This document shows positions 1 to 44,302 of a DNA stretch of 44,302 nt, piece after piece. Each line of letters starts with the position of its first letter. Positions within the stretch are counted from its first letter, which is position 1. The translations under genes and the position numbers were made by a program. The DNA is from Bacteroidaceae bacterium (GTDB taxonomy: Bacteria; Bacteroidota; Bacteroidia; Bacteroidales; Bacteroidaceae), in NCBI GenBank assembly GCA_017552435.1, contig JAFZPZ010000058.1, positions 1 through 44,302 of the forward strand, read 5' to 3'. The notes below the pieces were generated by a model that made no database searches, was not told where the DNA came from, and was given only the letters and a program-made list of their open reading frames with translations.

Positions 1-2
1 CC

Positions 3-134
3 GGCATTGAAAGCATCACTACAATCTTCGACGCCAACGCTCCCGTCTACGACCTGAACGGCCGTCGCGTCAATGCCAAGAACCTGAAACGCGGAGTTTA
101 CGTCCGCCAGGGAAAGAAGGTTGTAGAAAAATAA
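3..134 (+). CDS. C-terminal end of a secreted protein (partial)
   Basis: The reading frame is open from the left edge to TAA at 132-134 and gives 43 residues. It ends with VYDLNGRRV, then LKRGVYVRQGKKVVEK. This short tail (a 'DLNGR' strand, a 'L.RGVYV..GKKV' hairpin and a basic end) is the pattern found at the end of many Prevotella and Bacteroides secreted glycoside hydrolases and surface proteins, where it resembles a reduced C-terminal sorting domain. The catalytic or binding part lies outside the window, so its function cannot be stated. It is too short and incomplete to be called from ORF length alone; the call rests on the tail motif and the terminator that follows at once. Confidence 0.75.
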   Translation, partial: GIESITTIFDANAPVYDLNGRRVNAKNLKRGVYVRQGKKVVEK

Positions 135-161
135 CTGAAAAACAGATTACCTGTTATTAAC

Positions 162-201
162 AAAGAGGGGGAGTGAACGAAATGTTCACTCCTCTTTTCT
201 T
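162..201 (+). terminator. Rho-independent terminator
   Basis: AGTGAAC and GTTCACT pair around the loop GAAAT. The stem is extended by AAAGAGG against CCTCTTT, with three unpaired G on the left arm. TTTTCTT follows on the plus strand. It lies 27 bp after the stop of the preceding gene and probably ends that transcript. The leftward uvrA transcript also runs into it. Confidence 0.75.
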
Positions 202-296
202 AACACAGGTCTTTACCAGTGACCGGAGAAAAGGCGGTAAAAATACTGATAAAGTAGCCGTTAAGTATGCTAACACCACTCCCGGCAAACGCTATT

Positions 297-3098
297 CTAA
301 ACGTGTGGTACTCCGCAGTAGAGGATCTGACCGCCGTTGTGGCCTCCGCCCGGACCCATTTCGATGATCCAGTCGGCAGCGCGGATGATGTCGGGGTTGT
401 GTTCGATGACTATGATGGTATTGCCCTTGTCGACAAGTTTTCCGAGCACATCGAGCAGAACGCGGATGTCCTCGAAGTGCAGGCCGGTGGTGGGCTCGTC
501 GAGTATGTAGAGCGTGCGCCCTGTATCGCGTCTGGCAAGTTCGGCAGCGAGCTTCACACGCTGGCTCTCGCCGCCAGAAAGGGTGTTGCTGGGCTGGCCA
601 AGCTTGATATAACCGAGTCCGACCTCCTGCAGCACTTTTATCTTGTTCAGGATAACGGGCTGATTTTCAAAGAACTCGACGGCTTGGTTGATGGTCATAT
701 CGAGCACATCGGCTATGCTTTTTCCACGGTAGCGCACTTCGAGTGTCTCGCGGTTGTAACGCTTGCCGCGGCACTCTTCGCAGGGTACATAGACATCGGG
801 CAGGAAGTTCATTTCGATGGTGCGGTAGCCGTTGCCTTTGCAGCATTCGCAGCGCCCGCCCTTGACATTGAAGGAGAAGCGTCCTGGCTTATAGCCCCGG
901 ATGCGTGCCTCGGGCAGTTCGACGAAAAGGTTGCGGATGTCGGTGAAGATGTCTGTATAGGTGGCGGGATTGGAGCGCGGGGTCCGTCCGAGGGGGCTCT
1001 GATCGACGTTGATCACCTTGTCGATGTTCTCCAGTCCCTCTATGGAGTCGTAGGGCAGGGGATCTGCGAGCGAGCGGTAGAAGTGCTTGCTGAGGATGGG
1101 GTAGAGTGTCTCGCTGATGAGCGTGCTCTTGCCGCTGCCGCTGACCCCGGTGATGCAGACGAGTTTGCCCAGGGGAATCTCGACATCGATGTTCTTGAGG
1201 TTGTGGCCGCGACAGCCCTTGAGGGTGAGTGAAGAGTTAAGAGTTAAGAGTGAAGAATTGTTTTCATTCTTCATTTTTAATTTTTCATTTTTCACTTCCA
1301 GTTCCCCCTTCATATATCTTGCCGTGAGGGTGTCTGTCTTTAGCATCTCGGGGTAAGTGCCCTGGAAGACGACTTCTCCGCCGCGACGGCCTGCCAGGGG
1401 ACCGATATCGACGATATAGTCGGCATTCTCTATCATATCCCGGTCATGCTCTACGACAAGCACGGTGTTGTCGGCATCGCGTAGTGCCTGGAGGGAGTGG
1501 ATGAGCTTGATGTTGTCGCGCTGGTGCAGACCGATGCTCGGTTCGTCGAGGATGTAGAGGACTCCCACCAGCTGGCTGCCAATCTGTGTGGCAAGGCGTA
1601 TGCGCTGGCTCTCGCCGCCGGAAAGACTCATCGAGGGGCGTGAGAGGGAAAGATAGTCGAGACCAACATCGAGCAGGAACTTCAGTCGTGTCTTTATCTC
1701 CTTGACAATCTCTGAGGCGATAGCCCTCTGGCGCTCGCTGATCCGGGTGTCGAGACCTTCGAGCCATTCGTAGAGCTGACCGAGTTCGAGGGCTGAGACC
1801 TGGGCGATGTTTTTGCCGTCGAGCAGGAAGTGAAGTGAGTCTTTTCTGAGCCGTTGCCCGTGACATTCCGGGCACTCGCAGACACCGCTGAACTGCTCTG
1901 CCCATTTCTGGGCACTGGCTCCCATCTCGGCATCTTTCATCTGCTCGATGAATTTGACCAGGCCGTCGAACTGGGAATAGACATCGTTTGTGGTTTTGGC
2001 CTTGCTCGCGGGGATGCGGAGCCGCTGGGGACTGCCCTCCAGGATTTCATCGATGGCTTCCTCGGGCACCTCGCCAAGTGGGGTGTCTATGGTGCAGCCG
2101 TATTGTTCCAGAACGGCTTCCACCTGCCAGTATATCATAGCCTGTCTGGCCTTGCCAAGAGGCGCAAAACCGCCTTCACGAAGTGAGAGGGCAGGGTCGG
2201 GGATGACCTTGGCGCGGTCAATGATGTGTACGAAGCCGAGCCCCTTGCAACGAGGACAAGCGCCCTGGGGGCTGTTGAAAGAGAAATCGTGCGGTGCCGG
2301 GTCGTGATAGGAGATGCCGCTGGTGGGGCACATCAGATGCTTGCTGTAGTGACGCACCGAATTGCTGTCCATGTCGCAGACGAGCATCTCCCCCTCGCCC
2401 TGCTTCATGGCTATCGAGACGCTTTGTATGAGCCGTTTGTCATCTTTGTCCTGAACCTGAAGCCGGTCGATGACGACCTCGATGCTATGGTTGCGGTAGC
2501 GGTCGAGCTTCATGCCCGGCAATACCTCCTGCATCTCACCGTCGATGCGGACATAGAGATAGCCTTTGCGGCGAATAGTCTCGAAAAGTTCCTTGTAGTG
2601 ACCTTTGCGGTTCTTGATGAGAGGTGCCAGCAGGATAATGCGTTTGCCGTTGTATTCGCTCAGGAGTAAGTCGAGAATCTGCTCTTCGGTGTACCGCACC
2701 ATCGGTTCGCCGGTGACATAGGAGAATGCCTCGGCTGTGCGGGCATAGAGAAGACGCAGGAAGTCGTAGATTTCCGTTGCCGTGCCGACAGTGCTTCGCG
2801 GATTCTTGTTGGTGGTCTTCTGCTCGATGCTGATGACAGGACTGAGGCCCGTTATCTTATCGACATCTGGCCGTTCCATGCTTCCCAGAAAATTACGGGC
2901 ATAGGAACTGAAGGTTTCGATGTACCGGCGCTGGCCCTCAGCATAGATGGTGTCGAAAGCAAGAGAAGACTTCCCGCTGCCGCTGAGACCTGTGATGACC
3001 GTAAGACTGTTGCGTGGAATCACGACATCCACATTCTTCAGGTTATGGACGCGGGCACCCTCTACCGAAAGTGAAGAATTCAATTTTTCATTTTCCAT
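297..3098 (-). CDS. uvrA: UvrA, excinuclease ABC subunit A
   Basis: 933 residues, close to the usual ~940. UvrA is the damage-sensing ATPase that loads UvrB in nucleotide excision repair. Visible features are a first Walker A (GLSGSGKSS), a zinc module with CPRCKGLGF and [11 protein letters not shown], the signature [12 protein letters not shown] with [15 protein letters not shown], a second Walker A ([10 protein letters not shown]), a second zinc finger (CECCKGNGY and CEECRGKRY), and [12 protein letters not shown] with [12 protein letters not shown]. Both ATPase halves begin with a V/L-x-G-x-R-x-HNLKN block, and each block is preceded by a low-complexity segment encoded by short repeats: residues 1-10 ([10 protein letters not shown]) and about residues 601-624. 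The C-terminus stops at YCGVPHV, some 20-25 residues before the usual 'SYTGKYL'-type end. The segments before each ATPase half look like tolerated insertions. Start: the only ATG near the conserved region, itself inside a repeat. Confidence 0.95.
1229..1295. repeat. Inverted pair of heptamer arrays inside uvrA
   Basis: The left arm (1229-1258) is built of TGAAGAG/TTAAGAG-type 7-bp units. The right arm (1266-1295) is built of ATTTTTC/ATTCTTC-type units. The arms are exactly 30 nt each and the loop is 7 nt. Of 30 positions, 23 pair by Watson-Crick and 6 more are G-T, the G being in the left arm. The array is in frame and encodes the linker between the two UvrA ATPase halves. Confidence 0.8.
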
Positions 3099-3108
3099 TT
3101 TTTCTTCC
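3071..3108. repeat. Repeat array at the uvrA start codon
   Basis: GTGAAGAAT is followed by TTTTTCA/TTTTCCA-like units of about 7 bp, then TTCTTCC. It is composed of the same words as the array at 1229-1295. It carries the uvrA start codon and the first ten codons. Confidence 0.65.
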
Positions 3109-3154
3109 GCGAATAAAATCGCGCCTTTGTGCTAAAGCATCAAAGAACTTTCCC

Positions 3155-3922
3155 TTATTCAGTGGTGCCGCCGGTGTTTTCACCATTATTATAGCCAGAG
3201 ATAACGGTGATGGCTTTCTTTATCTTATAATCTACGCCATCGCTTCCTTTTGCCGACACATTCAGGAAATAAACACCGTCCTTTACGAACTTGCCTTTGT
3301 ATGTGCCATCCCAACCACCGTGAACATCGTCCCAGGAATAAATCTTCTGCCCCCAGCGACTGAAAACGACAGCATGGAAGGAGACGATGCCCTTATAGCC
3401 ATCCTTGGGCTTGAGCACGTCGTTCATGTCAGGTGTGCCATTGGGAGAAATAGCGTTGGGAAATTCCAACTTGCTCTCGCTAATAGTGAAATTGATGAGT
3501 TTCGGGTCTTCACCTTCATCCTCCATCGGGAACTCATAATCTTCGACTCCTTCTTCTCCGTAGAAAATGGCACGAAGCTGCGCTGTATAGCTACCGCTCT
3601 CGTAGAACTCCAATTCGAAATCCTGTTCGTTTCGCACCAGCGGAGTTGCAGAAGCATTCTTCTTGTTCGTTATCGTCCATGTGTAATGGACATTGCTGCT
3701 ATAGCCATCTGGAATGGTCGGGTTTGCCTGGAAGACAATCCGAACGGGTGCGTTCAGAGGCTTTGTGTCTGCACTGATGACATCAGTTTCCTCTTCGCCA
3801 TTTTCATCTGTCATGAAATATGTGGCAGTGGGGTCGACAGTCGGTATTACAACTTGTGCCCACAATGAGGAACAGGGAACCAGGAGCAAAGTGGCAAGGA
3901 AAAATATGAAAAAACGCTTCAT
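3155..3922 (-). CDS. Secreted protein with type B (CHU_C/gliding-motility) C-terminal sorting domain
   Basis: 255 residues from the start chosen here, which gives a clean signal peptide MKRFFIFFLATLLLVPCSSLWA followed by Q. An upstream in-frame ATG at 3973 would place the -7 promoter box inside the gene, so it is rejected. The middle (about residues 35-150) is a PKD/Ig-like beta domain. The end has the type B sorting pattern: FPNAISPNGTPDMNDVLKP, then FSRWGQKIYSWDD, GGWDGTYKGKFVKDGVYFL and a last strand KKAITVI. Established knowledge: this domain directs export and surface attachment by the type IX secretion system. Inference: a small surface protein; substrate and role unknown. It runs in the same direction as uvrA, 56 bp upstream. 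Confidence 0.8.
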   Translation of the reverse strand: MKRFFIFFLATLLLVPCSSLWAQVVIPTVDPTATYFMTDENGEEETDVISADTKPLNAPVRIVFQANPTIPDGYSSNVHYTWTITNKKNASATPLVRNEQDFELEFYESGSYTAQLRAIFYGEEGVEDYEFPMEDEGEDPKLINFTISESKLEFPNAISPNGTPDMNDVLKPKDGYKGIVSFHAVVFSRWGQKIYSWDDVHGGWDGTYKGKFVKDGVYFLNVSAKGSDGVDYKIKKAITVISGYNNGENTGGTTE

Positions 3923-3939
3923 CTGATATATATTTTCTG

Positions 3940-3947
3940 CAAAAATA
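3940..3947 (-). promoter_or_regulatory. -7 promoter element of the type B sorting protein
   Basis: On the minus strand the sequence reads TATTTTTG, the Bacteroidetes -7 consensus TAnnTTTG. It lies 18 nt before the chosen start at 3922. No clear -33 TTTG at the expected distance was found. Confidence 0.6.
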
Positions 3948-3990
3948 GAGAAAAACAACGAGAATCGATGCATTTTCTTTATTAAAATAG

Positions 3991-4020
3991 TTGAAAGGGT
4001 AATAAAAAGTGTTACCTTTG
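3991..4020 (+). promoter_or_regulatory. Promoter of the LysM/PorT-like pair
   Basis: TTG at 3991-3993, 19 nt, then TACCTTTG at 4013-4020. This fits the Bacteroidetes -33/-7 pattern and lies about 30 nt before the ATG at 4052. Confidence 0.7.
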
Positions 4021-4030
4021 CATGTAAATA

Positions 4031-4065
4031 GTGAAGAATGGATGGTGAAGAATGAAGAATGAATT
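4031..4065 (+). repeat. Heptamer array overlapping a start codon
   Basis: Five 7-bp units, among them GTGAAGA twice and ATGAAGA, ending in ATGAATT. The start codon of the LysM gene (4052) and its first codons (MKNE) are part of the array. Confidence 0.8.
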
Positions 4066-5380
4066 GAGGATTATACTTTTCTTGCTTTGTCTTTGTCCGA
4101 TGCTTTTGTTAGGACAAAATACATTGTCGACACTTGGAGATATACATTCCGTTGTGAAAGGCGAGACATGGGAAAGCATTGCAGTTAATCATGGCGTATC
4201 TGTCCAGGAATTGCGGGCTGCAAACCCAGATATCACCAAAAAGAAGCTAAAAAGAGGCACTTTTTTGATAATTCCACGCTCTCCACAGCCTTCGGAAGCA
4301 ATTGACGTATCAGAACAACAGCCAGTATCCGTTATTCGTACTGCCATCTCGGATTTGAAGGTTGGAGTCCTGCTTCCGTTCAGTGATGCGAAGATGGTGG
4401 AGTTCTACCGTGGATTCCTAATGGCAGCAGACAGCGTTCGCAAAGCAGGTGTCAATCTCGATATTCATACATGGGACTGTGGAACTTCGGTAACACAGAT
4501 AGAGCAACTTCTGCCTAAAGTGGGGGAACTGGATGTTCTCTTCGGTCCCGTTTCTGCGACTCAGATACCTGCTGTGGCTGAGTTTTGCAGGGAACGTGGA
4601 ACTCGTCTGGTCCTGCCCTTATGGAGCGGACAGCCTCTGGCGGATTATCCCCTTGTCTATAATGCCACAGCCCCTAATGCTCTCGTCTATGAAGCGGCGG
4701 TCAGAAGTTTGATGAATTATTATGCGGATAGGAACTTCGTTGTTGTGCATAGCGGCAGTAGTGACAATCGCGGTAAAATACTTGTGGAGACGCTGACGCA
4801 GAACCTGGCACAGCGGTCGGGTATGCCAAGGGTCCTTGAGCTGGAAGGCAACGACTTTGCATACGAATCTGCGTTTAACCAGTTCCGCGACAATATGATT
4901 CTCCTGGATGACAGCAGTATCCGCTCGCTGAACATCCTTTTGGCTCGTCTCAAGGATTTCCATCGGGGACATTCCGAATACCGTCTTTCCCTGATTGGGT
5001 ATCCCGAGTGGCAGGACGAGACTGGGAGGCTTCTGAATGATTTCTTCACCTTCAACACCTATATTATCAGCTCCTTTTATTACAATGTTTTAGACGAAAA
5101 GACGAAACACTTCCAACGCACCTACGAGAAGTCTTTCCGTACTCCCATTGCCCAGAATAATCCTCGCTATGCCGCTCTGGGCTTCGACCTGGGCTATTAT
5201 TTCCTCTCGGGTATCAGCAGTCTGGGTGATACCTTCGAGCAGATGCAAGGCACCCTTCATCAGGAGCCTTACCAGAACTGGTATCACTTTGAACGCAGCA
5301 CATCGGGAATGAGTTTCTCCAACAACTTCGTCCAATTCATCCATTTTACTCCGGAAAGTAAGATAGAGCTCATCAGATAA
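4052..5380 (+). CDS. LysM domain plus type 1 periplasmic-binding-like protein
   Basis: 442 residues. A signal peptide (MKNELRIILFLLCLCPMLLLG, then Q) is followed by a LysM peptidoglycan-binding motif at about residues 33-78 (HSVVKGETWESIAVNHGV... LKRGTFLIIP). From about residue 100 there is a type 1 periplasmic-binding fold (KVGVLLPFSDAKMVEFYRGFLMAADSVR, then LDVLFGPVSATQIPAVAEF), as in LpoA and amino-acid receptor proteins. Inference: a periplasmic protein tethered to the cell wall that senses or binds a ligand. No transporter genes are adjacent, so transport is unlikely. The barrel gene 30 bp downstream is probably co-transcribed. Confidence 0.8.
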   Translation: MKNELRIILFLLCLCPMLLLGQNTLSTLGDIHSVVKGETWESIAVNHGVSVQELRAANPDITKKKLKRGTFLIIPRSPQPSEAIDVSEQQPVSVIRTAISDLKVGVLLPFSDAKMVEFYRGFLMAADSVRKAGVNLDIHTWDCGTSVTQIEQLLPKVGELDVLFGPVSATQIPAVAEFCRERGTRLVLPLWSGQPLADYPLVYNATAPNALVYEAAVRSLMNYYADRNFVVVHSGSSDNRGKILVETLTQNLAQRSGMPRVLELEGNDFAYESAFNQFRDNMILLDDSSIRSLNILLARLKDFHRGHSEYRLSLIGYPEWQDETGRLLNDFFTFNTYIISSFYYNVLDEKTKHFQRTYEKSFRTPIAQNNPRYAALGFDLGYYFLSGISSLGDTFEQMQGTLHQEPYQNWYHFERSTSGMSFSNNFVQFIHFTPESKIELIR

Positions 5381-5410
5381 TATGAAAACAGGTAATAAAT
5401 AATAGATAAT

Positions 5411-6124
5411 ATGGGAGCTCGGTCATTCAAATTCATTATATATTATTCATTATTTATTATATATTCTGGCGTCTCTGTTCATGCTCAGGTGGGTGAATCC
5501 CGTACAGATCTTGCTGTGGGCATTAATGGAGGTTTTGTCATGAACCGCGTAACCTTCTCTCCCTCCGTCAAGCAGAAACTGAAGAATGGTATGACAATGG
5601 GCTTTACGGCCCGATATACCTGCGAGAAGTACTTCAATATGCTTTGCGCTATTCAAGGCGAAATCAACTACTCACAAGCTGGTTGGAAGGAGAAAGTAGA
5701 CACCGATGCAGATACCTACCAACGCACTATCCATTATGTTCAGATGCCTTTGCTTGCTAATCTCGGGTTCGGTCGTGAACGTGGTGGAGTGAAAGGGTAC
5801 CTCGTTGTCGGACCGCAATTAGGCTTCTGTATCGGAGAGAGCGAGAAAGATGGCGCGAGATACGATGTGCCACAAGAACTTGTGGGAGGCCTTTCGCAAC
5901 ACGATCTGAAGGTTCAAAAGAAATTTGAATACGGCATCACCGGTGGTCTCGGCATGGATGTCAGCACCAAAAGCGGACACCATTTCATCATCGAGGGGCG
6001 CTTTTTCTATGGTTTGAGTGACATCTTTTCAAGCACCAAGAAAGACCCTTTCAGTCGTTGCGCGAACAATACAATCTATGCCAAGGTGGCTTATCTCTTT
6101 GATATCAAGAAAACGAAATTATAG
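5411..6124 (+). CDS. PorT-like outer-membrane beta-barrel protein
   Basis: 237 residues. The signal peptide core FIIYYSLFIIYS is encoded by a 7-bp tandem array (5431-5465) and cleavage probably follows VSVHA. The mature part has alternating strands with the pattern of the OMP_b-brl_2/PorT family: LAVGINGGFVMNRVTFSP, YVQMPLLANLGFG, GYLVVGPQLGFCIGE, EYGITGGLGMDV, and an aromatic-rich end YAKVAYLFDI. Such small barrels sit in the outer membrane; the function here is unknown. The stop overlaps the end of the convergent dnaG by 6 bp. It follows the LysM gene closely and is likely in the same operon. Confidence 0.8.
   Translation: MGARSFKFIIYYSLFIIYSGVSVHAQVGESRTDLAVGINGGFVMNRVTFSPSVKQKLKNGMTMGFTARYTCEKYFNMLCAIQGEINYSQAGWKEKVDTDADTYQRTIHYVQMPLLANLGFGRERGGVKGYLVVGPQLGFCIGESEKDGARYDVPQELVGGLSQHDLKVQKKFEYGITGGLGMDVSTKSGHHFIIEGRFFYGLSDIFSSTKKDPFSRCANNTIYAKVAYLFDIKKTKL
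5431..5465 (+). repeat. Heptamer array forming a signal-peptide core
   Basis: Five 7-bp units: ATTCATT twice, ATATATT twice and ATTTATT. Read in frame they give the 7-residue period FIIYYSL/FIIYS of the barrel protein's signal peptide. Confidence 0.85.
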
Positions 6125-8161
6125 CACAACTCGGTCGCCGCATGCTTTGGCAAGCTCCTTGACAAGCAGAGTCTTTTGCTTGAATTCCTCTTTTAGTTTT
6201 TGGACTTTCTCTTCATCAGCTTTTATTGCCGGATCTTTCATCTGCTCGATGATATGCTTCAGCTCCCGCTGCACGATACCGAGCTTGTAGCTGGCAATGA
6301 GGCTGGGTATGATTTCATCAAGGTGCTCGGTCCCTCCGTCTTCTTCCTGGGCTGGTTTTTGATCTGGCGAAGATGGAACTTCATAAAGTTTGCTCAGTTC
6401 CACCGATTCTGGACCTAATTGAAGGGCAACCGAACGGATTGCTTCGTCGGGATGGCTGATGAAATACTGCTCCGCATGGAAGTTAGGGGTGTGGATGTTC
6501 TCGATCGCTTCTTCCAACAATTTCTGGCAAATGGGCGATTGAAGGCGAATATCGTCATCCCGAAGACTATAGGAGATGTATTCGGCCACAGACAGCGGCA
6601 CTTCCTCTCCCTTTTCGTTCTCAATATAGCACATCACTTTTTCTCCGTGACGAATAATCATTTGGGCGATAGTGGCTTCAAGACCGGTTATCACATAACT
6701 TCTCTGGGGAGATGTTTTTGTTTTCTCCCCTTCGGATGAGGCAGAGGTGGACTGTACTTGGGCCTGATCCTCTCTTTGTGCTCGCTCCAGCTCTTTCTGC
6801 TTTTCGGCATATAACTTTGCCCTCTGTGCATTGACAGCTCCAGTTATAAGTCGTTCAGGCATTTGTAATTGCTGTGCAGCATGACGGATATAGATGGTTC
6901 GCTTTATCTCGTCGGGGATGACGGCAATACTCTCTGCAACATTGTGGATGAGACGCTCCTGAACATCGGGATCACTTTTCTTGGTTCCTCCGGCATGTGA
7001 GGCTTTATAGGTGATGAAATCAACCTGATTCTCTTGCAGGTATTGCTGGTATTCGGTGGCAGTGTGCTTCCTGGCAAAGCTGTCGGGATCGTCGCCATCT
7101 GGAAGCAGAAGCAGCTTGACATTCATGCCTTCTGCCAACAACATATCAATACCGCGTTCGCTGGCGTGTATGCCAGCATCGTCTCCGTCGAAAATAACTG
7201 TGATGTTGTTGGTGATACGATGAATGAGTCGTATCTGGTCGGTCGTGAGGGCTGTGCCGGAGGAAGCGACGACATTCTCCACGCCTTGCTGGTGCATCGC
7301 CATAACGTCGGTATATCCTTCCACAAGGTAGCAGAGGTCGGCTTTACGAATGGCCTGCCGCGCCTGGAAGAGGCCGAAGAGTTCCTTGCGTTTGCTATAG
7401 ATGATGCTTTCGGGGGAGTTCTGGTATTTGATAGATACACCCTTCGTGGCAGCATCGAGGACACGACCTCCGAAGCCTGCAACGCGACCACTAACGGTAT
7501 AGATAGGCCAAATTACTCGTCCGAAAAAGCGGTCGCGCAGTTTGCCATCTTCGCGCTTCAGACTCAATCCTGTACCGACACTCAGGCGAGGCTCCATTTC
7601 ATTCTGGTTGTTCACAAGATAGCGCTCCTGATAACCAGCTTTCAGTGCATCTGCGGATAGGGATACCTCGCGGCTGTTGGGGCAATAACCAACCTGGAAC
7701 TTCTCCAAGATATCATCGCGGAAGCCACGTCCGCGGAAATATGCAAGACCTATTGCCCGACCGTCGGGCGTTTCCCATAGCTGATTCTTAAACCAGTCGC
7801 GTGCCCATTCGTTGAGAATGAACATACTTTCTCTGTCACCCCTGGATTGTATTTCTTCTTGCGTCAGCTCCTTCTCCTCAATTTTGATGCCGTACTTCTT
7901 TGCCAGATAGCGTAGTGCATCGGGGTAGGAGAGCTGTTCGTGCTTCATGATGAACCCCACAGGACTTCCACCTTCGCCGCATGCAAAGCATTTGCAGTAG
8001 TTGCGGGCCGGCGATACCATGAACGAGGGAGTACGGTCATCGTGGAAGGGGCATAGTCCCTTCAGATTGGCTCCGGCACGTTTCAGCGTGACGAAGTCGG
8101 AAACAACATCCACGATGTTCGCAGCATCTAGTATCTTGTCAACGGTAATGCGGTCTATCAT
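6119..8161 (-). CDS. dnaG: DnaG-type DNA primase
   Basis: 680 residues. DnaG makes the RNA primers for chromosomal replication. The N-terminal CHC2 zinc ribbon is complete (CPFHDDRTPSF, then CKCFACGEGG). The primase core includes RDRFFGRVIWPI and GRVAGFGGRVL. The Toprim metal site follows (YLVEGYTDV, then VIFDGDDAG and DGDDPDSFARK). The last ~200 residues are charged and should hold the helicase-binding domain, which is weakly conserved in the family. It is the last gene of the probable rplY-pth-pepT-hsp15-dnaG transcript, 27 bp after hsp15. Confidence 0.95.
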   Translation of the reverse strand: MIDRITVDKILDAANIVDVVSDFVTLKRAGANLKGLCPFHDDRTPSFMVSPARNYCKCFACGEGGSPVGFIMKHEQLSYPDALRYLAKKYGIKIEEKELTQEEIQSRGDRESMFILNEWARDWFKNQLWETPDGRAIGLAYFRGRGFRDDILEKFQVGYCPNSREVSLSADALKAGYQERYLVNNQNEMEPRLSVGTGLSLKREDGKLRDRFFGRVIWPIYTVSGRVAGFGGRVLDAATKGVSIKYQNSPESIIYSKRKELFGLFQARQAIRKADLCYLVEGYTDVMAMHQQGVENVVASSGTALTTDQIRLIHRITNNITVIFDGDDAGIHASERGIDMLLAEGMNVKLLLLPDGDDPDSFARKHTATEYQQYLQENQVDFITYKASHAGGTKKSDPDVQERLIHNVAESIAVIPDEIKRTIYIRHAAQQLQMPERLITGAVNAQRAKLYAEKQKELERAQREDQAQVQSTSASSEGEKTKTSPQRSYVITGLEATIAQMIIRHGEKVMCYIENEKGEEVPLSVAEYISYSLRDDDIRLQSPICQKLLEEAIENIHTPNFHAEQYFISHPDEAIRSVALQLGPESVELSKLYEVPSSPDQKPAQEEDGGTEHLDEIIPSLIASYKLGIVQRELKHIIEQMKDPAIKADEEKVQKLKEEFKQKTLLVKELAKACGDRVVL

Positions 8162-8164
8162 GTT

Positions 8165-8199
8165 AGTTCATAGTTATGAATTCATAGTTCATAGTTCAT
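8165..8199. repeat. Heptamer array between hsp15 and dnaG
   Basis: Five 7-bp units on the plus strand: AGTTCAT three times, AGTTATG and AATTCAT. The stop codon of hsp15 (8189-8191) lies inside it and the dnaG start is 3 bp from its edge. Confidence 0.85.
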
Positions 8200-8620
8200 C
8201 GCTGTCTTCCAGGTCGAAATCGAAGTCGGCGAAGAACTCGGGTACATCCTCCCTAAAATCGTCGAGGCTGCGGCGTTCTTTTTTTGTGGGACGGCCTGTG
8301 CCTTTGGCTCTGCCGACGAAGCCGCTTATCTTGCTCATCTCGAGCAGTTCGTATTGCTCTGGTGATGTGACGTTCTCCAGTATCTCTGGTATAAGCTTTG
8401 CTCCGACGCGTTTTTCGATGGGTTGAAGCACCCGGAAGCTATAGGTGATGGGCGGTTTGCGGACGCTTACCACATCGCCTGCCTTAATCATTCGGCTGGC
8501 TTTGAGAACTGCACCATCCAAACAGACTTGCCCTTTCTTACAAGCGGCAGCAGCGATGGTGCGTGTCTTGAAGATTCGCGCAGCCCAAAGCCATTTGTCT
8601 ATCCGAGCCTCGTTATTCAT
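8189..8620 (-). CDS. hslR: S4-domain RNA-binding protein (Hsp15 family)
   Basis: 143 residues from the ATG at 8620 (MNNEARIDKWLWAARIFKTR). An S4 fold covers about residues 5-65, with DKWLWAARIFKTRTIAAAAC and KKGQVCLDGAVLKASRMIKAGDVV, as in Hsp15, which binds 50S subunits carrying stalled nascent chains. The acidic tail ends DLEDSDEL. A longer frame from 8683 would add a segment encoded by the GC-rich palindromic element and would overlap pepT, so the shorter start is preferred. Synteny with rplY and pth supports a translation-linked role. Confidence 0.85.
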   Translation of the reverse strand: MNNEARIDKWLWAARIFKTRTIAAAACKKGQVCLDGAVLKASRMIKAGDVVSVRKPPITYSFRVLQPIEKRVGAKLIPEILENVTSPEQYELLEMSKISGFVGRAKGTGRPTKKERRSLDDFREDVPEFFADFDFDLEDSDEL

Positions 8621-8639
8621 TGAACATTGGGCATTATTC
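8612..8639. repeat. Heptamer array between pepT and hsp15
   Basis: Four 7-bp units on the plus strand (GTTATTC, ATTGAAC, ATTGGGC, ATTATTC). It holds both the hsp15 start codon (8618-8620) and the pepT stop codon (8634-8636). Confidence 0.75.
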
Positions 8640-9890
8640 TCCCTCTCTCTTGGAGAGGGTTGGGGTGAGGCCCACGAGCTCACAGATATTCACGACTGTC
8701 ATCATTGCCTTCTCCATGCTTTGGATGGGAACGAACTCGTGGCGTCCGTGGAAGTTCAGTCCTCCGGCGAAGATGTTGGGGCAGGGGAGTCCCTTGAAGC
8801 TGAGCTGTGCGCCGTCTGTGCCGCCTCGAATAGGTACTACGTTACAGAAGCCGCAAGCCTCTTCAATGGCTCGCTTGGCTATGTCGGTAACCTGTGGCTT
8901 GTCCTGCAATTGACTCAACATATTATAATATTGGTCCTTTACTTCTGTTGTCACTGTGCCCTGTCCGTATTTTGTATTAAGCTTCTCGGCAATATCGAGT
9001 ACTACTTGTTTGCGATGCTGGAACTTTTCGCTGTCGTGGTCGCGGATAATGTAGCTGAGCTGAGCCTCCTCGACGGTGCCGCTCATACCTGTCAGATGGA
9101 AGAATCCGTCATATCCTTCTGTTGTCTCAGGTCTTTCATTATCAGGAAGTAATGCCTGAAACTCTGAAGCAATGATGCAGGAATTTTTCATCTTGCCTTT
9201 GGCGTAGCCTGGATGCACATTGCAGCCTTTGATCAGGATTTTTGCACTGGCGGCGTTGAAGTTCTCGAACTCCAGTTCGCCCACCTCGCTGCCGTCCATC
9301 GTGTATGCCCACTCGCAACCGAATTTTTCGACATCGAACAGGTGCGCTCCTGCGCCAATCTCCTCGTCGGGATTGAAGGCGACGCGAATCTTACCGTGCT
9401 TGATTTCGGGATGCGCCATCAGATAGGTCATCGCGGTGACAATCTCGGCAATGCCAGCCTTGTCATCTGCTCCGAGCAGGGTGTGGCCGTCGGTGACAAT
9501 CAGGTCCTCGCCAATGTGTTCCTTGAGTTCCGGGAATTGGCTGACGGTTGTTACGATATTCTCTTCCTTGCAGAGTACAATGTCCGATCCGTCGTAGTTC
9601 TCGATGATGCGCGGCTTGATATTGGCTCCGCTGCAATCGGGACTTGTATCCATGTGGGCAATGAAACCAATCGTTGGAACTGATTTGTCGGCATTTGCGG
9701 GCAGAGAGGCATAAACATAGCCGTGCTCGTCCATTTCCACCTCTGTCAGACCTATTGCCGTTAGTTCATCACGCAGGTATTCTGCCAAAGCAAATTGCTT
9801 TTCAGTACTTGGGCACTTTGTTGCCTCCTCGCTGCTCTGAGTGTCAAAGCTGACGTATTTAAGGAATCTTTTAGTTAGTTCAGTATTCAT
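8634..9890 (-). CDS. pepT: Peptidase T (aminotripeptidase)
   Basis: 418 residues, the usual length. PepT is a cytoplasmic M20 di-zinc enzyme that removes the N-terminal residue of tripeptides. Visible are [11 protein letters not shown] (metal histidine and aspartate), [13 protein letters not shown] (bridging aspartate), [10 protein letters not shown] (catalytic glutamate and metal ligand), [19 protein letters not shown] and, near the end, [25 protein letters not shown] with [10 protein letters not shown]. The last residues [12 protein letters not shown] are not family sequence: they are encoded by the GC-rich palindromic element at 8640-8675, which supplies a new C-terminus. Spacing to pth is 17 bp. 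Confidence 0.93.
8640..8675. repeat. GC-rich palindromic element, copy 1
   Basis: CCCTCTC and GAGAGGG form a perfect 7-bp hairpin around TCTTG, followed by TTGGGGTGAGG. The same plan (C-run, short loop, G-run, then a TTGGGG-like tail) recurs at 16505-16568 and 40120-40163. Here it codes for the last residues of PepT. Confidence 0.6.
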
Positions 9891-9907
9891 AGTTAATTTT
9901 TAACTCT

Positions 9908-10471
9908 TCACTTGTTATTGTAATTGCACATGGCGAATTGGATGCCGCTCAGGGCGAATGCCTTGATGGCATCGCAGGCCACCAGAGCCCTTTCGTTGAC
10001 GATTTGCTCCTCTTCTGGGCAAAAACCGCTGAGGACGAAATCTATCTGCGTACCTCGTGGAAAATCGTTTCCAATGCCGAACCGGAGACGGTTGTAGCCC
10101 TGTCCTCCCAGTATCTGGGCAATGTGTTTCAGCCCGTTGTGCCCGCCGTCGCTGCCTCCTTGCCTAATGCGGATTGCACCCAGGGGCAGACTCAGGTCAT
10201 CTACGACGACCAGCATGTTCTCCACGGGTATGTTTTCCTGCAGCAACCAGTAGCGGACAGCGTTGCCGGAGAGGTTCATGTAGGTCGATGGCTTCAGCAG
10301 CACCAGTTCCGCGTTCTTGACGCGCATGTGGGCCACAAAACCGTAGCGGCGGTCTTCAAAAGCAGTATTGGACGCCTTAGCCAGGGCGTCCAATACTCTA
10401 AATCCGATATTGTGGCGGGTTCCGTCGTACTCGGGGCCGATGTTACCCAACCCAACAATGAGGTACTTCAT
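9908..10471 (-). CDS. pth: Peptidyl-tRNA hydrolase
   Basis: 187 residues, full length. Pth releases peptides from tRNAs that drop off the ribosome. The core motifs are intact: [23 protein letters not shown] (catalytic His in TRHN), [33 protein letters not shown] and [10 protein letters not shown]. The start overlaps the rplY stop as TAATG (10471), a sign of translational coupling. Confidence 0.95.
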
Positions 10472-11064
10472 TATTCAGCCTTTGCGGCAGCGCTCATGGC
10501 GCTTCTGGTCATCTTCACCTGGCAGACAACAACGCTGGGACTGGTCACTATCTCGAGGCCTTCGAAGCTGAGCTCAGCCACTTTTATGGTCTTACCGAGA
10601 CCAAGGTTAGTTACGTCGATGTTGAGCTGCTCGGGAATTGCAGTGTAGGGCGCACGAACCTTCAGCTTGCGCACGCTTGCAGCGAGCTTACCACCGGCCT
10701 TCACGCCTTCTGCCAGACCGTTCAACTTGATAGGCACTTCCATAACGATGGGCTTCGTTTCGTTGATTTCATAGAAATCCACATGGAGAAGCTTGTCGGT
10801 AACGGGGTGGAACTGGAGTTCCTTCATGATAGCTTTGCACTCCTTGCCATCGATGTTGAGGTTCACGCTGTAGATGTCGGGAGAATAGACCAGCTTGCGG
10901 AGCTCTTCCTGCGTGGCGCTGAAGCTCATTGCTACGGGCAGACCGTTCTCGCCCTTAGCCTCACCATAGAGGTTGCAGGGAACTGCGCCTGCCTTGCGGA
11001 TGTCACGACTAGCCTTCTTGCCGGTTACGGTGCGGGCTGTACCTTTTACGTCAATACTTTTCAT
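10471..11064 (-). CDS. rplY: Ribosomal protein bL25 (Ctc/TL5 form)
   Basis: 197 residues. bL25 binds 5S rRNA in the 50S subunit. The N-terminal L25 domain is seen in [34 protein letters not shown] and the C-terminal TL5 beta domain in [20 protein letters not shown] and [15 protein letters not shown]. The long form with the extra C-terminal domain is usual in Bacteroidetes. It is the first gene after the promoter at 11142-11172, with an A-rich leader just before the ATG, and is coupled to pth. Confidence 0.95.
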
Positions 11065-11141
11065 TTTTTTTTGTTTTTTTGTGTTACTATAAATTAAGTT
11101 TTTGTGCTTAATTCGCCATCACACGGCTTCAAAAGCGGGTG

Positions 11142-11172
11142 CAAAGATACGATAATATTTTGAGACTGCAAA
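11142..11172 (-). promoter_or_regulatory. Promoter of the rplY-pth-pepT-hsp15-dnaG transcript
   Basis: On the minus strand TTTG (11169-11172), exactly 19 nt, then TATCTTTG (11142-11149). This is a full match to the Bacteroidetes -33/-7 consensus. The rplY start is 78 nt downstream, leaving a leader of about 70 nt rich in A. Confidence 0.85.
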
Positions 11173-11218
11173 ATGCCAGGACAGATTTTTTATCAATACT
11201 GCTTCAATTCATCATTTG

Positions 11219-11620
11219 TCAGCGTTCCCACCGGTGCCCGCAATCGTTGCAGACGAACTTCTCTGTCGTGCAGACACCGATTGGAATCCACATCAGAAGC
11301 GTTGCCAATATGCGAGGCAATTGTCTGGTTGTTGCGTTCTTTTTCTTTTGCACAGCCACATTCTCGCTTCCGCATTTCGGGCACCAGGGCGTAGCGATGT
11401 GTTGTTCGGCTTGTAGCGATTGATAGACCTGCTTGGCCTGCTCGTAGTCTTCTTCCTTGACAAGAACGTCAGTTGTTTGGTCGAGAATGCCTCGGGCGAC
11501 CTTACTGTTTGTCTCATCAAAAATGTCACTCTCTATGCCAATTTCGTGCAGAGCAGAACGAAGCCCTTCAGCCTCAATGGGACTGTTACATGTGATACCC
11601 TTTATTCCTTCTGATTCCAT
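11219..11620 (-). CDS. DUF2007 protein with zinc ribbon
   Basis: 133 residues. About residues 8-75 match the DUF2007 putative signal-transducing fold (SPIEAEGLRSALHEIGIESDI, then DVLVKEEDYEQAKQVYQSL). The C-terminal part has two paired cysteines (WCPKCGSENV and FVCNDCGHRW) flanking a hydrophobic stretch LPRILATLLMWIPIGV, so a zinc ribbon split by a possible membrane segment. Exact function is not known. It begins 8 bp after the GH95 stop and is likely the last gene of that leftward transcript. Confidence 0.75.
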   Translation of the reverse strand: MESEGIKGITCNSPIEAEGLRSALHEIGIESDIFDETNSKVARGILDQTTDVLVKEEDYEQAKQVYQSLQAEQHIATPWCPKCGSENVAVQKKKNATTRQLPRILATLLMWIPIGVCTTEKFVCNDCGHRWER

Positions 11621-11628
11621 AATTCAGT

Positions 11629-14148
11629 TTATTCCGCAATTTTTACTGTATAGATTTGCCCGGGTTGGGTTCTGAGGTCGTATTCGTAGATTTTTTTCAA
11701 CGGAATGAGTTGCATTGATTCCTTTAGCTTTTCTGATTTTAGAGGCTCTTTGACTTGAGCGCTTTGCAGCAGTGGATTAGGGCAGCTACCAATAGCTTTT
11801 TGGAGGCCTTTACCTCTCAGTGGTACATAAGAGCGTAATCGAATCACACCACCGATTATGGATTGGATAGAGGCTTGAACCAATCGCCCGTTATTCCATT
11901 TTTCATTGATAATGAAGCCCCCACGTGCTCGCAACCCTTTCACTTCGCCTTGATTCCAAGTATCAGGGAGAGCTGGCAGCAGATGCACTGCACCATCGTG
12001 ACTCTGCAAGAGCATCTCGCAGATGCCTGCCGAGACGCCGAAGTTACCATCAATCTGGAAGGGTGGATGGGCATCGAACAGATTAGGATATGTGCGACCA
12101 AGTGGGAACTCTCTTGCCTTCGAATCACTGGGTAGCAGATGCAGCATGTTCTTGATTATCTGGAATGCATGATTGCCGTCCAGCATACGAGCCCAGAAAT
12201 TGGTTTTCCATCCAAGGCTCCATCCTGTGGCCATATCGCCGCGCTGTTTCAACGTGTTACCGGCTGCCGTATAGAGATCTGGATGGTTGTAAGGCGATAT
12301 CTGATTTGATGGGTATAGACCATAGAGGTGGGAGATGTGACGGTGTTCGTCCTTGGGGTCATCGGCATCTATGAGCCACTCTTGCAGTTGTTGGTGGCGG
12401 CCAATCTGCATGGGAGGAAGTTTTTGGAGTGAAGAGTAAATAGAGGAAAGTGAGGTGCCATCTTTTCCAAGCACTTTTGCGGCCTGTAGTGTTTGAGAGA
12501 GTATGTCGAAGGCAATCTGATTGTCCATTGTAGACCCTGCCGTGACATTGGTACCTTTGCCTTGAGGGCCATGCTCGGGAGAGACGGTTGGAACAGTCAT
12601 CATCCATCCAGCAGCATGTTTCACTTCGCCCGTAGCAGGATATTCCTGCATATAGCTAACCAGGAAATCGGCTGCGCCTTTTATTACAGGGTAGTACTCC
12701 TCCAGGAACTCCTTATCACCGGTAAACAGATAGTGCTGCCAGATGTGTGTGGCTAGCCAGGCTCCGCCTGTTGGGAACATTCCCCAGGGTGTGCCGTCTA
12801 CGGGACCGGCAATTCGCCAAAGGTCGGTGTTGTGATGTGCTACCCATCCGTTGCAGCCATACATCTCCTTTGCCGTCTTGGCACCTGTTTTGCTCAGATC
12901 TTTAACCATGCTGAAGAAAGGCTCCTGTGTTTCTGCAAGGTTTCCGACGAGGGCAGGCCAATAATTCATCTCGGCATTGATGTTGATGGTGTACTTCGAG
13001 TCCCATGGAGCATCCTTCTTGTCGTTCCACACACCTTGCAGGTTGGCTGGTTGTCCTCCAGGTTGCGACGAGCAAATGAGCAGGTAACGGCCATATTGCA
13101 TCATCAAGGATACCATATCAAGGTCTGATTGTGACTTTTCGAAGGTAGCCAAACGCTTGTCGGTCTCAATGCTTGAGGTGTTGCTCTTAGGAAGAGTAAG
13201 GCAGACGCGATTATACTGTTGCTGGTATTTCGCAATATGACGTTTCAGCAGTTCTGGGAAGCGAATCTTCTCGGCCATATTAAGTAGTTGCTTGTTTTTC
13301 TTAGTGGCATCTCCACTGACGTCCTTATAGTTGACAAAGTTCGTGGCGGCAGAAATATAGATGGTTACCTCATCAGCATTCTCGACTTGAATAGCAGATT
13401 CTGGAAATGAGATACGTGCATCTTTACCCTCCATGCGCAGACCAACCTGACACTTAGCCGTCAGACCAGCCTTCACTCCTTCCTGTTCCACACCCTGAAC
13501 GGTTGCAAACAGACGACCTCCAATATGTCTAGAGCCTTCCACCAACGAGCTCTGACAGGAATGTTCAGATTCTACTTTTGCAGGCAACTGACTCTGATAT
13601 GACAATGTGAAACTGAGTTTCCCTTTCTTGTTGGCTTTTAGATGGATGATGATGACACTGTCGGCAAGCGAGGCAAAGGCGGTACGCTCATACTTTACAT
13701 TATTATATATGTATGAGGTTGTGGCAGTTGCATTGCCGAGGTTTAGTTCACGCCGATAGCCGGTTACATCCTTGTGACCAAGATTCATCTTTAGGCTGCC
13801 CATCGGCAGAAAGCGCATACCGTGAGGCCCTTTTATGAAATAACGGTCCAACAACTTTTCGGCCTCACGCTCATGGCCTTCAAAGATTAGTCGGCGTACT
13901 TCGGGAAGTTGTGTCAGTGATTCACTGCTGTTGTTTTCGTAGGGTGAACCGCTCCAAAAGGTTTCTTCGTTCAGTTGAATTTCTTCGATGTCTGTGCCAC
14001 CATAAACCATCGCTCCCAGATGGGAATTGCCTATTGGCAGGGCCTCGAGCCAATGCTGAGCAGGATGGCTATACCATAGTTTGTGATTCTGGGCAGACAG
14101 TGAAACGGCTGTAACGAAGAATGTGATTGACAAGAAAAGGTGTCTCAT
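11629..14148 (-). CDS. Glycoside hydrolase family 95 (alpha-L-fucosidase type)
   Basis: 839 residues with a signal peptide ending SLSAQ. GH95 enzymes remove alpha-1,2-linked L-fucose, or L-galactose, from host or plant glycans. The N-terminal domain begins [28 protein letters not shown] and continues with [14 protein letters not shown]. The catalytic (alpha/alpha)6 barrel has [54 protein letters not shown] (expected general-acid Glu) and [24 protein letters not shown] (expected catalytic Asp region). The C-terminal beta domain is present. It lies 21 bp after pepO. No SusC/SusD pair is adjacent, so this is not a classical polysaccharide-utilisation locus. The exact sugar cannot be told from sequence. 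Confidence 0.92.
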
Positions 14149-14169
14149 ATTGTTAAACTATTTAATCAG

Positions 14170-16209
14170 TTACCAGATGGTGACCCGCTTTTCTTTGGGA
14201 ACGAACATCGGGTCGGCTTCGGTGATGCTGAAGGCGTCGTACCAGGCATCGATGTGTGGCATCTGTCCGTTCACACGCCACATGCCCAGTTGATGCGGGT
14301 CGCTCTTGACACGCTTTTGTATCTCTTCGTCGCGGATGTTCTGTCCCCAGACATTGGCGTAAGCCAGGAAAAATCGCTGTTCGGGTGTGAAGCCGTCGAT
14401 GTCTGCCAAAGGTGCTTTGGCAGTTGCGTTCTTGAAGGCTTGGAAAGCAACCATCAGGCCTCCATGGTCTGCCATATTCTCGCCGAGTGTGAGTGAACCG
14501 TTGGCATGAAGACCTGGAAGGACTTCAATACTATCATGGAATGCACGCATAACCTGGATGCGCTCCTCGAAGCGCTTGGTATCTTCCTCTGTCCACCACT
14601 TGACGAGGTTGCCGTTTTTGTCGTATTTGCTGCCTTGGTCGTCGAAGCCATGCGTCATCTCATGACCGATGACAACGCCGATGGCACCATAGTTGAAGGC
14701 GTCGTCGGCCTGCATGTCGAAGAATGGCGGTTGCAGGATGCCGGCAGGGAAGCAGATTTCGTTGGTCGTGGGGTTGTAGTAGGCGTTGACTGTCTGCGGT
14801 GTCATGTACCATTCATCGTGGTCAACGGGTTTGTTCAGTTTGGTGCGAATCATGTCTTTAATCTCCCATTCGCCCACAGCAAGCATATTATTGAGGTAGT
14901 TGTCACCAATCTCCAGGTCGTTGTAGTCTTTCCATTTGTTGGGGTAACCCACCTTAACGTAGAAGGCATCGAGTTTCTCTCTTGCTACCTTCTTTGTCTC
15001 GTCAGTCATCCAGTCTTGGACATCGATACGTTCACCAAGTGCAATCTGCAGATTGGCGATTAGCTTCTCCATGCGCTGTTTGGCTTCTGGCGGGAAATAC
15101 TTTGCCACATAGAGCTGTCCGAGTGCTTCTCCAAGACCATTTTCAACAGCAGATACAGCTCGCTTCCAACGTGGACGGTCTTCCTGCTTGCCACTCATTA
15201 CTTTGCCGTAGAAGCCGAAGTTCAGGGCTCGACTCTCATCATCGATATAGGAAGATACCATATCGAGAGCATGCCACAAGTAGAGATTCTGAAGGGCTTC
15301 GGGCGTCTCTTCCTTCAGCACTTTCTCTGCTTCGTGAATGGCTATCGGCTGACCGAGGCACACTTCCTTTACGCCTTCCATTCCGAAATTGCCGAAGAAA
15401 CCGTCCCAGTCGATGCCTGGAAACTGCTCTTTGAGTTCGTCATAGGAGAGCTTATTGTAATTGGCCTCGGGATCACGGAGTTCTGTGCGGCTCTTGCTGG
15501 CAAAGGCGAGGCGCGTCTCGATGCGCAATACATCCTCAGCAATGCGCTGAGCGTCCTTCTCGCCAAAGCCCGAGTGGATGCAAAGGTCGGAGATGTACTT
15601 CAGGTAAGACTTACGAATCTCCTGCGTCCTCGGGTCGTTGTCAACATAGTAGTCTTTCTGTCCCAGTGTGAGTCCGCCCTGTACGATGAAAACAAGGTTG
15701 TTCTTCGAGTCCTTCTCGTCTGCTTCGATATACATGCCGAACAATCCACGGACGCCTTGGCGTTGCATGCGAGGCCAAACCTCTGCGAGCCAGTTCTTAG
15801 TAATTTCGGGAGAACATTGGTAGCCGTCGCACAACAGGAACCCTTCCAAAGCACCCCAGTAGTGTTCGTTCAGGTTTACGCTGTCCATAGCGCTATTATA
15901 GAGGTCGGCGATTTTTTGTTCGATGCTGCCAGGCTCGTTTTGTTGGGAAGCCACGCTGTCTATGAGCGAGCGAAGACGTTTGTTATTGTCTTCCTGGAGT
16001 TGGTCGAAGGAGCCGAATCGGCTGTATTCTGCCGTCAGAGGATGCGCTTTCTGCCAACCACCTGTTGCATACATATAGAAGTCCGTACCGGGCAGATAGG
16101 TTGAATCGAGATTGGCAAGGTCGATGCCAGATGCTAGTTGCTTGCCGTTTTGTGTGCAAGCAGTTGCCATTGCTGCAAGGGCAAATGCTGTGATGAGATT
16201 TTTCTTCAT
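14170..16209 (-). CDS. pepO: M13 family zinc metallopeptidase (PepO/neprilysin-like) lipoprotein
   Basis: 679 residues, the full family length. The lipobox in MKKNLITAFALAAMATAC places it as a lipoprotein. The M13 N-terminal domain begins DLANLDSTYLPGTDFYMYATGGW. The catalytic site is complete: H516-EMT-H520 in VIGHEMTHGFDDQGSKYDKNGN, downstream GENMADHGG (third zinc ligand), the substrate-binding NAYYNPTTNEICFPAGILQPPFF and a C-terminal W, as in family members. It cleaves short peptides in the periplasm or at the cell surface. It lies 55 bp after the ABC-F gene with no consensus promoter seen between them. Confidence 0.94.
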   Translation of the reverse strand: MKKNLITAFALAAMATACTQNGKQLASGIDLANLDSTYLPGTDFYMYATGGWQKAHPLTAEYSRFGSFDQLQEDNNKRLRSLIDSVASQQNEPGSIEQKIADLYNSAMDSVNLNEHYWGALEGFLLCDGYQCSPEITKNWLAEVWPRMQRQGVRGLFGMYIEADEKDSKNNLVFIVQGGLTLGQKDYYVDNDPRTQEIRKSYLKYISDLCIHSGFGEKDAQRIAEDVLRIETRLAFASKSRTELRDPEANYNKLSYDELKEQFPGIDWDGFFGNFGMEGVKEVCLGQPIAIHEAEKVLKEETPEALQNLYLWHALDMVSSYIDDESRALNFGFYGKVMSGKQEDRPRWKRAVSAVENGLGEALGQLYVAKYFPPEAKQRMEKLIANLQIALGERIDVQDWMTDETKKVAREKLDAFYVKVGYPNKWKDYNDLEIGDNYLNNMLAVGEWEIKDMIRTKLNKPVDHDEWYMTPQTVNAYYNPTTNEICFPAGILQPPFFDMQADDAFNYGAIGVVIGHEMTHGFDDQGSKYDKNGNLVKWWTEEDTKRFEERIQVMRAFHDSIEVLPGLHANGSLTLGENMADHGGLMVAFQAFKNATAKAPLADIDGFTPEQRFFLAYANVWGQNIRDEEIQKRVKSDPHQLGMWRVNGQMPHIDAWYDAFSITEADPMFVPKEKRVTIW

Positions 16210-16264
16210 GTTTTTTATTTTATTTTATTTTCGTTATTTTGAATTTATCAATCTTGAAATATTA

Positions 16265-18202
16265 TTATATCAGCGCCTCCCATTCCTCCTCGGCTTTCTT
16301 GAGCTGGGTTTTCAAACGTCCATGTTTTTCGTAGAGCGAGACATCCTGACTTCCTTCCGGAGTGGACATTTGGTCTTCAAGGATGCGAATGGCGGCTTCG
16401 AGTTGTGTCACCTTATCTTCAGCTTCTTGGAGGGCCTTTTCGCGTTTCTTCTGCTCACGAGCCTGAGCCTTCTGTTCAGCGTAGGAAGCTGCCCCAGCAG
16501 ACCCTACTCCCCTTAATGGGGATGGGTTGTTATGCTCCCCCTTTATAGGGGAGTTGGAGAGGGGTTGCACTGTTTTGTTCAACTGATTCAGATTCTCTAT
16601 ATTCTTGTTTCTGAGGAAGTCATAGATGCCGCCAATATGTTCGCGCACCTTGCCTCCGCCAAACTCATAGACTTTTGTGACGAGTCCATCGAGGAATTCG
16701 CGGTCGTGACTAACGACGATAACCGTGCCGTCGAAGTCGCGGATGGCAGCCTTGAGTACATCTTTCGAGCGCATGTCCAGATGGTTCGTGGGTTCGTCCA
16801 GGATGAGGCAGTTCACTGGCTCCAACAGGAGTTTTATCATCGCCAGGCGTGTTCGTTCGCCTCCCGAAAGGAACTTCACCTTCTTGTCTCCGGCCTCGCC
16901 ACCGAACATGAATGCTCCGAGGATGTCGCGTATCTTCGTGCGTATGTCGCCTCTCGCCACACGGTCAATCGTTTCGAAGACAGTGTATTCACCTTCGAGT
17001 AGCTGTGCCTGGTTTTGGGCAAAGTAACCGATTTGTGCGTTGTGTCCGACTTTTAGTGTGCCGTCGAAAGGTATCTCGCCCATGATACATTTCACGAGCG
17101 TCGTCTTGCCTTCGCCGTTTCTCCCAACGAAAGCTACCTTTTCGCCGCGTCTTATTGTCAGGTTCACGCCGCTGAAGACACAATGCTCGCCGTATGTCTT
17201 GCCCACCTCATCGCAGATTACAGGGAAGTCTCCGCTTCGCATCGAGCAAGTGAATTTAAGGTGCAGGGCACTGTTATCTACTTCATCCACCTCGATGGGC
17301 ACAATCTTCTCCAGTTGCCTTATCTTCTGCTGAACCTGAATGGCTTTTGTGGCTTGGTAGCGGAAGCGTTCAATGAAGGCTCGCGCATCGGCAATCTCTT
17401 TTTGTTGGTTCTCCAGGGCACGCAGCTGCTGTTCGCGTCGCTCTGCGTGTAGAGTAACGTATTCATCGTACTTAACTTTGTAGTCGTAGATGCGGCCGCA
17501 AGAAATTTCTATTGTGCGGTTGGTGACGTTGTTGATGAAGGCACGGTCATGGCTGACGAGTACAACGGCATTCGCACTTGTAGCAAGGAAGTTTTCGAGC
17601 CATTGGATGCTCTCGATGTCGAGATGGTTTGTGGGCTCGTCGAGGAGCAGGACATCGGGATGTTGGAGTAGCAGTTTCGCCAATTCGATACGCATTCGCC
17701 AACCTCCGCTGAACTCGCCAGTCGGACGGTCTAAATCTTCTCTTCGGAAACCAAGTCCTTGTAAAGTGCGCTCCAATTCGGCCTGATAATTCATGCCTCC
17801 AATCATCTGGAAATGCTCGTTCAGATGCGTGAAGCGTTCCACGAGCTCCATATATGCTTCGCTTTCGTAATCAGTGCGTTCTGCAAGTTGGTTGTTGAGT
17901 TTTTTCAGCTCTTGCTCCATCTCTGTGATATGCTCGAAGGCACGTTCTGTCTCCTTGCGAACGGTACGCTCGTCGGTGAGTGTCATAACCTGGGGCAAGT
18001 AGGCAATCGTGGCATCTCGCGGCACGCTGACGGTTCCACTTGTTGGCTGCTGGAGGCCTGCAATTATCTTCAGCATAGTGCTTTTTCCGGCACCATTTTT
18101 GCCAACGAGTGCAATGCGGTCGTGGTCGTTTATCACATAGCTGACATCCGTGAAAAGCGGACGTGCACTGAACTCAACGCTTATATTATCTATAGAAACC
18201 AT
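16265..18202 (-). CDS. ABC-F family ATPase (Uup/YdiF-like)
   Basis: 645 residues with two ABC domains: GKNGAGKST, FSGGWRMR and LLLDEPTNHLD; then GRNGEGKTT, LSGGERTRLA and LILDEPTNHLD. The linker between them is long, charged and rich in Q/R, the ribosome-interacting region of ABC-F proteins. A C-terminal coiled coil (about residues 570-640, QKAQAREQKKREKALQEAE...) makes it Uup/YdiF-like. Between ATPase 2 and the coiled coil, about residues 545-566 (PLSNSPIKGE, then NPSPLRGVG) are encoded by the GC-rich palindromic element at 16505-16568, an in-frame insertion at a hinge. ABC-F proteins act on the ribosome in translation or antibiotic protection; which one this is cannot be told. It starts 6 bp after the CotH gene stop. 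Confidence 0.92.
   Translation of the reverse strand: MVSIDNISVEFSARPLFTDVSYVINDHDRIALVGKNGAGKSTMLKIIAGLQQPTSGTVSVPRDATIAYLPQVMTLTDERTVRKETERAFEHITEMEQELKKLNNQLAERTDYESEAYMELVERFTHLNEHFQMIGGMNYQAELERTLQGLGFRREDLDRPTGEFSGGWRMRIELAKLLLQHPDVLLLDEPTNHLDIESIQWLENFLATSANAVVLVSHDRAFINNVTNRTIEISCGRIYDYKVKYDEYVTLHAERREQQLRALENQQKEIADARAFIERFRYQATKAIQVQQKIRQLEKIVPIEVDEVDNSALHLKFTCSMRSGDFPVICDEVGKTYGEHCVFSGVNLTIRRGEKVAFVGRNGEGKTTLVKCIMGEIPFDGTLKVGHNAQIGYFAQNQAQLLEGEYTVFETIDRVARGDIRTKIRDILGAFMFGGEAGDKKVKFLSGGERTRLAMIKLLLEPVNCLILDEPTNHLDMRSKDVLKAAIRDFDGTVIVVSHDREFLDGLVTKVYEFGGGKVREHIGGIYDFLRNKNIENLNQLNKTVQPLSNSPIKGEHNNPSPLRGVGSAGAASYAEQKAQAREQKKREKALQEAEDKVTQLEAAIRILEDQMSTPEGSQDVSLYEKHGRLKTQLKKAEEEWEALI
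16505..16568. repeat. GC-rich palindromic element, copy 2, inside the ABC-F gene
   Basis: It holds two hairpin cores, CCCC-TTAAT-GGGG and CTCCCC-CTTTAT-AGGGGAG, ending in GAGAGGGGTTG. It resembles the elements at 8640 and 40120 and is translated in frame as a proline-rich hinge. Confidence 0.65.
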
Positions 18203-18208
18203 AAGGTG

Positions 18209-21200
18209 TTATTTCACAAGCAGTCGTTTGAAGGAAATTTTTCCGTCGGCACCTGTCGTACGGACAATGTTGATACCACGCTGCGGACGATTCAGTTTTA
18301 TGCCATCGATGGTGAATATCATAGAAGACTGGTTATCGATTGAACTATCGTCCTGTGCAATATCTGTGATGGCATCTAGGAAGGTTTCTTCGTCGAAGTT
18401 TTCGTCGATGCCGCTTAGCCACTCGCTGTAAGAGGTAAGGGTATTGGTGGCATCAATTGTTGGGCGCGTCATGCGGTAGATACGCTTGCCGCCGTCGGGA
18501 TAGCGCCCTACGCTTTCATCACCATTGTGTGCCTGATAGACGAGGCAGTCGCTCCAGGAGTGGTCGGCGGCTGTGATGGTAACACTCTGTTCGTTACTGT
18601 TTTCAAGCTTGAAGCCTGTATGCAATTGGCGCAGGGGATCGACCTTGTCAGCCCATACGACATAGTATCCGTGAGCGGGAATGATGGTGGATTGACCATT
18701 GACCATTGACCATTGACCATTACCACTGACGGAGGTCCTTGTGATACAGTACTTTTCTGGTACGGCGGGGTCGTCGGTGAGGAACATACCTTCGAGGTCG
18801 ATGTCCTGGTTGGTGGTGTTGTAGAGCTCAATCCAGTCGTTGCGCTTGCCGTATTCGTTGGCAGCTACCGTATTGCCGGCACTTACCTCGTTGATCACGA
18901 CAGGTGGAGAGCCTGCAGCCACAAGACAATCGGGGTGTAGTGGTTTGAAGATAGCCTGTATCTGAGTGTCGGCATCGGTGTCGAGACGAAGCGTGCGTTC
19001 GTAGCTGACAATAGCAGTGCCGGAAGAAATGCTGTAACTTATCTCTGCATCCCAGTAGATATCTGTCGAGCCTGGTACATTGTTGTGAACCTCCACAGCG
19101 ATGATGTTCTCGCCTTTGCGCAGTAGTCCCACGGGTAGTTCGATAGTACCGGAGTCGGGATTGTCAGGAGCATAAGTTGTAGCGTATGTTTCGTAGGTGA
19201 TTTCGCCATCTGGCAACAGATAGCGGCAGGCTTCCGTTCCGTTAATATATACCACAAAACCGTCGTCTGCAGTAAAGTTGAGCGTCAGGGACGCTATTTC
19301 AGAAGGATCGTTGTGAACCGAGAGGCTCTTGCGGAAGTAATAGGTGGGGTATTTCTGGCTGCTGTCACCTCCGTAGCTGAGGGTTGTGACGATAGAACTT
19401 TTTCCGTAGCCCAGAGGAGAAGGACCCTCAGGCCAACTGATAGATCCGGTCTGCCATCCGGTATTGTCGAGCGAGCCTCGGTCCCAGTAGTTCCAGCTGT
19501 CACCTTTGTGGATAGGTGTAACCTTAGCGTTGCCGCTCTTGCTCCATCCCACGAAGTTGTAACCGGCAGGAGCCGATGCTTCCAGGGTGACAGGAGCGAA
19601 GAGTGTGCCGTCGAAAGTTGCAGTGGGAACGGGTTGACCGTTGATGAGGAAAGCTGCTCCTGGCACGTTGGCGTTGAACTTCACAGCCATCCCGCTGCCG
19701 AGTCCGTATGCCGATTTCAGAGAGTTCATGCGGCTGGTTCTGGAAGTCAATCCAATCATGCGTGACTTCTGTTCGTTGTAGGAGGTCCAAGGCCCTTTTC
19801 CTTCCAGGGCGAGGGCCGGTTCCACGAGTCGGCAGATGCTGTCACCGATAGCGAGGCAGCGGTCCTTGGTGAAGACGCTGCCGCCCAGGATGCAATAGGC
19901 ATCGATGAAGCGACGGCGGAAATCTGCGCTGCTGCGTTTCATGTTGTTGTATATGCCGAGCAGTTCGTTGCCGTAATTGCCTTCGAGCAGCGCCACGCCG
20001 TTACCGTTGCTCCATCCCCAGTCCTGGTCGTGCAGCGTAAGGTGGAACTTGCCGTCGGGTAGGGAGCGATAGCCCTTGACGTTGTTGTTGTTGCAGATCC
20101 AGTCGCTACAGCCGATATAGCTGATGGCGGCAAAGAAATTTGTCACCTCGTCGATATCGATCAGTTGTTTCAGCTCTTCGTAGGTGCTGGGTGTGGAACA
20201 ACCTGGGGCGAGATACTTCCACCGGTTGAAGGCATCCTTCGTGCCTGCCATCTGGAAGTAGCCGTTGGAGTACTCGAAGGCATCCATCTCGTCATCGTCA
20301 TAGCCATAATAGGCATAGCCGTGATAGCGGTTGTTGGGCTCGCGCAGGTTCAGTTGGGCCAGGTAGCGACCGTTGAAGAAAACATGAACAGGCTGGTAGT
20401 CCTGGCAATCGCAATAGAAACCGCTGGAGAGAAGCACTTGCTGGGTGATGGCGTCGCGCACCCGCCCATGTTCCTTAGAATTGTTGTCGTTGCCGCCGTT
20501 GCGAACCATTATCTGGCGGTACTTGTGGTGCGGGTTGTACGGGAATAAAGGCCAGTAGTCGATGGTCTTCTTGCCTTCGTAGCGGTTGGTTCCCTTTATC
20601 TTGAAGGATGAGGGGGCGTAATGGCGGCTCCAACCGCCCGAAATGACAAATTCTGCTTCCTGGTTGATAGCCATCTCGCCTTCGGGGGTGATGTACTCGA
20701 AGTTGACGGGGCGTTCCCAGTCCATATTGATATTGGAGGCGCCGTGATTGCGTCCGCTCACTCCGTTGACGCCATCGGTATAAACGCCTATTTTCCCGTC
20801 GTAGAGGTTGTCGGGGTCTGTTGTGATGGAGATGACTGGCAGATAATAGTCTTTGCTGCGGTAGATGTAGCTGCGTGTGACGATCTGGCTGGGGAGCATG
20901 CCCTGCTGGAAAAGGCCAAAGCGCAGTATGGTGGTGGCACTGATACTGAATGTGCCGTCTGTGCTTGTCTTGCCGTGTGCGGCAGTTGGCGGAGTGCCGT
21001 CGGTCGTGTAGCGCAGAGTGGCACCATCGGGGATGGCAACCTGTACGGTAAAGGGGTCGGTGAAAAGGCGCGAATCGGTATCGACCTCCGGAGCCTCCAG
21101 ACGGAACTCTGCAAAATCACTGCCGTTGTTCGAGGTACCCAATGAGGGTTCTCCTGTCCATCCCCATTCCTTCCCGCCGTCCCGCTTGCGAGCCCAGGAG

Positions 21201-22624
21201 CATCGCGGAATGAGCCCGGGGTAATCGGCAGAGGTCAGCAGCTTGCCGTCAGTATCGAAGAGGTACAGCGTGCCGCCGTCGTTCTGCAGTTTGAAGCGTA
21301 CCTGCCGCCAGGCTGTGTCGCCGAAGGTTCCGTCGGCGGAGTTGTGGTCGAAGTAGATGACCTTGAAATCTCCGGACTTCACCACGCCAGTCCCTGTAGG
21401 AAGCTGGAACTTGGTGGGGTCATTCTTGTCGTCCGAGACATAGAGGCCGTCCAGCTGTATGTTTTCCGCTGTGGGATTGTAGAACTCTGCCCAGGCTCCG
21501 TAGTTCCAGGAGTAGTCGATGTACTGGTCGATGTTACCCACCTGTATCTCATTGATGAGGAGCTTCGAGAGGTCGGCATCCGGGTCGTAATCCTCATAGA
21601 AGTCCTTTTCCTCGGTCAGGCCGCAGTCATAGAGCTTGCCGCCCCAGTTCTGCTGAACGTAGGCAGCGATGACGTTATTGCCATTCCTCAGCAGGTCGGC
21701 GGGAATTTCCAGCTTCACGGCATTCGTGCCGGTTGTCCAGTCGCTTGCCTCGTCGAATAATTCGCCGTTCACCCAGATGCGGTAGCTGTCGTCATGCAGG
21801 ACATTGAGCATGTAGCGGGACTTGGCATTGACTTCCTGGAGTGTGAAGTTGCGGCGGAACCAGAAGTTCGTGTTGTCGCCAAGCGGCCATACTGTATGAA
21901 TAAAGCTGACATCGCTGCTTCCGATGGGCATCACGGCCTCTTCCCAGGCGGAGTCGTCATAGTTGGCCTGTGTCCAACTGAGTGTTTCGGTGCGTCCCTC
22001 AATCTCCATATCCGGGATGCGCTGTCCCTCTTCGTTGGCGTAGTAGCACCAGTTGTAGTAGGAAGTGCCTGTCCAGAGCTCTCGTCCCAGCGTCTGGTCG
22101 TAGATGGTAATGCTGGACAGTGTGATGGTGACATCGTCTTCTGTGGTGGGGAAAGCCAGGGCAATCTTGGCATCTTTTATGTCGATACCTGTGAGGTTGC
22201 TACGGGTAAACGTGGCTTTCTTGTTGGCGGGGAGGTTGAAGGATGAGCTCACCAGGCTGATTTCGTCATCCTCGTTTTCGCTCAGGGCAATCTGTACGCC
22301 GGGGATTTCTTTGTCGGCCTGAATGGACATGACAAAGCGATAGGAGTGTCTGGCTTGCAGGGTAATGGGGGTCTTGAACTGAACCCTTCCGTATTCTGCC
22401 TCATGGCATGCGGTGGGCATGGTGATGGTATAGACGTCGCCTTTCTGGGCTTCGTAGAGCTGTTCCCAGCCGTGTGTGCCGCCGGTATTGTAGCCGCCTT
22501 CGCTATTGAAGAGCAACTTGCCCGTCCAGGGCTCCTGATAGCCCATCGGCAGGATGAACTCCTGCGCCAGGACTTTGCCAATGGAAAGAATTGTACAGAT
22601 AACTGTGAGAAAGAAGTATTTCAT
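18209..22624 (-). CDS. Multidomain CotH-kinase/lamin-tail surface protein
   Basis: 1471 residues from the ATG at 22624. A longer frame from 22654 would start inside the -7 promoter box and is rejected. Order seen: signal peptide (ending KVLAQ); a carbohydrate-binding-like beta domain (~20-170); a galactose-binding-like domain (~190-340, FRRNFTLQEV and YRIWVNGELFDEA); a first lamin-tail domain (LLINEIQVGN to YPGLIPR); a chitobiase C-terminal-like segment (ATLRYTTDGTPPT); the CotH kinase-like domain (PVISITTDPDNLYDGKIGVY, FVISGGWSRHYAPSSFKIK and the metal-site segment LTLHDQDWGWSNG); a beta repeat (FVGWSKSG); a second galactose-binding-like domain; a second lamin-tail domain (VVINEVSAGN); and a sorting-like tail (GIKLNRPQRGINIVR). 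CotH proteins are atypical protein kinases in spore formers; in Bacteroidetes the role is unknown. Residues about 1301-1312 come from a 7-bp array. Confidence 0.88.
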   Translation of the reverse strand: MKYFFLTVICTILSIGKVLAQEFILPMGYQEPWTGKLLFNSEGGYNTGGTHGWEQLYEAQKGDVYTITMPTACHEAEYGRVQFKTPITLQARHSYRFVMSIQADKEIPGVQIALSENEDDEISLVSSSFNLPANKKATFTRSNLTGIDIKDAKIALAFPTTEDDVTITLSSITIYDQTLGRELWTGTSYYNWCYYANEEGQRIPDMEIEGRTETLSWTQANYDDSAWEEAVMPIGSSDVSFIHTVWPLGDNTNFWFRRNFTLQEVNAKSRYMLNVLHDDSYRIWVNGELFDEASDWTTGTNAVKLEIPADLLRNGNNVIAAYVQQNWGGKLYDCGLTEEKDFYEDYDPDADLSKLLINEIQVGNIDQYIDYSWNYGAWAEFYNPTAENIQLDGLYVSDDKNDPTKFQLPTGTGVVKSGDFKVIYFDHNSADGTFGDTAWRQVRFKLQNDGGTLYLFDTDGKLLTSADYPGLIPRCSWARKRDGGKEWGWTGEPSLGTSNNGSDFAEFRLEAPEVDTDSRLFTDPFTVQVAIPDGATLRYTTDGTPPTAAHGKTSTDGTFSISATTILRFGLFQQGMLPSQIVTRSYIYRSKDYYLPVISITTDPDNLYDGKIGVYTDGVNGVSGRNHGASNINMDWERPVNFEYITPEGEMAINQEAEFVISGGWSRHYAPSSFKIKGTNRYEGKKTIDYWPLFPYNPHHKYRQIMVRNGGNDNNSKEHGRVRDAITQQVLLSSGFYCDCQDYQPVHVFFNGRYLAQLNLREPNNRYHGYAYYGYDDDEMDAFEYSNGYFQMAGTKDAFNRWKYLAPGCSTPSTYEELKQLIDIDEVTNFFAAISYIGCSDWICNNNNVKGYRSLPDGKFHLTLHDQDWGWSNGNGVALLEGNYGNELLGIYNNMKRSSADFRRRFIDAYCILGGSVFTKDRCLAIGDSICRLVEPALALEGKGPWTSYNEQKSRMIGLTSRTSRMNSLKSAYGLGSGMAVKFNANVPGAAFLINGQPVPTATFDGTLFAPVTLEASAPAGYNFVGWSKSGNAKVTPIHKGDSWNYWDRGSLDNTGWQTGSISWPEGPSPLGYGKSSIVTTLSYGGDSSQKYPTYYFRKSLSVHNDPSEIASLTLNFTADDGFVVYINGTEACRYLLPDGEITYETYATTYAPDNPDSGTIELPVGLLRKGENIIAVEVHNNVPGSTDIYWDAEISYSISSGTAIVSYERTLRLDTDADTQIQAIFKPLHPDCLVAAGSPPVVINEVSAGNTVAANEYGKRNDWIELYNTTNQDIDLEGMFLTDDPAVPEKYCITRTSVSGNGQWSMVNGQSTIIPAHGYYVVWADKVDPLRQLHTGFKLENSNEQSVTITAADHSWSDCLVYQAHNGDESVGRYPDGGKRIYRMTRPTIDATNTLTSYSEWLSGIDENFDEETFLDAITDIAQDDSSIDNQSSMIFTIDGIKLNRPQRGINIVRTTGADGKISFKRLLVK
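18691..18725. repeat. Heptamer array inside the CotH gene
   Basis: Four exact ATTGACC units and one ATTACCA on the plus strand. Read on the coding strand it gives NGQWSMV then NGQS, a 7-residue period within the second lamin-tail domain. Confidence 0.88.
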
Positions 22625-22651
22625 ATTAAAATATATGTGCATATCGCCTTG

Positions 22652-22683
22652 CAAAGATAGTATTATTTACCCATGCAGCCAAA
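22652..22683 (-). promoter_or_regulatory. Promoter of the CotH/ABC-F transcript
   Basis: On the minus strand TTTG (22680-22683), 20 nt, then TATCTTTG (22652-22659). The expected transcription start is about 22645, so the ATG at 22624 must be used and not the one at 22654. Confidence 0.85.
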
Positions 22684-22710
22684 GAAGCAAGATGTTTTTT
22701 GTCGGAATGT

Positions 22711-22741
22711 TTTGCGTTTCGTAAAATATGTTGTAATTTTG
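22711..22741 (+). promoter_or_regulatory. Promoter of the M16 peptidase gene
   Basis: TTTG (22711-22714), exactly 19 nt, then TAATTTTG (22734-22741). The start codon follows 53 nt later. It is divergent from the CotH promoter, with 27 bp between the two -33 elements. Confidence 0.85.
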
Positions 22742-22794
22742 CAAACCCTTAGGCTCATTTAAAACAAATAGTAAATCATAAAATAGTAAATAAC

Positions 22795-25704
22795 ATGATG
22801 TCAAACAAATTTCTTTTCTATTGTTTATTGTCTGTCGTCTGCTGTCTGTTGTCATGCTCTGGCAGCAATAACTACGAAAGCGTCGATGGCGACCCCATGC
22901 AGACGCGCATCTACACACTCGACAACGGCCTGAAGGTCTATTTCTCCGTCAACAAGGCGGAACCCAGGATTCAGACCTTTATCGCTGTACGCACTGGTTC
23001 CAAGAACGACCCTGCCGAGACAACCGGCCTGGCACACTATCTGGAGCACCTGATGTTCAAGGGTACGACTCAGTTCGGTACCACCGACCCGGAGGCCGAG
23101 GCGCCGCTCCTCGACGAGATAGAACAGCGCTACGAGGAGTATCGCACCATCACCGACGAAGCTACACGCCGCCAGAAGTACCACGAGATTGACAGCGTTT
23201 CGCAGGTGGCAGCCCAGTACTTCATTCCCAACGAGTACGACAAGCTGATGGCAGCCATCGGCAGCGAGGGCTCGAATGCCTTCACCTCGAACGACGTGAC
23301 GTGCTACATGGAGGACATCCCCTCCAACGAGATTGACAACTGGGCCAAGATTCAGGCCGACCGCTTCCAGAACATGGTTATCCGAGGATTCCACACCGAG
23401 CTCGAGGCCGTTTACGAGGAGTACAACATCAGCCTCAGCCGCGATTCGGAGAAGCAGTACAACGCCCTGACGAACAAACTCTTCCCCACGCATCCCTACG
23501 GCACTCAGACCACCATCGGCACACAGCAGCACCTGAAGAATCCCTCCATCACGAACATCAAGAACTACTTCGCCAAGTGGTATGTGCCCAACAACGTGGC
23601 CATCTGCATGGCGGGTGACTTCGACCCCGACAAGACGCTGGCTATCCTGAAGAAATACTTCGGACAGTGGCAGCCCGGCGAGGATGTCAGCCAGCCTGTC
23701 TTCCCCGAGCTGGAGCCCCTGACGACTCCCGTTGATACCACCGTGTGGGGGCAGGAGGCCGAGAGTCTCCTCATGGGGTGGCGATGCGAACGTGCCTCTT
23801 CCTTGCAGAACGACACATTGGAACTCATCGATGTCATCCTCTCCAATGGCAAGGCTGGACTGCTGGACCTCGACCTGAACCAGGAGATGAAGGTGATGTC
23901 TGCCCAGTCGGGTGTGGAGAGCCTGATGGACCACGGCATTTTCCTGCTGGAGGGTACGCCCAAGGAAGGGCAGACGCTCGACGAGGTGAAGGGCCTGATA
24001 CTCGCTGAAATAGAGAAGCTGAAGCGCGGAGAGTTCGACGAAGACCTGCTCGTCGCTGCTCTGAACAACAAGAAACTTGGCGAACTGCAGAGCCTCGACC
24101 ACAATGAGGCCCGCACCATGAAGATGTTGGAATCCTTCATCACCGGCATCGACTGGCAGCAGCAGGTGGGCCACCTGGACCGTCTTGCCAAGATAACAAA
24201 GCAGGAGGTTGTCGATTTCGCAAACCGCTTCTTCACCGACGGCTATGTTACCGCCTATAAGCGCCAGGGCGAAGACAACACTCAGAAAAAAATTGACAAG
24301 CCCGCTATCACGCCCATTCCCACCAATCGCGACCTGGTGAGCCAGTTCGTCACCGATATTCAGCAGACAGAGGTGGGACCCATCGAGCCCCAGTTCCTCG
24401 ACTTCGAGAAAGACCTCTCCTTCTTCAATACCGGCAAGGGGCTGCCCGTCATCTACAAGCAGAATACCGAGAACGGCCTGTTCGAGCTGCAGTTCCGCTA
24501 TGAGTTCGGACAGGAGGACGACAACCGCTATGACGTGGCTGCCAGCTATATCGACTATCTCGGCACCGACAAGCTCACAGCAGCAGAGGTCAAGCAGCAG
24601 TTCTACAAACTGGCCTGCAACTATGCCGTCAGCGTAAATGGCGATGTCATCACCATTGGCCTGAGCGGACTCAGCGAGAACATGCCCGAGGCACTCGCCC
24701 TGCTCGAGGACCTGCTCCGCGGTGCCAAGGCCGACCAGAATGCCTACGACATGATGGTGGGACTCATCCTGAAAGACCGCCAGGACCAGAAAGCCAGCCA
24801 GCAGAGCTGCTTCAGCATGTTCAACTCCTACGTCAACTACGGACCTCACAATGCCCTTCGCGACAACATGACGGCCCAGCAACTGCGCGAGACTGACCCC
24901 CAGACCCTGCTCGACCTGCTGAAGAACATTGCCCAGTACGAGCATACCGTTCTCTACTACGGTCCCCTTTCAGAGAAGGAGCTGGATAAGTGCGTAACCG
25001 AGTTACACACCACAGAGCAGCCGCTGAAACCCGTACCCGAAGGCAAACCCTACGAATTGCAGGTAGTACAAAAGCCCGAGGTACTCATTGCTCCCTACGA
25101 TGCCAAGAACATCTACATGCGTATGTACCAGAACGACGGACGCCAGCCCAACCTCAGCGAACGAGCTGCCATCAACCTCTACAACGAGTACTTCGGCGGC
25201 GGCATGAACGGCATTGTCTTCCAGGAGATGCGCGAGGCACGCGGCTTGGCCTACAATGCATGGGCATTTTACCGCGCAAACGGCAAGAAGGGCGAGCCCG
25301 AATGCTTCACCACGCACATCATCACCCAGAACGACAAGATGATGGACTGCATCAACCAGTTCCGCGAGATACTCGACAGGATGCCTCAGAGCGAGGCTGC
25401 CTTCCAGATCTCCAAGGATGCCCTCGTCAAGCAGATGGCCAGCCAGCGCACCACCAAGTTCGGCGTCATCATGGCTTATCTCAATGCCAAGCGTCAGGGC
25501 TTCGACTTCGACTACAACAAGCAGGTTTATGAAGATCTCCAGAATCTTACCTTGCAAGACATTGCCTCGTTCGAGCAGGCCAACGTTGCCGGAAAGAACG
25601 GCTGCTACTACATCCTGGGTAACGAGAAGGAACTCGACATCCCGTCGTTGGAAAAGATAGCACCCATCCGCCGCATCTCGCTCGAGGAAATCTTCGGATA
25701 CTAA
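22795..25704 (+). CDS. M16 family zinc peptidase lipoprotein (two M16 domains)
   Basis: 969 residues. The signal peptide ends in a lipobox (CLLSC), so the protein is lipid-anchored. Its core YCLLSVVCCLLSC is encoded by a 7-bp array (22818-22852). The first M16 domain has the inverted zinc motif H81-YL-E84-H85 (GLAHYLEHLMFKGT) and the downstream ELEAVYEEYN segment that carries the third ligand, so it should be active. The second domain (ERAAINLYNEYFGGGMNGIVFQEMREARGLAYNA) lacks the zinc motif and contributes to the closing chamber, as in pitrilysin. Likely role: degradation of peptides in the periplasm. Two adjacent ATGs (22795 and 22798) are possible starts. Confidence 0.93.
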   Translation: MMSNKFLFYCLLSVVCCLLSCSGSNNYESVDGDPMQTRIYTLDNGLKVYFSVNKAEPRIQTFIAVRTGSKNDPAETTGLAHYLEHLMFKGTTQFGTTDPEAEAPLLDEIEQRYEEYRTITDEATRRQKYHEIDSVSQVAAQYFIPNEYDKLMAAIGSEGSNAFTSNDVTCYMEDIPSNEIDNWAKIQADRFQNMVIRGFHTELEAVYEEYNISLSRDSEKQYNALTNKLFPTHPYGTQTTIGTQQHLKNPSITNIKNYFAKWYVPNNVAICMAGDFDPDKTLAILKKYFGQWQPGEDVSQPVFPELEPLTTPVDTTVWGQEAESLLMGWRCERASSLQNDTLELIDVILSNGKAGLLDLDLNQEMKVMSAQSGVESLMDHGIFLLEGTPKEGQTLDEVKGLILAEIEKLKRGEFDEDLLVAALNNKKLGELQSLDHNEARTMKMLESFITGIDWQQQVGHLDRLAKITKQEVVDFANRFFTDGYVTAYKRQGEDNTQKKIDKPAITPIPTNRDLVSQFVTDIQQTEVGPIEPQFLDFEKDLSFFNTGKGLPVIYKQNTENGLFELQFRYEFGQEDDNRYDVAASYIDYLGTDKLTAAEVKQQFYKLACNYAVSVNGDVITIGLSGLSENMPEALALLEDLLRGAKADQNAYDMMVGLILKDRQDQKASQQSCFSMFNSYVNYGPHNALRDNMTAQQLRETDPQTLLDLLKNIAQYEHTVLYYGPLSEKELDKCVTELHTTEQPLKPVPEGKPYELQVVQKPEVLIAPYDAKNIYMRMYQNDGRQPNLSERAAINLYNEYFGGGMNGIVFQEMREARGLAYNAWAFYRANGKKGEPECFTTHIITQNDKMMDCINQFREILDRMPQSEAAFQISKDALVKQMASQRTTKFGVIMAYLNAKRQGFDFDYNKQVYEDLQNLTLQDIASFEQANVAGKNGCYYILGNEKELDIPSLEKIAPIRRISLEEIFGY
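22818..22852 (+). repeat. Heptamer array forming a lipoprotein signal-peptide core
   Basis: Five 7-bp units: CTATTGT, TTATTGT, CTGTCGT, CTGCTGT and CTGTTGT. All share the ending GT and most the frame YTNNYGT. In frame they give the 7-residue period CLLSVVC/CLLSC up to the lipobox cysteine. Confidence 0.82.
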
Positions 25705-25716
25705 AAGTCCAGTACG

Positions 25717-25724
25717 TACCTTTG
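25717..25724 (+). promoter_or_regulatory. -7 element before map
   Basis: TACCTTTG matches the -7 consensus and lies 30 nt before the map start. The -33 position shows only TTCGG, so the promoter may be weak. It would serve map, tsaD and the gene that follows. Confidence 0.55.
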
Positions 25725-25754
25725 CACCCGAATTAGTCATTTGGATGATTGAAG

Positions 25755-26633
25755 ATGACAAGCAAGAAGAAAAAAAATAAAGGGCCACGTTGGTTTGTTC
25801 CAGCCGGTATGACACCGACGGAGATGGACCTCAAAATAATGGAGTGGGAGGAAAAAGGCAAACTGGTGCCGACACGCGACCTCATCAAGACTCAGGAACA
25901 GATAGAGGGCATCCGCAAGGCTGGTGTCCTCAACACTGCTGTGCTCGATGCTGTAGCGGAGAAGATTCGCGAGGGTATGAGTACCGCAGAGATAGACCGC
26001 ATCGTCTATGACTATACCACCAGCCACGGCGGCATCCCGGCGCCCCTGAACTTCGAGGGCTACCCCAACAGCTGCTGCACCAGCATCAACGACGTGGTGT
26101 GTCACGGCATTCCCAGCGAGGATGACATCCTGGAGGAAGGCGATATCATCAATGTGGATTGCACTACCATCCTGGACGGCTACTATGCCGATGCCAGCCG
26201 CATGTTCATCATCGGCAGGACGACCCCAGAGCGGCAACGCTTGGTGGACGTGGCATGGGAGTGCCTCAAGATAGGTGAGCAGGTCTGCCTGGAGCCGTAT
26301 GTCTTCGTGGGCGACCTGGGCAATGCGATTGCCAAACATGCGCACAAGAACGGCTATACCGTGGTGCGTGACCTCTGCGGACACGGGGTGGGGCTTCAGT
26401 TCCACGAAGAGCCCGATGTGGAGCACTATGGCAAGAAGGGTTCGGGTATGCTGCTCGTTCCCGGAATGACGTTCACCATCGAGCCGATGATTAACGCCGG
26501 CGACTGGTACGTCTGCGGCGACGAGGACGACAAGACGGAATGGATTGTCCTGACCGAAGACGGAGAGGACAGCGCCCAATGGGAACATACCTACCTGATG
26601 ACAGAAAACGGGGTGGAAGTTATTACTAGTTAA
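25755..26633 (+). CDS. map: Methionine aminopeptidase, type I
   Basis: 292 residues from ATG at 25755; a TTG two codons upstream is less likely. It removes the initiator methionine from new proteins. Metal and catalytic residues are visible in SINDVVCHGIPS (His), INVDCTTILDGYYADAS (two Asp), LCGHGVGLQFHEEP (His), FTIEPMIN (Glu) and WEHTYLM (Glu). A lysine-rich N-terminal extension (SKKKKNKGPRW) of about 45 residues precedes the catalytic domain; such extensions often mediate ribosome contact. The internal CCTSIND replaces the more usual 'CTSVNE'. The stop codon lies within a heptamer array that leads into tsaD. Confidence 0.94.
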   Translation: MTSKKKKNKGPRWFVPAGMTPTEMDLKIMEWEEKGKLVPTRDLIKTQEQIEGIRKAGVLNTAVLDAVAEKIREGMSTAEIDRIVYDYTTSHGGIPAPLNFEGYPNSCCTSINDVVCHGIPSEDDILEEGDIINVDCTTILDGYYADASRMFIIGRTTPERQRLVDVAWECLKIGEQVCLEPYVFVGDLGNAIAKHAHKNGYTVVRDLCGHGVGLQFHEEPDVEHYGKKGSGMLLVPGMTFTIEPMINAGDWYVCGDEDDKTEWIVLTEDGEDSAQWEHTYLMTENGVEVITS

Positions 26634-26656
26634 GAGTGAAGAATGAAGAGTGAAGA
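26629..26656 (+). repeat. Heptamer array spanning the map stop and tsaD start
   Basis: Four 7-bp units: GTTAAGA, GTGAAGA, ATGAAGA and GTGAAGA. The map stop (26631-26633) and the tsaD start codon (26643-26645) both lie inside it; the array supplies TsaD residues 1-4. Confidence 0.85.
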
Positions 26657-27677
26657 ATGTTTTATTTTGGGAATTGAAAGCTCCTGCGATGATACTTCGG
26701 CAGCGGTGCTGAGGGACGGGATTTTGCTCTCCAACGTGACGGCCAGTCAGGCGGTGCATGAGGCTTACGGTGGGGTAGTGCCAGAGTTGGCGAGCCGCGC
26801 CCACCAGCAGAACATCGTGCCGGTTGTGGATGCTGCTCTGAAGCAGGCCGGCATCGAACGCGAACAGCTCAGTGCCATTGCTTTTACCCGAGGTCCGGGT
26901 CTGCTGGGCTCGCTGCTTGTGGGTGTGTCGTTTACCAAAGGCCTGGCGGCGTCTCTCGGCATTCCCATGATTGACGTGAACCACCTGCACGGGCATGTCT
27001 TGGCGCATTTCATCCATACAGAGGGCGACGATTATGTGTCGCCCGAGTTCCCTTTCCTCTGCCTCTTGGTGAGTGGCGGCAACAGCCAGATTGTGCTCGT
27101 GAAGAGCTACAAGGATATGGAGATTATCGGCCAGACCATCGACGACGCTGCGGGCGAGGCCATCGACAAGTGCTCCAAGGTGATGGGGCTGGGTTATCCC
27201 GGCGGGCCGATTATCGACAAGTTAGCTCGACAGGGCAATCCCGATGCTTTTACCTTCTCTAAGCCCAACATCCCGGGCTACGACTACAGCTTCAGCGGAC
27301 TGAAGACCAGTTTCCTCTACAATCTGAGGGATTGGCTGAAGGAGGACCCTGACTTCATCGAGCACCACAAGTGCGACCTTGCCGCCTCATTAGAGAAGAC
27401 CATTGTCGATATCCTGATGAAGAAACTGCGTCTCGCTGCCAAGGATTTGAAGATTCGTCAGGTCGCTGTGGCTGGCGGCGTCTCGGCGAATACCGGCCTC
27501 CGCAATGCCTTCCACGACTATGCCCGTCGCTACGGCTGGAAGATATTCATCCCACGCTTCAGCTACACCACCGACAACGCCGCCATGATTGCCATTGCCG
27601 GCTACTTCAAGTACCTCGACAAGGACTTCTGCCCCATGTCCGCCCCCGCCTACAGCCGCGTCTCAACAGAGGCATAA
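26643..27677 (+). CDS. tsaD: TsaD, tRNA threonylcarbamoyladenosine synthase subunit
   Basis: 344 residues. TsaD transfers the threonylcarbamoyl group to A37 of ANN-decoding tRNAs, together with TsaB and TsaE. The family opening ILGIESSCDDTSAAV begins at residue 8, preceded by MKSEECF, partly encoded by a heptamer array. Metal-binding histidines are in DVNHLHGHVLAHF. Other family blocks are VSGGNSQIVLV, TIDDAAGEAIDKCSKVMGLGYPGGP, FSFSGLKTS (here YSFSGLKTS), VAGGVSANTGLR and YTTDNAAMIA. It lies 9 bp after map and is probably co-transcribed. Confidence 0.95.
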   Translation: MKSEECFILGIESSCDDTSAAVLRDGILLSNVTASQAVHEAYGGVVPELASRAHQQNIVPVVDAALKQAGIEREQLSAIAFTRGPGLLGSLLVGVSFTKGLAASLGIPMIDVNHLHGHVLAHFIHTEGDDYVSPEFPFLCLLVSGGNSQIVLVKSYKDMEIIGQTIDDAAGEAIDKCSKVMGLGYPGGPIIDKLARQGNPDAFTFSKPNIPGYDYSFSGLKTSFLYNLRDWLKEDPDFIEHHKCDLAASLEKTIVDILMKKLRLAAKDLKIRQVAVAGGVSANTGLRNAFHDYARRYGWKIFIPRFSYTTDNAAMIAIAGYFKYLDKDFCPMSAPAYSRVSTEA

Positions 27678-27688
27678 AAAATAATGTG

Positions 27689-28465
27689 ATGAAGACAAAG
27701 AGTATTCTTACAGCCTTGCTGCTGATGGTGGCAGGCTTGCAGACCATCTGGGCACAGAGAGTCGTGCTCCACAAGACAAACGGTCAGACCATCGAGTGTG
27801 ATATCTTCGAGTTGGACAGCATTACCTTCGACGATGGAGTGTGTTTGACTTGTCCCGACAACAATCATCCCCATGCCATCGACCTCGGATTGCCGAGCGG
27901 CACGAAATGGTGCTGCTGCAACGTCGGAGCAGACAAGCCCGAGTGTGTTGGAGGCTACTATGCATGGGGCGAGACAGATAAGAAGAGCGAATATGACGAT
28001 GTAAGCTATATATTCCTTAATGGTCAGGATACTGACGGTGACGGAAGAATTGACCAGGATGGCTCCTATATCGACATCGGTTTAGACGACATCGCAGGCA
28101 CGGACTACGACGTAGCCCATGTTCGTATGGGTGAATTATGGTGCATGCCCTCAAAGGAACAACAGGATGAATTGAGGGACAATTGCTCCATAAGGGGTAT
28201 TCAACAGAATGGAGTGAACGGCATACTTGTGACAGGCCCGAACGGAGGCCGGATATTCATGCCTCCCACTGGCTACTATTGGAAAGACCATTTCTATGAT
28301 GACGGCGGGTATGGCGGCTACTGGTCCTCCTCGCGAATTCATACTGAACTGATTAATGTGTTCAGTTTGGTCTTCAACACAATAAATGGTTATAGTAATT
28401 GGGATTGGGACGCCTCCAGATGCAGCTATGGCAGACCTGTCCGCCCGGTGCGGGTCAAAAGATAA
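27689..28465 (+). CDS. FISUMP-type (Fibrobacter major paralogous domain) secreted protein
   Basis: 258 residues from the ATG at 27689, which begins a signal peptide MKTKSILTALLLMVAGLQTIWA. A longer in-frame ORF upstream only shadows tsaD. After a short region (VVLHKTNGQTIECDIFELDSITF) common in Prevotella secreted proteins comes the paralogous domain HAIDLGLPSGTKWCCCNVGA, GGYYAWGETDKK, ELWCMPSKEQQDEL, GRIFMPPTGYYW, GGYWSSSRIH and RCSYGRPVRPV. The domain is thought to bind carbohydrate or act as an adhesin module, but the function is not established. It starts 11 bp after tsaD and ends before a terminator. Confidence 0.85.
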   Translation: MKTKSILTALLLMVAGLQTIWAQRVVLHKTNGQTIECDIFELDSITFDDGVCLTCPDNNHPHAIDLGLPSGTKWCCCNVGADKPECVGGYYAWGETDKKSEYDDVSYIFLNGQDTDGDGRIDQDGSYIDIGLDDIAGTDYDVAHVRMGELWCMPSKEQQDELRDNCSIRGIQQNGVNGILVTGPNGGRIFMPPTGYYWKDHFYDDGGYGGYWSSSRIHTELINVFSLVFNTINGYSNWDWDASRCSYGRPVRPVRVKR

Positions 28466-28512
28466 AAGTCCCTTTGCGATAGAGGGCAGTTTCTGTTTTA
28501 ATAGGTTAGTGA

Positions 28513-28543
28513 GGGGCATCCATCTGCGGGTGCTCCTTTTTTT
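28513..28543 (+). terminator. Rho-independent terminator after the map-tsaD transcript
   Basis: GGGGCATCC pairs with GGGTGCTCC (two G-T pairs) around ATCTGC, followed by seven T. Confidence 0.8.
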
Positions 28544-28653
28544 GCTTTATGCTAAAGGGTTTCAAACTCTCTATACTTAAAAGTTCAAAAGTCTATAATA
28601 ACATATTCTAAACTCTTAGGTAAAAACATCCCTTCTTCTATATTAAAATGTCA

Positions 28654-28734
28654 TTTTCACGTCGTGAATATAGTTATCCTCGACGTGGAAAAGTATTTTT
28701 TCGTTGAGAATATATATTTTCTCGACGTGAAAAT
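28654..28734. promoter_or_regulatory. Four alternating CGACGTG-type motifs upstream of the HU-like gene
   Basis: TTTTCACGTCG (28654-28664), CTCGACGTGGAAAA (28679-28692), TTTTTTCGTTGAG (28696-28708) and CTCGACGTGAAAAT (28721-28734) are four copies of CTCGACGTGAAAA in alternating orientation. The first and last are exact 11-bp inverted repeats, and TTCACGTCGTGAA (28656-28668) is itself a palindrome. The surrounding 28550-28897 is much richer in AT than the flanking genes and holds no other gene that I can support. This looks like a multi-site operator. Confidence 0.65.
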
Positions 28735-28756
28735 TATTTTTTATTATAGAATGTTA

Positions 28757-28764
28757 TATCTTTG
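28757..28764 (+). promoter_or_regulatory. -7 element of the HU-like gene
   Basis: TATCTTTG matches the -7 consensus, 22 bp after the last CGACGTG motif. The -33 position has no TTTG. The leader to the start codon is about 130 nt, AT-rich and without a clear structure. Confidence 0.6.
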
Positions 28765-28897
28765 TGCCATGGATAGTATAACTTTTCAATATGGATTCTC
28801 TAACTTATATCTATAGGGATTTTGTTATTCTTTCTATATGGGGGTTCAATTCCTTATATTACAGATATGGTTTCTATGAACTTTTATTTATAGCATT

Positions 28898-29545
28898 ATG
28901 AAGGCGAAGTATATTAAGAAGGAAATAGCCGATCTCAACAACACCGGCTCTCCTATGGTCTATTACCGGATGAAGCGGCAGGAAACACTGGAAACAGGGG
29001 ATTTCATAAAACGGTGCCACCGCTTTAACCGGATGTTCCCGCCAAGTGTCCTCCAGGGTGCAATAATGGTTGTGTGCGAACAGCTGGCTGATGAACTTTC
29101 GAAAGGATTCAATGTGAAGATTGACGGGCTGGGGACGTTCCATGCCAAGCTCGGTCTGAACAAATTCACGTCGAGGGAGATGGATTCTTTCGAGGAAGGG
29201 ACCAGGAAACTCAATGCGGCGAGCTTGGGAGTGACGGGCGTGGGGTTCAGGGCAGACAAGGAGCTGGTGAGAGCCGTCGCTGTTAAGTGCAAGCTGGAAC
29301 GTGGCGGTGAAGACCGTCTGCGGAAGTCGAAATACACAAAAGAGGAGCGCATCGAGCGAGCCATCCAGTACCTTCGCAAGGCGGGATTTATGCACGTCAA
29401 GGACTATGCGGCACTCAACGGTCTGTCCTACACGACTGCCTATCGCGAGCTGAATCGTGGGCTTGTGGGTTCGGCCACCATCACGAGCCGTGGCAGCAAA
29501 AGCGCAAAGGTCTATTTCCTGAAACCGGAAGGAAGTAGTCAGTAG
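28898..29545 (+). CDS. HU-like DNA-binding protein with C-terminal helix-turn-helix
   Basis: 215 residues. Residues ~1-125 fit the HU-related family of Bacteroidetes: a helix pair (FIKRCHRFNRMFPPSVLQGAIMVVCEQLADEL), then the strand region KGFNVKIDGLGTFHAKLG and a downstream GVGFRADKELVRAV. Residues ~145-208 form a helix-turn-helix (YTKEERIERAIQYLRKAGFMHVKDYAALNGLSYTTAYRELNRG) with a basic end. Such proteins bind DNA; the fusion to a helix-turn-helix suggests sequence-specific binding. It stands alone on its strand. The clustered CGACGTG motifs upstream may be its own binding sites (inference). The last residues EGSSQ and the stop codon are encoded by the start of a 15-bp tandem array, so the C-terminus may have been altered by it. 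Confidence 0.8.
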   Translation: MKAKYIKKEIADLNNTGSPMVYYRMKRQETLETGDFIKRCHRFNRMFPPSVLQGAIMVVCEQLADELSKGFNVKIDGLGTFHAKLGLNKFTSREMDSFEEGTRKLNAASLGVTGVGFRADKELVRAVAVKCKLERGGEDRLRKSKYTKEERIERAIQYLRKAGFMHVKDYAALNGLSYTTAYRELNRGLVGSATITSRGSKSAKVYFLKPEGSSQ

Positions 29546-29616
29546 TTAAGTAGTCAGTAGTTAAGTAGTCAGTAGTTAAGTAGTCAGTAGTTAAGTAGTC
29601 AGTAGTTAAGTAGTAG
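29534..29616. repeat. 15-bp tandem array between convergent genes
   Basis: Five exact copies of AGTAGTCAGTAGTTA (29534-29608) plus a partial sixth. Each unit is a 7-mer plus an 8-mer, so it belongs with the other short-word arrays; the 8-mer also makes up the array at 40628. It overlaps the end of the HU-like gene and stops 20 bp before the TamB-like gene end. Confidence 0.92.
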
Positions 29617-29635
29617 AACCAGTTCTCCCGAAGAG

Positions 29636-32600
29636 TCACTTCTTCTTGCTTCGGTGGAAGACTTCCAGGAAGCGGTTGAAGTCGCGCTGGAACTTGATGC
29701 CGATGCCTTGGGTGGTGAGGGATGACTGCGTGAAGTAGCGGTCGTTGGTCTGGTTGTAGGCCTTCAGCGAGAAGGGGCTGCGGGGCGAGAGGCGATACTG
29801 GATGTCGAAATCGCCGATGAAGTTGTTGCTGCCCATCTTGTATTTGTTCTCGCGATAGCCGAAATTGCCATTGAAGATAAGCCTGCCCGACAGCATCTTG
29901 CCGCTGAGCAGCCCCTCGACATCCAGATGTTCCCATCCCTCCTCGCCAGTCCTCAGGTTCGTGCCGAATGACCAGCTGCTTCCGCCCAGGGCCTGCGACA
30001 TGATTTGGTTGAAACGCGAACTCAGGGCACTGCTCAGTACCGAATTCATCGCCATTCCGCCCTTCGTCTGTCTCGTGTCGAGCAGAGTCCCGTAGCTGTA
30101 GAACCGTCCCACGCCGAGCAGGTAGATGGCCTGCATGTCGCGTTCCTCCTCGGTGTTGAGCATCGAGCGGATCATCTGTTTCTCGTCCTCGTTGGCATTG
30201 GGGATGTCGAAGTCGAAGGTGATGACGGGGTCTCGCGCAATGCCTCCGATGTTCATGATGCAATCGACGCGTGTGTTGGAGAGCCCCAATCCGTTTGTCC
30301 CCAGGTCATCCAGGGAGACGTTGGGCACGGTGTGTGTGGCTTTCAGGTTGAGTGCGGCCTTCATGGCATCGCCGCCGAAGATGATGGTGCCGTCTGGCTG
30401 GAAGGTGAAGTCCTTGCGGATAAGGTCGCGGATGGACATGCGGTAGTTGCCCTCGCTGATGCGATAGGTGCCGAACAGTTGGAAGCGTCCTTTGTTGTAG
30501 TAGTTGGCGTGGAGGCGTCCGTTGCCGCCCAGCGTGATGTTATCTCCGGCTCGCGGGTCCATCAGCAGCCGTATCTGGGCATCGGGATTGGCATCGATGT
30601 CGAAGTTGAGGTGAATGTCGGCAGTGCCACTCTCCGGCATCTCTCCGTCAGCCTCCATGGCGGCAGTGGCAGTATCCTCCCCATCCGGAGTGGTTAGGGG
30701 ACCATACGTCACGAACTCTGTCTCGGTGACCGTGCCAGGCGTGGCTACATTATACATGATGGTGGTTCCGGGCATTGGTGTGGCCGACACATCGATGTTT
30801 ACGGTACCAGGCTCACCGCTCATGTGTACCTGGGCATCGGCATAGGCTACGCCGTAGAAGTTCATGCTGCCCTGATGGGGGAAGTTGTAGCCGAGGAAGT
30901 TGTGGGCATCGATGTTGATGTCGAAACGCAGATCCTTCAGCGAGTTGTGCATCAGGTGGGCATCCACAGTCGCCATGTGTTCCGTCATCCCGGGAATTCC
31001 TATGTGATCATAGACATGTCCGCCACGAAGCCAGATGTTGTCGGGGCGCAGGGTGACGCTGTCGCCTGCCAGATGGTAGTCGGTTCCCAGTGCCAGGACG
31101 TGCATCTTCATCTCATCGACAAACATATCGCCCTCCAGATTAACCAGCTTGAAGGGTCCGTAAACCCGTGTCCAACCCGAAGCTCGACCCTGCAGGTTGC
31201 TGAAGATGCCTTGTGTGTATTTGCTTAGGAATGAGAGGTCTATATGGCTTGTCTTGATGTTCAGGTTAAGCCCGTCTTCCATTCCCTTGCCCGGAATGAT
31301 GGTGCCGCTCACCTGGGTTCTGTGCTGTGGCATGGGGCCTTTCATATCGGCCTCCAGGATGATGGCTCTTTCCTGCTTGCCCCAGTTGGCATAGAGGTCC
31401 ATGTCTCCCATGTTTGCTGCGTTGAAGGTGAAGTCCCTGACCTGCAGGAAGGCATCGGCCAGGGGTTTCTTCATCAGGGATGTGGCATAGATGCTGCCTG
31501 TTGTCCTGCCGTCGAAATCCACCTTGTGGAAGTTCACCAGGTCCATGATGTAGGAAATGTCGATGTCGGCCAGTTCGGCCCGCAGGGTGTCGGTGGCGAG
31601 TTCGGAGATGCGTCCGCCGATGTTGATGTGCCTTTGTGCCTGACTGATGGAGAGGTCTTTCACGTCGATGACCTTGTTGTGATACCGGATGGTTGCGGGC
31701 TTGATTTGCCACAGCGTGTCCCCGATGACGATGTGTGAGTCGTTCATCCTGGCATCTATGGTGGGGCTGTCGGAGAGGTCGCGACGGATGATGCTTGTCA
31801 GACTGATGTCGCCCGTATGTGAGACGCTGCGTTTGTTGTCCCATCGCAGTCGGGATGTCACTTTGTCACCGGTTGCGTAGGCATCCAGGTTCAGTTCCAC
31901 AGGCTTGCCTTTTATCATGCGTTCGCATTGCAGGCTGGTCTGGATGGAAGAACGGCCGGTTTCTGCGCGGCAATCGAGGTTCTGCAGTTCCTGAGATCCC
32001 ATCTGGATCTGTGGAATATGCATCTGCAGGGATATCTGTCCGATAGCATCGCTGATAGATCCCTCTATGGTGCTTTTCTCCGGCAGGTGCAGGTCTGTGT
32101 TCAGGAGACGTTCGAACAGAACGGTGTCCTGCACCTGAACATGGAATGTGAAGTCGTTGCCGGAGGGCCCGATGTGCCGGCTGCCCGTTTGGAAGAGGCC
32201 TGGCAGGTTCTGCCGGATGGGTTGCAAGAACGAGGCAGGAAGGGTCTTCCAATTGAAGTTGCCGTCGGCCTTGATATTGAGGAAGTCGCTCTGTACGAGC
32301 ATGTGCTGCGTGCTATCTGCCACATTGCTGCTGAGCAGGATATCGCCAATCCGGAGTGTACCTTCCTTTTCCGAAGCCACTACCAGGTCTGTCAGGCGTA
32401 GGCGGCCCTGCAGGCTCTCCAGGTCGATGTCGCTGAACTCGGCATCGATACCCGCCGAGAAGCGCTCGCCCTCGTATTGTTTGGTCAGGTTCATCTGGTG
32501 TGGTGCGAAGTCCTTTATCTGGGCATTGCAAAGGAGTGTTCGCTTTCCTTGCCGCAATGCTGTCTGCAGCTGTACTTGAGCCAGACCGTTTGGTGTATCC

Positions 32601-34045
32601 ATCTGGAGCCCTCCGCCGTAGGAATCGCCGTCGATATTTGCGTCGAAATGAATATTCCGATGTTCGTAGCCTTTGTGTACCAGGCTGTTAATCAGACCTG
32701 CCATTGCCAGTTTGGGCTGTCTGTCCTGCCCGGGCAAAGTGCCTTCGACATTCGTTTCGAGTGAAAGGGTCATGTTCTTTCCATCTCCGGAGATATCCAG
32801 CAGATACCCCAGGTTCAGGTCTTTGGTGGCGACAATAGCCTTGACATCGTGCATATCTTGCAGAGTGGCATTCACCGAGACGGCGCCATGCTCCGATTCT
32901 GTCAGGAGATTTGTGCGTAGGTCCTTGCTCTGATAGGAAACTGTACCCGAGGTCTTCGTGCTTCCCAGTCGTGTCAGGATAGGGCTGATTTCCCGCGCCT
33001 GACCCTGCAGGTTCTGTGTCAGGAACTGTTGTAGGGAGGAACCAGTACGCAGCTCGGCGATGTCGGCAGAGATGGCGGGCGAGTCCTGCAGGTCAGAGAT
33101 GGTGGCATCGCAAAGCAGGGAGATATTGCCGGCTTTGTCCCTGACAGAGAGGTCGTTCATCGTCCATCGTCCATCGTCCATTGTACATCGTACATCAGAT
33201 GTTATCTCGATGATGTCGCTAAACGTAGCCAGCTTCGGTACGAAACAAGCCAAGTCGCGAGGACAAAGGCTACCAGAAACAGAACCTTCCCAATTCCCAT
33301 CCAAGGGCTGTTTTATATTGAATTTTGTTCTGCCTGCGCCTGAACTTTGCGAAGAATTTTGATTTTTGAATTCTATTGCCGTATTTGGCAATTCGAGCAG
33401 GAGGTCTTGAATCGTTGCCGATTGTTTCCCGGCTTTGGCTTCGAAAGAGAGGCGATTGAGCTTCAGTCCGCTTTGTTCACGGAGGGAGAGCCCACGCAGG
33501 TCAACAGCAAACGAGTCGGGTTTCTGCACGAAGACACGAGCAGTTAGACTCAAATCCTTGACAAGTAGGTGGTTAGGATTGAACTTGCCAGGAGTTTCCG
33601 GCTTGTCAAACCGGTCGAAACGCACTTCGCCTCGCCGCACCACAAGGGCTCCGATGCCTAGGTCGAGTGGGGTAGTGGTCGTGTCTTTCGACGAGAACGC
33701 ATCCACCAGAAACTGGAAGTTGCAAGGCTCCTCGCCGTCCTTGTAGAGCCTGGCCTTTGCACCGATAAGTTGTGCCCCGGAGATGCGTATCTTCCTCTCT
33801 ACAAGCGGCATCAGGTCTATGCTTGCAGCGATGCGTGAGGCTTGCAGCATCAGGGTGTCGCGCTGGTCGTAGAGCTTGACATTGTCTAGGATGATGTGCC
33901 CCAGAAGGTTCAGTCTCAGAGTCCCGATGTTTACTTTGCACCCCGCTTTGTCGGCAAGAAGCTGCGACGCATAACCTGCCACCCAACGTTGAAAGGCCGG
34001 CAGCGAAGTCAGCAGCAACAGGGTCAGATAGATGCCCGCCAGCAC
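29636..34045 (-). CDS. tamB: TamB-like translocation and assembly module protein
   Basis: About 1469 residues. One N-terminal membrane segment (IVGVLAGIYLTLLLLTSLPAF) is followed by a long periplasmic beta-rich region and the TamB C-terminal domain (last ~400 residues: PDAQIRLLMDPRAGDNITLGGNGRL, FQLFGTYRISEGNYRMSI, IIFGGDAMKAALNLKATHTV, FDFDIPNANEDEKQMIRSMLNTEEERD). TamB-type proteins form a hydrophobic groove between inner and outer membranes and help in lipid transport or barrel assembly. The start is uncertain: GTG at 34045 is the first start-like codon, yet the frame stays open upstream to 34126 and encodes a basic stretch plus the first half of the membrane helix without any ATG. Residues ~284-297 come from a 7-bp array. 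Confidence 0.88.
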   Translation of the reverse strand: MLAGIYLTLLLLTSLPAFQRWVAGYASQLLADKAGCKVNIGTLRLNLLGHIILDNVKLYDQRDTLMLQASRIAASIDLMPLVERKIRISGAQLIGAKARLYKDGEEPCNFQFLVDAFSSKDTTTTPLDLGIGALVVRRGEVRFDRFDKPETPGKFNPNHLLVKDLSLTARVFVQKPDSFAVDLRGLSLREQSGLKLNRLSFEAKAGKQSATIQDLLLELPNTAIEFKNQNSSQSSGAGRTKFNIKQPLDGNWEGSVSGSLCPRDLACFVPKLATFSDIIEITSDVRCTMDDGRWTMNDLSVRDKAGNISLLCDATISDLQDSPAISADIAELRTGSSLQQFLTQNLQGQAREISPILTRLGSTKTSGTVSYQSKDLRTNLLTESEHGAVSVNATLQDMHDVKAIVATKDLNLGYLLDISGDGKNMTLSLETNVEGTLPGQDRQPKLAMAGLINSLVHKGYEHRNIHFDANIDGDSYGGGLQMDTPNGLAQVQLQTALRQGKRTLLCNAQIKDFAPHQMNLTKQYEGERFSAGIDAEFSDIDLESLQGRLRLTDLVVASEKEGTLRIGDILLSSNVADSTQHMLVQSDFLNIKADGNFNWKTLPASFLQPIRQNLPGLFQTGSRHIGPSGNDFTFHVQVQDTVLFERLLNTDLHLPEKSTIEGSISDAIGQISLQMHIPQIQMGSQELQNLDCRAETGRSSIQTSLQCERMIKGKPVELNLDAYATGDKVTSRLRWDNKRSVSHTGDISLTSIIRRDLSDSPTIDARMNDSHIVIGDTLWQIKPATIRYHNKVIDVKDLSISQAQRHINIGGRISELATDTLRAELADIDISYIMDLVNFHKVDFDGRTTGSIYATSLMKKPLADAFLQVRDFTFNAANMGDMDLYANWGKQERAIILEADMKGPMPQHRTQVSGTIIPGKGMEDGLNLNIKTSHIDLSFLSKYTQGIFSNLQGRASGWTRVYGPFKLVNLEGDMFVDEMKMHVLALGTDYHLAGDSVTLRPDNIWLRGGHVYDHIGIPGMTEHMATVDAHLMHNSLKDLRFDINIDAHNFLGYNFPHQGSMNFYGVAYADAQVHMSGEPGTVNIDVSATPMPGTTIMYNVATPGTVTETEFVTYGPLTTPDGEDTATAAMEADGEMPESGTADIHLNFDIDANPDAQIRLLMDPRAGDNITLGGNGRLHANYYNKGRFQLFGTYRISEGNYRMSIRDLIRKDFTFQPDGTIIFGGDAMKAALNLKATHTVPNVSLDDLGTNGLGLSNTRVDCIMNIGGIARDPVITFDFDIPNANEDEKQMIRSMLNTEEERDMQAIYLLGVGRFYSYGTLLDTRQTKGGMAMNSVLSSALSSRFNQIMSQALGGSSWSFGTNLRTGEEGWEHLDVEGLLSGKMLSGRLIFNGNFGYRENKYKMGSNNFIGDFDIQYRLSPRSPFSLKAYNQTNDRYFTQSSLTTQGIGIKFQRDFNRFLEVFHRSKKK
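33155..33196. repeat. Heptamer array inside the TamB-like gene
   Basis: Six 7-bp units on the plus strand: GTTCATC, GTCCATC twice, GTCCATT and GTACATC twice. On the coding strand it gives CTMDDGRWTMND with a 7-residue period. Confidence 0.88.
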
Positions 34046-34221
34046 ACCGACAATAATGCGGAATATATATTTTGTGGCTCGAATAAGCGCTCGGTTTAAG
34101 CAGTCTGAATTTCTCTTTTCTTGAAATTATGCGCCAAAAGTACAAAAAATAATTGAGATAAGTCGTTTTTCTTCTCATTTTTATGTAATTTCGTAGCGCA
34201 AAGTATATAAACGAATAATAT
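34046..34221. promoter_or_regulatory. Divergent promoter region of tamB and the GH43 gene
   Basis: AT-rich gap of 176 bp. On the plus strand TAATTTCG (34186-34193) is a near-match -7 box, 28 bp before the GH43 start. On the minus strand a TACTTTTG box near 34135-34142 could drive the TamB-like gene. No consensus -33 element was seen for either, so both are tentative. Confidence 0.4.
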
Positions 34222-36924
34222 ATGAAGAAAAGAAATCTTACCCTTATGCTCTGCTGTGCCTTTGTTGCCAGCATAATGATGCCGTTGCAGGCGGCTGCTG
34301 ATGACCTGCTGGTAAACTACAGCTTCGACCGCGACGGTGACGACAGCGGTACATACGCTGCCACGCTGAAAGGCTCAGCTTCGTTCGTCACATTGGAAGA
34401 CGGCAACCGCGTCCTCTTCACCGGAAACGACCAGGGCTACCTGGACCTCGGCACCCAGATGGCACGCGAAGTGTTGGGAAAGCTCGACGGCGACTACTCC
34501 ATCTCACTCGACATCAACGTAGGCACACCAAATTCGCTTGGCAGCTTCTGCTGGGCGTGGGCTATGGGTAACGGAACGGGAAAGTACACGGCTCTCGTGA
34601 ACAAAGCGGGCAATGCCGACTGGTACTATGAGATTAAGAACTCCACCGCCTATATGGCATACTCTGGCAAGAGCCTCCGCGAAGAAGAGTGGCACACCGT
34701 TACTGTCGTACAGAGTGGCAGCACCTGTGCTATCTATATCGATGGCGCCCGCAAGGGTTCGGTTTCCACCTCCATGCATCCTTCTGAATTCGCTGCCAGC
34801 ATCACGCAGAGCTGGCTGGGACGCTCGCCGTATAGTGGCGATGCCTATATGACAAATACGATGATGGACAACTTCCGCATCTACGCAAAGGCCCTCACAG
34901 ACGATGAAATCAAGGCTCTCTACGATGCCCGTCCGCAGCAGCAGGCTGAGGAAGAGGTGACGTTCCCCGTCTTCTTCGACTTCTCTACGCTTAGCGATGC
35001 TCAAGGACAATTCACAGGAGCCTTGAAGAACGGAGCCGAACTGACGACCTACGGTTCCAAGTCTGTGCTCAACCTTGGCGAAGCAAACGGTTACTTCGAC
35101 TTCGGTGAATCTTTTGGCGAAGTTGTGGGTAAGCTCGACGGGTCGTTCACCATCAGCACTACGCTCTATGTGCCGAAGACTACCTCCGTCTCCGGTGCTG
35201 GCAATTTCATCTGGTGCTTTGCCAAGAGTTCCAGCCAGGGCTATCTCTTCCTCAGTGCCAAGGATATGCGTTATGCTATCACCACCACCAATTGGAGCGG
35301 CGAAACCAGCGTCAATGCTAATATGCCCATCGCTCAGGGAGAGTGGGTCAACGTGACCTACATTCAGGACGGCAATAAGGGTTCTATATATATAAATGGT
35401 AAAAAGAAGCAGCAGAACTCAAATGTGAAGACCCATCCTGCTGACTTGAACAGGCAGGTACAGAACTATTTGGGCAAGAGCTGCTATGATGGTGATGCCT
35501 ACCTGAAGGATGCCCTCTATGCCGAGTTCAGTATCTACAATACCGCCATCGATGCCGAAAAAATTGCCGAGTTGGCTGCAAATGCAGAAGCACTGAATCA
35601 CCTCAGTAATTCAGAGGCCATCCGCATGGACCTGGAGGCTCTGACTCTGCCCAGCAGCATCAACAACCTCTACGAAGGCGTCACCCTGCCAACAAAGGGC
35701 ACCTACGGTTCCACCATCACATGGGAGTCCGATAATGCCAATCTGCTCTCCAACGAGGGGAAAGTCGTTGGCACACCATCTGAGACACGCCAGCACGTCA
35801 TCCTCACCGCCACCCTGACAAACGGCGAAGAGACCGCAAACAAGTCATTCGACGTTTATGTGCATCAGAAGGACAGCCCCTATTCGCACTACCTCTTCGC
35901 CTTCTTCCCCAGCAACAGCGACGAGAACATCTACTACGCCCTCTCCGACAACGGCTATGACTACACCGTCATCAACCAAAACAAGCCCGTGTTTACCGCA
36001 GAGGGACACACCGTGATGGGTGGTCTGCGCGACCCGCACATCCTCCGTGGCGAGGACGGACGTTTCTACATGGTGGCTACCGATATGCGTTCTGCTTTGG
36101 GCTGGAGCAGCAACAGGGGTATCGTGCTCATGCGCTCCGACGACCTCGTCAACTGGACCTGCAGTCAGGTTCACTTCCCCACACGCTATGCAGGCACCTA
36201 CTTTGCCAACGTCACCCGCGTATGGGCACCCGAGACCATCTACGATCCTGTAGCCGGGAAATACCTCGTTTATTTCTCCATTCTGACCAACGACGGCGTT
36301 GTGACCTACGACAAAGTCTTCTATGCCTATGCCAACGATAACTTTACCGACCTGGAGGGTGAACCGACATACTTCTATGATCGCGGCGGCGCGACTATCG
36401 ATATGGATATTGTCTATAATGAGAACGACGGCCTCTATCACGCCTTCTACAAGAACGAGGGAGCCGGCGGTATCTGTCAGGTGACAGCCACCACCCTTAC
36501 TGCCCCAGCAGGAGAGGAAGGCAGCCAGTGGAGTGCACCCAGCGGCACTCTGCAGCAGACCACCGAGGCTGTGGAGGGAGCAGGCATCTTCCGGCTCATC
36601 AACAGCGACGACTGGATTCTGATGTACGACTGCTACATGAACGGTCATTACCAGTTCTGCTCGTCGCCCGACCTCTTCCAGTTCACCTTCCGCAAGAACA
36701 CCGCCACCCAGGGCGCCTTCACACCCCGTCACGGCACCGTCATCCCCATCACCGAGGAAGAGTATCAGATCCTGAAACTACTTCCCGACGTGACAGGAAT
36801 CGGGGAAATGAAGGAAGAAATTAAAAATGAGGGCTCATACCGGAAGGTACTTTCTCCCTCCGGCATCATTATTACCAATGGGGAATCCGAAACCGATTTG
36901 GTAGGAAGGGAATTGAAAAAATAG
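34222..36924 (+). CDS. Secreted GH43-like arabinosidase/xylosidase with two LamG domains
   Basis: 900 residues. Signal peptide (ending QAAADD); LamG-like domain 1 at ~28-235 (LLVNYSFDRDGDDSG, YMTNTMMDNFRIYAKALTDDEIKALYD); LamG-like domain 2 at ~245-455 (FPVFFDFSTLSDAQGQFTGAL, DALYAEFSIYNTAIDAEKI); a bacterial Ig-like stretch at ~470-550 (ITWESDNANLLSNEGKVV); then a five-bladed propeller of GH43 type from ~555. Expected catalytic residues are visible: D604 in GGLRDPHIL, D729 in TIDMDIVYNE and the acid E785 in VEGAGIF. GH43 enzymes remove arabinose or xylose from plant polysaccharides; the LamG domains should bind glycan. The end (SPSGIIITNGESETDLVGRELKK) looks like an eroded sorting tail. No SusC/SusD genes are adjacent. 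Confidence 0.85.
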   Translation: MKKRNLTLMLCCAFVASIMMPLQAAADDLLVNYSFDRDGDDSGTYAATLKGSASFVTLEDGNRVLFTGNDQGYLDLGTQMAREVLGKLDGDYSISLDINVGTPNSLGSFCWAWAMGNGTGKYTALVNKAGNADWYYEIKNSTAYMAYSGKSLREEEWHTVTVVQSGSTCAIYIDGARKGSVSTSMHPSEFAASITQSWLGRSPYSGDAYMTNTMMDNFRIYAKALTDDEIKALYDARPQQQAEEEVTFPVFFDFSTLSDAQGQFTGALKNGAELTTYGSKSVLNLGEANGYFDFGESFGEVVGKLDGSFTISTTLYVPKTTSVSGAGNFIWCFAKSSSQGYLFLSAKDMRYAITTTNWSGETSVNANMPIAQGEWVNVTYIQDGNKGSIYINGKKKQQNSNVKTHPADLNRQVQNYLGKSCYDGDAYLKDALYAEFSIYNTAIDAEKIAELAANAEALNHLSNSEAIRMDLEALTLPSSINNLYEGVTLPTKGTYGSTITWESDNANLLSNEGKVVGTPSETRQHVILTATLTNGEETANKSFDVYVHQKDSPYSHYLFAFFPSNSDENIYYALSDNGYDYTVINQNKPVFTAEGHTVMGGLRDPHILRGEDGRFYMVATDMRSALGWSSNRGIVLMRSDDLVNWTCSQVHFPTRYAGTYFANVTRVWAPETIYDPVAGKYLVYFSILTNDGVVTYDKVFYAYANDNFTDLEGEPTYFYDRGGATIDMDIVYNENDGLYHAFYKNEGAGGICQVTATTLTAPAGEEGSQWSAPSGTLQQTTEAVEGAGIFRLINSDDWILMYDCYMNGHYQFCSSPDLFQFTFRKNTATQGAFTPRHGTVIPITEEEYQILKLLPDVTGIGEMKEEIKNEGSYRKVLSPSGIIITNGESETDLVGRELKK

Positions 36925-36941
36925 GAAATTAAGATAATAGG

Positions 36942-36979
36942 AAAAGGCATCCGGTTGTTGTGGCTGGATGCTTTTTTTT
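36942..36979 (+). terminator. Rho-independent terminator after the GH43 gene
   Basis: GCATCC (36947-36952) pairs with GGATGC (36966-36971), with flanking A-run against eight T (36972-36979). Confidence 0.8.
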
Positions 36980-37021
36980 GTCAGCGGGTCGTTTTGCGGA
37001 GTTTTTTCGCCTTTTTACGCG

Positions 37022-37062
37022 AATTACTATGAATAAGTGTTCAATTACTACAAATAAATGTT
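37022..37062 (+). promoter_or_regulatory. Direct repeats upstream of blaI (possible operator half)
   Basis: Two 20-bp copies starting AATTACTA and ending TGTT, at 37022-37041 and 37043-37062. They are identical at 17 of 20 positions and spaced 21 bp, two helical turns. They lie 100-140 bp before the blaI start. Confidence 0.6.
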
Positions 37063-37072
37063 AAAATTGCAC

Positions 37073-37132
37073 GAATCTCGTAACTTTTCGATATCTAAAA
37101 CTTGCGAGATTCAGAAAAACCTCCTTAATTTG
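37073..37132 (+). promoter_or_regulatory. Inverted repeat overlapping the blaI promoter
   Basis: GAATCTCG (37073-37080) and CGAGATTC (37105-37112) are perfect 8-bp arms extended by TAA/TTG. The right arm abuts a -33 TTG (37102-37104), which is 20 nt before a -7-like TTAATTTG (37125-37132). A repressor bound here would block the promoter. BlaI/MecI regulators use dyad operators and repress their own operon, so this is the likely site (inference). Confidence 0.6.
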
Positions 37133-37161
37133 CACTCAGAAACCAACAAAACGACTAGAAT

Positions 37162-37539
37162 ATGAAAAAGAGCAACGAAACACTATCCAGGGTAGAGTTC
37201 CAGGTGATGAATGCCATTTGGGACTTCCCCGAAGGCGCCTGCGCGTGGGACGTATTGGATAAGTGGAACGAGCCGAAGCCGGCCTACACCACGATTGCCA
37301 CCTACCTGAAGGTACTCTACGAAAAGGGCTTCCTGGACTTCCACAAGATTGGGGGACAGGGCAAGACGCACCGTTATGTGCCCCTGGTATCTCGGGCCGA
37401 ATACACCCGCCGCACAATGCAGGAGGTAAAGAAGAACTTCTTCGGCGGCAGTCTCAGGTCAATGCTCAACTACTTCGTCAGCGAAGAACACCTCTCCCAG
37501 GACGAGATAAAAGACCTGCTGGAGCAAGTGAGCAATTGA
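37162..37539 (+). CDS. blaI: BlaI/MecI/CopY-family transcriptional repressor
   Basis: 125 residues, the family length. The N-terminal winged helix-turn-helix is clear: LSRVEFQVMNAIWDFPEGACAWDVLDKW, then PAYTTIATYLKVLYEKGFLDFHKIGGQGKTHRYVPLVS. The C-terminal dimerisation part follows (LRSMLNYFVSEEHLSQDEIKDLLEQ). In this family a membrane M56 peptidase partner inactivates the repressor by proteolysis; such a partner is the next gene. In Bacteroidetes these pairs often control genes other than beta-lactamase, and none is seen nearby. The stop codon lies in a 7-bp array. Confidence 0.92.
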   Translation: MKKSNETLSRVEFQVMNAIWDFPEGACAWDVLDKWNEPKPAYTTIATYLKVLYEKGFLDFHKIGGQGKTHRYVPLVSRAEYTRRTMQEVKKNFFGGSLRSMLNYFVSEEHLSQDEIKDLLEQVSN

Positions 37540-37616
37540 CAATTGATAATTGACAATTATTAGAGCGGTAGCAAATTCTTCACTCTTAATTCTTCACTCT
37601 TCACTCTTCACTTAGT
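37534..37616 (+). repeat. Two heptamer arrays between blaI and the M56 gene
   Basis: First array 37534-37561: AATTGAC twice, AATTGAT and AATTATT; it includes the blaI stop. Second array 37575-37616: ATTCTTC twice, ACTCTTC twice, ACTCTTA and ACTTAGT. It ends directly at the ATG of the next gene. Thirteen unrelated bases separate the two arrays. Confidence 0.85.
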
Positions 37617-39425
37617 ATGTTTTCCTCCCTGCTTTTATACTCCATCAAGTCCGCAATCGTGCTGACATTGCTCTATCTGCCCTACATGCTGATGTTGCGG
37701 CGCGAGAGCTTCTTTCGTTTCAACCGTATGGTGCTGCTGGGCATCCTCCTGTTGTCGCTCACTTTGCCGCTGTGCAACGTGTCCTGGATGTCCCTCGACC
37801 ACCAGCCCGTCGTGCAGGCTGCCCAGGTGCAGATGCTCGAGCTGGGAATCCCCGTCCATGTGTTGCCCGAGGTGATGGTGATGCCTGAAGGAACAGCCAT
37901 GCCCGAAGCATCCCGCTTCAGTGTCTTCATGATTGTCAGCCTCATATATATAATAGGAATGGCATTGCTGCTCGTCGTCAGGCTGTGGCAGGTGGGCCGC
38001 CTCCAGTTCGGATTGCGTCGCGGCGCCCTTTGGCAGCAGGAAGAGCAGGGCATCCGCGTCTATTGTCACGCCGAGGATGTCGCTCCCTTCAGCTGGATGC
38101 GGAGCATCGTCATCAGTCAGGACGACTACGACGAGGCAGGCCGCGAGATCATGCTGCACGAGATGGGACACATCCGCGCGTGCCACTCCTGGGACGTTGT
38201 GCTGCTCACCCTCGTCCAGATGGTGCAGTGGTGGAATCCCCTGGTATATGTGCTGGGCATCAGCCTCCGCGACGTGCATGAATACGAGGCCGACGACTAT
38301 GTGCTCCGTCAGGGCGTTTCCGCTCAGGCCTATCAATTACTGATAATAAAGAAAGCTGTTGGCTCAGGTTCCTACGCTTTTGCCAACAGCTTTAAACATA
38401 GTTTAACTAAAAAACGTATCACTATGATGCAGAAAATCAAATCAAATCCGTGGATGCGGAGCAAGGCTCTCTATGTCATCCCGGTGGCTGCGTTGGCACT
38501 CAGTGCTTTCGCTACGCCTAAGTTCGTCGCCCCCATTGAGGGCGCAGTGTCAAAACTCGAGGGCAAAGTTACGGAGAATTCTTCAAACTTGCAAGCTTCA
38601 GAGGAAAAAAGAAAGGTTGTTGAAGTAAAGAATGTCTCGAAAGTCATTGTCGATGGCAAAGAAATGGCGCCAAAGGAAGCCATGAAAGCCGTGCAGGGCA
38701 AAGAGATTCAAAACAGCCTGACCACACAGCCTGATGGCTCTGAAGCACTCTCGATAAAGACGAGACCCAAGGAAGCCCTGATTGTCCTCAACGGAAAAGT
38801 CCTCGAAACGAAGGCGATAGATGTAACGTCCGAGGAGCAGCTATCTAAACTGCTAAATGTCAATCCTGAGGAAATCGAGAGCATTACCTGTCTTCAGAAG
38901 GATGCCGCCACTGCCAAGTGGGGTGACAAAGGTTCCAATGGTGCCATCGTAATTACTACCAAGGCTGCGAAGAAAGCCACCCAACCCTCAAATCGAGATG
39001 TGACTGTTCACAACCCCGACTCCATCTACAATGTTGTTGCCGTGAATGCCAGCTTCCCAGGAGGCGACGAAGGATGCTTCAAATTCATTGCCGAGAAGAT
39101 GCGCTATCCCAAGCTCTGTCAGGAGTTCGGTGTATCGGGTCGTGTTATCATAAGCTTTGTGGTCGAGAAGGACGGCAGTATTACGGAAATCAAGAAGGTT
39201 CGTGCACCTGGCAAGGAACTCTCGGAGGTTGAGGTGGCTTCTTACAAGAAGGACCATCCCGACAGCACCGAAAAGCTCGAAGCCGGACAGGATTTGGGCG
39301 AATTGCTCTACGAAGAAGGTGTGCGTGTCCTGAAGCAAATGCCAAAGTGGAAGCCTGCCCAGGATAAAGACGGCAATGTTGTCCGCAGCCGCTTCAACCT
39401 GCCCATCATTTTCCGCCTGAGGTAA
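37617..39425 (+). CDS. BlaR1-like M56 peptidase fused to a plug-like and a TonB C-terminal domain
   Basis: 602 residues. The N-terminal part has several membrane segments (IKSAIVLTLLYLPYMLML, MVLLGILLLSLTLPL, VFMIVSLIYIIGMALLLVV) and the M56 zinc site H181-EMG-H185 (IMLHEMGHIRACHSWD), with the third ligand region HEYEADDYV at ~221-229. Another membrane segment (VIPVAALALSAFATP) leads to the periplasm. At ~390-450 is a receptor-plug-like segment (EEIESITCLQKDAATAKWGDKGSNGAIVITTK). The last ~120 residues form a TonB C-terminal domain (SFPGGDEGCFKFIAEKMRYP, VSGRVIISFVVEKDGSI, PKWKPAQDKDGNVVRSRFNLPI). Inference: an outer-membrane or periplasmic event reaches the M56 domain, which cleaves BlaI. 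The beta-lactam sensor domain of classical BlaR1 is absent, so the signal is probably not a beta-lactam. Confidence 0.9.
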   Translation: MFSSLLLYSIKSAIVLTLLYLPYMLMLRRESFFRFNRMVLLGILLLSLTLPLCNVSWMSLDHQPVVQAAQVQMLELGIPVHVLPEVMVMPEGTAMPEASRFSVFMIVSLIYIIGMALLLVVRLWQVGRLQFGLRRGALWQQEEQGIRVYCHAEDVAPFSWMRSIVISQDDYDEAGREIMLHEMGHIRACHSWDVVLLTLVQMVQWWNPLVYVLGISLRDVHEYEADDYVLRQGVSAQAYQLLIIKKAVGSGSYAFANSFKHSLTKKRITMMQKIKSNPWMRSKALYVIPVAALALSAFATPKFVAPIEGAVSKLEGKVTENSSNLQASEEKRKVVEVKNVSKVIVDGKEMAPKEAMKAVQGKEIQNSLTTQPDGSEALSIKTRPKEALIVLNGKVLETKAIDVTSEEQLSKLLNVNPEEIESITCLQKDAATAKWGDKGSNGAIVITTKAAKKATQPSNRDVTVHNPDSIYNVVAVNASFPGGDEGCFKFIAEKMRYPKLCQEFGVSGRVIISFVVEKDGSITEIKKVRAPGKELSEVEVASYKKDHPDSTEKLEAGQDLGELLYEEGVRVLKQMPKWKPAQDKDGNVVRSRFNLPIIFRLR

Positions 39426-39508
39426 CAGTCACTTCGAAGCGCTTTGCCTCGGCAAAACGCCCCAAAAAGTGCAAAGTGCAAAAAGTGCAAATTTCATAAC
39501 TCATTGAA

Positions 39509-39545
39509 AGCCAAAGCCTCTCCGTTTTCAGGAGAGGCTTTGGCT
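39509..39545. terminator. Bidirectional terminator-like hairpin between convergent genes
   Basis: A perfect 15-bp stem (39509-39523 with 39531-39545) around GTTTTCA. It lies between the M56 gene and the leftward cassette. No long T-run follows on either strand, so termination efficiency is uncertain. Just before it, AAAGTGC-type words repeat near 39466-39490. Confidence 0.65.
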
Positions 39546-39575
39546 AGGTTTCTAACGTACTGAATTGGTCATCTT

Positions 39576-40088
39576 CTATCTCCTGCCTACGCTTCTCATA
39601 GAAGTAGCGGTAGTGGCAGACAGAGTGTCCATGAAATACTCATACCTCGACGCGTGCATCATGCTTGTGCGTACCGTTGTGTGGTACGTCAGAAATGCCG
39701 CCGCGACTCTCATTGTCCAGTACGGCCCTCTCACACCGCACTCCATCCGCATCATGGCACTAATCAGTGGTATCATGTCCGTGGGTTTCTCCCAGTTGAG
39801 CTTCTTGTCAGCAGGGAAGTTTGTCCACTCGCACACGTTCTCGATGTACAGCTCCGTATTGTTCTCGTTGCTTGGTGCCCAATGCTCGATTATGAGTTTC
39901 GGAGTGTTGATACCTCTTTCGATATAGCGTCGTAGCAGGATGATGCCTGCACGGATGCCATAGTATAGGTGGATAAACTCTTCGAAGCTATTGTCGCTCT
40001 TGTCTTTACTGACACGTCCGAGCCATTCATTATATTCACTGAATCTAATGTTCAATGGGTTATTATTACGAATTCCTCTAGGTTTCAT
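39576..40088 (-). CDS. P5-like structural/lytic protein of a mobile element
   Basis: 170 residues. The opening RGIRNNNPLNIRFSEYNEWLGRV, then FEEFIHLYYGIRAGIILLRRYIERGINTPKLIIEHWAPSNENNTELYIENVC, matches the family annotated as 'structural protein P5' in Bacteroidetes phages and integrated elements, which is related to lysozyme-like cell-wall enzymes. Inference: it opens the cell wall during transfer or release of an element. The last ~30 residues (after PYWTMRVAAAFLTYHT) do not recall the family. It is the last gene of the leftward cassette. Confidence 0.7.
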   Translation of the reverse strand: MKPRGIRNNNPLNIRFSEYNEWLGRVSKDKSDNSFEEFIHLYYGIRAGIILLRRYIERGINTPKLIIEHWAPSNENNTELYIENVCEWTNFPADKKLNWEKPTDMIPLISAMMRMECGVRGPYWTMRVAAAFLTYHTTVRTSMMHASRYEYFMDTLSATTATSMRSVGRR

Positions 40089-40091
40089 ATC

Positions 40092-40112
40092 AATTATGAA
40101 TTATGAATTTTA
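40092..40112. repeat. Short heptamer array upstream of the P5-like gene
   Basis: AATTATG twice, then AATTTTA on the plus strand, 3 bp upstream of the gene start. Confidence 0.6.
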
Positions 40113-40119
40113 AATGTAA

Positions 40120-40163
40120 GGAGGTTAGGGGTCTCCATTCCCCCTAAGGGGGCTAGGGGGTCC
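40120..40163. repeat. GC-rich palindromic element, copy 3
   Basis: CCCCCTAAGGGGG core with CTAGGGGG and a GGAG...CTCC arm before it. It has the same layout as the elements at 8640 and 16505, and it directly adjoins the stop codon of the next leftward gene. Confidence 0.65.
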
Positions 40164-40607
40164 TTACTTGATTATTGTTATTAAGTCCAATTTCGATAAA
40201 GTCTTCCTGACACCCTGCTTATCGAGCAGAGTGTCAAGGTTTTCGAGAGCTTGCCGGAAGAGCTCTTCATCCAGCTCACATCCTGAGACGGATAGGAGCA
40301 GACGTAGCACTTTCCGCAAGGTTGTCACACGTTCCGGGTCATCTTTGTCCCACCACTTGATGTGTGCGTACTGCCTCTGATGGAGTATGTCCCACACCTG
40401 CCCGGGCGTCAGCCGCTGGTACTTCATCATGTAATACGCTACATCGACGAAGCCGCAAGGGGCTTCTGCGTATAGTCCCATCAGGACTAACTGATAGCAC
40501 TCTTTCGCATTTTCGTACAAAATGATTCTGCCCGTCTCGCCACGGAGCATAAACGGGTTCACCGTGCTCAGCGCATCGCGCATTGTTATAGTCTCGTTTC
40601 TTGTCAT
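40164..40607 (-). CDS. Hypothetical protein of the cassette
   Basis: 147 residues, not recognised. It is mostly helical by pattern: ENAKECYQLVLMGLYAEAPCGFVDVAYYMMKYQRLT and then DELFRQALENLDTLLDKQGVRKTLSKLDLI. A tryptophan pair in AHIKWWDKDD stands in the middle. There is no signal peptide or membrane segment. It lies between the primase-helicase gene (41 bp away) and the P5-like gene, on the same strand, so a role with the element is likely but the function is unknown. Confidence 0.65.
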   Translation of the reverse strand: MTRNETITMRDALSTVNPFMLRGETGRIILYENAKECYQLVLMGLYAEAPCGFVDVAYYMMKYQRLTPGQVWDILHQRQYAHIKWWDKDDPERVTTLRKVLRLLLSVSGCELDEELFRQALENLDTLLDKQGVRKTLSKLDLITIIK

Positions 40608-40627
40608 TTTTCATTGTTCACATTTGG

Positions 40628-40651
40628 CTTAACTACTTAACTACTTAACTA
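40628..40651. repeat. 8-bp tandem array at the end of the primase gene
   Basis: Three exact copies of CTTAACTA. The stop codon of the primase-helicase gene (40649-40651) lies inside. Its reverse complement is the 8-mer half of the 15-bp array at 29534. Confidence 0.8.
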
Positions 40652-43048
40652 CTTTATTTTTCTCCACTTGTTCTTCTCGATTTTCTCTACGAGCCCGTTC
40701 TGCCTCCATACCGCAACGATGTTACGGATGGGTGTGCGAATCTCCTGCCGTGAGCATTCAACATAGATAGCCTGCTTGTCGAATACGTCGGGCAGCTCGT
40801 TGAAGATGCTCTTCTGGGGCACCTTCGGTTCTGCCTGAGTTTGCGCATTGTAGCGCTGTCCCCACAGGGCAAGGCTGCTTTCGATGTCCTGGTCCATCCA
40901 CCATACGATGAAGGGTATGCACTTCTCCAGGTCGCTCCGTCTTGGATTGTCCCACAGAGCCTGACACATCAGACCGATGCGGAAGCCGCGCACGGCCACA
41001 CGCTTGCGGAACACGTCGCGGGCGGTGTTCAGTTCCTGGGCTGCCTGCTTGCGCTGCACTTCGAGCCAGTCCGCAATAGCGGGCAGAATCCATTCCATAT
41101 CGACCTCTATCCTTTTCTTGTAGTGGAAGCGCCAGTTGATTTCAGCATCGAAGTTCTCATCGCTCGTCGAATCCACCGTCGCCTGGTCAGGGAGCCGGTC
41201 GGCAGGCTCTTCGTAGCTGTTGGCATCGCATCGCCCCATGAACCTTTTCAGCACCTCCCTGTCTTTCTTGTTGAACGGCTTCCAGTTGGGGATTGGTGCA
41301 TACTCCTGGTTATCGATGGTCGTAAACGAGCATCGGGTTATCAGCCCGTTCTCTACGTTCTTGTAGTAGCTGAAGAGCTGCTGAATCGTACCCGTTATGA
41401 GTACATTCCAATACAGTTTCACCTCGCCCTTGAACGGAGAGCCTGCGAACGCCTGCCCGTATGGTTCGTTATCCCACGCCACGCGTATCATGTCATCCTT
41501 GTTGCCGCCAGCCGCGCGCACACCCTTTGCCCACGAGTCCATCTCCGGCGCATACGTGAACATGTGGTAGCCGCAGTTGTCGCGCATCTGCAGCAGCAGT
41601 TCCGTCTCGCTGTTCTTCGGCGGGATGATACGCATCAGCGTATGCGGGTCTTCGGGCTTTTTCTCGTTGTCGCCCTTTATGTTCTTTTGGTTCTGGTAGA
41701 TGGTCTCACGCGCCACCTGAATGTACTCACGGAGCCTCAGCAGGTCGAACAGGTTGTCCTGCACCTTCTTTGCGAAGCTCTTGCCTGTGCCCGGAGGGGC
41801 ATAGATGACAGAGTAGAACGATGTCGTATGTACCTCGTCGTTGAAGTAGCGCCCTTGCAGGTAGCTTGTCAGGGTTCCCATCGCAGGCAGCAGGGCATTC
41901 ACCATAGAGACACGGAAGTCCTTCGGCGTTATCTTGATGAACTCGCGGAACACAGGAGGGAGCCAGGGGATGGGGGCATCCTCCTTCTCGGGAGTATCGC
42001 TCATCATGTACTCGGCGAGGTCTGTGCCGGTTAGACCCTCCTTGATGAAGCCGTTATCCCTTAGCCAGCAATAGAACGGCTCGGGGATCTTCCTGCCAGT
42101 CGTGCGGGCGCAAATCGACTTTATCTGGCTCCAGCACTCTGCGGCATCATGGCCGAAGCGCGGCAGCAGGTAGAAGAGGCAACGCTTGTTGTTCGAGGTA
42201 ATGTACTTGAAGTCAGCTATCATGGCATTGTAGTAGTTATGCACCTCAGCCTTGCCCGGCTTGCCGTGCTTCTGCACATAGCGCTCGATGATAACTTTCA
42301 GAGGTGTTCCACGGAAGTCATAATTCTCGAATTCCTCCACTTCTTCCTCCGTCCAGTTCTCCAATATCTCCGCATCCGAGAACAGCGTACCATTCCCATT
42401 TTTAATTTTTGAATTTTGAATTTCATCCTCACTCTCTTTCCAGTTATTGACAAGAAAGCCATCATCCCACGGCCTCTCTTCTGTTAGAGCCAAATCAGCA
42501 TTCTGCCAAAGGAAATCCTCTGCCGTAGGCAGAAAACTGATTCTTGAGAAGTCCTTACAGGGCGCATCAAAATCACCAAAGCGGTCCAACTCAAATTTCT
42601 TGGCAAACGCCTCCATGTTATCGATGAGCGTCTTGTAGCCTTCCTGCGCCCTGTTGAAGAAACGCAAGCCGTAGCCGCCTACGGTGATATGAGCCGCCAA
42701 GACATTCTGGGCGAAATACTCCACGCCGGCTTCGTGCAAAATTTGCTCGAAAGCGCCACGAGGGTCCTCCACATGGTCGATGTCAATCATGTACAGACCT
42801 GTAGGTATCATGTACCTAATCGCTCTTGTCTTCGTGCAGTCACCGACGGCACAGATGGCAGGGACTTGCATTTTCAATGCAGCCTTCTCTTTCTTGTCGG
42901 TACATGCACGAACCTTAGCTATAAGTTCTTTCTGCGCGTCTGAGCCGCACAGGTCATAAATCTGTGGCCAAGGCATACGCGCCGGAATAACGCCAGGGAC
43001 TAACTTTCCCTCTTTGTTAGTCATCGGAAAATAGATGTCAAACTTCAT
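40649..43048 (-). CDS. VirE-N/BT4734-type primase fused to DUF3987 helicase-like domain
   Basis: 799 residues. Residues ~1-200 resemble the BT4734-like/VirE-N domain of the archaeo-eukaryotic primase superfamily, with the acidic metal motif in GLYMIDIDHVEDP (D89, D91) and HITVGGYGLRFF. From ~370 a DUF3987 ATPase domain follows: WLPPVFREFIKITPKDFRVSM, then Walker A YAPPGTGKS with K423, then FTYAPEMDSWAKG and LYWNVLITGTIQQLF. Such fusions are replication proteins of Bacteroidales mobile elements and phages. Residues ~208-217 (EIQNSKIKNG) come from a heptamer array between the two parts. The start overlaps the preceding gene by 11 bp. Confidence 0.85.
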   Translation of the reverse strand: MKFDIYFPMTNKEGKLVPGVIPARMPWPQIYDLCGSDAQKELIAKVRACTDKKEKAALKMQVPAICAVGDCTKTRAIRYMIPTGLYMIDIDHVEDPRGAFEQILHEAGVEYFAQNVLAAHITVGGYGLRFFNRAQEGYKTLIDNMEAFAKKFELDRFGDFDAPCKDFSRISFLPTAEDFLWQNADLALTEERPWDDGFLVNNWKESEDEIQNSKIKNGNGTLFSDAEILENWTEEEVEEFENYDFRGTPLKVIIERYVQKHGKPGKAEVHNYYNAMIADFKYITSNNKRCLFYLLPRFGHDAAECWSQIKSICARTTGRKIPEPFYCWLRDNGFIKEGLTGTDLAEYMMSDTPEKEDAPIPWLPPVFREFIKITPKDFRVSMVNALLPAMGTLTSYLQGRYFNDEVHTTSFYSVIYAPPGTGKSFAKKVQDNLFDLLRLREYIQVARETIYQNQKNIKGDNEKKPEDPHTLMRIIPPKNSETELLLQMRDNCGYHMFTYAPEMDSWAKGVRAAGGNKDDMIRVAWDNEPYGQAFAGSPFKGEVKLYWNVLITGTIQQLFSYYKNVENGLITRCSFTTIDNQEYAPIPNWKPFNKKDREVLKRFMGRCDANSYEEPADRLPDQATVDSTSDENFDAEINWRFHYKKRIEVDMEWILPAIADWLEVQRKQAAQELNTARDVFRKRVAVRGFRIGLMCQALWDNPRRSDLEKCIPFIVWWMDQDIESSLALWGQRYNAQTQAEPKVPQKSIFNELPDVFDKQAIYVECSRQEIRTPIRNIVAVWRQNGLVEKIEKNKWRKIK
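42398..42425. repeat. Heptamer array in the primase-helicase linker
   Basis: Four 7-bp units: ATTTTTA, ATTTTTG, AATTTTG and AATTTCA. In frame it supplies part of the linker between primase and helicase parts. Confidence 0.78.
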
Positions 43049-43316
43049 AGTCTTTAAAGAATTTGAATAGCGTATTATACACTTGTTGCAATACCCCGAA
43101 ATACTCTTGCCTGTTGCCAGTCTTGTCGATGTTGAAGTTAACCAGGATAAGGTTCTTACTCTCCTTGATGGTAACCCCCTCTTCCTGCTTGATCATCTTG
43201 ATTTGGCCAACACGGGTTCCCGTCTGTTCCGGCTCGAAGAAGAACTCCTTGAAGTCGTTCACCCAAGCCCTGCCCGGGTACTTCTTCCCCGGTATCATTT
43301 CACCTTTGATTTTCAT
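43038..43316 (-). CDS. Small hypothetical protein of the cassette
   Basis: 92 residues, not recognised. It begins MKIKGEMIPGKKYPGRAWVNDFKEFFFEPEQTG, and the middle strand pattern GQIKMIKQEEGVTIKESKNLILVNFNI suggests a small beta-rich fold with a C-terminal helix. Its stop overlaps the start of the primase gene by 11 bp, a sign of translational coupling and of being a real gene. The function is unknown; a partner of the primase is plausible. Confidence 0.65.
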   Translation of the reverse strand: MKIKGEMIPGKKYPGRAWVNDFKEFFFEPEQTGTRVGQIKMIKQEEGVTIKESKNLILVNFNIDKTGNRQEYFGVLQQVYNTLFKFFKDYEV

Positions 43317-43325
43317 AATATTGGG

Positions 43326-43520
43326 TTAAATAAATCTTGATTTACTGATATAAACTCTCTGATGCAGGAAATTCACAGCATAAAGCCGTGCTTTTCGCGC
43401 CTTTTGGCTATTGTACTCAAAACGGAGTGCCTGAGTTAAATAAGAGTTACTGATATTTACAGCATCCATCACCCTTTTCCTGCATCCCAAATTGAGTATT
43501 ACGCGCTCTCTCCAGATCAT
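43326..43520 (-). CDS. Very small hypothetical protein, coupled to its neighbour
   Basis: 64 residues, basic (many R and K), not recognised. The start codon overlaps the preceding stop as ATGA (43517-43520) and the end is 9 bp before the next gene, so the reading frame sits snugly in the operon. The segment AVNISNSYLTQALRFEYNSQKARKARLYAVNFL could form a helix-turn-helix. DNA binding is a guess. Confidence 0.5.
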   Translation of the reverse strand: MIWRERVILNLGCRKRVMDAVNISNSYLTQALRFEYNSQKARKARLYAVNFLHQRVYISKSRFI

Positions 43521-43816
43521 GACTGCCCTATGATGCCAAAATCACCCAAAGAAACCCGCTGCTGCAGGAAGGTCTTGCCAGACTCGGTCTTCACCTCTTT
43601 CGTCGAGAAGCGCAGGTCGGCATTGATGAGCGTACCCGCTGTTATTCCAGATTTTATTACAGCATCGGCAGCTCTGCCAGCTGCACCTACGATGAAGGTG
43701 TTCATCCCGTCGGTCAGTTCAATGTCAACGGCTTTGACCTTGACGTTCTTACCATTCTCTGTCGAGTCAAATTCGCGCTCGTTAGTCAGCGCCACAACTT
43801 TCAATAATTTTTCCAT
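43517..43816 (-). CDS. OB-fold-like small protein, possibly single-strand DNA binding
   Basis: 99 residues. The strand pattern is LKVVALTNEREFDSTENGKNVKVKAVDIELTDGMNTFIVGAAG, then a helix (RAADAVIKSGI), then AGTLINADLRFSTKEVKTESGKTFLQQRVSLGDF. This resembles SSB proteins, where a nucleotide-binding strand is followed by a helix and 'G..v.v.G.l...' before a loop with a lysine-rich 'K..GK' turn. No SSB tail is present. The position upstream of a primase-helicase gene in one operon fits a replication role. Recognition is by pattern only. Confidence 0.55.
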   Translation of the reverse strand: MEKLLKVVALTNEREFDSTENGKNVKVKAVDIELTDGMNTFIVGAAGRAADAVIKSGITAGTLINADLRFSTKEVKTESGKTFLQQRVSLGDFGIIGQS

Positions 43817-43828
43817 ATCATTATTAAT

Positions 43829-43936
43829 TTAAAAGAAAGTTTTAAAAAAACAGATTGTAAACACCGCCGCCATTGTAATGGCAAGCATCAGATCGACAAC
43901 AAAGTTGTCATGTCTCGGTTTGTTTTCTTCTACCAT
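43829..43936 (-). CDS. Tiny membrane protein, first gene of the cassette
   Basis: 35 residues, below usual gene-finding limits. A charged start (MVEENKPRHDN) is followed by one hydrophobic helix (VVDLMLAITMAAVFTICFF) and a short end KTFF. It ends 12 bp before the next gene and begins about 60 nt after the -7 box at 43996-44003, so it is the first open frame of the transcript. Small one-helix proteins often accompany Bacteroidales primase modules; I cannot assign this one to a named family. Confidence 0.5.
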   Translation of the reverse strand: MVEENKPRHDNFVVDLMLAITMAAVFTICFFKTFF

Positions 43937-43995
43937 AACATCTAATTTTTAACTTTAATTTTTAATTTAATTCGTCTTTCTGCAGATTGACACCG

Positions 43996-44013
43996 CAAAG
44001 GTATGATACCTTT
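43996..44013 (-). promoter_or_regulatory. Cassette promoter -7 box within a 17-bp palindrome
   Basis: On the minus strand TACCTTTG occupies 43996-44003. The perfect palindrome AAAGGTATGATACCTTT covers 43997-44013 and so overlaps the -7 box. No clear -33 element. A dimeric regulator binding here would control the whole cassette (inference). Confidence 0.6.
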
Positions 44014-44034
44014 TTTTACCATTAAATAGCAATA

Positions 44035-44092
44035 ATGCCACTTGTCCAGCATCCCGTCCAAGTGGCATCACCTTTGTCCAACTTTTTGTCCA
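44035..44092. repeat. Inverted repeat and four TGGAC motifs upstream of the cassette
   Basis: ATGCCACTTG (44035-44044) and CAAGTGGCAT (44059-44068) are perfect 10-bp arms with a 14-nt loop. GTCCA (TGGAC on the minus strand) occurs at 44044, 44056, 44076 and 44088, two pairs with 12-bp spacing set 20 bp apart; three of the four read TTGGAC. It could be an operator array or origin-type iterons. Confidence 0.6.
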
Positions 44093-44121
44093 ACTATTAG
44101 AAAACCGACCTTTTATTTTAG

Positions 44122-44301
44122 CTATTTTCCCCTGTTTACTGCACTCAGGAAGCGTCTGCCTACATTATTTCTTCTCAGCGTTTCCGTCGGGTCATCCGTA
44201 TCTGTAAAACTCAGATTCGGATATTCCCCCTTACATTCCCATTTCCTATTATATAGAGTACCTCGACTTGGCACATGCTTAACGCCAATATCAATCAGAT
44301 A
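44122..44301 (-). CDS. C-terminal end of an unrecognised protein (partial)
   Basis: An open frame of 59 residues entering from the right edge and ending at TAG (44122-44124). It contains HVPSRGTLYNRKWECKGEYP and then TDTDDPTETLRRNNVGRRFL, ending SAVNRGK. No family is recognised. It is separated from the cassette by the TGGAC repeat region and lies on the same strand. Confidence 0.5.
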   Translation of the reverse strand, partial: YLIDIGVKHVPSRGTLYNRKWECKGEYPNLSFTDTDDPTETLRRNNVGRRFLSAVNRGK

Positions 44302-44302
44302 C

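Follow-up and report, generated by a model that had tools for sequence, protein, structure and literature searches.

Tandem arrays of seven-base units were confirmed as a genuine feature of the window, that is, the whole stretch of 44,302 nucleotides of Bacteroidaceae DNA analysed here, in which they occur far above chance. Their word vocabularies were shown to be genome-specific and to differ between species, and in a few close pairs of species the same site holds a patch with a different word at equal length between intact flanks. We assign a probability of about 0.5 to the interpretation that slippage makes the arrays, short-tract copying moves their words and selection filters the products. 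That the arrays are mutational products, and not a single functional element, appears to us an even proposition.

Genomic Setting and Census of the Arrays

The window corresponds to contig C79 in a draft genome of 3.50 Mb in 129 contigs (completeness 87.94%, contamination 4.5%), and among the genes it carries are uvrA, dnaG, pth, a ribosomal L25 gene, tamB, an M16 peptidase gene and a BlaI/BlaR1-type pair. Among the 69 dnaG loci returned for comparison, the closest DnaG (87% identity) belongs to Bacteroidaceae bacterium isolate RUI392, and many of the other loci bear rumen or gut sample names. The comparison assemblies are metagenome-derived drafts, relatives were compared at the species level throughout, and the compared pairs, which are different species, are not independent of one another.

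Segments of period seven were scored along the window by comparing s[i] with s[i+7] (match +1, mismatch -2), with a cut-off score of at least 12 or, more loosely, of at least 10. The stricter cut-off yielded 11 segments, where 100 dinucleotide-preserving shuffles averaged 0.00 (maximum 0); the looser one yielded 14, where 60 shuffles averaged 0.10 (maximum 1). This comparison rules out chance and base composition as the source of the arrays and bears out the excess over composition-matched sequence that the first-pass annotation had expected. Among periods 2 to 25 other than 7, only period 14, itself a multiple of 7, gave more than one segment in the window, and TRF results were consistent with the period-7 scan. 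The same annotation had counted at least fourteen loci and listed 13 heptamer places, twelve of which hold with scores of 10 to 25 (1229, 4031, 5431, 8165, 18691, 22818, 26629, 33155, 37534, 37575, 40092 and 42398), while the place at 8612 (score 5) does not qualify as an array on this measure. Its arrays of 8-bp units at 40628 (score 19) and of 15-bp units at 29534 (score 61) are both real, as is the recurrence of GTGAAGA or its complement at 1229, 4031, 26629 and 37575, and two arrays missing from its list were found at 1263-1294 (score 16) and 39466-39482 (score 10).

Beyond the window, doubled GTGAAGA has 62 matches in the 3.50 Mb of the genome (overlaps counted), and its backwards control none. 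A home sample composed of the window and 20 stretches of the same genome (425,395 bases) holds 67 period-7 arrays, a density of 158 per Mb that is possibly too high because most of these stretches were chosen from contigs with known GTGAAGA arrays. Samples of three congeners hold 24 arrays in 317,509 bases (G008), 27 in 400,000 (G013) and 6 in 383,662 (G066), and 2 arrays turned up in 346,619 bases from ten genomes of other families of the order, after two short stretches had been left out of that sample. The 69 dnaG loci (1.26 Mb) contain 116 arrays against 0 in one shuffle of each locus, and 29 of the 30 loci returned by a search with L25 contain 5 arrays in 101 kb.

Genome-Specific Words and a Common Length

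Each sampled genome draws on its own stock of words, the AAGAGTG class making up 11 of 24 arrays in G008 and AAATGGT 4 of 6 in G066. Across 61 congeneric genomes, (GTGAAGA)3 has matches in 23 and (AATTATG)3 in 22, with little agreement between the two: the respective counts (overlaps included) are 14 and 1 in G059, 0 and 27 in G045, 1 and 21 in G005, and 27 and 20 in G032. Backwards controls in the same 61 genomes gave 11 matches for one word (9 in G002 and 2 in G040) and 0 for the other; the nine in G002, to (AGAAGTG)3, represent another amplified heptamer.

Words differ, but the total length of the arrays is concentrated. The 217 period-7 arrays counted in 2.79 Mb comprise 29 shorter than 24 bp, 152 of 24-35 bp and 36 longer ones, with a median of 4.3 units, the score threshold cutting into the short end of this distribution; under the looser threshold, the home sample displays two humps, at 18-19 bp and 26-35 bp. 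Median lengths are 31 bp for period-8 arrays (n = 61) and 28 bp for period-9 arrays (n = 46). The G013 sample (L210-L229) has an unusual share of the latter, with 20 of them alongside 27 period-7 arrays. Among the GTGAAGA arrays listed for the genome of the window and G008, 14 of 22 measure 28-30 bp, and AT comes next in 18 of 22. About four units are the commonest state here, and work on Xanthomonas repeats (PMC4692102) gives the same figure for them, so that this size is not peculiar to any single word.

Gene Edges, Junctions and Coding Sequence

By crude ORF calls, 29 of the 67 arrays in the home sample are intergenic, 13 lie across a gene edge and 25 are inside an ORF, against 4.8, 2.4 and 59.8 for random placement. 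Eleven of the 42 arrays that lie outside genes or straddle their edges fill the junction, leaving at most 15 bp on either side. Within genes the arrays are read on the stop-poor strand (25 stop triplets in any frame on the sense strand against 85), which points to a coding filter. Provision of stop codons in all frames was considered as a purpose of the junction arrays and rejected, the sense strand being richer in 10 and the antisense strand in 10 of 24 co-directional junctions (97 and 75 stop triplets in total).

Several arrays of the window lie at gene edges. A GTGAAGA/ATGAAGA array (4031-4063, plus strand) covers the start of a LysM-domain gene (4052-5380, plus strand), an AGTTCAT array (8164-8199) occupies the junction between an S4-domain gene and dnaG, and an AATTATG-class array (40088-40109) marks the 5' edge of the minus-strand gene 39576-40088. 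The BlaI-BlaR1-type junction is filled by a compound (37533-37612) of an AATTGAC array, an 18-bp core with GAGCGGTAGC and a TTCACTC array. The array at 39466-39482 has the word AAAGTGC, and the 8-bp array of CTTAACTA (40628-40654) is found between the minus-strand genes 40164-40607 and 40649-43048. The 15-bp array of AAGTAGTCAGTAGTT (29533-29614, 5.5 copies) runs over the end of the HU-HIG gene (28898-29545, plus strand); its copies are perfect, and a change in their number would alter the C-terminus of the protein. One array, or two of unlike words, joined to a GCTACCGC core is seen not only in the compound at 37533-37612 but also near 19308 in L133, 8209 in L018 and 8308 in L040. The M20/S4 junction carries an array-core-array element, its core mostly with GGCTACGCC or the complement, in L003, L005, L009, L010, L012, L014 and L028, and it is missing from close relatives, L013 and L015 among them.

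Many arrays are protein-coding, which goes beyond what the first-pass annotation had described, and translation places them in frame within UvrA, QueA, MetH, ClpC and signal peptides. In uvrA, a 30-bp array of GTGAAGA type (1227-1256) and its inverted partner, an opposite-sense TTTTCAT/TTCATTC array (1263-1294), together encode 23 residues (602-624) on the minus strand, where 23 of 29 congeners carry a single short linker; L106, L107 and L126 hold other array translations at this site, and L122, L124 and L125 other expansions. MetH likewise contains an in-frame inverted array pair, located after the pterin-binding domain and just before the first B12-binding domain. In the genome of the window ClpC has one array, with one other in L263 among 27 relatives, and QueA has two. 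The remaining in-gene arrays of the window are an ATTGACC array in a CotH/LTD gene (18691-18730, residues 1309-1322), a GTGAAGA/ATGAAGA array in the minus-strand gene 25737-27017 (26628-26659, translated as TFFTLHSSLLT), a TCGTCCA array in tamB (33153-33196, residues 284-298) and an array in a DUF3987 gene (42398-42423, residues 209-217, translated as EIQNSKIKN). A second dispersed in-frame repeat, encoding PPLKGEESKSPFKGDLEG, was observed in queA (L143:7343-8725); metH (L131:13599-17378) has a similar stretch, SPFKGDLEG, and QueA residues ~184-211 match several other sites of the same genome.

Two arrays of the window fall at the beginning of genes, in regions that look like signal peptides, an assignment made from sequence alone. 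The ATTCATTATATATT array (5431-5465, plus strand) spans codons 7-19 of an omp gene (KFIIYYSLFIIYS) and would encode a signal-peptide-like segment, and the TTGTCTG-type array (22819-22853, plus strand) spans codons 9-20 of the M16 peptidase gene (YCLLSVVCCLLS), the putative core of its signal peptide. The omp gene, which lies beside dnaG, opens with ATGAAACGCCTC or a near variant in most relatives listed; the core that follows is composed of TTGTCTG, TTTTCAT or TTTTCTC words in some species but lacks them elsewhere, and the distance from the upstream stop is equal in 7 of 15 loci. For the M16 peptidase, a TTGTCTG-type array is marked in the genome of the window and in L291 and in none of the other 21 relatives, heptad spacing being visible by eye in L292.

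Word Swaps at Constant Length

Words that differ at the same site while length is constant also lay outside the claims of the first-pass annotation. The clearest case is the omp core of L019 and L052, which is 49% identical between flanks of 99% (left) and 94% (right) within 40-120 bp, with 90-99% in the bins up to 300 bp away on either side. The L019 core is 84% identical to that of L013, and the L052 core 77-78% identical to those of L014 and L017; L014 and L017 have cores 95% identical with flanks of 70-92%. L013 and L014 have omp cores 51% identical, with a left flank of 89-92% and a right flank of 79-82%, and they again carry different words, at unchanged length, in a further site 31 bp long. 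In QueA, a segment of the same length in the genome of the window and six close relatives bears words of AATTCAA, CAATTGA and ACATTGA type, arrays being marked in the genome of the window, L232, L235, L240 and L241 and the spacing discerned by eye in L231 and L234. The core is 97% identical between L232 and L240, with flanks of 85 and 76%, and 60% identical between the genome of the window and L232, with flanks of 92 and 67%. Since the length of this QueA segment is kept in most species, this common register could come from protein constraint, and the values of 79-82% on one side of omp and 67% on one side of QueA indicate that swap boundaries are not always sharp.

Discordant swaps are few as independent cases, and every one is between species. 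A scan of 8 locus pairs, some with a common member, through 71,925 scanning windows returned 7 equal-length replaced patches, of which 3 have arrays on both sides of the comparison, 3 have none and 1 is a dnaG leader (with a heptad seen by eye in L052), the arrays covering about 0.5% of the loci scanned. Among 97 site comparisons, 48 had the same word, 6 a related word, 12 another word, 28 no array, and in 3 the site was absent; for the 10 made at 90% identity or more, the counts are 4 same, 1 related, 4 other and 1 without array.

Unit Number, Homogenization and Dispersal

Local amplification, homogenization and dispersal had all been proposed in the first-pass annotation, and they fare unequally. 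In 45 orthologous array pairs of the same word, compared at the species level and not independent, length differs by exactly 7 bp in 7, by 14 bp in 1, by nothing in 17 and by other amounts in 20; whole-unit change thus speaks for local amplification in 8 of 45, and differences that are not multiples of 7 speak against it in 20. By eye, indel lengths in five close pairs show no visible enrichment for multiples of 7. Homogenization is less clear: units within the QueA array differ at 2.56 of 7 positions on average and orthologous units of sister species at 2.36 of 7, values so similar that concerted evolution is suggestive at most. Dispersal is supported by the genome-specific vocabularies and by two arrays of G008 that have about 45 bp of one flank in common, with two differences.

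Relation to Known Repeats

In cyanobacteria, several short tandemly repeated heptanucleotides (STRRs) are dispersed in one genome. The first-pass annotation had likened the arrays to these, aptly as to kind, several heptanucleotide arrays being dispersed in one genome here too: tandem 7-bp units occur above chance, doubled GTGAAGA is scattered over 62 matches, and 42 of 67 arrays lie between genes or at their edges against 7.2 expected. Heptamer arrays as such are therefore a known kind, to which the cyanobacterial STRRs, the TAACTGA repeats and the GGGAATC repeats of Xanthomonas all belong. The search for one common published word was negative, as TAACTGA, GGGAATC, GGGGATT, GGGGACT, GTGATTA and TTTAGGG each account for 0 of 240 array words.

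The annotation's remark that Bacteroidales had no described equivalent does not stand. TAACTGA direct repeats are published for Beggiatoaceae, cyanobacteria and five Bacteroidetes, with two sets in Paludibacter propionicigenes, a member of the Bacteroidales (MacGregor, 2015; PMC4679880). As characterized there, they resemble the present arrays in being heptamer direct repeats, mainly intergenic, lineage-restricted and in some cases within reading frames, but they consist of a single word placed directly upstream of start codons. The heptameric GGGAATC and GGGGA(C/T)T repeats of Xanthomonas and Nostoc (Rehm et al., 2015; PMC4692102) are likewise dispersed seven-base units, most commonly four, whose length varies between species, and inverted neighbors occur among them as well (70 cases in one strain and 75 in another). 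They differ in being one G-rich, quadruplex-capable word that is ~90% intergenic, whereas many words are found here and 25 of 67 arrays lie inside ORFs. Rickettsia palindromic elements, repeated DNA found in frame in unrelated housekeeping genes (reviewed in PMC10969869, on MITEs), are matched by the in-frame arrays of UvrA, QueA, ClpC and MetH; they are conserved palindromes of ~150 bp, unlike the arrays here, which have many words, are mostly single and ~30 bp long with inverted pairs in the minority, and in some cases replace sequence where the elements add it. Related literature includes Mrazek and Huang (2014; PMC4060949). It is the behavior of the arrays, that is, their length mode, vocabularies, in-frame presence and swaps, that looks new. 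The titles and abstracts retrieved from one open-access collection yielded no report of heptamer arrays in signal peptides or of constant-length word swaps.

Origin of the Arrays

Mrazek and colleagues (2007), as reported in PMC4679880 and PMC4692102, put forward plain local slippage in a 7-bp register, by which each array would arise independently and nothing would be copied from one site to another. This hypothesis would explain the dominance of period 7 and the whole-unit differences in 8 of 45 pairs, and it is favored by the published finding that heptamers are the commonest long repeat class in most surveyed genomes. We consider it improbable as a full account given the 152 of 217 arrays at 24-35 bp with period-8 and period-9 arrays of similar total length, the genome-specific words, and unlike words at equal length between intact flanks. 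Slippage alone does not easily account for these swaps, whereas homologous recombination that exchanges alleles among related species might. Under the latter, old alleles born of slippage would be moved by ordinary recombination that is visible only at variable sequence, and the omp sister pairs L013/L014 and L019/L052 each hold both allele types, with alleles matching across lineages and the QueA core behaving alike. This makes exchange a serious rival to the copying step. As the whole explanation it is about as doubtful as slippage, for the sister-like flanks of L019 and L052 within 40-120 bp require very short tracts, and exchange by itself gives no account of genome-specific vocabularies.

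Mobile hairpins of the MITE or Rickettsia palindromic type, in which two inverted arrays would surround a core, draw on a bias toward inverted over direct neighbors within 90 bp (5 versus 2 in the home sample, 21 versus 11 in the dnaG loci), on GCTACCGC or GCTACGCC lying near arrays beyond expectation (4 against 0.48 in the home sample, 3 against 0.27 in G013, 8 against 1.12 in the dnaG loci), on the M20-S4 junction, where an array-core-array is present or missing according to species, and on the in-frame inverted pairs of MetH and UvrA. They are very improbable, however, most arrays being solitary and those of G008 and G066 having none of the cores nearby, apart from GCTTCGC in G008. The inverted-array hairpin was rejected as a general form, and so was a GGCTACGCC loop as a genome-wide mark, found near 0 of 5 arrays in the home sample and 7 of 29 in the dnaG loci. 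A selected regulatory role, with arrays as putative binding sites, leaders or spacers, would suit the 29 intergenic and 13 edge arrays and the several loci where arrays adjoin the promoter-like element TACCTTTGC, which we take to resemble a Bacteroides promoter element. It seems just as improbable: a common word is lacking, orthologous leaders differ in word or spacing by eye, stop triplets tie between the strands of junctions, and 25 of 67 arrays sit inside ORFs.

The preferred interpretation combines slippage, copying and selection. Replication slippage in a 7-bp register would create a short array that gains or loses whole units, as the 8 of 45 pairs suggest. Short-tract copying would then transfer arrays or their alleles to similar sites, from the same genome or from related species, a patch of ~30-45 nt being overwritten and its word replaced; genome-specific words, discordant cores and the common ~45-bp flank of the two G008 arrays lend support to this step. 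Selection would finally retain only fitting patches, which keep the frame open and, where structure requires it, the length unchanged, so that arrays would gather at gene edges, leaders, signal-peptide cores, linkers and the QueA segment, in line with their location and the stop-poor sense strand. Against the combined interpretation stand the word's being usually kept (48 of 97) and the 3 of 7 replaced patches without an array; nor was any donor array traced in which the irregular order of units recurs.

Significance

Even with an ordinary cause, a total length of ~30 bp common to units of seven, eight and nine bases needs an account in slippage models. More tentatively, some Bacteroidaceae may undergo length-preserving patch rewriting, in which ~30-45 nt would be overwritten by heptamer arrays from elsewhere, often enough with frame and spacing preserved, and signal-peptide cores, promoter spacers, linkers and the QueA segment would be repeatedly rebuilt from the heptamer stock peculiar to each genome. 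Constant-length swaps, if real, would constitute a class of mutation that changes at least 10 codons at once and in frame, with a bearing on the evolution of signal peptides and protein loops and on why seven-base repeats abound in bacteria, and annotators may then find that odd stretches such as NEKLKMKNE are array translations. If patch rewriting holds true, these bacteria would possess a source of new protein sequence apart from point mutation, ordinary slippage and transposition.
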